Part shown: piece by piece, positions 1-64,000 of the stretch
Layout of the letters: the number at the start of each line of letters is the position of its first letter
Numbering within the stretch: the stretch's first letter is position 1
DNA from: Gorsachius magnificus
Lineage: Eukaryota; Chordata; Aves; Pelecaniformes; Ardeidae
Direction of reading: 5' to 3'
Length of the DNA: 64,000 nt
Assembly: GCA_034008185.1 (NCBI GenBank)
Contig: CM067082.1
Coordinates: forward strand, 124,373,988 to 124,437,987
The notes under the pieces: model-generated
Seen by the model: the letters and a program-made list of their open reading frames with translations, nothing else
Databases searched by the model: none
Told to the model about the DNA's origin: nothing
Translations under genes and position numbers: made by a program

Positions 1-165
1 CATTACTTAAGTACGCACACCTACCTGCACACACATGCTCAAAGATGTTGTGTCTTAATAACCTTATAAAATACATATGAGGTATGAAAGAACACTGAAC
101 TTCTAAGAAACTGTTTATTCAGTGAAACGGATAAAGCAGACACTGTTATTAGTAACAGTCATTAC
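1..165. other. DNAH11 intron, left edge
   Basis: AT-rich sequence with no exon of the AAA1 module visible on the minus strand. Confidence 0.6.
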
Positions 166-307
166 CTGTCAGTCAGAGGTGTAATAACTAGCTGAGGGGT
201 ATTTTCCAAGTACCCATAGAAACCAAGCATCACAAATGGTGGCAAAACAGTGTTTCTGGGTGCCATCCCATCTATGGCATAGCTGTGACAGCTGGGGAAC
301 TGGTGAC
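166..307 (-). pseudogene. DNAH11: DNAH11 remnant, exon just before AAA1, two frameshifts
   Basis: The acceptor is cttttag and the donor is ACAG|gtaatg. Three frames are needed: VTSSP; then [20 protein letters not shown] with DAWF; then [17 protein letters not shown]. The human counterparts are VVSP, [20 protein letters not shown] with DAQF, and [17 protein letters not shown]. The deletions lie near 292 (11 nt) and 219 (8 nt), a total deficit of 19 nt from the expected 161. The next exon, carrying the AAA1 P-loop, is outside the window. Confidence 0.94.
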
Positions 308-1346
308 CTAAAAGGCCACTGCAGAGCCATTATGCCAGGTAGGAGCTATTCAGATGAAAGAAACGCAACTCATCACAAAGCTACAGCTGTCTTCCCTAGG
401 TTTCACACCTCATTACTAGCCACTTATGAATAATAACTACTACAACCAATTATAAAGGATTAGACCCAGCCTGAGGCATTTGTGCTTTTATACAGATGCA
501 AGTGTAATATAAGATCTTTTTAATAGAGCTATTACAGCACATTACCACTTATTAAGCCAAGACCTCACCTTACAAACAATTCAGTCTTTGCATAGGAGCA
601 GACATTACTTTCACCAGAATGAGTTTCATTTTACCCCTTCAAGCCTTGTTCCCTCTTGTCTTAATGCCATCTTAGAAACCCATTTTATTTCCGAGGCTCA
701 GGAGGTCAGAAGGAAAATGAGAATTCTTTCACATTTCACTCCTTATCCAGTGAAACGTTTCATGCATTCAAACCAGCAACCTGTGCCAGCCACCTTAGTT
801 TTACCTGAACAAAATTATACATAGGGAACAGTCCTTGGTTTAAATAAACACTCAAAATTGTAATTGTATGCACTTAAGAGCCACCACAGGAGAGGAGTGC
901 CTTGTTCTAGAGATGCACATGTATGCCTCTAGAAGGAGAGCAAAACACACTGTGAACGACTGAAGATAGAATAAATAAAAGTGGAATAACTAAAGGCATC
1001 TGGAAAAACTGCTTGGATTGCCCAAGGATTGTCTGCAGTCAGTTTTGTGATCTGAAATCTAAAGGAAATATCTTGCTTCTCACAGAAAGCCTGCTAAAAG
1101 TTTGAACGGTTCCCAGAAGTAGGGTAAAAGTTGACACCTGACTTTTGTTCAGGAAAATTTTAAATTCAGAAGGCAATAGCCCACAAAACCACAGGCATGG
1201 CACACAGCTCTGAAGCAGGCCATCTTTATGATTATACACCACCTTCTTCCTCATGTCTACATGCAGATCCAGACCCAAACTTGGCTTAAGTAATATTAAT
1301 TCTTTTCAAATCCACTAAAACTGCAATAGTTGATCCAAATACATAC
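308..1346. other. DNAH11 intron remnant
   Basis: Unique AT-rich sequence between two exon remnants. I see no repeat, RNA gene or coding homology. Confidence 0.6.
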
Positions 1347-1478
1347 CTTCTGGGCTACAAGACTTGCTACTACCCCTCTAGCATGAACATCTAGGGTGCA
1401 AATGGTCATGCTTTTCTGTCAATCACCCGAGGAAAGTTCTCCAAGCCACACGGTAATAAGAGCATATAGCCGAGTGAC
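1347..1478 (-). pseudogene. DNAH11: DNAH11 remnant, linker exon with TGA stop
   Basis: The acceptor is ttttcag and the donor is AAG|gtatgt; the exon is 132 nt, the expected 44 codons with no indel. It reads VTRLYALITVWLGELSSGD, TGA at 1419-1421, QKSMTICTLDVHARGVVASL. The stop replaces the Arg of [20 protein letters not shown]. A CGA to TGA transition is typical of CpG decay. Confidence 0.95.
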
Positions 1479-2564
1479 CTGAAAAGATTTATGTAGCCCT
1501 CTAAGACCAGATGGATCCCTGCATCATCTATCATTACTCCTTCTAGAAATTAGTTCTGCCTACATTGTGAATTAAGTTACCACAAAAACTAGCTTGTATG
1601 TACAAATTTACTGATATTAAACCTCAGATGCCATAAATCCTGGTTCAAACAGACATTTCAAATCACCTCCAAGGCAATGACAAACCAGATGAGTACAAGT
1701 ACTGAAGATGGTCAGTAGGCAAGTAGGAAGAATGGATGGAGGAAAAGATTTGCATGAAGAATTATAAATTGTATGGTTACCATCTTCAAAGAGATATGCA
1801 CCAGACTCTGCAGAACTTGTGGTACTAATTGCTTGGTACTAATTGCTTGAGAACATTTATTGCCAAACTGCTTGAAAATACACTTTAGGAAAGATCACAT
1901 TTTAAAAATAATCAAAGCAACGAAGGTAAGATCACAAAATGATATGAATTTATTATACAGAGTTACATAGTAGAAAGACCCTGTGGAATTTTTCAGGTTT
2001 CATATTAATAGGAAAGAAAAATGTACACAGTTACTACATGTAATTTTAAGGAGGCAAATATAACTAACTTTAATAGAAAGATATTTTACTGGGTAGCTGG
2101 CGTGGTGAAAAATGGGTGGTGAATTAGTGAGACCTCAAACACTACATTTCCTGTATTATTTTTATATGATATAAAAAACCACCTACTGGTGCTGAGACAG
2201 AGTTAAAGCCCCAGAATGCAATGCTCCATGCAAACAAGTTATCTGAGAATCAGAGCCTATGCCCTAATAGATTTTGAAAATGCTTACAAAAATAAAACCA
2301 GCAGATAATTTCACCACGCTTCATATTTTTCTGTATCATATCATGGAGGAGGTATCACGCACCCAAACCTCCACTTCTTTATGGCAGTGAGCCGCTATCT
2401 CCAGAGAGGTCTAGATGACCTTTCCTAGTCCACTCTTTTTACAGCAGAACCAGTCCAAATTCCCCACCACAGGTTGCACCATCAGGAAGCAGCAACAACA
2501 TGAGACAGTTCTGCTCTACTTGCAAAGTGACCACAAAACCAGCCTGCCTGGATCACACAGAGGT
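1479..2564. other. DNAH11 intron remnant left of the LTR
   Basis: Ordinary AT-rich intronic DNA up to the LTR insertion point. A short direct duplication (ggtactaattgctt-like) occurs near 1822-1850. Confidence 0.55.
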
Positions 2565-3088
2565 TGTCATGGTTTAACCCAGCAGGCAGCTGAACACCAC
2601 GCAGCCGCTCGCCCATTCCTTGCCGCCCTGGTGGGATGGGGGAGAGGATCGGAAAAAAGTAAACCCCATGGACTCAGATAAGGACAGCAGAGGAAAAGAA
2701 TAATAATAACAATAAGAGACTATACAAAACAAGTGATGCACAATGCAATCGCTCACCACCTGCTGACCGATGTCCAGCCTGTTCCCAAGCAGCAACCTCT
2801 GCTGCCTGGCCAACCACCTCCAGTTCATATAATGAGCCTGATGTCCTATGGTCTGGAATAGCCCTTAGGCCAGCTGGGGTCAGCTGTCCTGGCTGTGCCC
2901 CCTCCCAGCTTCTTGTGCCCGTGGCAGAGCAGGGAAAGCTGAAAAAGTCCTTGACTGATATAAGCACTGCTGAGCAAGACCTAAAACATCAGTGTGTTAC
3001 CGACATCATTCTCATCCTAAATCCAAAACAGAGCACTATGCCAGCCACTAGGAAGAAAATTAACTGTACCCCAGCTGCAACCAGGACA
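2565..3088 (+). mobile_element. Solo LTR of an avian endogenous retrovirus type (non-coding)
   Basis: The element starts TGTCATGGTTTAACCC and ends ACCAGGACA, with TG...CA ends as expected for an LTR. It is flanked on both sides by aggt (2561-2564 and 3089-3092), a candidate 4-bp target duplication. The start, the 'gatgcacaatgcaatcgctcacc' type of interior and the 3' end resemble a very common bird LTR. No retroviral gene is attached, so this is a recombined solo LTR. The family name is not certain. It sits in a DNAH11 intron directly upstream of the CR1. Confidence 0.7.
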
Positions 3089-3097
3089 AGGTTCATC

Positions 3098-5827
3098 AAT
3101 GTAGCTATTGATGGCTACAGGCTGTTCAGAAGGGACAGGCGAGGAAGGAGGGGCGGAGGCGTTGCCCTTTACATCAAGAAATCATTAGAGTGTGAAGAGC
3201 TGGCCCTGAAGAATAGCCACGAGCAGGTCGAAAGCTTATGGATAAGAATCAGAGAGAGAGGCAACAAAGGGAACCTGGTGGCTGGTGTCTACTACAGACC
3301 GCCAGATCAAGAGGAGCCGACGGACGAAGCGTTCTTCCTCCAACTCCGGGAGGCTTCGTGCTCGCAGGCTCTTGTCCTGCTGGGGGACTTCAACCACCCC
3401 GACATCTGCTGGAAAACCAACATGGCAAGCTGTAGGCAATCCAGCAGGTTTCTCGAATGCATTGAGGACAACTTCTTAAGCCAGGTAATAGACACCCCTA
3501 CCCGAGGGGATGCGGTACTGGACCTGGTGGTCACCAATGCAAGTGAGCTCGTCGGAAATGTCAAGATCGGAGGCAGCTTGGGTTGCAGTGATCATGCGCT
3601 GGTAGAGCTCACGCTCCAGAGGGAAATGGGAAGAATGAAGAGTATAGTCAGGACCCTGAATTTTAGAAAAGCAAACTTCCAGCTCCTCAAGGAGATAGTC
3701 GGAAGGACTCCCTGGGAAACGGTCCTCAGGGACAGGGGAACAGAACAGAGCTGGCAGATCTTTAAGGATGTGATCCACAGAGCGCAAGAGCTCTCGATCC
3801 CCAGGTGTAAGAAATCGGGCAAAGAAGGGAAGAGACCAGCATGGCTGAGACGAGAGATGCTAGTCAAACTAAGGAGGAAGAGGGAACTGCACAGGCAGTG
3901 GAAGCAGGGACAGGCATCCTGGGAAGAGTATAGGGACGCGGTCCGGTTGTGTAGGAATGGGGTCAGGAAAGCCAAGGCTCAGCTGGAGCTAAACTTGGCT
4001 AGGGATGCAAAGAATAACAAGAAGGGTTTCTACAGGTATATCAGCCAGAAAAGGATGGTTAAAGAAAGCGTACCCCTGCTGATGAGCGAGACTGGCAAGC
4101 TGGTAACAGCAGATGAGGAGAAGGCTGAGGTACTCAACAACTTTTTTGCCTCAGTCTTCACTGGGAAGCTCTCTCCCCACCCCACCCGAGTTGATGGATG
4201 GCATGAGGGGGGCCGGGAGGGCAAAACCCTTCCTGCTGTAGAAGATCAGGTTCGTGACCACCTGAGGAACCTGAATGCACATAAGTCCATGGGACCTGAT
4301 GAGATGCATCCCAGAGTCCTGAGGGAATTGGCTGATGTAGTCACCAAGCCACTCTCCATGATATTTGAAAAGTCATGGCAGTCAGGTGAAGTCCCTGGTG
4401 ACTGGAAGAAGGGAAACATTGTGCCCGTTTTCAAAAAGGGTAGAAAGGAAGACCCTGGGAACTACCGACCTGTCAGCCTCACCTCTGTGCCTGGGAAGAT
4501 CATGGAACAGATCCTCCTAGAAGCTATGCTAAAGCACATGGAGGCCAGGGAGATAATTCGAGATAGCCAGCATGGCTTCACCAAGGGCAAGTCCTGCCTG
4601 ACGAACGTAGTGTCTTTCTATGGTGGTGTGACAGCATCAGTGGACAAGGGAAAACCAATGGATGTCATCTATCTGGACTTCTGCAAAGCCTTTGACACGG
4701 TCCCCCACAACATCCTTCTCTCTAAATTGGAGAGCTATGGATTTGATGGGTGGACTGTTCGGTGGATAAGCAACTGGCTGGATGGCCGCATCCAGAGGGT
4801 AGTGGTCAATGGCTCGATGTCCAGATGGAGACTGGTGACGAGTGGTGTCCCTCAGGGGTCCGTACTGGGACCAGTGCTGTTTAACATTTTCATCAATGAC
4901 TTAGACAGCGAGATCGAATGCACCCTCAGCAAGTTTGCGGACGACACCAAACTGAGTGGTGCGGTTGACACACCAGAAGGACGGGATGTCATCCAGAGAG
5001 ACCTGGACAGGCTGGAGAGGTGGGCCTGTGTGAACCTCATGAGGTTCAACAAGGCCAAGTGCAAGGTCCTGCACCTGGGTCAGGGTAACCCCCAGTATCA
5101 GTACAGGCTGGGGGAAGAAAGGATCGAGAGCAGCCCTGCCGAGAGGGACTTGGGGGTGCTGGTGGATGAAAAGCTGGACATGAGCCGGCAATGTGCGCTG
5201 GCGGCCCAGAAGGCCAACCATACCCTGGGCTGCATCAGGAGAAGCGTGGCCAGCAGGTTGAGGGAGGTGATTCTGCCCCTCTACTCTGCTCTGGTGAGAT
5301 CTCACCTAGAGTACTGCGTCCAGCTCTGGAGCCCTCAGCACAAGAAGGACATGGAACTGTTGGAGCGGGTCCAGAGGAGGGCTACTAAAATGATCCGAGG
5401 GCTGGAGCACCACTCTTATGAGGACAGGCTGAGGGAGTTGGGCTTGTTCAGCCTGGAGAAGAGAAGGCTGCGGGGAGACCTGATTACAGCCTTTTAGTAC
5501 CTAAAGGGGGCCTATAGGAAAGATGGGGAAAATCTTTTTAGTAGGGCCAGCTGTGAGAGGACAAGGGGTAATGGTTTTAAACTGAAGCAGGGTAGGTTTA
5601 GACTGGATATAAGGAGGAAATTCTTTACAACGAGGGTGGTGAAACACTGGAACGGGTTGCCCAGAGAGGTGGTGGAGGCTCCATCCCTGGGAACATTCAA
5701 GGTCAGGTTGGATGGGGCTCTGAGCAACCTGATATAGTCAGTGGTGTCCCTGCTCACTGCAGGGGGGTTGGACTAGATGACCTCTAGGGGTCCCTTCCAA
5801 CCCAAAACATTCTATGATTCTATGATT
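3098..5827 (+). mobile_element. Long 5'-truncated CR1 LINE with near-intact ORF2
   Basis: The copy encodes the CR1 endonuclease-reverse transcriptase over about 800 codons. Endonuclease motifs are [34 protein letters not shown] and SDHALVEL. Reverse transcriptase motifs are [54 protein letters not shown] and the catalytic FADDT at 4934-4948. The frame runs unbroken until TAG at 5495-5497 in a position normally Gln (ACAGCCTTT-TAG-TACCTAAAG). The rest of the C-terminus remains readable to about 5737. The 3' end is the CR1 tail with ATTCTATG-type octamers. The start lacks the N-terminal endonuclease part, so the copy is truncated. It is one of the youngest-looking repeats in the window. Confidence 0.95.
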
Positions 5828-6910
5828 CATCATGGATAAGTCTCTACTGTTCAGAAAAGCTAGCAGAGATTGTTTAAAAAACGACCCCTATGCCCCCCCC
5901 CCAAAAAAAACCCAAACTCACCACCAAAAACGCCAAAACTAAACACATGCCACAATTTGCCACAGACACGTCAGCCAGAATTTACTAAGCAAAAAAAAAC
6001 CCCAACAACACCAAACCCTCCAAAACATGCCGCCCATTTTATCACCATATTTAATAGTCATGAACTGGACTGAAATTTGGCTAACCCTTCATTTGACTTC
6101 TGTCATTCTGTAGCCAAAACTTTCGTATTTTAAACTCTACGCTGTGTGAAAGTGTTTCTTTTGTTTAAAGTCTGCTACCTAACAGCTTCAGGTAATGTTT
6201 ATTAGCTCTTCTATTATGGGAAACAGTGAACAAAGATTAATCTTTATCCACCTCCTCTATTACAGGGATAATTTTAGACACCTCTATCCGATTCCCCCCT
6301 CCCATCCCCCTTAAAGGTCTCCTTCCTATTTCATATTTCCCTTTAGCAGATTTTCTAGGTTGGAAAAGAAAATGAAAACTACTTAAATTTTTCAAAAAGA
6401 GAAACAATACGCACACCAGAACAAAAACATTCAAAAGAAGCTGGAAGTAAACAAGGATGAAGCAAAAAGCAAATGGCAGAAGGTACTATTCTGAAGTGGA
6501 GCTAAAATAGATAATAGTAGAAGTATTCTGTTTGGTTCAACAGAAACAAAACCAACAGTTTTGGCTTCCTTACACAAATTATAGGGGTTTTAATACTTGT
6601 ATAAGTACTAATTGCATACTCTGTTCTTGCTACACTATCATGGTTGACATTTGGCTGTATCTTTGCTTTCATCGTTCATTTCAGTTCAGAATAATCCCAC
6701 AGAAAATTCAGTAATTAAGATGTGATAAAAGAGCCCATGAGATGACAGAAATGGAAGCAAAAGGCATATTTCTTTTTTTCCGTAGATGCTAATAGCAGTT
6801 TATTTACTACAGGATTAAAATTATTAAATATGCCACTCATCTCTTTTCACGAGGCCATTTTCACACTGTATTTCTTTTCACTGTATTAAACAAAAAGAAG
6901 ATACCCATAC
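5828..6910. other. DNAH11 intron remnant with A/C-rich low-complexity tract
   Basis: It holds a stretch at about 5890-6030 in which the plus strand is nearly all C and A (runs of C then A). The rest is ordinary AT-rich DNA with no exon. Confidence 0.6.
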
Positions 6911-7116
6911 CTGCTTCTTGTGCCAAACCTTCAGGGCTGATGCCAAGCCCTCTTCCAGCCTACCAAATGCCATTTCAACATCTGAAAACCACCAGATTCA
7001 TGAACGAGCAAGTGCAATCTGGGCTGCTTCTCTTCATAGGCCAGTATTGCCTCCACGATGCAGAGGCGCAGACTTTTGTGTACAGTTTCCTCAGGGTGTT
7101 GCAACCAAGACTTTAC
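6911..7116 (-). pseudogene. DNAH11: DNAH11 remnant, linker exon with 28-nt deletion and TGA stop
   Basis: The acceptor is cttcaaaag and the donor is CAG|gtatgg. It reads VKSWLQHPEETVHKSLRLCI and VEAILAYEEK. A deletion at about 7025 then removes the PRELWIFDFP equivalent and shifts the frame. In the new frame it reads AQIALARS, TGA at 6998-7000, [17 protein letters not shown] and the end LKVWHKKQ. The exon is 206 nt against 234 expected, a 28-nt deficit that is not a multiple of three. Confidence 0.92.
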
Positions 7117-8261
7117 CTTTTGAAGGGAAAATCCCCAAGCATGTATATATTTATGCCTGTAATCTAAATGGTACATTTTGTATTAACAATATAGGAAGCT
7201 CATCCCATTACTCTTCACAAAGGGTTTTCTGTGCATAAAGATTTCTTTACAAACTTGAACCACGGGATTTTTTTCCTTCCATTTTCTCTCTCCTACTGCC
7301 TCTCCAGTAGAATTTAGTTCAGAGGAGCCCTTCCCAATTACTGAAATAACAGACGTTGTTTTGTTTTACATACCCATTTGACTTATTTGACTGACCCCCA
7401 GATATAGTGTCTTTGAGCTCCAAGTATGGAAGGCTGAAGTTTTTCTGTTCCACAGACAGAAACACAGACAATACAGTCTTTTCTATGTCTCCATGCACTC
7501 AAATGCAGCTGTATCTTGAAGAAACTATCTCCAAGAGGCAAGCTGCATATATTTGCCCATTCAGTCTGGGGCCTCCCTGCTGAGAAAAATCAATCATTAG
7601 AACCACATGCAACATTGATTTTATGCAATGTGAATGCTTATCCATTCAGCACTGTTCTGAGAACAATACGTTATTGTCTCGGAAGCTGCTGATCTGTTCT
7701 TTCTGACCTACCACTACCCAGTTAGCACACATACTGGCTGGCCAATTAGCAAATACGAGGCTCAAAATCAGCTAAAACCCTGTTCAGCTCATAGGGTATA
7801 TGGGGGAGAGCTGGAGGTCTGGAGAGGTGTGGGCTAGAGGATAATAGAGGAGGGGATCTGAAAATATAATGGAAGATGAAATAAAAGGGCAGAAGAAGAG
7901 AAGTAGTATGAGAAATGCAACATTCAACCATAGGCTTCATCAGTTCTGTGGCTTTGAATACATTTTTTTTTTTCTTCTTCATTGCTCATAGATACTTAAC
8001 TCTCTATGCTTCTTAAAAAACCCAAAGCCTTATGTACAAGGGGCAGCTAGACAATTTAATAAATTATTAGTTTATTACACAGTTTTGGGCCACAAAATGT
8101 TTTGACATTTGGAAAAAGTAGTTGTAAAGGGTTTTTATTATTTTTTTTTCCCTAAATTTACTTCTGTAAAAGCAGCATTTCATGCCACTGAAAGTCTCTA
8201 TTTAATCAACATCCCAAAGGCGACAAAAACCATGAAGGAAATTTCACATAACTCAACATAC

Positions 8262-8411
8262 CTGACCATGGCATCCACACCCTTCATAGAACGGAACATA
8301 CTCCTTTTCTCTGCTGTACGTCCCAAGGGCAGTATTTACAGATTCCTCTATGTTGTCTTGAAATTTAAGATCAGCAACGTTGTCAAAAAGTTTGGTAAGA
8401 TGATGGCCAAC
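8262..8411 (-). pseudogene. DNAH11: DNAH11 remnant, linker exon (open frame)
   Basis: A 50-codon phase-0 exon runs from acceptor gggtgcag to donor CAG|gtatgt. It reads VGHHLTKLFDNVADLKFQDN, then ALGTYSREKEYVPFYEGCGC. The human counterpart is [20 protein letters not shown] and AVGMYSKEKEYVPF. The exon itself is intact. Confidence 0.93.
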
Positions 8412-10020
8412 CTGCACCCAAAAATACCAGACATTTAAGGAAACAGTTTACCTTAGATTTGTATCAATCATACTGCTTTAATGCATATATTTGTTAAAGT
8501 GCATGAGTACCACACTAACATTTGCTGTACACAATAAGATTTTGTGGTTCAGCAAAATTTAACAGTTTTTAGCAACTAACTGGGTAACACTAAGTCCTTG
8601 CACTAAATCTTACAATTGCATTTCTTATTCTAATGCTTTTAGAACATAGTGCTTCAACTGATCTTAGAAAGTAGGATGCACTGAATGACCAGGTGAGTAA
8701 TCAAAATGTCATTCTTAAGTTTTAAATGCTAGAAAAAAATGCATTTTGATTTTTTATTTGTATTAGAACACTTGTTCCAACTGAACAAATAATAAGAGTA
8801 CTTCTGATTTCCCTGGTGGCACAGACTGACATGGCAATGCTATCTGACTGTCTGTTGCATGATCACTACACAGGAGGTCTTTATGGGAAAAGCTGGGATT
8901 AATTACACTATTTTCAGTCATCAGAATAATCTGAAGGACAAAAGATGGCTCGATATAAAAACTGAGAAGTCTTGAAGTCATTACTAATTATGGCTAGTGG
9001 TTATTTTATAAACAGTCAATTCAGGTCTAAATGCCTTTTGTAACTACATGCCTCTCCAAAGCCCATAGAGTTTGAGGATCACTGTGGTGTGTACACCAGC
9101 ATGCTCTATGCCTGATAACTAGAACAGAAGATTTGTTTGATTGCTCTTATATACGGTGCACAGCAATGAGTGGATGAAACAAGTCACAAAGACTTAGTTC
9201 TGTAAAGAAGCTATGAGATTCACTCCATCATCATGTTTGAAAAGGCTCAGTGTTCAAGCCTCACAAGCCCTTTACCCTCTTGGAAAGTATCATATGTCAC
9301 ATCACATCTAAAAAGGCTTTGCCCGAGACACACCAATAACTCTAGCACTCAGAGAATTAATGGCCATGGCTGGATAGTCACCGAGGCCAGGAGTATCATC
9401 TGGCATGTAGATAACATAGTATAAAGCTCCTGAAATACATCAAAGTGCCTGTGTTTTACATAAATTGGTCTCAAAGTGTCACAAAACCTAGCAGATTATT
9501 GTTCAAGGGAGGAAAACAGAAGAATAGGTATAAAAACATTCCTCGTACAATGGTCAGCAGCTCAGTCAGAAACAGCCTAACAGCGACCATAGATCTTTCA
9601 GTCTTACTTATCATCACTCTGCATAGGATGCCTGAAATTTGATCAATCAGCACCAGAAGCAGAATACATTTGATGATCACATTGACCTTTGTCATTTCTA
9701 ATTCCTGCAAACCTACAATCCGATCATCCAAATAAATGCAAATTGCACATAGCTAGATTTCCAGTAAGAGACAGCGCAGGGTTTGTAACCCTTCTCCTCA
9801 GCATGCTGGTTTCACCTCTCCTTGCTGAACACCTTGTACCCGTCCTAGCTGGAGGGAAAACATTTACTACCTTCTTCACAGAAAATGTTCCTATTTGTAA
9901 GGTAAATTACCACTCAGAAACAAAGGTGCAGTTCTACGACACTATCTCCTCACACGGTTAGAGGGAAAACTTGCCTTTCTGTAGGCAAAATGAAGTACAA
10001 CTGTATGCAAGCAGGTTCAC
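8412..10020. other. DNAH11 intron remnant
   Basis: Unique AT-rich sequence. Several short open frames carry no recognisable domain. Confidence 0.55.
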
Positions 10021-10147
10021 CTGTTTGGGCTCTGTTCCTTTTGAAAGGTCATCTAGCAAGTCTGCTGAAGAAACAAAATAGAAGCAAGGAAAAGCTATGC
10101 GCTTGGTTTCTAAATATTCAACCAGAGCTTTTTCACAAAGAGGAATT
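10021..10147 (-). pseudogene. DNAH11: DNAH11 remnant, linker exon (open frame)
   Basis: The acceptor is ctgtttag and the donor is CAG|gtgaac; the exon is 127 nt with one split base at the start. It reads [20 protein letters not shown] then [21 protein letters not shown] in part. The human counterpart is [20 protein letters not shown] and FYFISSADLLDILSKG. Substitutions R to C and I to D fall at conserved positions. There is no stop. Confidence 0.93.
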
Positions 10148-11276
10148 CTAAACAGAACACAGAGATTTTAACATTACATGCCTTTAAACCCCCTAAAGCC
10201 AAGAACTGCCCCTCAGTTAAGGAAGAAATCAGACCAAAGAGTACAACAGAACAACCCAATCCACTCTTGATTTAAAATAATAACAATTAATAGAACTGCA
10301 AGGGACAGATAAGGTGGCAAACCTTACGGGTTTCCTTTCCAGAAACTAAAACAGAACACGCTCTTTTTACTCGTTCAGACCAAGGAACTGAAGAGAACTG
10401 AATGGTGCCAGAAACGTCCCTGAAAAGGTAAGTTTGGCTAAGTGGAAACTCCCCTTCAACCTTCCAGAGTCCAGCCTTAGAAAGTAAGGAACAAGAACAA
10501 AGTTCTTACTTGACAGGGCAGTTATTTGCAGATAAATTAAAAGAAAAAAAAGCAGCTAAGAACTAGTCTAATGGGGGAGCAAAGTAACTACTTTTCTTAA
10601 GATGCACACATTTTCTTTCATGTATGAAGGATAACAAACATGAAAACATACATTGGTATTGACAGAAAAAGTATTAAGAATCACAATACTCAATTACATG
10701 TGACTGATGCACTTTAGCTGTTAGCTTGGTATCTCTCATAACAAAAGTGACATCTCAAAAACCAGGTTTGCGTTTTGTTTGGGTGGTTTGTTTGTTGTTT
10801 TTTTTAAACTACCTCTTACAACTTTTTCCTGCAAGAAGAAATAGGCTGTGACTCCAAACATGGCTGCCTCTACAGGTAGGAAGACTGAATGTCACTGGGC
10901 AGTTCCAGGCATACCTTTAAGCGTGGTGGGGAAGGACCTTTGCTCTACGCAATCCACTATCTCCTGCTGTAAGCGTGAAAGAAAGGCTCCCAGCTCCCAG
11001 GTTGTGGATAGGAAGGAAATTCATTTGATCCAAACTGAACTAATTTTTAAGACCTTCGACAATTTTTACATTGTGCAATACATAAATAATGAACCAATGC
11101 CTCAAATGTGAGCGATCATATAAATAGTAGTAGAAATCCAATATGTCAAATGGAAACAAATGACAAAAATGCTATCATCAGATCATCTCACACCTGTACA
11201 AAAAGCAAACATGACCTGACAGCTCTCATTTCCTGACTGTTCCAGAACCACGCTTTCAAACAATTCATAATCATAC

Positions 11277-11375
11277 TGGATTTTTCAATTTTTTCAAATA
11301 AAATTTTTCATACAACTTTGGCTTTTTTGTAGCTTCCATCACATTTTTTGTATTTGGTCTGTCGGTCACCAACTC
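11277..11375 (-). pseudogene. DNAH11: DNAH11 remnant, linker exon, out-of-phase 3' end
   Basis: After acceptor tgtacag it reads ELVTDRPNTKNVMEATKKPK, LYEK, then a two-codon insertion FY, then LKKLKN. The human counterpart is [31 protein letters not shown]. The only usable donor, CCA|gtatga, leaves 99 nt (phase 0), while the next exon needs a phase-2 partner, so the junction shifts the frame. The 3' boundary is inferred. Confidence 0.8.
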
Positions 11376-12640
11376 CTGTACAGAAGTGTGAGGAAGTTAT
11401 TGCAACAGGTGGAATTCCTCTCAGATTTTTTTTTCTACTTCACACTGTTTACTATACTGGGACAAGAAAAGCAATGGGAAAAAGAGCTGGAAGAAGGCAT
11501 TTCATCAGCTTGGTTTAGGTTCTATTTCTTAAACAGCAAAAGAAAAATCAACAAACACCTATTTTGACAGCATTTAGGCTGAACATGAAGGAAACATAAA
11601 ATAACAGAGAGAACTGCACTGGAGGAAAGAAATCCACATTCTAACAAGTTAAAAGCGACAGATCATAACAGACGCATTAACTTGTACAATAATTTTGCTC
11701 ATGTATGTAAGCCCAACGCCTTCTTCAACAGGGACCATCAAGAAACTTATACACATTAAACAGCATGAATAATTTCATTGTTCTTAACAGGTTTCTCAAC
11801 TCACGCAAATGTGTGAATATAGATAATTTTTTTAGCATATAGTTAGACATGCTGCTGCCCACCTTGTTTAAGTCACAGGTTTAAACAATCTGAAATGTAT
11901 TTGAAATTTTAAACATAGAACCTCCCTATACAACATTATCATACCTTGGCTTTTCAGAATTTGCACATAATGAGAACTTTCCCTGGCATATGTGGTTTGG
12001 ATTATAGGTATATTGATAACACACAAATTATTCTCTTTACTAAGCAGGGGTTCAGTGACTTTTTTTGGTCAGAATGAACAATTAAGGCACAATATTTTGC
12101 GTAAATTCAAATGTTTAGTTTGAATGCGGTAATTACCTCTGGCCAGTAATAAATAATAGACCATAAACCCCCTTGTATTTCAACTACCATTGTCCTAAAT
12201 GACATGGAGCTTGGCAGAAGGGACTTCTGTAACTCAGAAGTATTTTATCTCTGTGACTCCAAGAGGTTAAAAAGCCACCAAAGATTAAATAAAAGAAGGT
12301 ATTAAAGCCAGGTGAAGGAATAACCTGCAGAACTTTGTCACAAACCATGATTTGTGACAATGTGTCAACCAGCAACTGCCAGTCCATGCAAAAGGAAAAC
12401 AAGACAAATTACTTTGATTTTGATAATAAAGAATGCAAAACCCACTTCTGATACTCTTCTAAGTAAGCCTGAGACTCTCACAATAGTGTTAATTCAGTGG
12501 GTTAAAAACAAGCCTATCACAGAAATATTCAAACTAACTGTCAATATGGTATTATTTTTAAAAAATAGATATTTCATTACCCACTCTAAATAATTTAAAT
12601 GCAAGATATAAATGGACATAAACCACTAAACTCTATTAAC

Positions 12641-12865
12641 TTTGAAGTCTCTGTTGATTTCATCCAATCTGTCTCCATCTTCAGGCAGCTGGTTTCCAGT
12701 ATCTTTGGAGCTAGTGAAAACACCTTCTGGATAGGACCATGTGTGTTGAACTTCCATCTAAATGGAGATGACAGAATCTGCCATGTTTAATTTATTTTTC
12801 CAACATTTCACTTGTTCAATGAAATATAGCACATATTGACTTTTCAGAATTGTTTGTGGCTGAAC
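12641..12865 (-). pseudogene. DNAH11: DNAH11 remnant, linker exon with TAG stop
   Basis: The acceptor is tcctag and the donor is AAA|gttaat (weak). The length is 225 nt, exactly the expected 75 codons, with no indel. It reads [20 protein letters not shown] and [15 protein letters not shown], then TAG at 12758-12760, then MEVQHTWS and further codons to NRDFK. In human the stopped codon is the Trp of FTWMEVQRTWS, so a single TGG to TAG change explains it. Confidence 0.94.
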
Positions 12866-13134
12866 CTAGGAGAACAAAACCAGTGAAAAACTGCACTAAT
12901 CAAAATGTTTTATCAAACAGAGGAACTAGAGCTAGTAAGAGTTTAACAAATTCTCCTGTAACTTATTATTAACGTATATCATAACAGAAGACATCTTTAA
13001 ACAGTGCAAATGGACAGCATGTTATTAAATTATTAAAAAAAAAATCTAAGAAAATATAAGCTTAGAAAGCTGTAATTTTGTTAACTCCTACATCGAGACA
13101 GGAATGATAATATTTCTATTAATTAAATCCTTAC

Positions 13135-13246
13135 TTGATTGTTATCTAACGTTTCAAGCAGCTTTTAATAAAGGAGCTTCATTCCTGTGATGCTCTTCAT
13201 AAGAAAATTACATGGCAGCCCATGTTTGGCTGATTTCTGCCAAAAT
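13135..13246 (-). pseudogene. DNAH11: DNAH11 remnant, linker exon with TAA stop and 11-nt deletion
   Basis: The acceptor is tgttcccag and the donor is CAA|gtaagg. It reads ILAEISQTWAAM, then TAA at 13208-13210 in place of the human Lys codon of TMKFSY, then FSYEEHHRNEAPLLK. After PLLK an 11-nt deletion near 13162 removes the SDEQ region. The end LLETLDNNQ is readable only in another frame. The exon is 112 nt against 123 nt expected. Two independent null lesions lie in one exon. Confidence 0.93.
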
Positions 13247-13503
13247 CTGGGAACAAGAAGAGTAGTAATAACATTTGTCTATACATATCACATCTCCTGT
13301 TTTGAGTTGAGAACTTTCGTTAAATTATATTTCATTCACAGTGATGGTAAACTGCACGACAGAAAAGAAGTTAGTTTCACTAGGCTGTGAATTTTGCTCC
13401 CTAGGTAAGTGACATGAAAATATTCACTTCCATCATTAGTTTCTTGAAACAAGACTGAACTAAGCAAATGCAAAAACAGAAGTTAAAAATGGGCACCTCT
13501 CAC

Positions 13504-13626
13504 CTTTACAGTACCCAGCTCTTCCACAGCGTTGTCAACTATACTTTGGACTTCGTCTTCTCCTTTATGAAGCTGGAGTCCCAGAAGGTCTGTTAAGGTG
13601 GTATCCTCTGCTACTAAAAACCTGAC
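13504..13626 (-). pseudogene. DNAH11: DNAH11 remnant, linker exon (open frame)
   Basis: A 41-codon phase-0 exon runs from acceptor ctttatag to donor AAAG|gtgaga. It reads [20 protein letters not shown] then [21 protein letters not shown] in part. The human counterpart is [20 protein letters not shown] followed by the conserved IVDKAVKELG. There is no lesion. Confidence 0.92.
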
Positions 13627-14053
13627 CTATAAAGCAAAGGGACAGAAGAGAGCAAAATAAGTAAACATATAAGAAAAATCAGACATAAGCATATAAGAAA
13701 GTGTTCAAATGGAATCCAAGTAAAAACCAATGAAATAAGTTATATGTGCTCTAGATACTGGATATACGTCCAGATTTACACCAAAACTGTGAACTTAATA
13801 TCCTAGATAAAATATTTCTTGATGCTGTTATGGTGTTTATTTGTTTGTCTTGTACTGTGACGTATTGTGTATCATAACATTAAAAGGCAAGTTTATTTGC
13901 ACAGCTGCCATCGAAGTTGAGGTAAGCTACAGACACTGTATTTGCACAGTAGAAATCTTGGGGAGTGGTGGGGGTATTTGCCATATTTTGTTACTGCTTT
14001 GCAAAATATCTATAAAAAAAATTAAAATTTTAATCAAGGCTTTCAAAAGATGA

Positions 14054-15013
14054 CAATCAAACCTCTTTTCATTTTTTGTTAAAAAAAAAATCACAAAAAT
14101 TTTGTGCTAGGCCTATTTAGGAGCTTTCTGCATTAAAAATAATTTAAAATGAAAAATGCTTGGTATATTGGAACAGAAACATTCCATTATGTTCTTCTGT
14201 GCTTTTCTTTCAGCTTTCCAGTTTTCCTCATTTTTAAAATTATTGAAAATTGATTTTTTTTTTTCCAAAATGGTTAAAAAATTTTATTCAAATTTTGAAA
14301 ACCAACAACTGGCCCACGTTATACCCTAGGATCCAAAACCACTAGAATTCTTTTTGAAAAACTGAAAGAATTTTTTTTTTTTTCAGTTCATGCAAACTTC
14401 TTTGGTTTTCCAGATACAGGATCAACAGTTGGGTAAATTGTATACATTTCTTCCCCCTGCTCTTCTCCCCCCCACCCCATCTACTGTCAGGTCAACAGTC
14501 TCCCTATGCACTAATTCTTAAAATATTTACTAGTAGGCTGATATTTCGAGTGGCCTTTCTTTCCTATATTTTCCATTTCCCTCTGCCCATCGTTTCCTCT
14601 GTTTGTTATTAAGAAATATTCTCCTTTGCTATCCAGAAAAGTTTCCAGCCACATTGCTTGGTTTTCTTATAAGTATTTAATAGAAATTGTTACTAGGAAG
14701 TATTCCCCTGTTCCAGAGAACCTTTCAATCTCTGTGCTCTTTCCAGGCTCAACAGGGAGACAGCCAGGTATGGAAGAACCCCCTCATTCAGCAAGGCAGA
14801 TCTGCCTTCAGAGAACTGGGTCCTTTTGTCTGAGCAGAGACCACAAATTCATTTCTCAACCCTCAAGATGCTTCTGTCCAAAACCTAAATTTCTGCTCCA
14901 CTTACATGTTGAATAGTTGGCAGCAGTGGCTCTACCACGTACCTGACAGTACTGCTGCATCTATGGGTAGAGCATGAAGACCATCACTGGGGTCTCTTTG
15001 GCTGAGTACTTAC
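14054..15013. other. DNAH11 intron remnant with T-rich tracts
   Basis: T-runs occur at about 14255 and 14370; otherwise there is nothing I recognise. Confidence 0.5.
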
Positions 15014-15172
15014 TCCTGGCACGATCATGACCTGGTTCGGGTGTCTCCCTCTGATTGCACGATTTTGCAACTCCAGTATTGCCCTCAGTGATGACATCAG
15101 ATTCTTCACCTTTAACTCCAAGCCCCTACATACACCCTGGGAATGAACTTCTTTATCCAAAGACCACATTTC
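15014..15172 (-). pseudogene. DNAH11: DNAH11 remnant, exon (open frame, diverged)
   Basis: The acceptor is ccttag and the donor is GGA|gtaagt; the exon has 53 codons, the same length as in human. It reads EMWSLDKEVHSQGVCRGLEL and then KVKNLMSSLRAILELQNRAI. The family motif LDKEVRxWDxxTGLE has lost its Trp and Asp, and RHW is RHP, changes expected under relaxed constraint. There is no stop. Confidence 0.9.
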
Positions 15173-16522
15173 CTAAGGAATAAGATTAAAATAATTGCAA
15201 TAATTACTTGTCATTAACAGGCACCTTGTTAATAACTTTAAGAAACATTTAGGAGGTTTGTCAGAAAACTCTACTTTCCTGTTTCATATGCAGATGTGTG
15301 GGACAGCTGTAGTTAGCACAAGTCTAGGGAAGATTTTATTGAGGTCATTGGTTTATGTGGCAGATAAAGCAAAGGCTCTGGAAACATCCTTTCCAGTATG
15401 TCACTTATAGTAACGGAACTGTATTAACTCTGCATTTGCACAGTGGTTTTATGATTACATTTGGATCACAGCCATTTACTTCATCACAGCCATGATGATT
15501 TAGGTCTAACCTTCTTATTAATTATTTTACTGCACATAGAAGTATCCATAAATTTAATATATTCGAAACCACCATTCAGATGGGTAAGGGAGACTCATAT
15601 GCACACTGGAGCGTGATAAACATGACACAAGTGATCAGCTCACGGGCAGTGATCCACATCTTCTCTGTTCCATGACCTGGCATATGTGCCACAGTGAACG
15701 ATGCAAAAGCAGAAGGGGAATGGGGTTATCTCAACCCTCTCCTCACTTTTATCGCGCCTATCACAGCATACAACCCCCGGTATCATAACGGGCTAAGTGG
15801 GGTCACATTGTTTTGAAGCAGTTTAAGCCAAGCTGTAAGTCTGATTCTTCTCTTCAGGCACTACTGATAGGGCAGGCAATTAAACTTATTTATTCCTGAA
15901 TGAAACAAATGTGTAAAGAAGAAACTTTATACTCTTTAGCGTCAAGACTTCCTTCCTTCCATACTCAACTACTATGCTATGAACAACAACTATTCTTCTA
16001 GTGTCCTGCAAATAGTCTGGGGCCTTCGCTGCTATTTTTGCTTCATTCCCTTGTCCTATTAGAACTGTCTTCTGCAGGGCTTACTATCAACAAAATTTTG
16101 CAAATACTTCAAGCAAAGGAAGTGTCCTCCCTTTAAAATTGAGCATCTTTGCTGCAGCTCCCAACACTCTCGAGGTATGTCTATAAGCGGAGCAGATAAA
16201 CCTCTGCAAATTCCCTGTCTCTAAAAATAATGACTTTCATCTGGTGGGGCCTATCATAAAACCCTACCCTCTTCATTCTTTTACATACTGCCTCAATTTG
16301 GAGAAGTGACAGCACAGTTTGACCATGCGCCTCTACAGGGGCTGGAAACTTAGTCAGAAGAATAAAGTTTTAAAGGAAAGCTCCCAAAACAAAATACATT
16401 CCAGAACATTCAGTTTGGATGCGAGCAACAAATCCTCTGGAACATCAAAGTGGGAGGGAAGAGCGAGGAAGAGGTGGCACCGAAACAGACAAATTGCAGA
16501 AAGAGACAGCTATGGAACCTGC

Positions 16523-16606
16523 CTTGGCAAACCTTCCAAGCTCCACATCCATCTGTTCCACATTAATCTGTCTCCACTGGGTTTTAGCCCAATCATCAAT
16601 GCTGCT
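16523..16606 (-). pseudogene. DNAH11: DNAH11 remnant, exon with GC donor
   Basis: A 28-codon phase-0 exon follows acceptor ctgtttcag. It reads [20 protein letters not shown] then VELGRFAK, nearly the human sequence ([28 protein letters not shown]). The donor is AAG|gcaggt. This is the second GC donor in a row. It could be a tolerated GC-AG site or a decayed GT site. Confidence 0.92.
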
Positions 16607-17464
16607 CTGAAACAGAAAGTACAGATAAAAGTGTCAACAACATTTGGTAAAGACAAGCTTCTGCTATATAACAGATAAATGGATGTAGGGGGAAAGCCCA
16701 TCACCAGCAATAGCTCTTGGACCTTATTTTTTCCAACCCTACACCACCACCACGTAGAAAGCATACAAAAAAGCCCATCTTCTCAACATTCAACCCAGAC
16801 CACAAGCATTTAAACTATTTTATACTTGTTTCTAATAGGTATGCATACATACATTTCTTGCACTATGAAACACACACTTCTATCCACTGCTAATATCCAG
16901 ATACACCTGGGAAATGTGGCAAAAACTGCCCTGCATCCCCTTCTGGCAATACAAATGCTACGCAAACAATTATGGAAAGAAAATCTGGTACATATATTTT
17001 TAGCCTCGCCTATGAAAAACAACTTCTTGAGGTAAACAGAACTTTACAAGGCTGATTTCCCATACAGGTCAGCACACTGACTTTTCTGGACTCTTGCTTC
17101 TAGTTTTCTACAGCTTTCTAACGTACAATCCTCAGTTCTGAAGTGGAAATTACTGGCTTTCTGAATTTTTACTCAATTATTTTAATTATTCAAACAAGTT
17201 ATTGGCATTTAAAAAGCTTGAAATGAAACTATGAAGGTTGCTTTGGGATTATCTTGAAATTAGTTAACTTGACAACAGAAATATTTTTACTCTGGGTATC
17301 CTAAAACATAGCAACTATAATTTCAAAAACAAAAGGAATATGAAAATCTTCATTATTTTAAACTTTTTTTCAGAAAAATCTAAACTATAACATTTCTAGG
17401 ATCAAATTAGAAGTATAATATTTAAAATATATTCTAACTAGGTTTTTTTGAAAAAAAATCTTGC

Positions 17465-17620
17465 ATTAATATAGACACTAATATCCCAAAATTTCTTGAG
17501 CAGCTGCACTTTTCGACATTGTTTCATTTCCTTGTAGTCCGGAATAGCTAATTCAAATAGTTTTGCAAATTCCCGCATTAGTAACATTTCTTTTTCCAGC
17601 ATCTCAAGCTCTTGATTTGC
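17465..17620 (-). pseudogene. DNAH11: DNAH11 remnant, exon with lost codon and GC donor
   Basis: The exon is 156 nt (52 codons), phase 0, after acceptor ccccttcaag. It reads [20 protein letters not shown] and then [17 protein letters not shown]. The dynein signature CRKE is shortened to CRK-V by loss of one codon in an otherwise gap-free alignment. The exon must end at IN to join SSIDDW in the next exon, and the bases there are AAT|gcaaga, so the donor is GC and not GT. The frame is open. Confidence 0.9.
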
Positions 17621-18149
17621 CTTGAAGGGGAAAAGTGCACTCATTAAAGTATGGTTATGGGGTCTGTTGAGCTTACCTAAACCTGTCAGTGAAATCTGTA
17701 GATCCTGTATGTATGATTCAAGATAAGAAAAGCTGAGTGCAATTATTGCAGAGAGGTTAAAAAGCTGTGTTTGCATTGCCTCTGAAAGCACCCAAAAGGC
17801 ACACGAAGGACTCTACATTTAAACCATAAAAAGAAAAGCTGCATAGAAAACAGTAATGCTCTTACAATAAGTCTCTTAACGTATTAAACCACCTCTCCTT
17901 CCTTTAAAGTTTTATAAATGCTAACAAAGTCCCTTCATGATGTTTTAAAAAGATCCACTAAATCTTCCACTTTAGACTATCGTATTCAAAAGCACATTAT
18001 GCTGACTTTTAAAGGAACAGAGTTCCTTTAAAAACAGAGTACAAGCAAGTATTCTGAAATTTTTTATTTTATCAGTGAGCATATGCAACATTGGAAGAGA
18101 AACAAGAGAAACAGCTAGATTTAGTGGTGCTAGAATTATACCAGTTTCT

Positions 18150-18260
18150 TGGAAAAAAACCACAAAAACCAAAACCCAATGACAAACCCACAAAAAACAG
18201 TCAAAAAACCCCACCTCCCCAACTGCCCCAAAATCAAACAACCCCCCCCCAAAAAAGCAA
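18150..18260 (+). repeat. A/C-only low-complexity tract
   Basis: The plus strand is almost exclusively A and C (C-runs alternating with A-runs), ending in a run of about ten C. It resembles the tract at 5890-6030. Open frames through it are low-complexity artefacts. Confidence 0.75.
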
Positions 18261-18352
18261 CCCACAAATATTTTAATAAGTACATTGAAATATCATTAGA
18301 TTTAGTACTGGAAGATTACAAGAAAATATGTTTTTCTGAGATTCCCCATTAC

Positions 18353-18424
18353 CTTATGCATTTTCCACATCAAACCAAAAGGGAGCTTCCATTTTAAATC
18401 TTTCTCTGAATTCCACCTGCTCCC
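18353..18424 (-). pseudogene. DNAH11: DNAH11 remnant, tail exon, 3' part with truncated end
   Basis: The reading EQVEFRERFKMEAPFWFDVEN matches human [21 protein letters not shown] in part. The human exon continues PYTALDK. Here only GCATAAG remains before the donor gtaatg, so a deletion has removed most of these codons and created an in-frame TAA at the exon end. The flanking 95-base interruption is described with the upstream part. Confidence 0.82.
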
Positions 18425-18518
18425 CTTGATGAAACACAGGTAATGACACTTGTCACTGATCACATTCTCATAAAAACACAGTGATAAAAAAAAAAGATTG
18501 ATCACAGAATTCCACAAA

Positions 18519-18640
18519 CATCAAGTAAAGTGCATTTTCTTCTGATAACTGCAGTCTCAGATGCCTGAAGAGGAGCTACTTTGTGCTTTACCGACACAGC
18601 TCTCATCTCCGCGGCATTCCATTTTTCAGGCATTTCTTAT
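18519..18640 (-). pseudogene. DNAH11: DNAH11 remnant, tail exon, 5' part (start approximate)
   Basis: The minus strand reads EMPEKWNAAEMRAVSVKHKV then APLQASETAVIRRKCTLLD. The human counterpart is [20 protein letters not shown] then SPLHNAEVTLIRKKCILFD. The 5' boundary is unclear. Homology stops at 18519 and resumes at 18424, so about 95 bases of unaligned DNA interrupt it. That DNA starts GTTTGT and ends ATCAAG and could be a small intron, but splicing it out leaves the downstream part out of frame. Confidence 0.8.
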
Positions 18641-20689
18641 TCAACAGACTAAACTTATCTTGGAGGAACAATATCACACATGGCAGAAAAACATCAGGAA
18701 AATTGTATATTGACAGTGTGGATACTCCAACACCTGCCTATGAATAAGAAATTATAGTGGAGGGGTTTTTTAAGCACAAACTGTACTCTTATTTCATAGC
18801 TTTCACTAGAATTTTTGTCAACGGTAAAAGAATTAATTCTATATATCATTGGTAATCATAAACTACTTGAACTTAACAAACTCAGTTAGTTTACGTATAA
18901 CCCACATAAAACTTTATTCAGAAATATGTTGGCAATCAGTAAAACAGAGTAACGACAGTAAAACAGAGAGCAACACAGTAAGAGAAAGCTCCACTCCTGC
19001 TGCTTTAACACATTTTAAAATATAGAAAGCTGACCTCGAAACAGCTTTCTCATTCTCCAGATCTCCCCAAGATCTCTAGAAAACCCATTCAGAAAAGCAT
19101 GCAAAAAAAACCCCTTCCATCAGGATGAAAAAAAAATACCTTGACATGGGTTTTTGTCTGCATCTAAAGAAAGTACAAGCAAGAGAAGCCTGAACCCAAG
19201 TCACTTCACAGTGACTAACCTAGAAGACTAGTGTAAGGCATACATCAAAAATCATGCATTTATTTTCTTCAACATCCTCTCAATCTGGTTTGGATCAGAC
19301 AGACACAGAAATATAAATTCTGCTGTGGACTCAAAATCTCACTGAAACCGGTGAGAAGTTTTCATTTGGACTAATTAGATTATCTAATGAAAACCATTAG
19401 CTGAACTTCTACCCAGTTCTGTTCAACACTATTTAGAGTGTGGTGCATCTCCCAATACAGACCAAATAAAGCTCTCCTATACAGGTGCTGGTCTTAAAGC
19501 CAGAGCTTAATAAACTCTTTTCTCAGTGTCAGCAGGGACCACTGCAGCTGTAGCACTTTCCCACCTATTCTTACCACCAAGTTTTGTTTAATTCAGTTAA
19601 TTCCCCCAATTTCACTTGCCACCCAAAATAATTATAGCTGGAATGGGTGTGGGGCAGAATATATACAGAAACAAGTGGCTGAGGATATCTGAAAGACAAT
19701 GTCACCAGATGGGCATCAAATCCCAGCTTTTGCATCCATGTTTGAACAGAGCTCCAAACTACTGTTAGCTGTGTTAAAAAGGTGAAGAAACGTAGGAAAT
19801 ACACTCACTAGGGTTTCTATATGGCTTATGAATGTGAACATGATTTAGTCAATAGAAAAAAAAAAGAAAAGGAAAGAGAAAACAAGCAAAAATAACTACA
19901 GACCTTATCAGAACAAGATGTAACATGTCTCTTTTTTAAACTGATTTTCCATTATTCACATAAAACAAGTCTCTTAACATAAGAAAAGCTACCTGGTTTT
20001 ATGGCTGGCAGTTGAGAAAGAGAGGAAAGAGGAGAATGGAATTATTTTGCATCACTGAGATCAAAACCAGTTAATTTGGGACCATACACACACATATGTA
20101 AACATGATATTTTACTTTTACAACCCATGCTCTAGCCACTTTCTAAATCCTACCCTGCACATTTCTAACCTGTTTTCTCCCCTTTTCCCAGATATATTCT
20201 TGCTCCTAAATCACTAGCGTCTTCCTCCAGTGTCTCACACAAATTCAAAATCTTAATTGTATGTTCATGGTTTTTGGGGTTTTTTTGGGGTGGGGAAGCC
20301 TAATAAAAAAAAAATAAAAATAAAAAAAAAATCACCAAACAAGAGGCAAGCAAAGTGACTTCTCTGAGGATAAGTCATTTTCCATTCTCCTTGCTATGTT
20401 TAAAGTTATGACAAGTTACCTGCTTTCTGAAATAGTAGATTCAATACTGTATGTATTATCTGAATTCAGTAAGAAAGCAAGTTTGGAAAGAAACAGAATA
20501 AACACCAGCATTGAACACAAGATACTCATTTAACTGCTGACAATACCAAAAGTGACAGTCTAAGGAAAGTTCATTTACTCAGTATTTGTAGTTAAGTATT
20601 AATTATTACTGCCTTATACTTACCACCACTAACTTGCAATACTTTGACACAGTTTGAGTGTGATGTATATGATGTCATGGAAAGGTATC
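18641..20689. other. DNAH11 intron or deleted tail-exon region
   Basis: Human DNAH11 has many exons between those matched at 21745 and 18640. I read the minus strand here and found no convincing one. A T/G and A-rich low-complexity patch lies at about 20270-20330. Confidence 0.5.
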
Positions 20690-21090
20690 TCTAAAAGGGA
20701 CTTCAAGAGCAATTAGTCTGTGTTCCTGCCCTAAGACGAGGTCTGCGATACTTATGCTATTTCCAAGAGACATTTTTCTAGCCTTCCCTGAAAGATTTTT
20801 CAATAATGAAGAGCCTGTCATCTCCCCTAGAAATCTATTCTAGCGATTCATTATCCTTGGCATAAAGTGGTTTTCCCAGTCATCAGGCTTGAACCTTCTG
20901 CACTTTAAATTAAGTTCATTAGGTTCTGGATGTAGAGAACAGACGATTTCCTTCCTGTATGCAGAAGTCTTTAAGGTATATGAAGATTTGTGTCTGTTTT
21001 CTGTCTTCTCTTCTTCAGCCTCAACAACCATCCTCTTTCCTGAAGAGTAATGCTTATACCTGGGCACAATACTCCACCGGAGGCCGTATC
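20690..21090 (-). mobile_element. Degenerate old CR1-type LINE 3' fragment
   Basis: Phrases such as 'ggcacaatactccaccggaggccgtatcaaggg' shape (21061-21095) and 'aaagtggttttcccag' (20864-20880) correspond, with heavy divergence, to the minus-strand orientation of CR1/L3 sequence ('cacagtactccagatgtggcctcaccaggg' type). The weak open frame at 20840-21067 reflects this relic. It is much older than the other CR1 copies here. Confidence 0.55.
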
Positions 21091-21744
21091 AAGGGTGATT
21101 AAAATGAAAGATTTCTCCTTGTGACTTTCAGGACAATCACCCATTTAAACATCTTGCATATTTACCTCTTTCTTAATAACATGACATCGACTCAGGCTCT
21201 ACATACGACAACACCTAAATCACATTCTGAAGAACTGTTTCTAACCAATTGGTCTCCATCTTACATTTTAGTTATTCCTGTTTAAGAATAACACATACTA
21301 ATGCAGAAACACACTCTAACTCACGAGGCTAACTATGTGCTGCATTGGATGGAGAGCCTGGATGCATCTGCCATCCATGAGATTCTTCGTGCTTTGTGCA
21401 GTCAAGTGCAAATACGGAATGATAGTGAGGGGGGAATCTCTCTGTTTCTTTGAATTATGTTTTAGATCTGGCCTTAGCTATGGGTTAGTTTCTGGAAAGA
21501 ACCTGTATTCAGAACATCATTAAAATGAGAATAGAATTGAAGAACCCAGTTTCTGAGTCTGCAGCTGAAATACACCACAAAATTACATTTGTTTCAGAAG
21601 AATGTATTGCCGAAATATTTCCTGTTAGTCACGGCATTCAATTCACAAATGGATTACTTAGATATAAAGTATATTTAAGCAATGCACAATCTTTTTTTTT
21701 TTTTTTTAATAATACAGAACAGTTTTATGTGTATGGGTACTGAC

Positions 21745-21861
21745 CTTGAACATGGATGTTAAGCCTGAACAGTCATGAAATCCTACACAAAGAATCGAGG
21801 CAAGACATCTGTCAAGATCGACAGTTTTGGCTTTAAATTCAGTATAATCATCTTCAAACTC
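21745..21861 (-). pseudogene. DNAH11: DNAH11 remnant, tail exon (intact frame)
   Basis: This 39-codon phase-0 exon has acceptor attacag and donor AAG|gtcagt. It reads EFEDDYTEFKAKTVDLDRCL then ASILCVGFHDCSGLTSMFK. The human counterpart begins [20 protein letters not shown] and ends at FK, the same boundary. There is no lesion. It is the last tail exon I can place before a long gap in the homology. Confidence 0.9.
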
Positions 21862-23403
21862 CTGTAATGTTTAAAAGAAAAAAAAATGAAGTATAAAATG
21901 CATGCCTTTCCAATGGGAAGAGAAGCTAATGGGTAGTATGGCTGTGCTAAACACATAGCTCATTTCTGTCACTGAACAAACTGCTGAGATTTCTGTATTT
22001 CAGGTTTTTCACTAATACTTTAACTGACAAGCAGTGAATAATGCTATCTAACAGTGAAGCTTTGGGCTTGTTTTTTTCTACAGAACACTGAGTTAATAAC
22101 TGAAGTGTTTGCTTAGCAATACAGGTTATTTTTAAATAATGGTGTAAGATCAATGTGTTTGTGTACCAGTGATACAGATATTCAAGGAAAGGAAATTCTT
22201 AAAATATTTTTTTTTCAGAAGCTTGGTAAGAGGGAGAGCCATCTATGTTAGGTAATATTCCTCCGTACTCTTATGCTGACACTATTAACCCTCCCGTTAA
22301 ACAAAGAACTTCTCAACAAGTTTTTACAAGCCCAAATTATCTCTGCATGTTATCATAAGTAGGATATCATGCGCATCCAACTTCAGCTACTTGGATACTC
22401 GAAGTCAACCCACTAAGTAAACAGTATCCTTTGACTCTGACTCACTGTTACGTTTAATTAGATTATCCCAAGAATCCACAGCTACCACACGTATTAGGCA
22501 ACAGAACAACAATCATTTGCTATAGCACAGCTGTACTTTCTTAATACTCAAGGTAATTAACCATGTTCACAGATGAGGACTTTTGAAAAAATAATGCCAG
22601 AGCAGAAAATACAGGTGCACATGAATGCAAGTTCATGCTGGCTCTGATGGGGGAGCTTCAGCTCCTTCTGCTTTGTCCTGTACACAAACAGTAACACATA
22701 CAAGTAAAGCTACGCTTGTTTCTTTATTAAATATGTTAAACATTGACCATCTCTGAGAAAATATTCTTTACAACTCAGCTAAATCTCTTTTCTCTTGCAA
22801 ACTACTCAGAAAAAATATAAGTACCAGGAGCCAAATTGGACATTTAAATAAAATCCAACCTCTTTGGAAAGGTGTATCAAATTAACTTGTTTATTTAAGA
22901 ATTTTCTTCCTTTCTAACCCCTTCCCCCCCAACTAATGTGTTTTTTGTTTCGTTGGTTTTTAAACACACTGCACAAACCCACACATACTTACCCAAAACA
23001 CGTAACAGATGAACGATATGCGCTTCTTCATAGCCAATAAAGAAATTCAGATTTAGTTTTGCAACTGGGTGTGATATGTATTTGAAATACCTCTATTTAA
23101 CACATCAAAAATCTGCTTAAGGCAATCAGTCTGAGAAGCCCATATCTGTTCTCTGAAAGCTAAGCATCCTTTCGTCCTCTTTGGGGTGAGACCACCCCGT
23201 CACACCACAATCCAGACCACTGCTCTGTTCTGGATATGGGGTAATTGTATCCACATACTAACCAAAGACATACTGCATGTTGCCTGTTCAGAAGCATGTA
23301 AAACTTGTCTTGGAAATATCTGGATGCTATTAATACATCATATACTAAATAGCACGAACCTTGAAGCTTCTGACAAACAAATTAGCTTTGAGATGACAAC
23401 TAC
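21862..23403. other. DNAH11 intron remnant
   Basis: AT-rich, unique DNA; nothing recognised. Confidence 0.5.
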
Positions 23404-23463
23404 TGTTTGATAAAGCTCCTGATTAGGATTGTGAAACCTAAAGTCAAATAGTTTCTGAAGAAC
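23404..23463 (-). pseudogene. DNAH11: Possible DNAH11 remnant, short tail exon
   Basis: Sixty nucleotides lie between a good acceptor (tttttttccag) and donor ACA|gtagtt, both phase 0. The reading VLQKLFDFRFHNPNQELYQT resembles human ELCKLFKQSTYDPSDCTNM, which directly precedes the exon found at 21861. Similarity is partial (KLF, P and spacing), so the assignment leans on order and phase. Confidence 0.45.
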
Positions 23464-24394
23464 CTGGAAAAAAAACCCTCTGATTTAGTGATGACAGTAA
23501 GAACAGCACAGTAATTGGTGCTTGGTATTCCACTTGTACTTCTGTCAACACTAAGCCTGCATACATGAGTAAGAGCGGCTCAGACTTGAAAACTAACGCT
23601 TGTTGGCTCTGCTTTACTTGGCAATAAGATGGGAAATCAGCAAACTTGCAATGCAGACTGATCGTTCAGAAACGCGCCAAAAGGTTGCTTTTGTCCTGAG
23701 TCAGTCGAGTCACCAAGGCCTCACTGTCTCAAAAATGGATCAGCTCAAACCATCTTACACTCTATGCCTGGCCAAATACGATAATTGCTGTACTTTAACT
23801 AGCAGCTTAAAACTGTTATTCAAGCATCTTGCCACCATTTACATTTAATATATTAAGTATGCAGGGAATACTTCACAGAGGTAAAGGCAAACCAGACAAA
23901 TTACATACAGGCCTGAGAAGGGATATCTCAAAACCACATCTCCCGCAGACAAGGACGCTTCAGAGCGTCAGTATAGAGTACAGAGTATGGCATAGGAAGC
24001 CTTGACCTTAAGGCATGGGAAGCTTTGCTATGGATTTTAAAGCAGTGCCAGGATTTTACCCCAAATGCATTAACAACTTCGTGAGGCTTCTGCCTGAATT
24101 AAACCTGTGCCATTCTTTTAGTTCAAATCTGATTTATGACCATTCTGCTAGATTTTTAATTACCTAGATTAAGCCACATATTTGCAAGAAAAAACAGCCT
24201 GCATACACATAGATGATATTTCCTACCACATCTAATAAAACAGTACATTTCTCTATTCTCCTAATAATCATATTATTATTAATATATATTACTTTAATAA
24301 GAACAACTTTAAAATTTGGGTCTGTTTCAGAAAATTTGCTAGTTAAAATAACACCTTACCCAAAATATGTACTCCTTACATGCATAGCACACTC
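23464..24394. other. DNAH11 intron remnant
   Basis: No repeat or exon recognised. Confidence 0.5.
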
Positions 24395-24651
24395 TGTCCC
24401 CTTAACACACTGCCAAAACCACTGTGCAGCAGGTCCAAGCTCCCCAACACCAGCAAAGCCTGCAGCCGCCAGGAGGCTAAGTCCATCTCCTCATTGCCCG
24501 CACCTGCACAAGCCCAGCAAGGCTTGTGGGCACGCAGGTGTCAGGAGCACTGGGAAATGGCAGGGACCCAGTTAAGAGAATCAGCTAGCGGGAGGATTCT
24601 GGGGGAGGAGTAGGTGGGTATAAGTGTTTTTAAAAAAAAAAAAAAAAAAAA
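24395..24651 (+). repeat. GC-rich segment ending in a 20-base poly(A)
   Basis: About 215 bases of GC-rich sequence in an AT-rich intron are followed by a short T/G stretch and 20 A (24632-24651). The composition and A-tail suggest a retroposed sequence, but I recognise no parent gene and no target duplication. Confidence 0.35.
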
Positions 24652-24829
24652 TAAGAAAAATTGGTCATCCAATAGAGAATAAGAATTTCATTTCAATGAA
24701 GTTCAGTCAGCATAGAGATTAGAAAAAGTATGTTTTTAATGTGGATTATTTGGGGTGATTGAGTGATGCTTGTGATGGTGACCTTTTGGACCAGGATGGC
24801 AAAGAAGAGTCATCATGGGGCACCCATTA

Positions 24830-25235
24830 AATCTGCAGCTGGGGCTGGGGCTGCCTCAGCCCCCTCTGCTGCTGCCTTCCCTCCCCTGGCTGGGGCACAC
24901 ACCTGCGAGGGGCAGGCCTGGGCTCCCCAGCCTCCTCACCTCAGCAGGGATTTAATCAATACCTCCCCGCTGTCAAAGAGTACCCTTGCTCCACAAAGCT
25001 GCAGGGTAAAAAGGAAGAAGAGAGCGAATTTGGCTGCCGTCCTGCCAGCCGTGCCAGGTGGGGCAGCCGGTGGCCAGAGGGGCAGCCCAGTGGCGGGGGC
25101 ACTCGCCGGGTGGCTCTGTTCTCCTCCCACCCCCGGCTGCCCACTGCAAACCCTGAAAGTGTCCAGCGCGCTGGGACTGGAGCCCGCTCCCAAGGCAGCC
25201 GAGTGCTCTGGCCAGCAGGCAGCAAGGCCAACTAT
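24830..25235. other. GC-rich intronic island
   Basis: GC-rich DNA with scattered CpG, sharply bounded by AT-rich flanks. Open frames on both strands (up to 158 codons) are Ala/Pro/Gly-rich with no domain, as expected from composition. It may be an unrecognised repeat. Confidence 0.45.
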
Positions 25236-27024
25236 GTAACATGACAGGGTACTTCTTTATTTGAATTTATGTTAAAAGTGGATTAAATCCACCAGAAAGC
25301 AACATTTTCCAAGTTTACAGATACTTATAGCTATGAATTAACACCAAAATCTTGAAAGTTACCAAAAGAAGGCACCCATGAAAAGAGTAGCAATAAACAT
25401 TCTTTCTGTTTTATCAGATAATACGTACCATGACTGTTAGTGAGCATAGTGTTAGGAATTATTTTAGCTACTATTACAAGATATTGCCATGTACCAACAT
25501 TTTAAAAACCTTCTCTGTATTTCATGTGGAATCAACTAATTTATTATGTACACCAGAACTGTATATAAATTACATCCTAACACTCAGGAAAAAAGGCTTA
25601 CAGACTTGACTGCAGTTCTGTATACTGTATTTCCATAATTAACTTTTATTTCTTTTTTTAATTTTTGGGAAATATTGGTGGGGGCTTTTGTTTCCCTTTA
25701 CCCAAATTTATTTTATTCACTTAAATTTATTCTATTCACTCAAATTCTTTGGCAAGAGCCATCTGAATGCTTCTCCACATATGGCACTTCTAAATAATTC
25801 AGTCATCTGATCAGGAGAAAGCATCCAGAAATGTTTTCTTAAGTAAAGGAACTTCTGTTTCAAGAAGTGGTAGACGCTGAATCCAGCTGTGTTGGAAGCC
25901 CATTTCATGCCCAGTTCCATTCAGCACTATAAAATTCCCAATTTCACCACCTCCAAGTTCACAGATATTTTTAAATAAACAAGGAACTAACAGCACAAAT
26001 GCCTATGCTCAGGGCACAATATTCCCGCGTTACTGTAATCTGAAGGATCATATGTTCTTATTTTGAAAACTTCACAGCTTTACAAAAACTCTTCATTCAT
26101 TCTGCAGACCTGCTCACTTAAAATTTTCCCTTTGATTCCACCACACTCCAGCTTTTCCTGCTTTTGAAATTCCAACATGTTAATGACCATTTCCTAGATC
26201 AAATGAATAAAAATTAATTAATGGTATGTCTCTACAAAAAAAGAAAAACAGTAACAAACCTGATATTTGAGATTATTTTTGCGTCATTTGACCTCCTCTC
26301 TTCCGGTTTGGCAGGTTAAAACCTGTGTCATCTTAAATAATTAATATGAAAAAGAAGTTGGAGGAGCAACAGGTAATTCCAGCATGGCTTCATTCTGGTT
26401 GAATCACTTATAGAATTAAAACACAAGTGGAAATTAATTGTACTACAGAACATAGACATTCAACTCCATTTTAATTTTATGAGATTAAATTTAAAAAGGT
26501 GTAGATAAGAAAGAGCAAGCACTACTAAACACATACTTTTGTGTATAAATGCATGATTTGTTATCATAACACAAAATTTCACTATGAAAATAAATCATAA
26601 ATCTTTCTCAGAAGAACAAAATTGAACCCACTTTAACCTCCTTCGTATTATGTGCCAAATTAATTTCTATGGCCTCTGATTTCACTTGAATGAAGTAATT
26701 GTTTTATGCCCCCAAGGGATGAAAATAACAGGTTCCTTGGGTGTTTAGAAATGTGTGACACCTATTCTCTTCAGGAGCAAACCAGTCATGGGTTACCCAA
26801 GCAGGCTCCTACTGGACTGCGGACCCCTTAGACTCGGTATTATGATCTAGAAGGACTTAGCTGCCACCTCACCCTGAAGGGACCTGCTTGCACGGGGCTG
26901 GGCTCTCTGTGGGACCGTCTGATTGTCAAGAATCGAGGCTGTCAGCAAGCATGCGTTCGTGTGCTGCGGCTGTAGGCGACGCTCCTGACGGGCGCAAGCA
27001 GCCACGCTTGCAAAACTGCTGGCA
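25236..27024. other. DNAH11 intron remnant
   Basis: Mostly AT-rich. From about 26760 to 27024 composition rises toward the CR1. No clear exon. Confidence 0.5.
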
Positions 27025-27819
27025 CAGAATCATAGAATCGTCTAGGTTGGAAAAGACCTTTAAGATCATCAAGTCCAACTGTTAACCTAACCCTGCCATC
27101 CCACCACTAAACCATGTCCCTAAGCACCTCATCTATCCTTCTTTTAAATACCTCCAGGGATGGGGACTCAACCACCTCCCTGGGCAGCCCATTCCAGAGC
27201 CTGACAACCCTTTCTGTGAAGAAATTTTTCCTAATGTCCAACCTAAACCTGCCCTGTCATAACTTCAGACCATTTCCCCTTGTCCCATTGTCCACTACCA
27301 GGGAGAAGAGGCCGACCCCCACCTTGCTACAGCCTCCTGCCAGGCAGTTGCAGAGGGCGATCAGGTCTCCCCTCAGCCTCCTCTTCTCCAGACTGAACAA
27401 CCCCAGTTCCCTCAGCCGCTCCTCGTATGACTTGTGCTCCAGACCCCTCACCAGTTTTGTGCATCTCCTCTGGACATGCTCCAGCAAGGCAACATCTTTC
27501 TTGTAGTGAGGGGCCCAAAACTGAACACAGTATTCGAGGTGCAGCCTCACCAGCACCAAGTACAGGGGCACGATCACTTCCCTGCTCCTGCTGGCCACAC
27601 TATTCCTGATATAAGCCAGGATGCCATTGGCCTTCTTGGCCACCTGGGCACACTGCTGGCTCACATTCAGCCGGTTGTCAGCCGGTACCCCCAGGTCCTT
27701 TTCTGCCAGGCAGCTTTCCAGCCACTCTTCCCCAAGCCTGTAGCATTGCATGGGGTTGTTGTGACCCAAGTGCAGGACCTGGCACTTGGCCTTGTTGAAC
27801 CTCATACAGTTGGCACAGG
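27025..27819 (-). mobile_element. 5'-truncated CR1 LINE (3' third)
   Basis: The plus strand begins with the reversed CR1 end (agaatcatagaatcgtctagg) and runs into reversed ORF2. The minus strand encodes the end of the reverse transcriptase: [47 protein letters not shown] and [24 protein letters not shown] ends the frame after GNGLKL at 27257-27259. The sequence closely resembles the copy at 47411-48938, so both belong to one subfamily. Confidence 0.93.
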
Positions 27820-28708
27820 ACGCTGTTCCTAAGCACCTACAGCTACCCCTGGCCAGAGCACCTCCACCTCTCTGTCCGCCAACGGACAGCCAAAAGCCAA
27901 TGCATTCACCCCAAATCCCTTTCAGAGATTGCTCTAGTAGGCACTATCAGGCACTGTAAGACTGGATTTCTTACTCTCTGATAGTATTTTAAAAGGGTGG
28001 GATAGAGAGGCACGCTAGCTAAGTAATTGCAGAGCTAAAGTACATAATTTTCCAGCTCAGAACCCAAAAATCTCCCATTTCCCAGAAGGACACCCTAATC
28101 AGCAGCCAGTCTAGACTCCTACTGCAACTGCTTCCAGAGTCACAAAAGCATAAAAAAAGGCCCCAGGAGCAGGAACCAGAACCTATAACTGCTCCCATCC
28201 TCTACAACCACCATAACCACAGTATTAGAAAAATATTCTGCACTCTTTTCCTGACCTCAGATTTTTCATCTTTTCTTGCTTGTTGGCAGAGATTTAAAAG
28301 GAGAGGCGAGGAGTATTCTGTCTCATGCAAGGACTAGTCACATTTTTTCTAGCTACAAACAGATGACTCCTTCTCAGTTCTTAGAAAAAAACAGTTTCAG
28401 GTGCCATGCTCAGATGAAAGTCCCAGCCATGGGCTGCAATACGAAGAGCAGCACTTTACTCAAGCAACTTTCAAAACCCTGGGAAGGGCTGGATTTAGGA
28501 AACAACGTTTGTCATTTTTCTTACTGCTAATACAAGTGTGCTCCTCGCACAGCATGCAATGTTTGCATCTTACTTAGCACTCCTAACTCTTCCTATGCAC
28601 TGTAATTTTTCATCTGGATATTAGAAACCTGAGTCGTGCTCTCTGTTAACTGAGAACAGCCCGTATTTCTCAGATACTATAGTTATCCAGCAACACGGAT
28701 GACAATAC
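27820..28708. other. DNAH11 intron remnant
   Basis: No feature recognised. Confidence 0.5.
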
Positions 28709-28818
28709 CTCAAGCTTCAGTAAGCGGTTGAGGAACGTATCAAATCTGGAAAACAACATCTCAGATCTGTTTAAATTCCTTGTCACAGGTGAAGTAATTC
28801 TCCAGTCTCTTTCTGTGA
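28709..28818 (-). pseudogene. DNAH11: DNAH11 remnant, tail exon with frameshift
   Basis: Acceptor ttttttag and donor GAG|gtattg bound 110 nt. The 5' half reads HRKRLENYFTCDK, like human YRKKLASYFMGRK. The 3' half, in another frame, reads NRSEMLFSRFDTFLNRLLKLE in part, like [21 protein letters not shown]. A deletion near 28775 joins the two halves out of frame, and the first frame ends at the TGA at 28761-28763. Confidence 0.85.
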
Positions 28819-29807
28819 CTAAAAAATGAATCCTTAACACTTTTTAAGGTAGTTTTAACTATTTTCACATGCTCCCACCAGCTAGACTGACCCTTACACA
28901 TCATCTTTTGCACAGTGAACATTCAGGAAATAACAGAGTAAAGGGGCGTTTTTTCTCCCCAATAAAAGTGATATTGGAAACATATTCACCTGTTTGTCCT
29001 AATACCTCCATAGCCTTTGGGTACTAATCGTCATGTAGAATAGTAGTGCCAGCACATACAGAAGTGCCAACACAAGCCCTTCTAGCCTTTTTCATTTAGT
29101 AAATTAGCAGAAGAGGGCTTCCCCCAAACCCAGAATCAAACCTAGGACACATATGTGCCTAATGTGTAATTCTGGACAGTAACATGAATAATCTGAAAGA
29201 GAGAGAGACAGGATCCATGGATAACGCTGTCTGCATGTAGCACGGTTTGGGCGGAGAGGAGGAGCAGCGATGAGGATGGGACTATATGTTGGTTTGTTGC
29301 TGTTTTTCCTTCATCAGTTTATCCCAAACTGGTATAACTTCCATTTGTTACAGATTCACAAACGCGTGATGTTAATTTCTTTAATTAATGCAATGCAGGT
29401 AGGGTTGACAGGGTTGGGGTGAGGGAAATAAAAACCTTTTCCTGGTCATAGTTCTCATTCCATTTCCCCCCTGCCATCTTCTTCTAGTTCACATTGCCAC
29501 CCCTCCTAGGTACTTCTTGCCCGCTCTTTCTCCCAGCCTTACTTTGGCACCACTTCAAAACCTGTTATTTTGGGCGGAGATCAGAATGCATGGGCTCTGT
29601 CCTTCATCAGCATTTGCTTTCTAACAGAGAGCAGTAATTTTCCAGGAATTCAAATTAATTTCAATGAAAATTTTATGTTAGTCTGTTAGTGCCCAGCTTA
29701 AACGCATGAGGAAGGAGATGGTGCAAAGTCAAAAAAGTGGCAAATGGGGCCTTGCCATATATAACAGATGCATATATGGGGCCTTCCCATACGTAATAGA
29801 TTTACAG

Positions 29808-29970
29808 GCTGCCCGAGGGGGTTGTGGGGTCTCCTTCTCTGGAGATATTCAAAACCCACCTGGACAATGTCCTGTGCAACCTCCTGTAGGTGAACCTGCT
29901 TCGGCAGGGGGGTTGGACTGGATGATCTCCGGAGGTCCCTTCCAATCCCTGCCATTCTGTGATTCTGTGA
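29808..29970 (+). mobile_element. CR1 LINE 3' terminal fragment
   Basis: The sequence carries the CR1 C-terminal and 3' UTR pattern (ggggttgtggggtctcc, gggggttggactggatga, ggtcccttccaatccctgcc) and ends in two ATTCTGTG octamers. Only about 160 bp remain. Confidence 0.9.
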
Positions 29971-32900
29971 TAACAGCTGTCTGACAAAGTAAAAATAAAT
30001 GGGAGATCTGATAGTGTAGTGTGACATGGGAAACAGAATGATTTCTTCAGATCAAGTTTCTTTTCCAAGCAAATCTAAGCACGAATCTAAGCATCCAGTT
30101 CCCATCCTGCCAGAGAGAAGGTTTCTCCAGCACACAGATGTTCATGCCACAGTTTTTTTCCCCTGAAAAAAGAATGAAGTACCCTGTACCCACTCACCAC
30201 TTCAATGCTGCTGTAAGCCTGCAACAGAGAAAGCGGATTTACTCCTCCAGGTGCTCTCAGGAGGCTCCTGTTCAGCATCAGCCCTGCCAAGCCTCCTCCT
30301 GCTTCTGTAAGCACGACCTGGGAGTTGTTTCTCACAGAAGAGAATCTGGTCACTCCTCTCACTCCCCGGTTGCGGGTCACCCTGGAAGCTGCACCCTTGT
30401 CCCCTTGAGCAGGGAACGTCGGGGAGACTGCCTGCCTGCTGCTCCTAAGGGAGGATTGTAAGGGCTGTTCAGAAAGTACAACAGGCTGGCCTTGAAGGCC
30501 TCCTGTTTCTTGACTAACAGAAGTACCTCCAGAACAGTGAATCCTACAGAATGGCTTTGCTTGCCAGCATTTAGAAGTTGTCCTACTCCCACCCAAACAG
30601 TGGATTTTGGTGGAAGCCCAGGGAAAGCTCACTGATGGCAGGATGGCAGAAAATGCATCAAGGTGACTCCTTCACAGCTCATTTGAAAACCCTGTATTTT
30701 CCTGATTTGTGCAGCTCTCAACAGCATTTTGCAATTCACAAAAGGAAATACCTACCAAGAACTGTTGTAACAAAAGAGGCAGCAAACTTATCCCAAAGGA
30801 ATGAAGGTAAGGAGCATTAACCCAACCTGAAAAGGTTATATGGCTTCTGAAGTATAGTTTTCTTTCACTAGACAAGAAACATGTTTCATTCTTAAATACC
30901 CAGTATGTGAATGGTATAGCTGGTGACTAATTGTTCAGTTCAACTTCAAATTTAATAATCTAACACTGGTTGAAAGCATCTATTATGGGGTTTACTAGAC
31001 AGCTAACAGAAGATTAATTCCATGTCTTTGTTATTGGTGTACTGCGTAGAAACTAACATTTATTTTTCAGGTACTTATGTGATTTATTACCCTTACTTGA
31101 AGCTACCTGATCAACAAGCAGATTGCAAAATTCCTGCAGCAGAACTCCTATTCATGCAGGCATGCTGTAGAACTTGGAGTGGCTCCATATCAGGCAGATG
31201 GTATGAAATAAAGGTGGGATTAAATTACGGATCTTTGGGAATTCCATCTCCCAAAAGAGCTGAATGTATTTTTCCAGTGGTCTCAGATACAGATCAGTAT
31301 CCTGGGCTCCTACAAGTGCTGTAAAAATATAAAAGGAAAAAATGCTTCAGCTTAAGAGACAATCATTTCCAAATTAACCTAGCCTTGGTGAAGAATGCAG
31401 AGTTATCCTGTACTTATTTAAAAGAGAAAGGTATGTAGGTTTTAGTGGCATGTTACAGCCAAAGATTGCTTATGAAACTGCAGAGGCTGTGCAAGTGGAT
31501 AGGATGGTTCCCATTCCACTGTTGGTAGTTAAGGCTGCTTAACAGCTCTCTATAACCAGTCTGGTGTTTCTCCCACTGCTGCCAACCAGACTGAGGAGAA
31601 GCAGGAATCATTGCAGACACCCAGGTCATTGGAACATTAAATTCTACCTTAGAATGAAAGAAAAAAAAAAATAAATTCTGAAGCCGCCAATCATTTTAAA
31701 GAGACAGGCCAGGTCTGATCACAAGAGGTCAAATGATAATGAATTAATACTCCTGACGAATCTGGCACCAAGAGGAAAGTGCATCTTGGCATTCTGGACG
31801 GGGGCTGTGTGCTCCACTGCACCTTCCAGTGCTATGTTCAATGGCTTGGTGTTTTTTCGTCAAAGGGGAAGAGGCCTCCATGTCTGCTTCAAGATGGGTG
31901 TTTAGCAAACACTGTCAAGTCATTGCTTTCATAGGCTGTAGAAGCTTGTGCTATTTTGCCCTTTGGCCCATGCTCTGGGCTGCTGCTGGCATGGGATGAC
32001 ATGGGAAGGGTTCAGACTCATAGACACAGTTAGATTTGGGCTCAGTTCAATGTAGATAAAGTCTGTTCTTTTCCTGCTCAAAACTCTTATTAAAATGAAA
32101 GTGGTAGAGCAGTGCCAGCCTCTACAAGTGGCAAGGTCCTGGTGAATGATGTCTTTCCATTGCCTGGTAGGTACTTCACACATCTCTGGCCTCAAAAGTT
32201 CAGAAGAGACCTGAAAATTTTTGCACACTGTCACCGCAGACTATTTGCTGACTAAAGGCACTTGATGAACTCTAGCAGTTCCAATCCTTTCTTCTAGTCA
32301 TACATAACCGAAAAACTGCTCAAACATATTTCAATTCACTAATACAAAATTATCACCCCCATCAAGAAACCAAAGTTTTAATATTGAGATTAAAAAAAAA
32401 AAAAAGAAAGAAAAAAATATGGAAATATTTGAGTACTTTAAGGTTTTATTTCAAAACTTCAACAGTGATCTTTAACCATGAGTAAAATAGGCAAGACAAT
32501 ACTTGTGAGTGTAAGCTGTTTGCAAAGCCAGTATCTCCTAAACTGAAGAACATTATAGAAGCAGCTAGTATTTTATTATATTCCATTAAAGTTTAATTTT
32601 ATATACAAAATAATATATTATCTAAACATTTCTTTATTGCTAACTGCCTTATTTAATTTCTTTTAGCAGTGGAATTTATCTATCTACAGATTTACTGCAG
32701 CTAAAGAATCAAAAACTGCTGAAAAAATGCACATACTAATTGATTTTGCTACTGGTGTCTCTCTCACCTATTTTTATGACAGGAAAAATATCCACATAAA
32801 GTTTTTTTAAAAAAAAAACCAAAACAAAACCAAAAATTGTGCTAGTTCAGCACACAAAGGAGCTTGATTTAACACGTGTATGCCCCTACAGCCCTCACCA

Positions 32901-32994
32901 TCATGACTTACACTGTTATGTCAAGACAAATTATGGATTATTCTATAACACACACATATAAGCAAAATATATATCTCATTCACTCTACCCTCAC
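29971..32994. other. DNAH11 intron remnant
   Basis: At 30087-30632 the minus strand is open for 181 codons without any recognisable domain. Poly-A tracts occur near 31660, 32390 and 32805. Two to four tail exons known from human are expected here but I could not identify them. Confidence 0.45.
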
Positions 32995-33094
32995 CATCTT
33001 CTACTTCCTTGAAAATGTCCTGAGAAGCAGGATAATAGCTGCTTTCTTTGGCTTTTAAGATCTTAATCATTTTTCGAACAACAGGACTCTGAAG
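32995..33094 (-). pseudogene. DNAH11: DNAH11 remnant, tail exon (intact frame)
   Basis: The acceptor is aattatag and the donor is GATG|gtgagg; the exon is 100 nt and ends in phase 1. The reading LQSPVVRKMIKILKAKESSY then YPASQDIFKEVED aligns directly with the human LQAPIVLKMVKILTTKQSSY then FPALKDIFLAVEN. There is no lesion within the exon. I found no clear remnant of the following four or so human exons before 28.8 kb. Confidence 0.9.
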
Positions 33095-33838
33095 CTATAA
33101 TTCAACAAAGAAGAAAGCAAGCAATTAAAGATCATGGTCGCCTGTCAAAAGAGTAGAAAGAGTAGAAGGGAGAATTCAGGCAACTTACAGTTGCACTCAG
33201 AAAATTAATGAATGAAGATGTCTCAGGTCTACTAGCAGATAAAGGCTGATCCAAACCAGCTGAAATGCATGGAAAGGCCCCAAAAGCCTTCAGTGGGGCA
33301 TGAACAGGGCTCTTCATAATGTTCACCTGACATCGCAACATTGCTAATAACAAGCACGGAAGAAGCAATTAAATGAAGCTCCCAACAACATCTCATATTT
33401 GGAAAGTAAATAACCTTGTATATCTTTTTCAATTAAAAATAGTTTTTTCACGTGTAACAAGCTATAATTATTATCATTAAACAACAGTATCAGTTTCATG
33501 GCCAAATTTGGCAATAATTTCCCAAATAGAAACTTTGTTCTCAACCTCATTTCCTCCAGAGTTTGAGAAATGACATGGGAAGAAACTTAGAAAAGATGGA
33601 CAAGAACAACAGAATTCCATATAGCACTTTCTAATGTTTAACCCTCTAATGTTTAACTCTGTTCTTCTTTGGTAACTTAGCACAAAGTCTGATTACTTTG
33701 GGAAACCCCTACAAGCTATTTGCAAAAATGAAACAACAGAAAATCCCTTTTGGTGTCTCATTTTTCAGAGTGCATGGGCAAAGGCAAACCAAAAGAAAGT
33801 TCTCTTTGACATTTTCAGTAATACCTGAAATTGCTTAC

Positions 33839-34027
33839 TTGCTTATTTATATATAAAAGATTGTGTTTTCTTGCTTTCCAGAAGTTCAGCTCAGTTTGGG
33901 GTCTGGATGAAGGCCATGCAGAAGGGGTTCAGCAGAATCCCTGTTCACAGTGTCATAAATCTGATGTGAACACCTAATAACCATCGATTTGATGGCATTT
34001 AGTACTGCCCTAGAATGAGGATCTTGT
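33839..34027 (-). pseudogene. DNAH11: DNAH11 remnant, tail exon with 1-nt deletion
   Basis: Acceptor tattttgcag and donor CAA|gtaagc frame a 189-nt exon. The reading AVLNAIKSMVIRCSHQIYD followed by SAEPLLHGLHPDPK matches the human stretch around HAIESVVIEWSHQIQEI and LLNGLHLSPQ. After PDPK one base is missing between 33895 and 33894: the frame must shift to read ELNFWKARK, the counterpart of ELDFWMMRR. Without the shift the reading frame stops at TGA three codons later. The exon end is in phase with the next remnant at 33094. Confidence 0.88.
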
Positions 34028-35811
34028 CTGCAAAATATGAAAAAAGCCCCTCAATTTCAAAGCAAATACTGTACTGTGATAGTACAGAGCTCTTCTCCCT
34101 CCATTCCCCTTTACATTTAAGTATGAACAACATGGAAATTTGGATTTTAGTTCTGATAAGAGGAAAATAGTCAGAAAAAAACCCTGAAGACAGAGCTAAA
34201 AAGGCTGTTTATGAAGACACAGATCACACTTCCAGATGTATTTGCTCTTCAGAACCATAGCCAAACACCCTCTCAGAAATTATTGGCAGCGGATCCTTTG
34301 AACGGTTCCTTGCAATTATTCCAGATGCGAAAAATCTGCATTTTACTGTTTAATCTTCTAATAAATTACATGGTAATTTGGTGTTTGAATGAATGCTGAT
34401 AGTTAACATAAATATTAAATAGATTTTATTTAATATAAATTTATTACACTTTGGCAGTGTTTACAAGAAGACGAACTAAGAATACACAGCAAAGCATTTT
34501 AATAAAATATTAATGGAGCATTAAAGTTTACATTCTCACTTTCACACTATATTTTTTCCCCTTCAGACCTCTCATTTAAGCTAATTGTGCCTCAGTTTTA
34601 TCTCCATACTGCCTTACACTCTCCTGCCTGGCCCACCTGCTTCTCTGCCATGGCATACGGTAGGGAGCTGACCCTGACCAGGGCCTTCAAAGTCATTTAT
34701 TATTGACAGGATTATGAATCTTCACTTATCCAACAATTGATTATCAATCATCTCTGTACGCAGTCAGTCCTAGACTGAAACCAAGCCTTTGGTTTACTTA
34801 AATTGTGAGTTCTCTGGGATGTAGTTCGTATTATTGCTGTTTCTGTAGGTAACAGATATGTCCTAATGATTAGTGCCATGCTCCTTTTTTGACGCCATCC
34901 TTTGACATTGGTACAAATCTCATTAAAAACAATAAGACACCTTTTATGATAAGAGTTCAGTTCACATTAAACACTCAAGGTAACAGAGAACTGCAATCTA
35001 TTGAAAACACATTTAAAAGGTAATTCTACAGAATAACCCTATTTTGTACTCTGGAAACATAGCTTCATGCGATTCAAAATCCCAGTGACTCTACAGACAG
35101 CTTAAGTCTTGCCTTTGAAATTAATAAACACAAAATATAAACCCTTGAAAATTTATGTTTTCATATGACAGAGCAATTGCAGTGTTTAAAATACATTAAT
35201 TGCACATAAAATACTTTAAGACACCTTTTAATGCTTAGAAAAATGGAGTGACAAAAATATTATGTTTGGAACACTAAATATTTAATTAAATTCTTGTTAA
35301 TGCAATTTACTACTGGTTTACATCTGAGATTAAAAACCACCAAAAGCAATGCACCTTTTTCCCCTTTTTTTCCCCCCTCCCGTGCTGCATAGGCCACACA
35401 ATAACCTTTCCTTACTTATTTTCAGCATATAGTTGATGCAAGTTAGTCTACACTGCAACTGTGGGAATAGGAAGATGAGTTCCTCCTGACATCAGTCCTT
35501 TCATAATTTGTGTTTTATTTTTCATCATTTCCACACAATGCTCCATATCCTGGGAAACACAACCCGGCCAGGACGTATGGTTTTCCTTATTGCTTAGAAG
35601 AGGCACTAACACCTGGAGGTGAAGCGGGAGAAGTAACGTTACAAATCAGTAATAACAGTAACTTGGCTAGTGGTGACATACTGCAAACTGCTTCTTTAAA
35701 TCTGAGAAGAACAAGCTAACCCAGGCCACGCTTTTCAAACTCATGACTATCTGAATCAAAATCAGCTTTATATTTTCTTTATATTTATAATCCTTCTTTA
35801 TATTTTCCCTA
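34028..35811. other. DNAH11 intron remnant
   Basis: AT-rich, unique; nothing recognised. Confidence 0.5.
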
Positions 35812-35949
35812 GAAACATTCAAGGCCAGGTTGGATGGGGCTCTGAGCGACCTGATCTGGTTAAAGGTGTCCCTGCTCACTGTAGGGGGGTTGGACTAGAT
35901 GATCTCTACTGGTCCCTTCCAACCCAAAGCATTCTTCGATTCTATGATT
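35812..35949 (+). mobile_element. CR1 LINE 3' terminal fragment
   Basis: About 138 bp match the end of the copy at 3098-5827 (aacattcaaggccaggttgg, gggggttggactagatga, ggtcccttccaacccaaagc) and end in ATTCTATG. It belongs to the same subfamily and is strongly truncated. Confidence 0.92.
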
Positions 35950-38900
35950 ATTTTTCTATCAACATAAATATGTACTTGAATCTCAGTCAAATTGTACTGT
36001 AGATGGAAATTATATTTTGGGACAGTACTACTCAGTCAGCTGAAAATGAATACTGAGCAGCTTCAGAAACTCAGAAGTTTACACCACTTATTATCCCTCT
36101 CCTCCTTCCCTCCCTTACCTCAAAAAATAGAAACAGATTGGGAGTAGAGAGGGAGGGGAGCAGCCATAGGTTCATACCACCTATATCCAGTGTTTTCCTA
36201 ACTGGAGAAACAAATCCTAATAGCACAAACCCTCCTTTCTGTGGTTTAATAGCCACTAATATATACCATCTAAAGCCAGTTTACTTGCAGGCTATAAGCT
36301 TGTATTTAAAATTATTTCCTAGAAACAGGCACCTGTGATATCCTTTGGAAAGCTTTGTTTTCCGTGCCACAAATGCGTAACCCTGCTTATGAATTTTGTT
36401 CCAGTTCACACATTTATTTTAAATCCTTCACCTTCTTTCACTCCATAAACTTTTCCTAACTTCTTTCCACATTGTTTCTGAATCCATGTCAGTACAGGGT
36501 TCTGCTCGGGAAAGCACGTAGGAACTTGAAGTACGTTACTATTTGTCATGACACTTAAAATTAAGCACATGCTCAAATCAAAGTACTTTCTTGAATCAGG
36601 TCCAAGCCATAGGCAGATTAATTAAAACTTCACCACCAGCATCCCAAGTGAGCTTTTTAGAGGAATGTCTTCATCAGCGTATAGACTTCAGTCACTTCAG
36701 GCCCTCATAAGTATTTTATTGCCTAACATCAAATTCGACAAGTAACCTTTGAGTTACACAGTTCAGGGAGATGGACCCTTGCTATAAACTCAGTTTTAGG
36801 GCCTGGTGCAGCTAAAGATGTGCTGCTACACCCATACCCTGTCCCATTTACTCCTCTCTGTGCCCAAGTGATTTTCAAACAAGAAACTGAAAAATAACAG
36901 AAAGGGAAGCAGTAAGGAAAATAGTGATGCAAGCCTGCTCTTGCACAAGTAGTTACAAGCCCAAGGTTCACTTTTAGGCTTCAGTTTTGCTTGTTTTGAC
37001 AGTGAAGACACGAATAGCACAACAGCAAGCCTCAGCATACCTGCTGCTTTGGAGTATTACTCAACTGTAATGGGTAAGCAAGCGGGCAAAAATACAAGCT
37101 AGAGAAGCTAAGCTGAGCAGCAGTGCTCCTGCTTTATCTGTTTTAACCATCATCCCTCTCCCAAAACTTAATTTATTAGGCCCTGATAGAGTAACAAATG
37201 ATTTCTTCAGCACTTTGAAGCTCACGCTCCATGGAAGCCTGCACCCAAACACCGCCCACTGCTTCAGAGCAGCAAAGCCCTGTTCCCCCCACAGCCTTTC
37301 CTCCTCTCCTAAAAGCCTGCCTGAGAGCTCTCATTGGGACCAGCACCCATCTCATCCATGGAGAGGGAGTGCCTTATGCCGCTTGTATGCTCCCTAGAGA
37401 CTCATAAGGCAGACATTAATTTAATGAGTTAATTTGTGGCTTTATGAAAGAAGTTATGCTCCCCTAACGTAATAAACCCCTTAAACTTCCTGAACTTTGT
37501 AAGTCTGATAGGGTTTGGGTTTGCTCCAGTATGAAAAAGAGGAGCAAAACTGAAATTCTGAGGGTTATTTTTCCGTTGTTGAATACCAAAGTCAGAGTAT
37601 GAGATGTCACTGGAGTTTAGAGACTAGATTTAAATATCAAGGCTATAAATGAAACTCCTTATGTATATACTGATCAAGCACTAAATTCATGTCAAAATCT
37701 CTAAACTTTTATTTCTCATTTAGTCTCTCCTTTGCAAAAAGTTTTAAAATATTTAATTTTAAAATAAATTTTTAAGCACTTTTTGCTGAAGACTTTTTTT
37801 TTTTTTTAAATAACACAGATGAGCAACATGTGGAGACTGGAAGTTATGAGATATTTAAGTTAAAAACTTCAGCAGGTGCTACTGCTAGGACATTTTGACT
37901 TCTCTCTGCAGAAAATGCTGGGTAAGTAAACAGCCACCATAGTGCTACAGGTACCGTTTATGGCAACCAAATCTTAGATATTTGTTTCCATAACATCAAA
38001 CTAAAGGAGAAATAATCCCATTCTCATTTTAAGCAGAAATACCTGAGCCACCTGAATGCCTACATCAGGTTTCACAAAAATCAGCTTCCTTAATAAACAC
38101 AGATTTAGCAACTGTGAACTCAGTTGTCAACTTCCTCTTTTCTTTTTGCTAGTCATGATTTGCTTTCAGCCTTTTTCTCTTCCTCACTAATCTTTGAAAA
38201 AAACCTTGACCTTTCCAAACTGCCCAACAGTGGATTTCAGATGCATTCAGGTTGCCGTGCTTGAAATCCTTCTCCTTTGAAGTCAATGGAAGTTTTGTCA
38301 ATCAGGAAGAGATTTCTGTCTCGGCGGGAGAGTTGCGGTTCTATCCCTGCCCTTATTCATAACCGCTGTCTCTCAAGATCAAACCACCGAGATAATGACC
38401 AGCCTGAAATCTGAATGCTGCTAACAAAGTACTAAAAGACAGGAAGATGAAAACTATTCTTTTTGTCACTGCCATCACTTGTTATACACAGTATCTGTAA
38501 TACTGAGACAGAAATGGCACACATTTATACCCTTCTCGAAATATCAGTTCTTCATAGAAATGCAGGAGTAACAACTAAAACCGTTCTGTGAAATCTGTTT
38601 GGTTGTCTTGGTCTCGAATTTGGGTTTCCTGAATCCCAGCTACAGACAGGAACCACTTTATTGGTCTCTTCCTCAATCTAAAATTTTATTCTGGATCTGG
38701 AATTACAAAAAATTACTCAGAATTAGAGTATTTCCATTGAAAAATGTGTTATTTTGATGAGCCAACACTTCTCAAAATTTTGGGAAAGAGTCTCAGATGA
38801 TCAGGGTCAGGACCACAGGCATAACTCAGGACCTGGAAAGAACAGTACAACACTTTTACACCCATGACGTTGCCTTTTTGTACTAAGTGTAGATCCACCA

Positions 38901-39952
38901 TTGGTTTAAAGCAGAGCTTCAAATGCAATTTTAAGGGAACTTTTATTGCAATGGTAGGAGTCTGACCTGGATTACAGTCTCTCTGTACTTTTTCTTTAAG
39001 ATATTCATGTGGACTCAGCTACACTTCAAAATGAAATATTTCACATTATTCCCTGAACTTTTACAAGACAATAAAAACCTCAGACACTTTGTATCCAGCC
39101 CTAATTCTGAGTTTCTGCTGCACAGTGTGTTAATAAAGCAAGCGGTTTCTATGCAACTTTCAGACATGTACACTAAAAGAAATTGCCCATATATTAATTT
39201 AATTACTTATGCCTTATTCTTTAAGACTATCTCATGTAAGTACTTCCATTCCATTCAAAGCTGTTTTTAAAGCTTAATCCTAATTACTCTTATAAGGCAA
39301 GTTTTGAAAGCCTGTATACGAATCTATGATTTACATTTCAGAAGCAGCACAACTTTGGGAAAACTGGTAGAAAACTAAATACTTCTGTTTCTTACTACCT
39401 TCTTAGGAGCTTTCCTCCTTTATGAGCTGTAAAAGCCTTTAATCATGCGACTTCATAGGCTGTTTTTACACCATATAGTCAGCAGAGAGCCGATTTGAGG
39501 CAATGATTCCCTGTGTGCCTAAGTGCTGGTGCGGTAGCTTCACCACGTCACGGCTCCCGAAGGAGAGGCGTTTAGTCACCGCTGCCCACAAGGGAAGTGA
39601 CTCATCCCTCATCTTTCACAAATGACATATACTGGACAAGAAGTACACCGCCTATCCCCGTAGCGAGGATGGCTCTAGAGACCTGAGCACAGGACAGAAT
39701 GTATATTTCACGCTGTAAACAATTCAGATGACAGCAGTCACATCCATTATACAAAAAGCAACAGAAAGAAAGCAAGAGCGACGTGCTACACAGAACGAAG
39801 CCTCCAGCAACAAGCTGTCTCAGATGAGTCTATAGAGAGCAGAGTAGCTACTTTTTTTAGAGTCACCTTTTTCCTTCCATAAGAGTTATTTTGCCTGTTA
39901 AAACATCATCCTTGGTTTTGCTGCTTTATTACAAGTATTTGGCTATAAATAC
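35950..39952. other. DNAH11 intron remnant
   Basis: Four kilobases with only T- and A-runs (for example 37793-37808). At least one human tail exon should lie here but none is visible. Confidence 0.5.
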
Positions 39953-40093
39953 CTCCTCTATGAATGCTACTGTATGTTCGAGCGGTGTTTGAGACAGCTT
40001 CCCAAACTGAAGGTTCTTTCTGTTCTCCATTCCAAGGTGTTCTGTGGTCTTCCTCCTAGCACTGACAGCTTTCTGCATCACCTCACGCAGCAC
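39953..40093 (-). pseudogene. DNAH11: DNAH11 remnant, early tail exon (intact frame)
   Basis: This 47-codon open exon has acceptor ttcag and donor GAG|gtattt, both in phase 0. The translation includes QFGKLSQTPLEHTVAFIEE, which lines up without gaps with the human segment LFGELPALSLGHVSAFLDE. The preceding TTEHLGMEN resembles ITESIGVND. The first 15 codons are less convincing. It sits 2 kb inside the CpG island, where an early DNAH11 exon is expected. Past the donor the frame hits a stop at 39929-39931. Confidence 0.65.
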
Positions 40094-41819
40094 CTGAAGT
40101 GAGTAAGATGCAGGTTATGGGTTTGACGATGTCACTGTTGCGCTACTGTTTAGACAGAATGAAGAAGATGAGGAGAGCCTCCGCTGCCCATCAGAGCTCT
40201 CCAACATCACAGAGGCCAAAATCTCAGCATGTTTTGTTGGGACTGGGTGGAGACAGCAAGGTACATGAACAGTTGCAAATTCAAAGAATGTTTTCCAGAA
40301 CACCTATACTACATGAACATGCGTATATGCCTTAGTCTTCCTCCTAAACCTGCTTTTCCAGCTTCCCTAGGGACGTACATTGACCTTTTCCAAGCCTTTG
40401 GGCTTGGAAATATGACCATGCAAACCACCTTGTGAAAACTATTCCTGGATGCTCCACACCACCTTTTGTCAGTACCATATTTCACTATACATAATTGCAT
40501 TTAGTCATCTATATTCTCTGCTCTGCCAAAAAGCTGTATATTCTCATCTTCCAGAGAGCCTGCTTTGTAGCTAACAGATACAGGAGCAGGGTCACGCTTC
40601 CAGACACCAGTGAGGTTCCAGTTTAGGACATCAGATGAGACTGCCACAGACCTAACTCTGTTCAACTCTGTACACGTGACTCCTTCTTAAGTCAGTGGGA
40701 ACCAAAAGAATATTTCCGAGGCATAATCTCACCATAAATTATGTATTCTGTCCAAAAATAAACTAACTCTTCACTATCTTGTTTGCCAGAGCTCTGTATT
40801 TCATGACTTGGCAGCTGTGCAAGTTACTGTGAATTTCACTGCTTGCTCAGAAATACAGAATCTGAATTTTCATTGAAGCAAGGTACTTTTAGCCTACCTG
40901 AAAAAGCTAAAAGCCATAACTGAGTACAGGCTGAACTGGCTGTAGCCTGGGACCTTGCCACATCAACAAGCACATAGAGTATTAAGTGACCCTAATTAGG
41001 GGTTAGTAGTTAGGTTGTAGCCCACTGAATACCACCAGGCAGAGAGGTGAGAGGGACTGAGGCAGCTCCTCAGCAGAGGGATAATCCCCCCCGAGAAGGT
41101 CAGTGTGCTCCTGGCATTGATCAGCAACGAGAGGTAAGAAACAGCAAGAATCCTGGCCATAGCACACGCATAACTGCATTGGTAGAAGGAGAGGGGACAG
41201 AAGGGGAGCCATGCTATGTACAACTGAAGTTTTTGCAGGTTTTTCCGGTCCGGCACTACATTCATGGAAACAACTCATTTGCCACAGAGCATTTTAACTG
41301 GGACCAAGCTTTACACAGTTCTCATAGTTGTAGTTCCCAACACAGATGCCACAGAGCCAGTACAGTGGAGGAGCAATCAATGACCTTTGTCAAAATAAAT
41401 GGCACAGAAGATCTTCAAACCCACATACATTCAAGGGAGGAGAAGGAAGGAGAGGATAGGGAGGAAGATTGTCACTGCAAAGCATCAGCCTTCCTACCCC
41501 TTGGTTTCTATCACAAAGTAAAGCTACTCTTAAACCGTATTCAGCTGATTTTGAGAAGAGACCCAAGTGCAGCCTCACAGTGATGCAAGCAAGAGTTACA
41601 CAAACAGTTAATTTTTGAGCCTTCTGATCAAACCAACAATCTGGAATCAGCTCGAGGTTTTGTCTACCCACCCACTACCAAGAAGAGAACAACTTTTTTT
41701 TTTGCTGAAACTAAATTTGAGAGGCGACATTCTCACCATCTTTGCTGCTGGTCGCTACAGTCTTCAGACTTTCACAACAACACAGCCCTCGGCATTATTA
41801 AAAAAAAAAAAAAAAAGAC
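40094..41819. other. Region between early DNAH11 exon and CpG island
   Basis: DNAH11 exon 1 or 2 sequence was looked for and not found. A 178-codon open frame on the plus strand (41047-41583) has no domain. A 17-base poly(A) lies at about 41801. Confidence 0.45.
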
Positions 41820-42885
41820 ACACCGACCCGCTGCTGCCTCCCGCTGTTCACATTGGGCGGGGGGGGGGGAACAACAAAAACCTAAAATCCCTGGAAAAAG
41901 CCCACCACGGGCCTGCCGCGCTCCCCCGCGGGCCAGCAGGAGGCACCCGCGCGCCGCCTGCCGGGCGCTGCCTCCGCGGACGCGGCGCTGGGGCTGCCCG
42001 GGGTCCGAGGATTCCTGGGGGGGGGGGGGCTCCCGGGAGGGGTCCAGGAGGGATTCCCTCGGGGGGGGGGGGCTCCCCGGGAGGGGTCCAGGAGGGATTC
42101 CCTCGGGGGGGGGGGGGCTCCCCGGGAGGGGTCCAGGAGGGATTCCCGCCTGGCGGAGCCGCGCTCCCGGGACCGGTCCGGCTCCGCCCCCGCGCACAGG
42201 GCCCTCCCCCCCCGCGCCCGGGGCCGCCTGGCGGAGCCGCGCTGAAGGCACCGGCCGCTGCCTCCGCCGCGGCGCACAGAGCCCTGGCCGCCCCGCACTT
42301 ACCGCTCCGCGCCTCCCGTCGTCCCGGGGACGGCGGATGGGGGTCCCCGGCCCGCCGCCTGCTTGCCGCTCTTGCGGCCGCTCCGCTCCCGCCGCCGGCT
42401 GAGCGGCAGCCCCGGGGGCGGGCAGCGGAGCCCCCGCGGGAGGGGACCGGGGAGAGGGAGGAGGGTGCAGGCAGCGAGGCCGGATTTGAAGGAATTCGCG
42501 GTCGTTGACAGCATCGGGTCGTTACGGAGCAACACTTGTACATCATTCCCTCCCTCTTCCCCCCCCTCCCGCGCCGCCGCGGCGGCCTCCGGGAACGTAT
42601 GAAATACGGATCCCTACCTCGGCATCCCCCCTTGGCGAATGTTTACAAAACTGCCATAAATTAACTGTTTGCCGTCTGCCCATACTTGCTCCCCAGCGCG
42701 CCCTGGGGGTGCCCGGGCAGCCCGTCGGGAGGGAGCTGTTGGAGATAAAGCCCCCAGCAAACGTCCGGCCCCCAGCCGTGGCCCAGCGCCCCCGCCTCCC
42801 CCGGGCCGCCTCCTGCCGGGCCCCGCTCCCGCCCAGGCAGCGTCCCGGCTCCCGGGCCTTTCTTCGGGCAGTTCTTAGTTCAACT
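41820..42885. promoter_or_regulatory. CpG island, probable ancestral DNAH11 promoter
   Basis: GC content and CpG density jump here and fall sharply at both ends. GC boxes are present (gggggcgggc at about 42414; ccgccccc at about 42185). DNAH11 exon remnants start 1.7 kb to the left on the minus strand and no other gene begins nearby, so the island most likely served DNAH11. It contains the poly-G tandem repeat described separately. Long open frames on both strands are Pro/Gly/Arg/Ala-rich composition artefacts. No conserved first exon could be recognised. Confidence 0.7.
42000..42147. repeat. 44-45 bp tandem repeat with poly-G runs
   Basis: Three copies of a unit containing gtccaggagggattcc start at about 42042, 42086 and 42131 (spacing 44 and 45). 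Each unit includes a run of G: 13 at 42017, 12 at 42061, 13 at 42105, followed by ctcccc(g)ggagggg. The array lies inside the CpG island and could form G-quadruplexes on the plus strand. Confidence 0.85.
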
Positions 42886-45800
42886 TCAGGTCACGTGAAA
42901 AGTAACCGGCTCTGAGGCAGCCGTGTGAGGACAGCTGTTTGCTGAAGTTACGCGCGCTGCTTAGTAAATATTTCCAATTGCGATTTAAAACCGCTTCTGA
43001 GGTTGCTTTTTGCAGAAGAAGAAACAGGTCACTAGTGTTTGCCTTCCCAACTTCACAGCTGCTGGAGCTGGCTATCCGTACCTGATTAAGCACAAAAAAG
43101 ATACGGATGTTCGCAGAATATATGCTTTTGACTCAGTGAAAGCAAAAAATCTGTAGATGTTTGAGAAAAGCATCCATTATGTCAGCTGCAAAGAAAGCCA
43201 GTTTTATTTGGTGTGTGCTGGTGATTTCTCTCTGAAGTTCCTTCAGTTTGGCACTTAGAGGCTGCTCATTCCTCTGTCTCTTGACAGCAGTCAGCCAACC
43301 TGCTGGTCAGCCAAACCATAGAGCATCACTGTAGGTGGCTAGTCATTTTAGAAAAAGTTGTTTTCCCCATGTGACTAATGCAACAGCACCCTTATAAAAT
43401 GTGTGTGTGCGCCTGGCATGGGCATCTAGAAGACCTCTGTGATCATGGAGGTCTTTGCAAAAAAACCCCCAGATTGCATCTAGGAAAAACAAACCGTTGA
43501 CTATGAGTAGAGCTCCACTACCAACGTACCCCTAGAAACCAGCACCTGCAGGTGGGCAAAGCTCTGACTGTGCAGAGCCCTGCTCTGCTGCATGCAAAGC
43601 TCTCCCGAAAGTCAGCACAAATTGAGAGGTAATGCCTAGCGACAGCAATCCACCGCATGCCAGGCTGCTGCCCGACAGACCTTTGGAGCTGGTTTGCCTT
43701 CTCACTTAGCACAAGAAACCGTGGTGCTCCTTGTTGAATTTTTCTCTCGTTCTCCTGCAGCACCAGGGACGTTACATTTCTTCCCCTAGTCTCTTTTTCT
43801 GTGAGCACTTTTATCCTCCCTTAGAAAAAGTGATTACTTCCCTCTCTGCAGGGGCCAGCTGGAGTTCAGCACTGTTGCTAGGGCTTGGAGTTTGGCTTTC
43901 TCGCCAGTGCCATCCGTTTGCTTTTCACGCTTCATTTGGTCAGCATTTAGCACGTAACCAACTTTGAGAGCACTCTCCACCTCTCTCAAGGAAACAGCAA
44001 GAGAACTCTTTTCTTTCAACTTCTCTTGCTCCTTGGAGCTATCAATCTGTGCAATACAGGTCCTCACTGCCAGGCTTGATCTACTTCTCTTTCCTGGGAT
44101 CACAGAGTAGTGGAGAAAATAGCTGTCCTGATATAAGTGCAGGGGTTTTTCAAGGCTTCCCCACAGACAAACCAACCTGCCTCTTGGGTCATATCCAGAG
44201 CAGTCTACAAACAAAAATTGGCACTGGTGAAAAAGTGTCATCTATCTGTCTGTCTATCTGTCTATCTGTTGAAGGCAATTAATTTCCCCATGTCCTCAGG
44301 GAAACCAAGTGCAAGATTCTTTTTTTAAAGAAAATAAAATAATTCTACCATTAAATGAGGGATAAAAATCCAAAAGGTTGGCCCTAAGTATCTTACTGGC
44401 TTCTTCTATAACCTCAGTGACTGACAGAAATTGTCCTCAAGTTTTATTTGCCTTGTTCTTTGCTGATAATCCTTTGCTTCTTTAAATCTCAAGTAGTTCA
44501 GCAAAGCAGAACACCTTCTAGCAGTGCAATTCAGCAAGAGTTCGGTTGAAAGTTTCAGCATAATTTTTTTAGTTAGCTGTTGCAGCTGTACCACAACGAA
44601 TAGGCAAATTCAACAAGGTATCTAGAGTGGATATTTGAATCTCTCTGTTGGCCAGTCACAAGGACAATTAACAGATGGTTAACAGAAAAATTCAACAGTA
44701 ATTTGAAATCATAATCTTAAATCCTAGGGACATAAGGTGAGAGTTGACTAGATGTATGTGAAATAGATATTGATCCCTAAGATCTCAATGAAGTAGTTGA
44801 ATAGAAGCTTTTGTTCACTAAAATGAAAAGCGCTGGCACCTTCAGAAAGTAATTTTCTGATCCTTCTACAAAATCCTGTTTGTAGAATCTTCATGGAAAG
44901 CTTTGACTAGCTACTTCAGCTGAGAGATTACATGGGGCATTCTGTGAAGTCATTTAATGAAGGGATTCATTTAAGAATATGTACGTTATTATGAAACATG
45001 AATTTTCATTTCTTCAATATGACAACAAGGTCATCCCCCAAAATTCCTTCTTTGACCCCATGACACATTTGAAATCTGTTGTCATTTTTCCCAGTAAATT
45101 TCACTTTGGATTTTCCTCTATATATCATTGCTGTTCAGCTGGCACGGCTTGGTTGCAATAAATAAATACTTGTCTCAGCTAACTTTTTTCACCGCATGTG
45201 TTCCTGTGTATTTGCTAGACATCTTCTCAAGACTGAGGATAATGAATTCTTTTCTGCAGGCCACATGCGGAACTTGGAAGAATGGAAGAGATCAAATAGA
45301 GACGGGATTAAATTGAGCATTTTTGCAGGTAATGCCTCTTTACATACTGGCTTGTTACATACTCCATTGCCCTCCAGCTCTCTGTGCTTCACATGCGTGC
45401 TACTGGGTGATCAGTCGACTGCCACCAATTAATTAGATAACAATCTAATACAGACTGGAGTTCCTAAAAGACTAAGAGATTTTATTCTAACTGTGGCAAC
45501 AGACTACTGTGCTAAAACAAGCAGAAGATAGAAGCTATTGAACAGTCATAACTAAAGGAAGAGCAAAGGTGCAATCACTCATTATTACTGGCTAAATAGC
45601 AACCATAAATAGCAATTGGAGTGGTTTCTAGGTGATCCACAATGGCAAACCAGTTTTGAAAGCTTAACGGGTAAAGAGAGAAGGCTATCCAAAGGCTTCA
45701 ATATTAGTTTCAGAAGAGGCTTCATCCATGTAGTTCAGCAGAAGTGAAATTTATAAATGTTAATGTAGAAGTGCGGATTGTGTTTAATGCGAAAGCCATA

Positions 45801-47410
45801 TTGACCACAATACATCTGAATTACATCACCTGAACTTTTTCAGTAAGGGAATGATGGAAGACAGTGAAATCAGTTCTGCTCATAATTAAGATCAGGAGCT
45901 TAAATGTATTACTACTTCATGTCTTAAGCTCTTATCGTTTAAACCAGAGTATTTCTATTCTGTCAAGGTTACCGACTTGATTTCTGTGTAGTTTCACGCT
46001 GCTGTAAAAGAGGAGGGGGAAAAAGCTGAGGGAAATTGAATTTTTTTTTTCTAAGTAGAAAAATCTTTCTAGTTTATGACAGCCTGTAAAAATTGATTGT
46101 CTGTCTTAATGTAAACAGATGGTCATAGACCCAGGATGACTGAAATTTACTATGTTCATGCACAGCTCCCAGGGGACTCTGCTTTTAACGTAGTCCACTG
46201 TGCCTGTGAACCCAGCAGTTCAGAAAAATAAACACTAACAAGGATTTCCACTTTTAAAGAACTTTTAGTAGTGAGTCTACTGAGTACTCAGTGACTTCTG
46301 CTGCTCATCAAGACTGAAAGAAACTGCCTGCACCATTTGCATGACCAGTGTTGTTTCAAAAGTCAAAACTATAAATAAACGTGCATTTGCAAAAGGACAA
46401 ACCTACCTATTCTCCTTCTAGCAAAAAGCAGGAATGGCTTTTCCTGCTCTTCTATTATCGTTTTAGATCCTATTCAGGTTTGCTCTTGTTCTTTTGTCTC
46501 CTGTTTTGTAATGTACTCTTTTATATCACCCTTTTTTTCTGCTAATTAGATATTTTATCATCCCTCTCACCCTACTCTCAAGTAACTCTTGCCTCCTCCA
46601 ATTAGTTTGTCTTTCTTTTCCCTTTACCAGCAGCAGTAAGCTTTAATGCCAGCTGTCAATAAAAAAATAAAGATTTAGGGGGAAAAGGTACACCAACCAG
46701 AGTCCTGCTTATGCTCTAGCTACCTTTGTTCCTTTAAATAAGCACTTCTTCCACATCTAGTGAAGGAAGTTTCCTGTTAGAAGAAGGTGATGAAAATCTG
46801 GCATGCCTAAGGAAAAATTATAACAAGATAAAAGTAAAATACGTGCCTAGAAAATGTTCATTCACTTGGCTTGGCTTTCACTTTCTTTGCTTTGTAGGTG
46901 TTACACACCTACCTGTGTAATTTTATGTATTAGTTCCTTAGATTTCTAAAACCGTAAGCAGAGGATGTGTATTTGTGAGACTGAAGTAGAACTGACTAAA
47001 AGGGGTTAGAAAGAGGATCGCGTTCTATATACTTGTTGATGGACGAACTCAAAAATCTTTCAAGTAGCTCCTGAAAGATGCATATGCATCACTTAGCAGA
47101 CACACACCTACCTATCAGCAGTAGTTTAAGTTACTAACTTGAGCTATGAAAGTAAATCAATACCTCATTACTGCAATTATGTTTTTAAAAAATCTGAACA
47201 TGTCTAGGTCTATGGGGAGTGTGCTCCTCTCAACGCTTGTTTTGAGTTGTTTTAAAAATCTTCCAAAAGTTTGACAAACGTGTCAACACCACAAGGTCAG
47301 CCGGCTTTGAGATTGGGTTCTTCCTAGAATTTGTCCCAAGACTTTCCTTTAAAATATATACAAGAGACACAAAACTATGCACTGAACTTAAAACAGTTCA
47401 GAAATTAACA
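42886..47410. other. Intergenic DNA between DNAH11 island and CR1
   Basis: An E-box-like cacgtg lies at about 42893 and a tetranucleotide tract at 44240-44272. Otherwise it is AT-rich DNA with no gene recognised on either strand. Confidence 0.5.
44240..44272 (+). repeat. (CTAT/CTGT)n microsatellite
   Basis: Alternating ctat and ctgt tetramers, about eight units. Confidence 0.85.
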
Positions 47411-48938
47411 ATCCACCCAAGAGTGCTGAAGGAGCTGGCAGAGGAGCTTGCCAAGCCACTCTCTATCATTTATCAGCAGTCCTGGAGAACAGGGGAGGTC
47501 CCAGATGACTGGAGGTTGGCAAATGTGACGCCTCTCTTCAAGAAGGGCCAGAAGGAGGATCCGGGGAACTACAGACCAGTCAGCCTAACCTCGGTACCGG
47601 GGAAGATTATGGAGCGGTTTATCTTGAGTGTGCTCACCAGGCACATGGAGGACAATCAGGGGATCAGGCCCAGTCAGCATGGGTTCACGAAAGGCAGGTC
47701 TTGCCTAACCAACCTGATTTCCTTCTATGACCAGGTGACCCGCCTGGTAGATGAGGGAAAGGCTGTGGATGTTGTCTACCTGGACTTCAGCAAAGCCTTC
47801 GACACAGTCTCCCATAGCATTCTCCTGGAGAAGCTGGCAGTTCATGGCCTAGATGGATGTACTCTTCACTGGGTTAAAAACTGGCTGCATGGCCGAGCCC
47901 AGAGAGTCGTGGTGAATGGAGCTAAATCCAGTTGGCGGCCGGTCACAAGCGGTGTCCCCCAGGGCTCAGTATTAGGGCCGGTCTTGTTTAATATCTTTAT
48001 CAATGACCTGGATGAGGGGATTGAGTGTGCCCTCAGTAAATTTGCAGATGACACCAAACTGGGTGGTAGTGTTGATCTGCTGGAGGGGAGGAGGGCTCTG
48101 CAGAGGGACCTGGACAGGCTGGATCGATGGGCCGAGGCCAATTGTATGAGGTTCAACAAGGCCAAGTGCCAGGTCCTGCACTTTGGTCACAACAACCCCA
48201 TGCAGCGCTACAGGCTTGGCGAAGAGTGGCTGGAAAGCTGCCTGGTGGAAAAAGACCTGGGGGTACTGATTGACAGCCGGCTGAATATGAGCCCGCAGTG
48301 TGCCCAGGTGGCCAAGAAGGCCAATGGCATCCTGGCTTATATCAGGAATAGTGTGACCAGCAGGAGCAGGGAAGTGATCGTGCCCCTGTACTGTTGGCAC
48401 TGGTGAGGCCGCACCTCGAATACTGTGTTCAGTTTTGGGCCCCTCACTACAAGAAAGATGTTGCCTTGCTGGAACATGTCCAGAGGATACCAACAAAGCT
48501 GGTGAGGGGTCTGGAGCACAAGTCATACGAGGAGCGGCTGAGGGAACTGGGGTTGTTCAGTCTGGAGAAGAGGAGGCTGAGGGGAGACCTGATTGCCCTC
48601 TACAACTACCTGAAAGGAGGCTGTAGCGAGGTGGGGGTCGGCCTCTTCTCCCTGGTAACAGATGATAGGACGAGGGGGAATGGCTTGAAGCTGCGCCAGG
48701 GCAGGTTTAGGCTAGACATTAGGAAAAACTTCTTCACCGAGAGGGTTGTCAGGCTCTGAAATGGGCTACCCAGGGAGGTGGTGGAGTCCTCATCCCTGGA
48801 GGTCTTTAAAAGAAGGATAGATGAGGTGCTTAGGGACATGGTTTAGTGGTGGGATGGCAGTGCTAGGTTAATGGTTGGACTCGATGATCTTAAAGGTCTT
48901 TTCCAACCGAGGTGATTCTATGATTCTATGATTCTATG
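47411..48938 (+). mobile_element. 5'-truncated CR1 LINE with RT domain, decayed ORF
   Basis: It begins at [17 protein letters not shown] and encodes the reverse transcriptase palm: [54 protein letters not shown] and the catalytic FADDTKLGG. The frame breaks at about 48391, where two extra bases turn [14 protein letters not shown] into PLYCWHW and a stop. The C-terminus continues in another frame and is stopped again (TGA for Trp in RLWNGLP, 48757-48759). It ends with ATTCTATG repeats. Confidence 0.95.
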
Positions 48939-51487
48939 AATTAACAGAATTTCAGACCAGCAGTACAAACATTTTTTGAGAGACACCCCCTGCCCTGCAA
49001 ATTCATTTAAAACTCTACCCTGGACTATGCTCCATAATATGTGGGGATGGAACAGCAACCTCATTCAACTGAAATACTTTCAAAAAGAGTTTTCCAATAT
49101 AAATACTTGAGACCAAGTACTTCTTTTGTCCAGTTTCTGCAGCAGTTTTAGCAAGAAACAGGGGATTATTAAGAGAAAAAGCTATAGCAATTGAGAGCAC
49201 AGTAAGAGACATCTTCATGGAAAAAGGGACAGATGCGAGAAAGTGAAGAATTCTAGAAATGCTTTAAAATTTATTGCTGGTAAAGAAACCTCTGAATATT
49301 TATGGTCTTCGATATACTTCATTTTAGAACAGAAAGGGTTTCTTCCTAGGGGAAACTCTAAAGGTTGACATAATTTAATTTTTGTAGGTTTTTTTTTTTT
49401 TAAATGAAAAAGTTGTGCTAAAAATATTATTACAAGAGATTATTAAATGGTTCAAGGCTAGGAATTTTCCATAGATAAAAGTATAAATGATAGGCAAAGG
49501 TTGGAATCTACAGGTTATGAATCTTGCATTGCACACTGCTGTTCATGTAAGTCAAAGAAATGCCTATGTTCCTTGATCTAGCAATTCAGGAGCAGGTAAT
49601 TTTTGATCCTTGCTAAAAGAACACCCAACAAAGGAAAATAAAACCAGACAGAAAAATATCCCGGCAATGCTAGCGGAATGATTTGAAGAAATGTTTCACT
49701 TGAGCAATTCCCAAATATCAGAGCCTGTTAAAAATCCTTTGCGAGCTATAAATCTTCTATCCCAAATGCTTCTGGAGAAGAGACAGACAATTCCATGGCA
49801 AAACGAGGTACCTTTCAACACGCCTGTTAATGGGGAAGCACTTGCATTATGGAATGGGCTCACAGAGCCAAAGCCCCTGGCCACGGTGGTTTAATGCCTA
49901 GCTTAGCTGAAGAAAGCACCTTTGGCCACATTCACATCACCGACTGCATCACCAACTACCTGCTGCTAATGACTTCCAGCAATTTTGAGAGTGAAGCAGT
50001 TCTGCTAGAAAAGGTATCTTGCTGTCCTCTCCCTGCGGAAGCTCTTCTAGTGAGCAACGCTAGCACACGCTAGCTATGCGTTGATGAGCCTCGGGATACC
50101 GGGAAATGATGCAAGCAGCTTTGGGGAAAGGAAAAGGAATGGGAAGCAGGGACATGGAAAGTGTAAGGAGGTGAAGGTGATAGCAAGAAGTTCAATATGA
50201 GTTAATATGAATTTTATATATGGAAAACCACACCCTAGTATTTGCTACCTAGTTGGACATGAAATTAAGCTAATGGAATAAATATAAAATGCAATTAGTT
50301 TAATAGCAATGGTACTGAATGTAAAATTGCAGAAGAAATGACTCAATTTGATATTATACTTTGCTTCACAGAGCAGAATGATCACATTTAAAGAACTAAA
50401 ATGGAATATGCATATTCATCCTTAATGTCCTTACGTTAAACTTTGTTATCTTTTCTGATATTGCACCACAATGATGGCTGTGTAAGTGGAGGACCACTCT
50501 CTTACCAATAATCCAGAAACTGCTTGAAGACTCCACGTATCTTGCAATTCACAATAAAAACGCCAGTGCCACAATACTGAAGAATTGGGCAATAAAAGAC
50601 ATATTAGTTGGTCAGATGCAGTTACTCTGAATTATGGCATAGCTTGACTTCAGTTAATAAGTTCGTCTGACATTAGAATCATTGCATTCAAATTGATGTT
50701 AATGAGACTTAAAATTAAACAGGTATTTCATCAAACATACAATAAAGATAATCGATTTTAGGTCTCAATTAGGAAAGAGGAAAGATGATTCTGTCCTGCA
50801 GTACAAGGTTAGAAGCCACAAATTTTAAGTCCCATCTTCTTTTGGAAGATGGAACAAGCAAGTGATGGTCTTGATATTTATTTCTTCCTCGGTGAAATAC
50901 TACTACTTGTTCACTGCAAAAGCACTGCAAGGCTTCCCATCAACATTCTTTTGGTATTAAGAAAAATTTAGTGCACCATCAAAGTTATTTTAGTATAACA
51001 CAAGGCAGGAGCCCATTTACATTTCACTAAGAAAAGCTCAATATATTTTCTAGGAGTTGAAGCCAGTACTTTCAGGTCCCACTTTATTTGTTCTACTCGT
51101 TCCCCGCCTGCAATACAATCATGACACTTCTACTATTTAGCTCTCCCTCAAACGGAATTATCTTTTTTTTTTTTTAATTTTTAATTATTTATTTTTGTGC
51201 ATGCGTGTGTGTTCGTACTCCTTACCTCGGTAAAGTTTTTCCATCGGTGATTCCTTTGGTACGTTCGGGAATAACGTCCATTCGCAAGAGCTGAACAAAC
51301 CCCACAGAATTCATGCTGAGCTAGAATCTGCTGGTTTAATTCCCTGCTGGGAGTCTGCCAGTTGGGGAACGCTGACCAGCAAGTACAGGTCTTAATTACA
51401 CAAATCCAGAAGCTGCTGCCAACCTTTCCCCATTGAGAAGCATTTGCTTTCTAGTGTTCTTCTCGATGAACACATTATCACTCAAAC
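48939..51487. other. Intergenic DNA downstream of SP4
   Basis: AT-rich; no coding homology, repeat or RNA gene seen. A poly-T tract lies near 51163-51180. Confidence 0.5.
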
Positions 51488-54400
51488 ATAATTTATTGCT
51501 GCTTTACATTGTAAGTAATTAAATGAAGAAACCTTTTAAACTCAAGGGAATTTTAATAGGTTACTTGCAAAATGTTATTGCAGGCAACAACTTGTACATG
51601 ATTTTAGTTCCAAACCCACCAAAAAATTATACAAATCAGCATTGTAAAAGTGTCAAATTAATGCCTTACAGGCGTTGCTGGCAGAATTAATTTCTAAATT
51701 CTAGATGTGGGGAAATGTTACTCTCATTTTTTTCCTTTTCCATTTTTTTTTTAGAAAAATTTACAAGTGAAATATTACTACAAAACTTTTTATAAGGAAT
51801 TTTTGCAAAACATTTACATTTTTACCATCAACTATTTTTCTGTTTGAAAATCATTATGTAGATTTAATACCCTATGCTGCACATCAATTCTTGCGGGATG
51901 ACAATTCAGTGACATGCATAAAAAAACACCACAAGGCATTAAAATGAAGACTTAAATACAAATATTGTTGCAATAAAACAGTTATAAAATTGAAAAATAG
52001 GACCTAAACATCATGCTTACCTAACTTTGACAAATTAACTTTTTCTCCTAGATTACACACTTTTATTACTGCTCTCATGAAAGAATGTGATAAATAATGA
52101 CTTAACACCAATTTCTAATGTAATCGGCAACACATACACAAACCTAACCAAAGAAAGTATATCGTAAGAAAAAAACCTATTCTAACACTGGAGTTCTACC
52201 ATGGTAAATACACTTTGCACTGATAATTACAATAAAGCAAAATTTTTAATGGTGGCAAAGGGAATGAACAGTGAAATGCCATTAAACAAGATACTACTGC
52301 ACATCTGTGCCCTATTACTTACAACAGCTATATCCCACTGAGTCAAATAAAGGACATAGAAATTTACGATCCTTTTAAGACAGAAAAGTGGATTCAGAAT
52401 GGTATGCAGAACAGACTGTCAAAATGTTTCTAATTCCAGCGGTACAATATGCACCTGCTAACACAAGTTAATGTACTTGAGATGCTATGAAGCCAACCAC
52501 ATTTAGGTTTTGATACATCTATAATAGGGATTCATTGCAGATTAAAAATGACTTCAGTTTCCCATCTGCATACATAAGTATGCATGAAAAAATTATATAT
52601 GAAATGGGTGTGCAGAATGCGCATAACTTCAGTTTACAAAAATTGTTAATTTCTAGGAAACATGGTATTAACATTAGGAAAGTTTTTTCTTTGCATAAAG
52701 AAATTTATAGCACTGATTGTGAAGCATAATGATAAAATATATATTTGACTTTCATTTCCTATATAATAAAATTAACAGTTAATACTACCTAATGTTCATC
52801 TGTATTAAATGTAACATCTAATTGATTCTGATGTTTTAAATCCAGATACATCAGTTAAGAGTACTTTAAATAAAATATACAAAATAATGTACAAAACCCA
52901 ACTAAAATTTAAAGACTCTGTTACAAGTCTACAAAAGCTTTAAGAAACTTGAAATTTATAACCACAGTGTAAAATTGTTTTTTTTTTAATCTCAAAGCTT
53001 TTTATGTAAACTGAAAGTATAAAATACCTTCAGCTTAGTATTTTGCTACAAAGGGCTGGCCTAAAGTGTACACAGTGTAAACAATGATTGGTATTTCTCT
53101 TGCTTCAAAAATACAGAAAACACCACAAGATTGATAAAGTATTCAGATGAGAAGCATATGTTCTGTGAGGGAATGCACAAGGTATCTGTTACATCTCCCA
53201 AACCAACAGCTACCCAACACATTCTTCCTTTTGTAATTTGCAGGGAAAAAAAAAACAAACCAAAACCCCAAAACTTATCTTTCTTGCACTGTACTTCCTT
53301 TAGTTACATCAAAAATATTTTGGTGTATAAATTTTTTTTAAAAACTGCTCATGAGAATTAGTACCAAATGACTGTATGTGTAAAAGGTTACATTTATGCC
53401 CATGGGAAGTAATTAAAAATCCTGAGTATGAAATATTTGGCCATCTTTCCTCCTTGTACGTACTGGAGTTTTTACATACAAAATGCAGTTGGTTTGTGTT
53501 GTCATCGTTTTTCATTTCCTCTATATTCCTATTAAACTGGCACATCTGAAAATGTAACCAAACCTTTGAAATCAAAAGCCGTGTAGTAAAAAATAACTAC
53601 ATTCCTCTTTCTCCAGTTTGTTTTGTGGTTGGAGGCTCAACGTAAGACTTGATAGGTAACAGATATTTATTACCAGCCCACATATTATCCTCAAAGAGAA
53701 AATAAAGACATTAATATTTAGGGAAAAAGAGAGAAAAAGTTTACTTTCAATACCTTTTTTTGGTTAAAATGTGATAATTAATTCTTTTCTTTGGCTATTA
53801 AGTCAAAGCACAAAGAACTCGGCACATTAACCACAATATAACAACTAGTATTTACAGAGAGAAGATACTGGAGAATGAGCTACATCACTCAATGTCTGAT
53901 TAATTTCCATGAATTCTAACAAAATTAAAACATTTAAATACTTAAGATTGAGTTTTTATGATTCATGTTACCTACGAGTTAGAAATGGACCATGGATGTT
54001 TTAAAATATAATGAATTGAAATACCCAAAATTGACACAAAAGTTGCCATATTCATTTTTCATTCTACATAAAGATACTGTTACTTTTGTAAAATCTTATG
54101 TTAATATCTTTCTATGGTTTTATCTTTCCTACTGTGTACACTAATTCTACATAACCTTAGCTCTCCAAACAAAGAGAGGAATTAGAACTCACTGATTGTC
54201 ATTTATACACACTACTATAATGTAGTGGTCAAAACTAATCTGAGGTCCACTTCAGAACCACTTCGCAGCATGCATCATCCAGCTGCTATTTGAGTAATTC
54301 CAAAACTTGAGAAAAGACGGCCAAAATCAACTGACATGTTTGATGGACTGAGCAAAAACCTAAAATATTCCCACTGTTGTTCAATCTGTATTCAGTTTTG

Positions 54401-54867
54401 CTGTGCCTTATGGGAAAAGGATGTTCTCATTAAAACATTACAAATTCATTTTAAAACCAAAGCACCTTCATCAAATGATATTAATCCTAGTCAAGGTCCA
54501 CCCTGTTTTACATTGATATTATCTGGTTTTATAAACACATTAACATACAATGCTAAAATGAGGGGGAAGGTTCATTTAAAATCATTACATGATATACAGA
54601 CATATAACTAAAAAAGTACAGTATGGAAATAATATTCCCCCATCTGTTTATCCAGTACATCAATTTGCGCTGTTTGTATTTTTGAAATTTTTGTCTTGTT
54701 GCACCGGTGTACACTTCCCATGCTGACCCTCCAACCTGGAACACTTACAGAAGCCATGACTGAAAACATGATTTCCTGCTCTGTAATCCACTTTACCAGC
54801 CCACTTCCATATCCTGAAAGGTATGTAAACTTAAGTGCAGCACTAGGCGTCCATATAAATGATCCTT
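51488..54867 (-). other. SP4: Likely SP4 3' untranslated region (end approximate)
   Basis: The stop codon of SP4 is at 54868-54870 on the minus strand and no further exon follows. The sequence to the left is AT-rich, free of identifiable CR1 or LTR, and has several minus-strand AATAAA signals (plus-strand tttatt, for example near 53665, 52062 and 51493). Human SP4 has a multi-kilobase 3' UTR. Which signal is used cannot be told from sequence alone. Confidence 0.5.
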
Positions 54868-55115
54868 TCAGAATTCTTCCATATTTGTTGAAACATTAGG
54901 GGTTGCTGGGTTTGAATCTTGAGAAATGGCTGCAACAGTGACAATTCTTGGAGAACCAAGAACCTCAGTAACTGAAGAGTCCAGTTCTCCTGAGGTAACA
55001 ATAGCAAGGGCTGTTCCACCACCCTTCTTGTTCTGATGAGTTTTGACATGTTTTGAGAGATGGTCACTCCGCATAAACCTTTTAGAACATTCTGGGCACT
55101 CAAATCTCTTTTCAC
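54868..55115 (-). CDS. SP4: SP4 terminal coding exon (third zinc finger and C-terminus)
   Basis: SP4 is a nuclear transcription factor that binds GC and GT boxes and activates neuronal genes. After acceptor aaaaag the exon completes a Gly codon and encodes [20 protein letters not shown], the third C2H2 finger with ligands C, C, H, H (C-x2-C, H-x3-H in SKHVKTH). The C-terminus is [20 protein letters not shown] and onwards to STNMEEF and a stop. This C-terminal tail is SP4-specific, unlike those of SP1 and SP3. The exon is 248 nt: two bases, 81 codons and a stop, with no lesion. Confidence 0.97.
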
Positions 55116-56150
55116 CTTTTTTAAAAGAAGAAAACCAAATGTTACTGAAAGAGACCATTGAACATTTTTTGCTTGATCATTTGAATCTGACCCTTTTCTA
55201 TTCAACATTTGAAGTGTCTTTATACAATGTTTTCCTCTCTACCTGTCCACTTTCCAGGTCACAGGCTTTTGGCAATCCACTCTTTGCTACTAAAATGTTC
55301 CCAACAAATATTTAATATGCTGTGATTATCTGGTGAGAAGTTTGTATTTCAGGTCACCAGAGAATTTTCACGAACTTCTATAAACCTGATGGAGTAGGAG
55401 AGGTAAAAGCCCTGAAAGAACTACTTTGGTTTTTGAGAATACTTTAGATTACAGTGATGAGAAGGGAATTTGGAAATCTTCACAAGGATGTATGAAATCT
55501 ATGTCAAGAGAGATAAATTCACCATACTAAGAAGTCCTGTCACTGTTCAAATGTAAGCAGTTAGACTTTGAGCCCTATCTTCTGATGCTATAAGTTGGGG
55601 GGGGAACCTTCTTGAGGCTAGAAATACAAAGGCTGATAAAATTTTCAGTTTTTAAAAGGCCCACCTTTCCAATCTGAACTGTAAAGAGAACCTACTTTAT
55701 CAGTTCTCACTTGAAGCTTCAAGAAACTTCCCAAGAAGATCAAGTCTGATGTATGGACTAGGTTAATAAGTTTCTTAAGGATTGAGCTAGTCCAAGTGAG
55801 GAAATGACAACCCTGGTCCATGGCCAATCCTACACGCTCAAGAAAATTTGCCAAATGTAGATCAGGTGTTACCTAATGTACATCAGCTATCTGTGATGAA
55901 AGTCATCTTTTTCTAGCATAGGTACAGAAGAACAGTTTGAACTGATCTCATTTTATTTATTTGATTTCACAGTCAGCTTATATTGATGACAATTGAAATC
56001 TGCCACTTCCTCTGTTTTAAAGTTACTTTATTTACATTTAAAAGTAGTTTTCAGCAGTCCTAGTAAGTGAGATCTTTGATATCACAGTTTAACAACCACA
56101 GCCACTATGATTCAGACTTGCTGTACTATGCATAGAGAGGGCTGACCAAC
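55116..56150 (-). other. SP4: SP4 last intron
   Basis: A 1035-base intron with a GT donor (gttggt) and AG acceptor. Nothing else recognised; poly-G of ten bases near 55590. Confidence 0.85.
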
Positions 56151-56350
56151 CTGTGTGGGTTCTTCTATGTCTTTGTAACTCATCGCTCCTTGTAAATCGC
56201 TTGCCACAAAAAATCCAGTTGCACACAAACGGTCTTTCACCGGTATGCCAGCGCAAATGTGCTCGAAGATGAGATGTCTTGCCATAAACTTTTCCACATC
56301 CTTCAATATGGCAGATATGTTGTTTCTTTTTTCCTGGCTCATTGCTGCCT
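56151..56350 (-). CDS. SP4: SP4 exon with zinc fingers 1 and 2
   Basis: Acceptor ccttctag and donor ACAG|gttggt bound 200 nt. It reads [20 protein letters not shown], then [20 protein letters not shown], then [20 protein letters not shown] and HRRTHT. These are fingers 1 (C-x4-C, H-x3-H) and 2, including the KTSHLRAH and RSDELQRH recognition helices that read GC boxes in Sp proteins. Phases match the neighbours: the first base completes Arg and the last starts the Gly of the next exon. No lesion. Confidence 0.97.
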
Positions 56351-56567
56351 CTAGAAGGATCAAATTTAAACAGGTAAGTAATTATATTCTAAAATATTAT
56401 AAACTCTTAGGAAAAATATTTCATGCTAATAGAGACAATTATAATCCCCTAAAAAAAATAAATTTAAAAATCATTATAAGATGTAGGCAAGATAAGAAAA
56501 TCTCATGCCCAAGTGAAGCAAACTGTGATAAGAAAGCTCAATACATACTGATAAAATCGACACTAAC

Positions 56568-56796
56568 CTTCCTTCTCCCTCTCTGCAATTAGGACATGAG
56601 CAGGCAACTCTTCTCAATCTCTTGCCAGGTTGAGCTTCCTGGTCAGAAGCTTGTTGAGCTTGTTGCAGCTGCACTTGTGTTATCTGATCAGGACTAACAG
56701 CACCAATTGCTGCATTAGCAATGCCACCTACTGCTACAGTAACAGGAGCTATTGTGGCTTGCTGTACTTTTACTCCGTCCTGTCCTTGCTGTTGAC
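56568..56796 (-). CDS. SP4: SP4 exon with Q-rich end and buttonhead box
   Basis: Acceptor attttacag and donor GGAAG|gttagt bound 229 nt, open throughout. It encodes a Gln-rich activation-domain end (GQQQGQDGVKVQQATIAPV, QITQVQLQQAQQ) and then KRLRRVACSCPNCREGEGR, the Sp-family buttonhead box with its C-x-C-P-x-C core just before the fingers. The upstream Q-rich exon and the start codon lie beyond the right edge or deeper in the intron. Confidence 0.95.
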
Positions 56797-57365
56797 CTGT
56801 AAAATAAGAAAGCATTTGTACCTTTTATTAGTCATTTCAATAAGTGAAATGCACAAATAAACTTTCTATGTTTTATAGAAAAAAAATGCACCTATAGTTA
56901 AAGGGAAGCCACAAACCAAATATTAAATACAGCCATTTTCCTGAAGCACTACCAGAGGACTTACCTGCTACGTCACATATCCCCGTTTAATGTAATTTGT
57001 TATTAGAACAGTACAAGACTGCAAATTACTGACTGATACTATGTGAACTAGTTTAACACGTGTTTTCTTTTTTCAACAGCTGACATAAATGAGAATACAA
57101 AATTTTACACAGAAAAATTGTTAAATCTATTGCTAATTAATATTTCTCTAATAAACATCGAAAACATATCTACATTCAGAAAACTACAATTAGCTAATTT
57201 TATACGTTGCTTTATGGCACATACAGAATTGTCACTTCTCCTACAATCTGTCCTGAATCAACACTGAGCCACAAAGGAACTTTCACAAAGAAAAGGAAAT
57301 GTTGTAGGTGTAGACTTGAACAAGGTAGCATACCAGAACTTTGTTGGGTTTTTTTTGCCCCAGGA
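56797..57365 (-). other. SP4: SP4 intron, part left of CR1
   Basis: AT-rich intron; no feature recognised. Confidence 0.7.
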
Positions 57366-57748
57366 TTCTCCACCTGGGACAGGGTAATCCTTGGGGGACA
57401 AGCAGCTGGAGAGCAGCCCCGTGGAAGGAGATCTGAGGGTCTGCCTTGATAGCAAGTTGAATATGAGTCTCTGGTGACCAGTGACAGGACACGAGGAAAT
57501 GGAATGAAGCTGCATCAGGGGAAGTTCAGACTGGACATTAGGAAAAGGTTCTTCACTGAGAGGGTGTTCGGTCACTGGAACAGGCTTCCCAGGGTACTGG
57601 TCATGGCACCAAGCCTGTCAGAGTTCAAGGAGCACCTGGGCAATGCTCTTAGTCATATGGTTTAGTTTTAGGTAGTCCTGCAAGGAGCAGGGAGTTGGGA
57701 CTCCATGACCCTTATGGGTCCCTTCCAACTTGAGATATTCTATGATTC
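57366..57748 (+). mobile_element. CR1 LINE 3' fragment with internal deletion
   Basis: The first part matches the CR1 region around LHLGQGN and the Ser/Pro-rich ESSPVE-type segment, with gaps. At about 57468 it jumps to VTSDRTRGNGMKLHQGKFRL and DIRKRFFTERVFGHWNRLPR of the ORF2 end, then the 3' UTR gggtcccttccaacttgag and ATTCTATG. About 0.2 kb of ORF is missing internally. It belongs to a different subfamily from the 27 kb and 47 kb copies and is inserted antisense to SP4. Confidence 0.88.
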
Positions 57749-60700
57749 AGTTTTGCAGAGAGGAATATGTTTTCAAAAGGCTGGAAAAGCAGCCTGACTG
57801 AATCAAATGGAATTCTAAGACTGACTTGATGAATTAAGAATCCAGTTTCATTGCACACGTTTATTGATCTCATTGGCTTTCTTGGTCAAAAGAAATCAGG
57901 ATTACTGTCTTGATATTAAAGCATAATAAAGACTACTGCAATATATGTCAGAAGTGTAGTTTCTTGAGCAGCAGGGTAATATTATGCTTGCTTAAAAAGT
58001 TAGCACTATACGGTCTAAGAAAACAATGTGACAAACTAAATCTGACACAGAGATACGACTTCCAGCTGCAATCTGACAACACTGAATGCCAGTCCTGCCA
58101 GTAACAGGAATGGGACAAAATATCATTAGATGCTGCCATTTTCAAAAATCCAGTGCCTTCATACAAATGGGAAATAAGAGGAAATTGAGAGAGTGTAATG
58201 ACCAACCAGAATTCCTTAGAACAGACTATAATATTTTAAGACTTGAAGTATTGAAGAATTAATTCAAAACTTAGAAATCCCTTGGAGGTAACATAATTCA
58301 GAGAGATTCAAATGGGTACTCCATTCATGTCACAAAGTCCTATTTGAGAAAAAAAAGTCCTGGGACCTAACCAGTCTGTGGTCAAAACACAGCTGAAGAG
58401 CAGAGTTTTCTCTCAATTTTCCTTTTCTCTCTGATTTTCTTGAATTGTTATTAAAGTTTCAATGCAACTTCCCCACCAGACTGCCAGACCAAGGCTTTCC
58501 AAGTAAGATGTGAACTGAGGCACTTGAACCTTGAGGATGATGGCTCCATTTTTCACTCCATGACTAGTGCTACAGTGATGAATGTCTAGCACATAACTCT
58601 TGCTAGACCTGACCAATCCACATTTATGGGGAAGCCTGTTCAGCATTTCTAAAAATCTGATAATTTGTCCTGATTCAATATGAACCTCAATATGAAGCAA
58701 CTTTCAGTCTCTAAGCCATGAGATGACTAGCCATACAAGGGTCTTCTAATACTTCAGAATATTGAGTACCACTGCTGACACATACTTTATCTGCTCTGAG
58801 CTTTCCCTCCCCCATGTGAGGACCACGCATATCTTGGAGTATAGGACACACACTACTGAGCTACAATCTTAGCCTATTTATTAAACATAATATAGTAATA
58901 CATCTGAATAGAAATTCTTCACAATAACTGTAAAGGTGATAATAAAAACACAAAAGAGAAAATGCCAAAAGTAAGGTTGCTCAGGCAGACAATTACATTA
59001 TCCATACGGTTTCAGTTAAACAGTAATTAAATGACTGCTCTTTAAGTGGCATTAACAAAGTTATTAAATTTTCTAATGTGAATGTTGATTTTCTTCTTTA
59101 AGTTATTCTCATGGAGTTGTTATTTTAATCTCCCTTCCCTTGTATTCCACTTACTAACTTCAGAACAGAAGGTTCTGAAACTCTCAAAATTTCACACAAA
59201 TAGCCTTATTTAAAGATCCAGGCCACAATATTCAATAAGCAAAACTCTGCTTCTTGAGGTAAAAGAGTAACTGAAGGAAGCACACATATCTGATAAATAT
59301 TCTTTGCCAGAGATTTACACAGTTATCAGAAAACACTGGGAAGTTCAACAGTCTAATCCCAGGACTTAATTTTTGTTTTGAACTCCTGAAAGAGCATCCC
59401 AACAAGCTAGCACACTAATAGCATACAAGATAGAAATAAATGCATCCATTCTCATTTTGAAGTTGTTAAACACAAAGTTCTTCGTTCTTGTTCTTTGAAA
59501 GTAAAATGAATGTATTTTAGACTAGTTGAAAAATCTTTTCTCTTGAAGAAAAATCAGAAAATTTTCACAAAACAACTGACAGAACATGCCCTGATCTAAA
59601 TGTCAAAGTGAGCCTCCTATAGTCTTGAACTGTATGGAATTTTGAGGTTTTTAAACTATATACTAGAATCCACTATGGATCATTAAGGGTTTTAACTTTT
59701 ACATCGTTTTTACTTATTAAGGGAAGATAAAGGAGTTTCATTATTTCTTATATCAAGCTTACTGAAGAAAAGATACTGAGAAAACTGTTGATAGAAGCTT
59801 GTCAGCAGCCTATAAAATCAAATTGAGGCAACTCTTAAAAGTTTATAAAAATGAGGATTTTTTTAATAGAGAGGATCTAGACACAAATTAGCTTTTTGTT
59901 TGAAACAAACCCTGCTTATTCTGAAAACAGGTGGCTGAGATAATGTTATCTATATAGGAACAGAATGATCTCTTGACACTTTCTAGATGGAGAAAAAAGA
60001 CCTATTAAATATAAACCATATGACTTCTTACTAGTTGCATTAAAGTACCATTTAAAGCTTCCCAGAAATTCCACTACAATCATGAGATCACTTGACATTA
60101 CTTCTTCCTGACATATACTCCAAACCGCAAGACCTGATATCACTATACTTCACCATTCATAATCAAACCTTTCAGTAACAAGAGCTCTCATGTTTCAATG
60201 TATATTTCAAAAAGAGGTTTAAACAAATTGTTACATAAAGGAACAAAGTCACACTTCTCTATGTTATACTATACAAGTTGTCAAAGCAGTCACTGACATT
60301 TACACCTGCTTTCAGAAGATGAAAAGTTTTTCTCAAGTTCTCATGATTTTTTTAATCGTGATTTCCTGAAATTGTGAAACATTCTTGATTAACAAAATCA
60401 TCACTGAATTTGCATATGACTGAATTTTATCATACAAGCTGTCAAGCTACAATGTTAAATTACAACAAAATGTTAATGTACAAAATAACACTGATACCAA
60501 CTACTCAGTTGCATTTCATTTTCTCCCAGGTCTAAGTTCTCTCTTTCTTTTGGATAGTAACCATTTATCTGACCACAGGACAACATGCAAACAAGAAGGC
60601 AATCTGATATGGTATTTATTTTGCAAATCAAGTGCAGTAAGACTCTCACTCATTGCAATACTGCATATATGGTTATGACAATGTAATTAAGAATAACATT

Positions 60701-63700
60701 ACATAAATTTTTAAAGCTTCTCAAATAGAACCTGCAAACCTGCATGATTTTAGTCACTAATCTTTCCCATTTAAGCAGTCAAGGAAAAGCCTTACTTATT
60801 ATCACAGGATATCAAGATAAAGGATTGCACATCCTTTATTCTTCAGCATCACTTCTTCAGCTTTCCAATTTTGCAGTAAAACTGCATCTTAGCAGTTGCA
60901 ACTCATACACTTTCCTGTATACAAGAGTCTGTAACACATTCATGCAAGAAAACTCAACAATTTTAAGTAACTACTATGATGTCAAATAATCTCTCTCTCT
61001 CAATCAATTTTAGGCTTCAAAGCTAATTTGCAAAATAATAACTCCCATAACCCCAGCTGGACAAATAAAGAGAGCTAATGCATGGTACCTAGGAAGTACT
61101 TTCCTACAGAGTGACTCACCACTGAAGATCATGGTTATTAGGCTTGGCCATCCATCATAAGTCAAAACAAGTTTCCTTTACTACATATTGCACCTGCATT
61201 CCTATTCTTGTTCACCTGAAGTAGTAAGCATAAAAACCTACTCTTTGAGGCAAATAGGGCAGAAAGGGAAGAAAAGGACTTAACTTTAATGGTCCACAGA
61301 AATCATGGGTGTTGAGCTTTAGAAAAATGAATCTTGGAAGGAAGAGAAATTTAAGACTAAGAAAAGCACACTTCTAGTTTCTCGTACTTAGTTCCCCAGA
61401 ACAATTTGTATAGATTTCCTGTTGCTGTTGTGCAACCAGCACTCAGCAGCCAAAAAGATGACAGCATTAATGACAGAGAGTTATCTCAGTAGCATGCACC
61501 TTACTGCAAAATCTGAGGAACACTTTGCAAAACGTACCTAGAGCCAGAGTGGCTAATGTTGCAAAAAAAGATAATTTGTTCAACTGCATATTCTAAAAAT
61601 GAAAAAGTCGGCTGCAACTGACACCCGTACTTCAATGTACATTACTAAAGGACAGCTACGTAAAGTTAATGACAGCCTGCAGAGTTCCAAAGCTCTACAA
61701 GCATCAGAGCAGCAACTCACCCATTCAACTACTTGTTGATGCAAAGCAATGCGGGAAAAGAGGTTTCTCATCTCCCCTTCCTCTGCATAAACCAACTACA
61801 GTCAGCTTGTAAACCTCCTTTACTGTAACAATCTTTCTCCACAATGAAATACATTTTCTATATATATTTACATATATTTATTTTTACATTTATTTATAAT
61901 ACAACATATTAATAATAACAACATATTTTGCATATATATATGATAATACTTTGACAAAGATATAGCTAAGATTTTAAAATTTAAAAGTCTGTGGCAATAG
62001 TTTATAGTCAGAGATCATGTTTTTCCAGAGAAAATCTACTAGGAAGAGTTTCATGCTGAAGAATGAAATGCAAACAAATTATGTCTTAAAATTAAAGACA
62101 ACACGGTGTTTCAGTATTTACGCAGAAGATGATGTGATTCAGTGCTACTTAAATGGTATGCAGACAATTCTGCCCGCTCTTCTATCCTGAAGCAGTGGTT
62201 TATAAAGATTTATGAAGAAACTATGTGACAGAGGAAGAATTCCTCAGAATAGAAACTGTAAGGGCTAATACAAGGGACCCACACATTCTGTAGAGAAGAA
62301 CAGTTTGGAGTAGAGAGAGGAACTGGGGCCACTGGACTACTACAAGAAATTTGGCTTATCACAGCACAGCATGGTGTCCAGATGCTACTACAGGCAGAAA
62401 GTTTCCAGTGCAAACTGCAGCATCAGCTAGACATGTCTTTTCTACTCCCTACAGGGACATTGCATCAAGTTTCTATCTTTTGATCTTTCACCTGTTGCCA
62501 TTTTGACAATATTTGTAAGAACTTGTTATTCTCTCCTCCAAAAGCTTCTGATGTCAAATGGCTCCGTGTGTTCAAAAATTACGGAAGAGCACCATAATTA
62601 TGTTTAACTTCTGTGAAAAATACTTAAAAAGCATGAGATTTAAGATAGCAAAAAGTAAATTCGAACACAAAGACAAAACAATGCCCCAAAAGTTTCATGA
62701 AGGTACTTTAATGACTTTTCAAAAACATAAGGCTTTACCCAAGTGCTTCAAGGACAACCTGAAGTCACTTCAGTACTTCGAGAGAGAATTTTTCCCAGCT
62801 GGTAGTATCTTTCATTAAACTGAAAGCCAGTTTTCTTTTTATTACTTTATTAAACATAGGAAAGAGCTACCACAAATACCACAAAGACAGACCTATACAG
62901 AAACAAATATCTACCACGGAGCTACAGTTTCACAAAATTTAGTCTTGCATAATCAAGTAGAGGTTTCAGTCAAAGCAAGGCAATGCCTCTGGTTGTTCTG
63001 GATGCTGTGGCCTCAGATGGAAAGAAAATATGGTCAATTTATTAGGTATGCCAAAGGAGCTGGAACCAGAAAAATAGCTTGTTATACTACCGCTAAGGCA
63101 AGAGACCTTCAAAAAACCCCCAATTTTCATAGTCATTGAAAAAAACCAGTCAAAAAAGGTGTATTTAGGATGAGTGTTCAAGAACACTTCTCTGCAGATG
63201 AACATAAGTAGTTCTCTGCATACTGAACCTTCGAGCAAATAGGTAACTGAAACCCCAAATACCAGCTGTGCAGCAGAATGTCAGATGCACTGCATGGAAC
63301 CTAGCAGTAGACCTAAGAAATGGAGGTTTTTAAGTTTACTTTTATGGAACATCTCCCTCTACTCCATCACCCTGCCCCAACTCTCAGGTTATTCTACAGC
63401 TTATAGCTACAACAGAACGTGGCCCAGTTCTTTTTTCCAACTAACAGTTCCTTTTTCCCCTTAACTCTGAAATAGCAGTAGGACTAGAAAGAAACATTTT
63501 GACTGTTAGTCTCTACAGTCTGACTAGAGGAGCTCAATACCTGATAAAATGTAACAAAAAAGAAAAAAATGAAATGCCTATCTTACACACTTCTGCCATA
63601 TGGAAACTAAAATATTGGTCTCAAAGTGTGTTTTTCAACCTCTCAGTTTGATTTCTGTATATTACCAAGGAAATATTAATAGCCTAATCCTGAAAGGACA

Positions 63701-64000
63701 GAAGGCAGCTGACATGAAAAAATGCAAGCTAAGTTTCCAGTACTCTATTTTTTGGGGGGGAGGAGTCAGGGTTTTGACTACAATTTAGCTAGCTTACATA
63801 TTTTACACTTGAATAGAAAGTTCATGAATGTCCTTGAAGTAAACGTTTTGGCTATATGAAATGTTATCTTCATATTGATCAGGATAAAAATAAATACACC
63901 TCTATGCACAGAAGGGATTAGTTAACAGGTACATACATGGAAAATCCTTTCAACAGAAAGGAAGATAGCAGACCTTAAAAGTAAGTTAAAATGCATAGCA
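57749..64000 (-). other. SP4: SP4 intron to right edge
   Basis: AT-rich sequence with no exon, CR1 or LTR that I can recognise. A marked AT-repeat stretch lies at about 61855-61945. The large Q-rich SP4 exon is not visible and is presumably beyond the window. Confidence 0.6.
61855..61945. repeat. AT-rich low-complexity tract
   Basis: Repeated tatat/ttta units (tatatatttacatatattt and following) in the SP4 intron. Confidence 0.75.

Follow-up and report, generated by a model that had tools for sequence, protein, structure and literature searches.

A very probable unitary pseudogene of the left-right dynein DNAH11 in Gorsachius magnificus, with signs of decay in other neoavian birds

Background

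DNAH11 encodes the left-right dynein, an outer-arm beta heavy chain that is the product of the mouse iv locus and is affected in human primary ciliary dyskinesia; in mammals this cilia motor gene helps to set left and right. Remnants of it lie in the window analysed here, a 64-kb stretch of the genome of Gorsachius magnificus. The locus raises two questions: can it still encode a dynein heavy chain, and, if it cannot, does the loss belong to 'this lineage', as an earlier note on the sequence had stated?

Results

Extent and orthology of the locus

Frameshift-aware alignment across the 64-kb window placed 22 collinear DNAH11 exon remnants on the minus strand between 40093 and 165 (21 in the main alignment and one at 40093–39953). 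These correspond to approximately residues 90–1840 of 4472, so that the window spans about the first 41% of the gene (1840/4472 residues). The order given in the earlier note was retained, with its count of 19 remnants raised to 22. Crocodile DNAH11 (P0005) produced 20 HSPs of at least 40 bits, all on the minus strand and strictly ordered. No crocodile match of at least 40 bits was obtained on the plus strand of the whole window, in the reversed window (best 26.9 bits) or in 20 shuffles (best 28.1 bits). Exon 1 was not found, residues 1–89 of the crocodile and turtle proteins having no match in the window. The features were as follows.

39953–40093, minus: DNAH11 exon remnant, turtle residues about 90–121; AG and GT flanks present, frame open, one residue lost
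35415–35612, minus: DNAH11 exon remnant, crocodile residues about 130–191; stop TAG at 35450
33836–34029, minus: DNAH11 exon remnant, crocodile residues about 198–262; 1-nt deletion at 33897
32996–33094, minus: DNAH11 exon remnant, crocodile residues 262–294; frame open; DHC_N1
31107–31319, minus: DNAH11 exon remnant, crocodile residues 295–365; stop TGA at 31154; DHC_N1
28709–28874, minus: DNAH11 exon remnant, crocodile residues 385–443; 11-nt deletion at 28769; exon start unrecognisable
26029–26193, minus: DNAH11 exon remnant, crocodile residues 444–498; stop TAA at 26082; doubtful donor
21742–21861, minus: DNAH11 exon remnant, crocodile residues 500–539; frame open
18637–21741, minus: 3.1-kb stretch expected to hold the exons for crocodile residues 539–1182; without match
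18520–18636, minus: DNAH11 exon remnant, crocodile residues 1183–1221; match start without AG
18357–18425, minus: DNAH11 exon remnant, crocodile residues 1222–1243
17462–17623, minus: DNAH11 exon remnant, crocodile residues 1250–1304; one residue deleted; without GT donor
16523–16606, minus: DNAH11 exon remnant, crocodile residues 1304–1331; donor GC instead of GT
15008–15172, minus: DNAH11 exon remnant, crocodile residues 1332–1386
13501–13626, minus: DNAH11 exon remnant, crocodile residues about 1385–1426
13126–13246, minus: DNAH11 exon remnant, crocodile residues about 1426–1469; stop TAA at 13210; 11-nt deletion at 13162
12641–12865, minus: DNAH11 exon remnant, crocodile residues 1467–1541; stop TAG at 12760; DHC_N2
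11301–11378, minus: DNAH11 exon remnant, crocodile residues 1541–1565; exon end unrecognisable
10018–10149, minus: DNAH11 exon remnant, crocodile residues 1572–1615; frame open
8259–8414, minus: DNAH11 exon remnant, crocodile residues 1614–1665; frame open
6908–7119, minus: DNAH11 exon remnant, crocodile residues 1664–1743; 28-nt deletion at 7023; stop TGA at 7000
1344–1481, minus: DNAH11 exon remnant, crocodile residues 1742–1787; stop TGA at 1421 (residue 1762)
165–291, minus: DNAH11 exon remnant, crocodile residues 1796–1840; 8-nt deletion at 222
54868–56824, minus: three 3' exons of an SP-family neighbour; open ORFs at 54868–55176, 56089–56388 and 56474–56824

The 22 exon blocks extend over 40 kb and many have AG/GT flanks, which shows that introns were kept and that the locus is not a retrocopy. 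Over 163 residues it was 72% identical to crocodile DNAH11, 60% to orangutan and 56% to frog; over the same residues, human DNAH17 and DNAH9 reached 42% and 40%. These identities place the locus nearer to DNAH11 than to the paralogs DNAH9 and DNAH17, and it is identified as the DNAH11 ortholog. Pfam searches of three minus frames, covering 41.5 to 11.7 kb, detected DHC_N1 and DHC_N2 in the best exons only, a PDB search with one translated frame gave only a weak match to DNAH17, and Rfam found nothing.

The SP-family exons lie on the same strand as the DNAH11 remnants, and two of the three contain C2H2 fingers that match Sp1 among others. The neighbour is taken here to be SP4, and its position beside DNAH11 is presumably the vertebrate arrangement. 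An intact SP4 had been described next to the locus; this stands for the family and for the three open 3' exons, and intactness is seen only in part, as SP4 is just partly in view.

Lesions and loss of constraint

Seven in-frame stops were exonic (35450, 31154, 26082, 13210, 12760, 7000 and 1421) and five deletions shifted the frame (1 nt at 33897, 11 at 28769, 11 at 13162, 28 at 7023 and 8 at 222). Crocodile residues 539–1182 had no match anywhere in the window with crocodile, turtle, stork or penguin queries, and therefore the exons are interpreted as deleted, which removes about 640 codons of the tail. One donor was lost, and many other splice sites were still recognisable. The broken minus-strand gene of the earlier note was thereby confirmed, and more strongly than it had been put: four stops became seven, 'at least six' frameshifts became five, and the loss of residues 539–1182 had been missed. 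Stops at 40117, 26196, 164 and 161 were rejected as lesions, being in flanking intron; a frameshift at 26131 was rejected also, since it appeared only against the Sarcoramphus model and was unsupported by crocodile and Morus.

Among 335 residues that were unvarying in 20 non-bird DNAH11 proteins, 65 (19%) were altered in the window, against 0.3–3.5% in seven left-out intact control DNAH11s. Identity to bird models was 73–79% for exons and 54–74% for intron-derived segments. On these measures, exon divergence approaches that of introns and purifying selection is gone. It is extremely improbable that the gene works and that its lesions stem from faulty sequencing or assembly, because the absence of 640 codons, the deletions of 8, 11, 11 and 28 nt, the seven stops made by substitution and the altered invariant residues are atypical of such faults, and because decay is seen in five other birds also.

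The locus is best explained as an in-place DNAH11 ortholog with introns that is unable to encode an outer-arm dynein heavy chain. Given the repeated stops and frameshifts, the lost tail codons, the lost donor and the altered invariant residues, it is read as a pseudogene, very probably a unitary one. Counting against this are the many recognisable splice sites, the retention of a CpG island at 41.75–43.0 kb, the restriction of the window to 41% of the gene and the absence of six of the seven stops from the other bird models where these cover the site.

DNAH11 in other birds

Full-length DNAH11, judged intact by sequence only, was present in crocodile, turtles, squamates, mammals and amphibians among the protein matches listed. 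In the protein database, neither the best 120 of 1407 matches nor the best 120 of 2701 included an intact bird DNAH11; the avian entries that did appear were LOW QUALITY models, one from each of five neoavian orders (Sarcoramphus, Chlamydotis, Ciconia, Spheniscus and Morus). Across the whole gene, these had 9.9–16.9% of invariant residues altered; the corresponding values were 1.6% and 4.1% for two LOW QUALITY models from outside birds and 0.6–2.2% for three left-out intact proteins. A scripted count, from which position 4231 was excluded as a crocodile insertion, gave 102 single dropped residues in the five bird models, and 2 and 0 in the two non-bird models. Arginine, glutamine and tryptophan made up 38 of the 102, against 10.8% expected (p = 2.5e-12), which is the pattern expected if stop codons had been masked. 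DNAH11 is thereby shown, indirectly and from predicted proteins, to have decayed in five other neoavian orders. Since these models show decay of the same kind, the scope of 'this lineage' was too narrow.

The same models bear on a residual role. The locus might still yield a truncated or re-purposed product, with or without coding capacity, made from the exons that survive or from the motor half, which lies beyond the window; this position, the surviving AG/GT sites and the persistent CpG island would allow it. However, the five models were decayed after residue 1840 too (9.1–16.0% of invariant residues altered), and the AAA1 P-loop was broken in four of five through loss of the Walker A lysine or the preceding glycine, so that such a product is very unlikely.

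The loss is probably Neoaves-wide, and perhaps bird-wide, to judge from these models. A 2015 paper (PMC4447378) describes a transgene sited in intron 13 of chicken DNAH11, which implies an annotated gene there in chicken and counts against the reading of loss. PMC8375169 used 159 Dnah11 and 239 Sp4 sequences, a difference that might reflect missing birds, although its available text does not say so. The literature searched, which was mostly without subscription journals and included PMC5872349, PMC9816872, PMC8648889, PMC5947769 and PMC4292827, yielded no description of birds having lost DNAH11.

One loss or several

The ancestor of Neoaves may have had a working DNAH11, with separate losses following in several lineages including this one. 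Six of the seven stops were private where other bird models cover the site. FastTree analysis of 987 window residues produced a tree that was star-like within birds, whose stem measured 0.184, and this agrees with separate losses; the window fell beside Morus (0.87), a hint only, other within-bird supports being 0.43–0.85. When arginine sites were removed, dropped residues common to bird models were weakly above chance (4 vs. 1.3 expected; 891/20000 shuffles), which again favours independence. Against it, sharing at all sites amounted to 10 pairs where 1.8 were expected (1/20000 shuffles), residue 1762 (a stop in the window) was dropped in stork, gannet and bustard, and the exons were almost as diverged as introns. 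Residue 1762 was present in penguin and vulture. Independent losses are given slightly less than an even chance.

Discussion

Under the pseudogene reading, DNAH11 would have been released from selection before the neoavian radiation or early in it, and the drift of the locus since then would have been almost as fast as that of its own introns. Left-right symmetry in birds is probably broken with no organiser that has motile cilia, and the outer arms of airway, oviduct and sperm axonemes may be filled by beta chains of the DNAH9 or DNAH17 type. In its widest form, put forward tentatively and with not quite half the weight of belief, living birds as a whole would be without a working DNAH11. Death of the gene, on the avian stem or at the root of Neoaves, would have followed the abandonment of flow-based symmetry breaking, leaving DNAH9-/DNAH17-type beta chains in every outer arm and no proximal DNAH11 arm of the kind found in mammalian airway cilia.

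If true, DNAH11 would have a natural knockout in a large group of animals whose airways are ciliated and whose organ asymmetry is fixed; another beta chain could then serve proximal outer arms, and the case would bear on when the bird lineage abandoned motile-cilia symmetry breaking. It also warns that database entries for bird DNAH11 can be patched-over pseudogenes.

Compared with known systems, the locus shares with the left-right dynein its exon order, DHC_N1 and DHC_N2 and its identity to the crocodile protein, and differs from a working DNAH11 in its stops, frameshifts and missing codons. It resembles the LOW QUALITY bird models as the same gene in decay, but its lesions are mostly not common to them, and the stork and penguin models retain much of the stretch deleted here. 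PMC10126504 cites the loss of Dand5 in reptilian clades, a case of a flow-pathway gene missing from animals that have no motile-cilia organiser; DNAH11 loss would be similar, in that a gene for left-right asymmetry is gone and the organiser is without motile cilia. In contrast, DNAH11 was retained by turtles, crocodile and squamates among the matches listed, and the same paper reports its expression in chameleon otic vesicle and kidney; its loss would therefore not be a plain consequence of organiser loss.

The DNAH11 locus

The 64-kb window contained no N, was bird-like in its retroelements (with CR1-like reverse transcriptase) and closest protein relatives, and held 22 DNAH11 exon remnants, collinear on the minus strand from 40093 to 165. 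A tblastn search with DNAH11 of Crocodylus porosus (P0005, 4472 aa) returned 20 HSPs scoring 40 bits or higher, all of them strictly ordered along the minus strand; the plus strand had none, and neither did the reversed window or 20 shuffles. Pfam detected DHC_N1 and DHC_N2 within the remnants, and about 41% of DNAH11 lay inside the window. Over the same 163 residues, identity was 72% to crocodile, 60% to orangutan and 56% to frog DNAH11, against 42% and 40% to human DNAH17 and DNAH9; judged by sequence identity, therefore, the locus is DNAH11 rather than a paralog. Upstream, on the same strand, lay the last three exons (3' end) of a zinc finger gene of the SP family, presumably SP4.

Inactivating lesions

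Frameshift-aware alignment identified seven stops in exons and five frameshifting deletions, and the locus is read here, from about 41% of the gene, as a pseudogene, very probably unitary.

Exonic stops and frameshifts in the DNAH11 remnant
35450, minus, stop TAG
33897, minus, frameshift, 1 nt lost
31154, minus, stop TGA
28769, minus, frameshift, 11 nt lost
26082, minus, stop TAA
13210, minus, stop TAA
13162, minus, frameshift, 11 nt lost
12760, minus, stop TAG
7023, minus, frameshift, 28 nt lost
7000, minus, stop TGA
1421, minus, stop TGA (residue 1762)
222, minus, frameshift, 8 nt lost

Crocodile residues 539–1182 had no counterpart within the window when crocodile, turtle, stork and penguin DNAH11 were used as queries; what few matches there were fell on different exons or on plus-strand sequence. 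Much of this stretch is still present in the stork and penguin models; thus, some 640 codons were lost en route to Gorsachius magnificus. The splice donor at 17462 lacked GT, that at 16523 was GC and those at 26029 and 11301 were doubtful; many other AG/GT sites were still present.

Decay in other birds

Three protein searches listed 2 proteins of 3 candidates, the best 120 of 1407 matches and the best 120 of 2701. Five birds were among the matches listed.

Bird DNAH11 models and the searches listing them
Sarcoramphus papa (vulture), Accipitriformes: 2-protein listing; best 120 of 1407
Chlamydotis macqueenii (bustard), Otidiformes: 2-protein listing; best 120 of 2701
Ciconia maguari (stork), Ciconiiformes: best 120 of 1407; best 120 of 2701
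Spheniscus humboldti (penguin), Sphenisciformes: best 120 of 1407; best 120 of 2701
Morus bassanus (gannet), Suliformes: best 120 of 1407

All five were titled LOW QUALITY PROTEIN, but so were frog and ray-finned fish DNAH11 (P0064 and P0080) in the same listings, and the title alone is therefore little proof of decay. These two had dropped 2 and 0 single residues relative to crocodile, with 1.6% and 4.1% of invariant residues altered, while the bird models had dropped 14–30, with 9.9–16.9% altered. The bird models contained no X, and of their 102 dropped sites 38 were R, Q or W (10.8% expected from crocodile composition, p = 2.5e-12); these were probably stop codons masked by annotators and then stripped by the database. 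The AAA1 P-loop, GPAGTGKT in crocodile, had lost its lysine or the preceding glycine in four of five models (Sarcoramphus GPASTGRT, Chlamydotis GPAGRGET, Ciconia GPAGTGRT, Morus GPASTSKT; Spheniscus had GPASTGKT).

No intact bird DNAH11 occurred among the best 120 of 1407 or the best 120 of 2701 matches, near the top of which one should appear. For chicken, ostrich and other birds this lack is no more than suggestive. Counting against loss throughout birds, an insertion site in intron 13 of chicken DNAH11 is given in a 2015 paper (PMC4447378), which shows that the gene is annotated in chicken, whether working or not.

Loss of constraint

Invariant columns were defined on 20 non-bird DNAH11 proteins, with stops scored as changes. 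In G. magnificus, 65 of 335 (19.4%) were altered, compared with 0.3–3.5% in seven intact controls, each omitted from its own invariance call. Exon residues were 73–79% identical to the five bird models; intron-derived segments were 71–74% identical to four (622, 107, 14 and 142 residues) and 54% to Chlamydotis (76 residues), a rough yardstick because the intron pieces were chosen by gene finder and tblastn. Given how close these values are, the exons appear only slightly better preserved than their own introns.

Two 'exons' of the Sarcoramphus model matched the window at 33550–33407 (83%) and 21031–20828 (81%) on the minus strand. Counterparts are missing from crocodile DNAH11, and on this comparison the model is one that counted intron sequence as coding.

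One loss or many

Of the stops in the window, all but one (six of seven) were missing from the other bird models wherever these covered the site. Residue 1762 was dropped in stork, gannet and bustard and present in penguin and vulture; it is an arginine, and so perhaps a CpG hotspot. A one-residue loss at 1288 was common to the window, stork and gannet, and absent in vulture and bustard (penguin uncovered). Dropped residues were shared by 10 pairs of bird models against 1.8 expected (1/20000 shuffles), or by 4 against 1.3 without arginines (891/20000). The tree was star-like inside birds; the bird stem measured 0.184, and terminal branches ranged from 0.12 to 0.23. We read this as a lifting of constraint near the neoavian base, with a single inactivating event or a few, between which the data do not decide. 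A left-right dynein probe has reportedly been seen in the chick node, which counts against loss throughout birds.

Repeats and CpG island

A retroelement whose reverse transcriptase we take to be CR1-like (2663–5737, plus strand, with endonuclease) lay inside a DNAH11 intron. Its frame was open for 944 aa, with a single TAG at 5495–5497, and continued to 5737; it is a young copy. A CR1-like 3' part occurred twice (27023–27819 and 48137–48930; 91.8% identity, opposite orientations), one copy to each side of the DNAH11 5' end. Upstream of the first recognisable exon was a CpG island (41751–43000; GC 0.61–0.81, CpG o/e 0.57–0.94), containing a very G-rich tandem repeat (42009–42179, plus strand, period about 45). 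The stork model begins inside this island, which is perhaps the former DNAH11 promoter, its richness in CpG having outlasted the gene.

Comparison with left-right systems

Cilia of the chick node are described in one account as likely immotile, and the node itself as lacking a cavity (PMC9816872). According to another, chameleons have no motile organiser cilia either, yet their otic vesicle and kidney express Dnah11 (PMC10126504), and reptiles retained DNAH11 among the best 120 of 1407 matches. Loss of a motile organiser alone, therefore, does not account for loss of DNAH11, so that birds must also manage without it in other ciliated tissues, where DNAH9 or DNAH17 may substitute.
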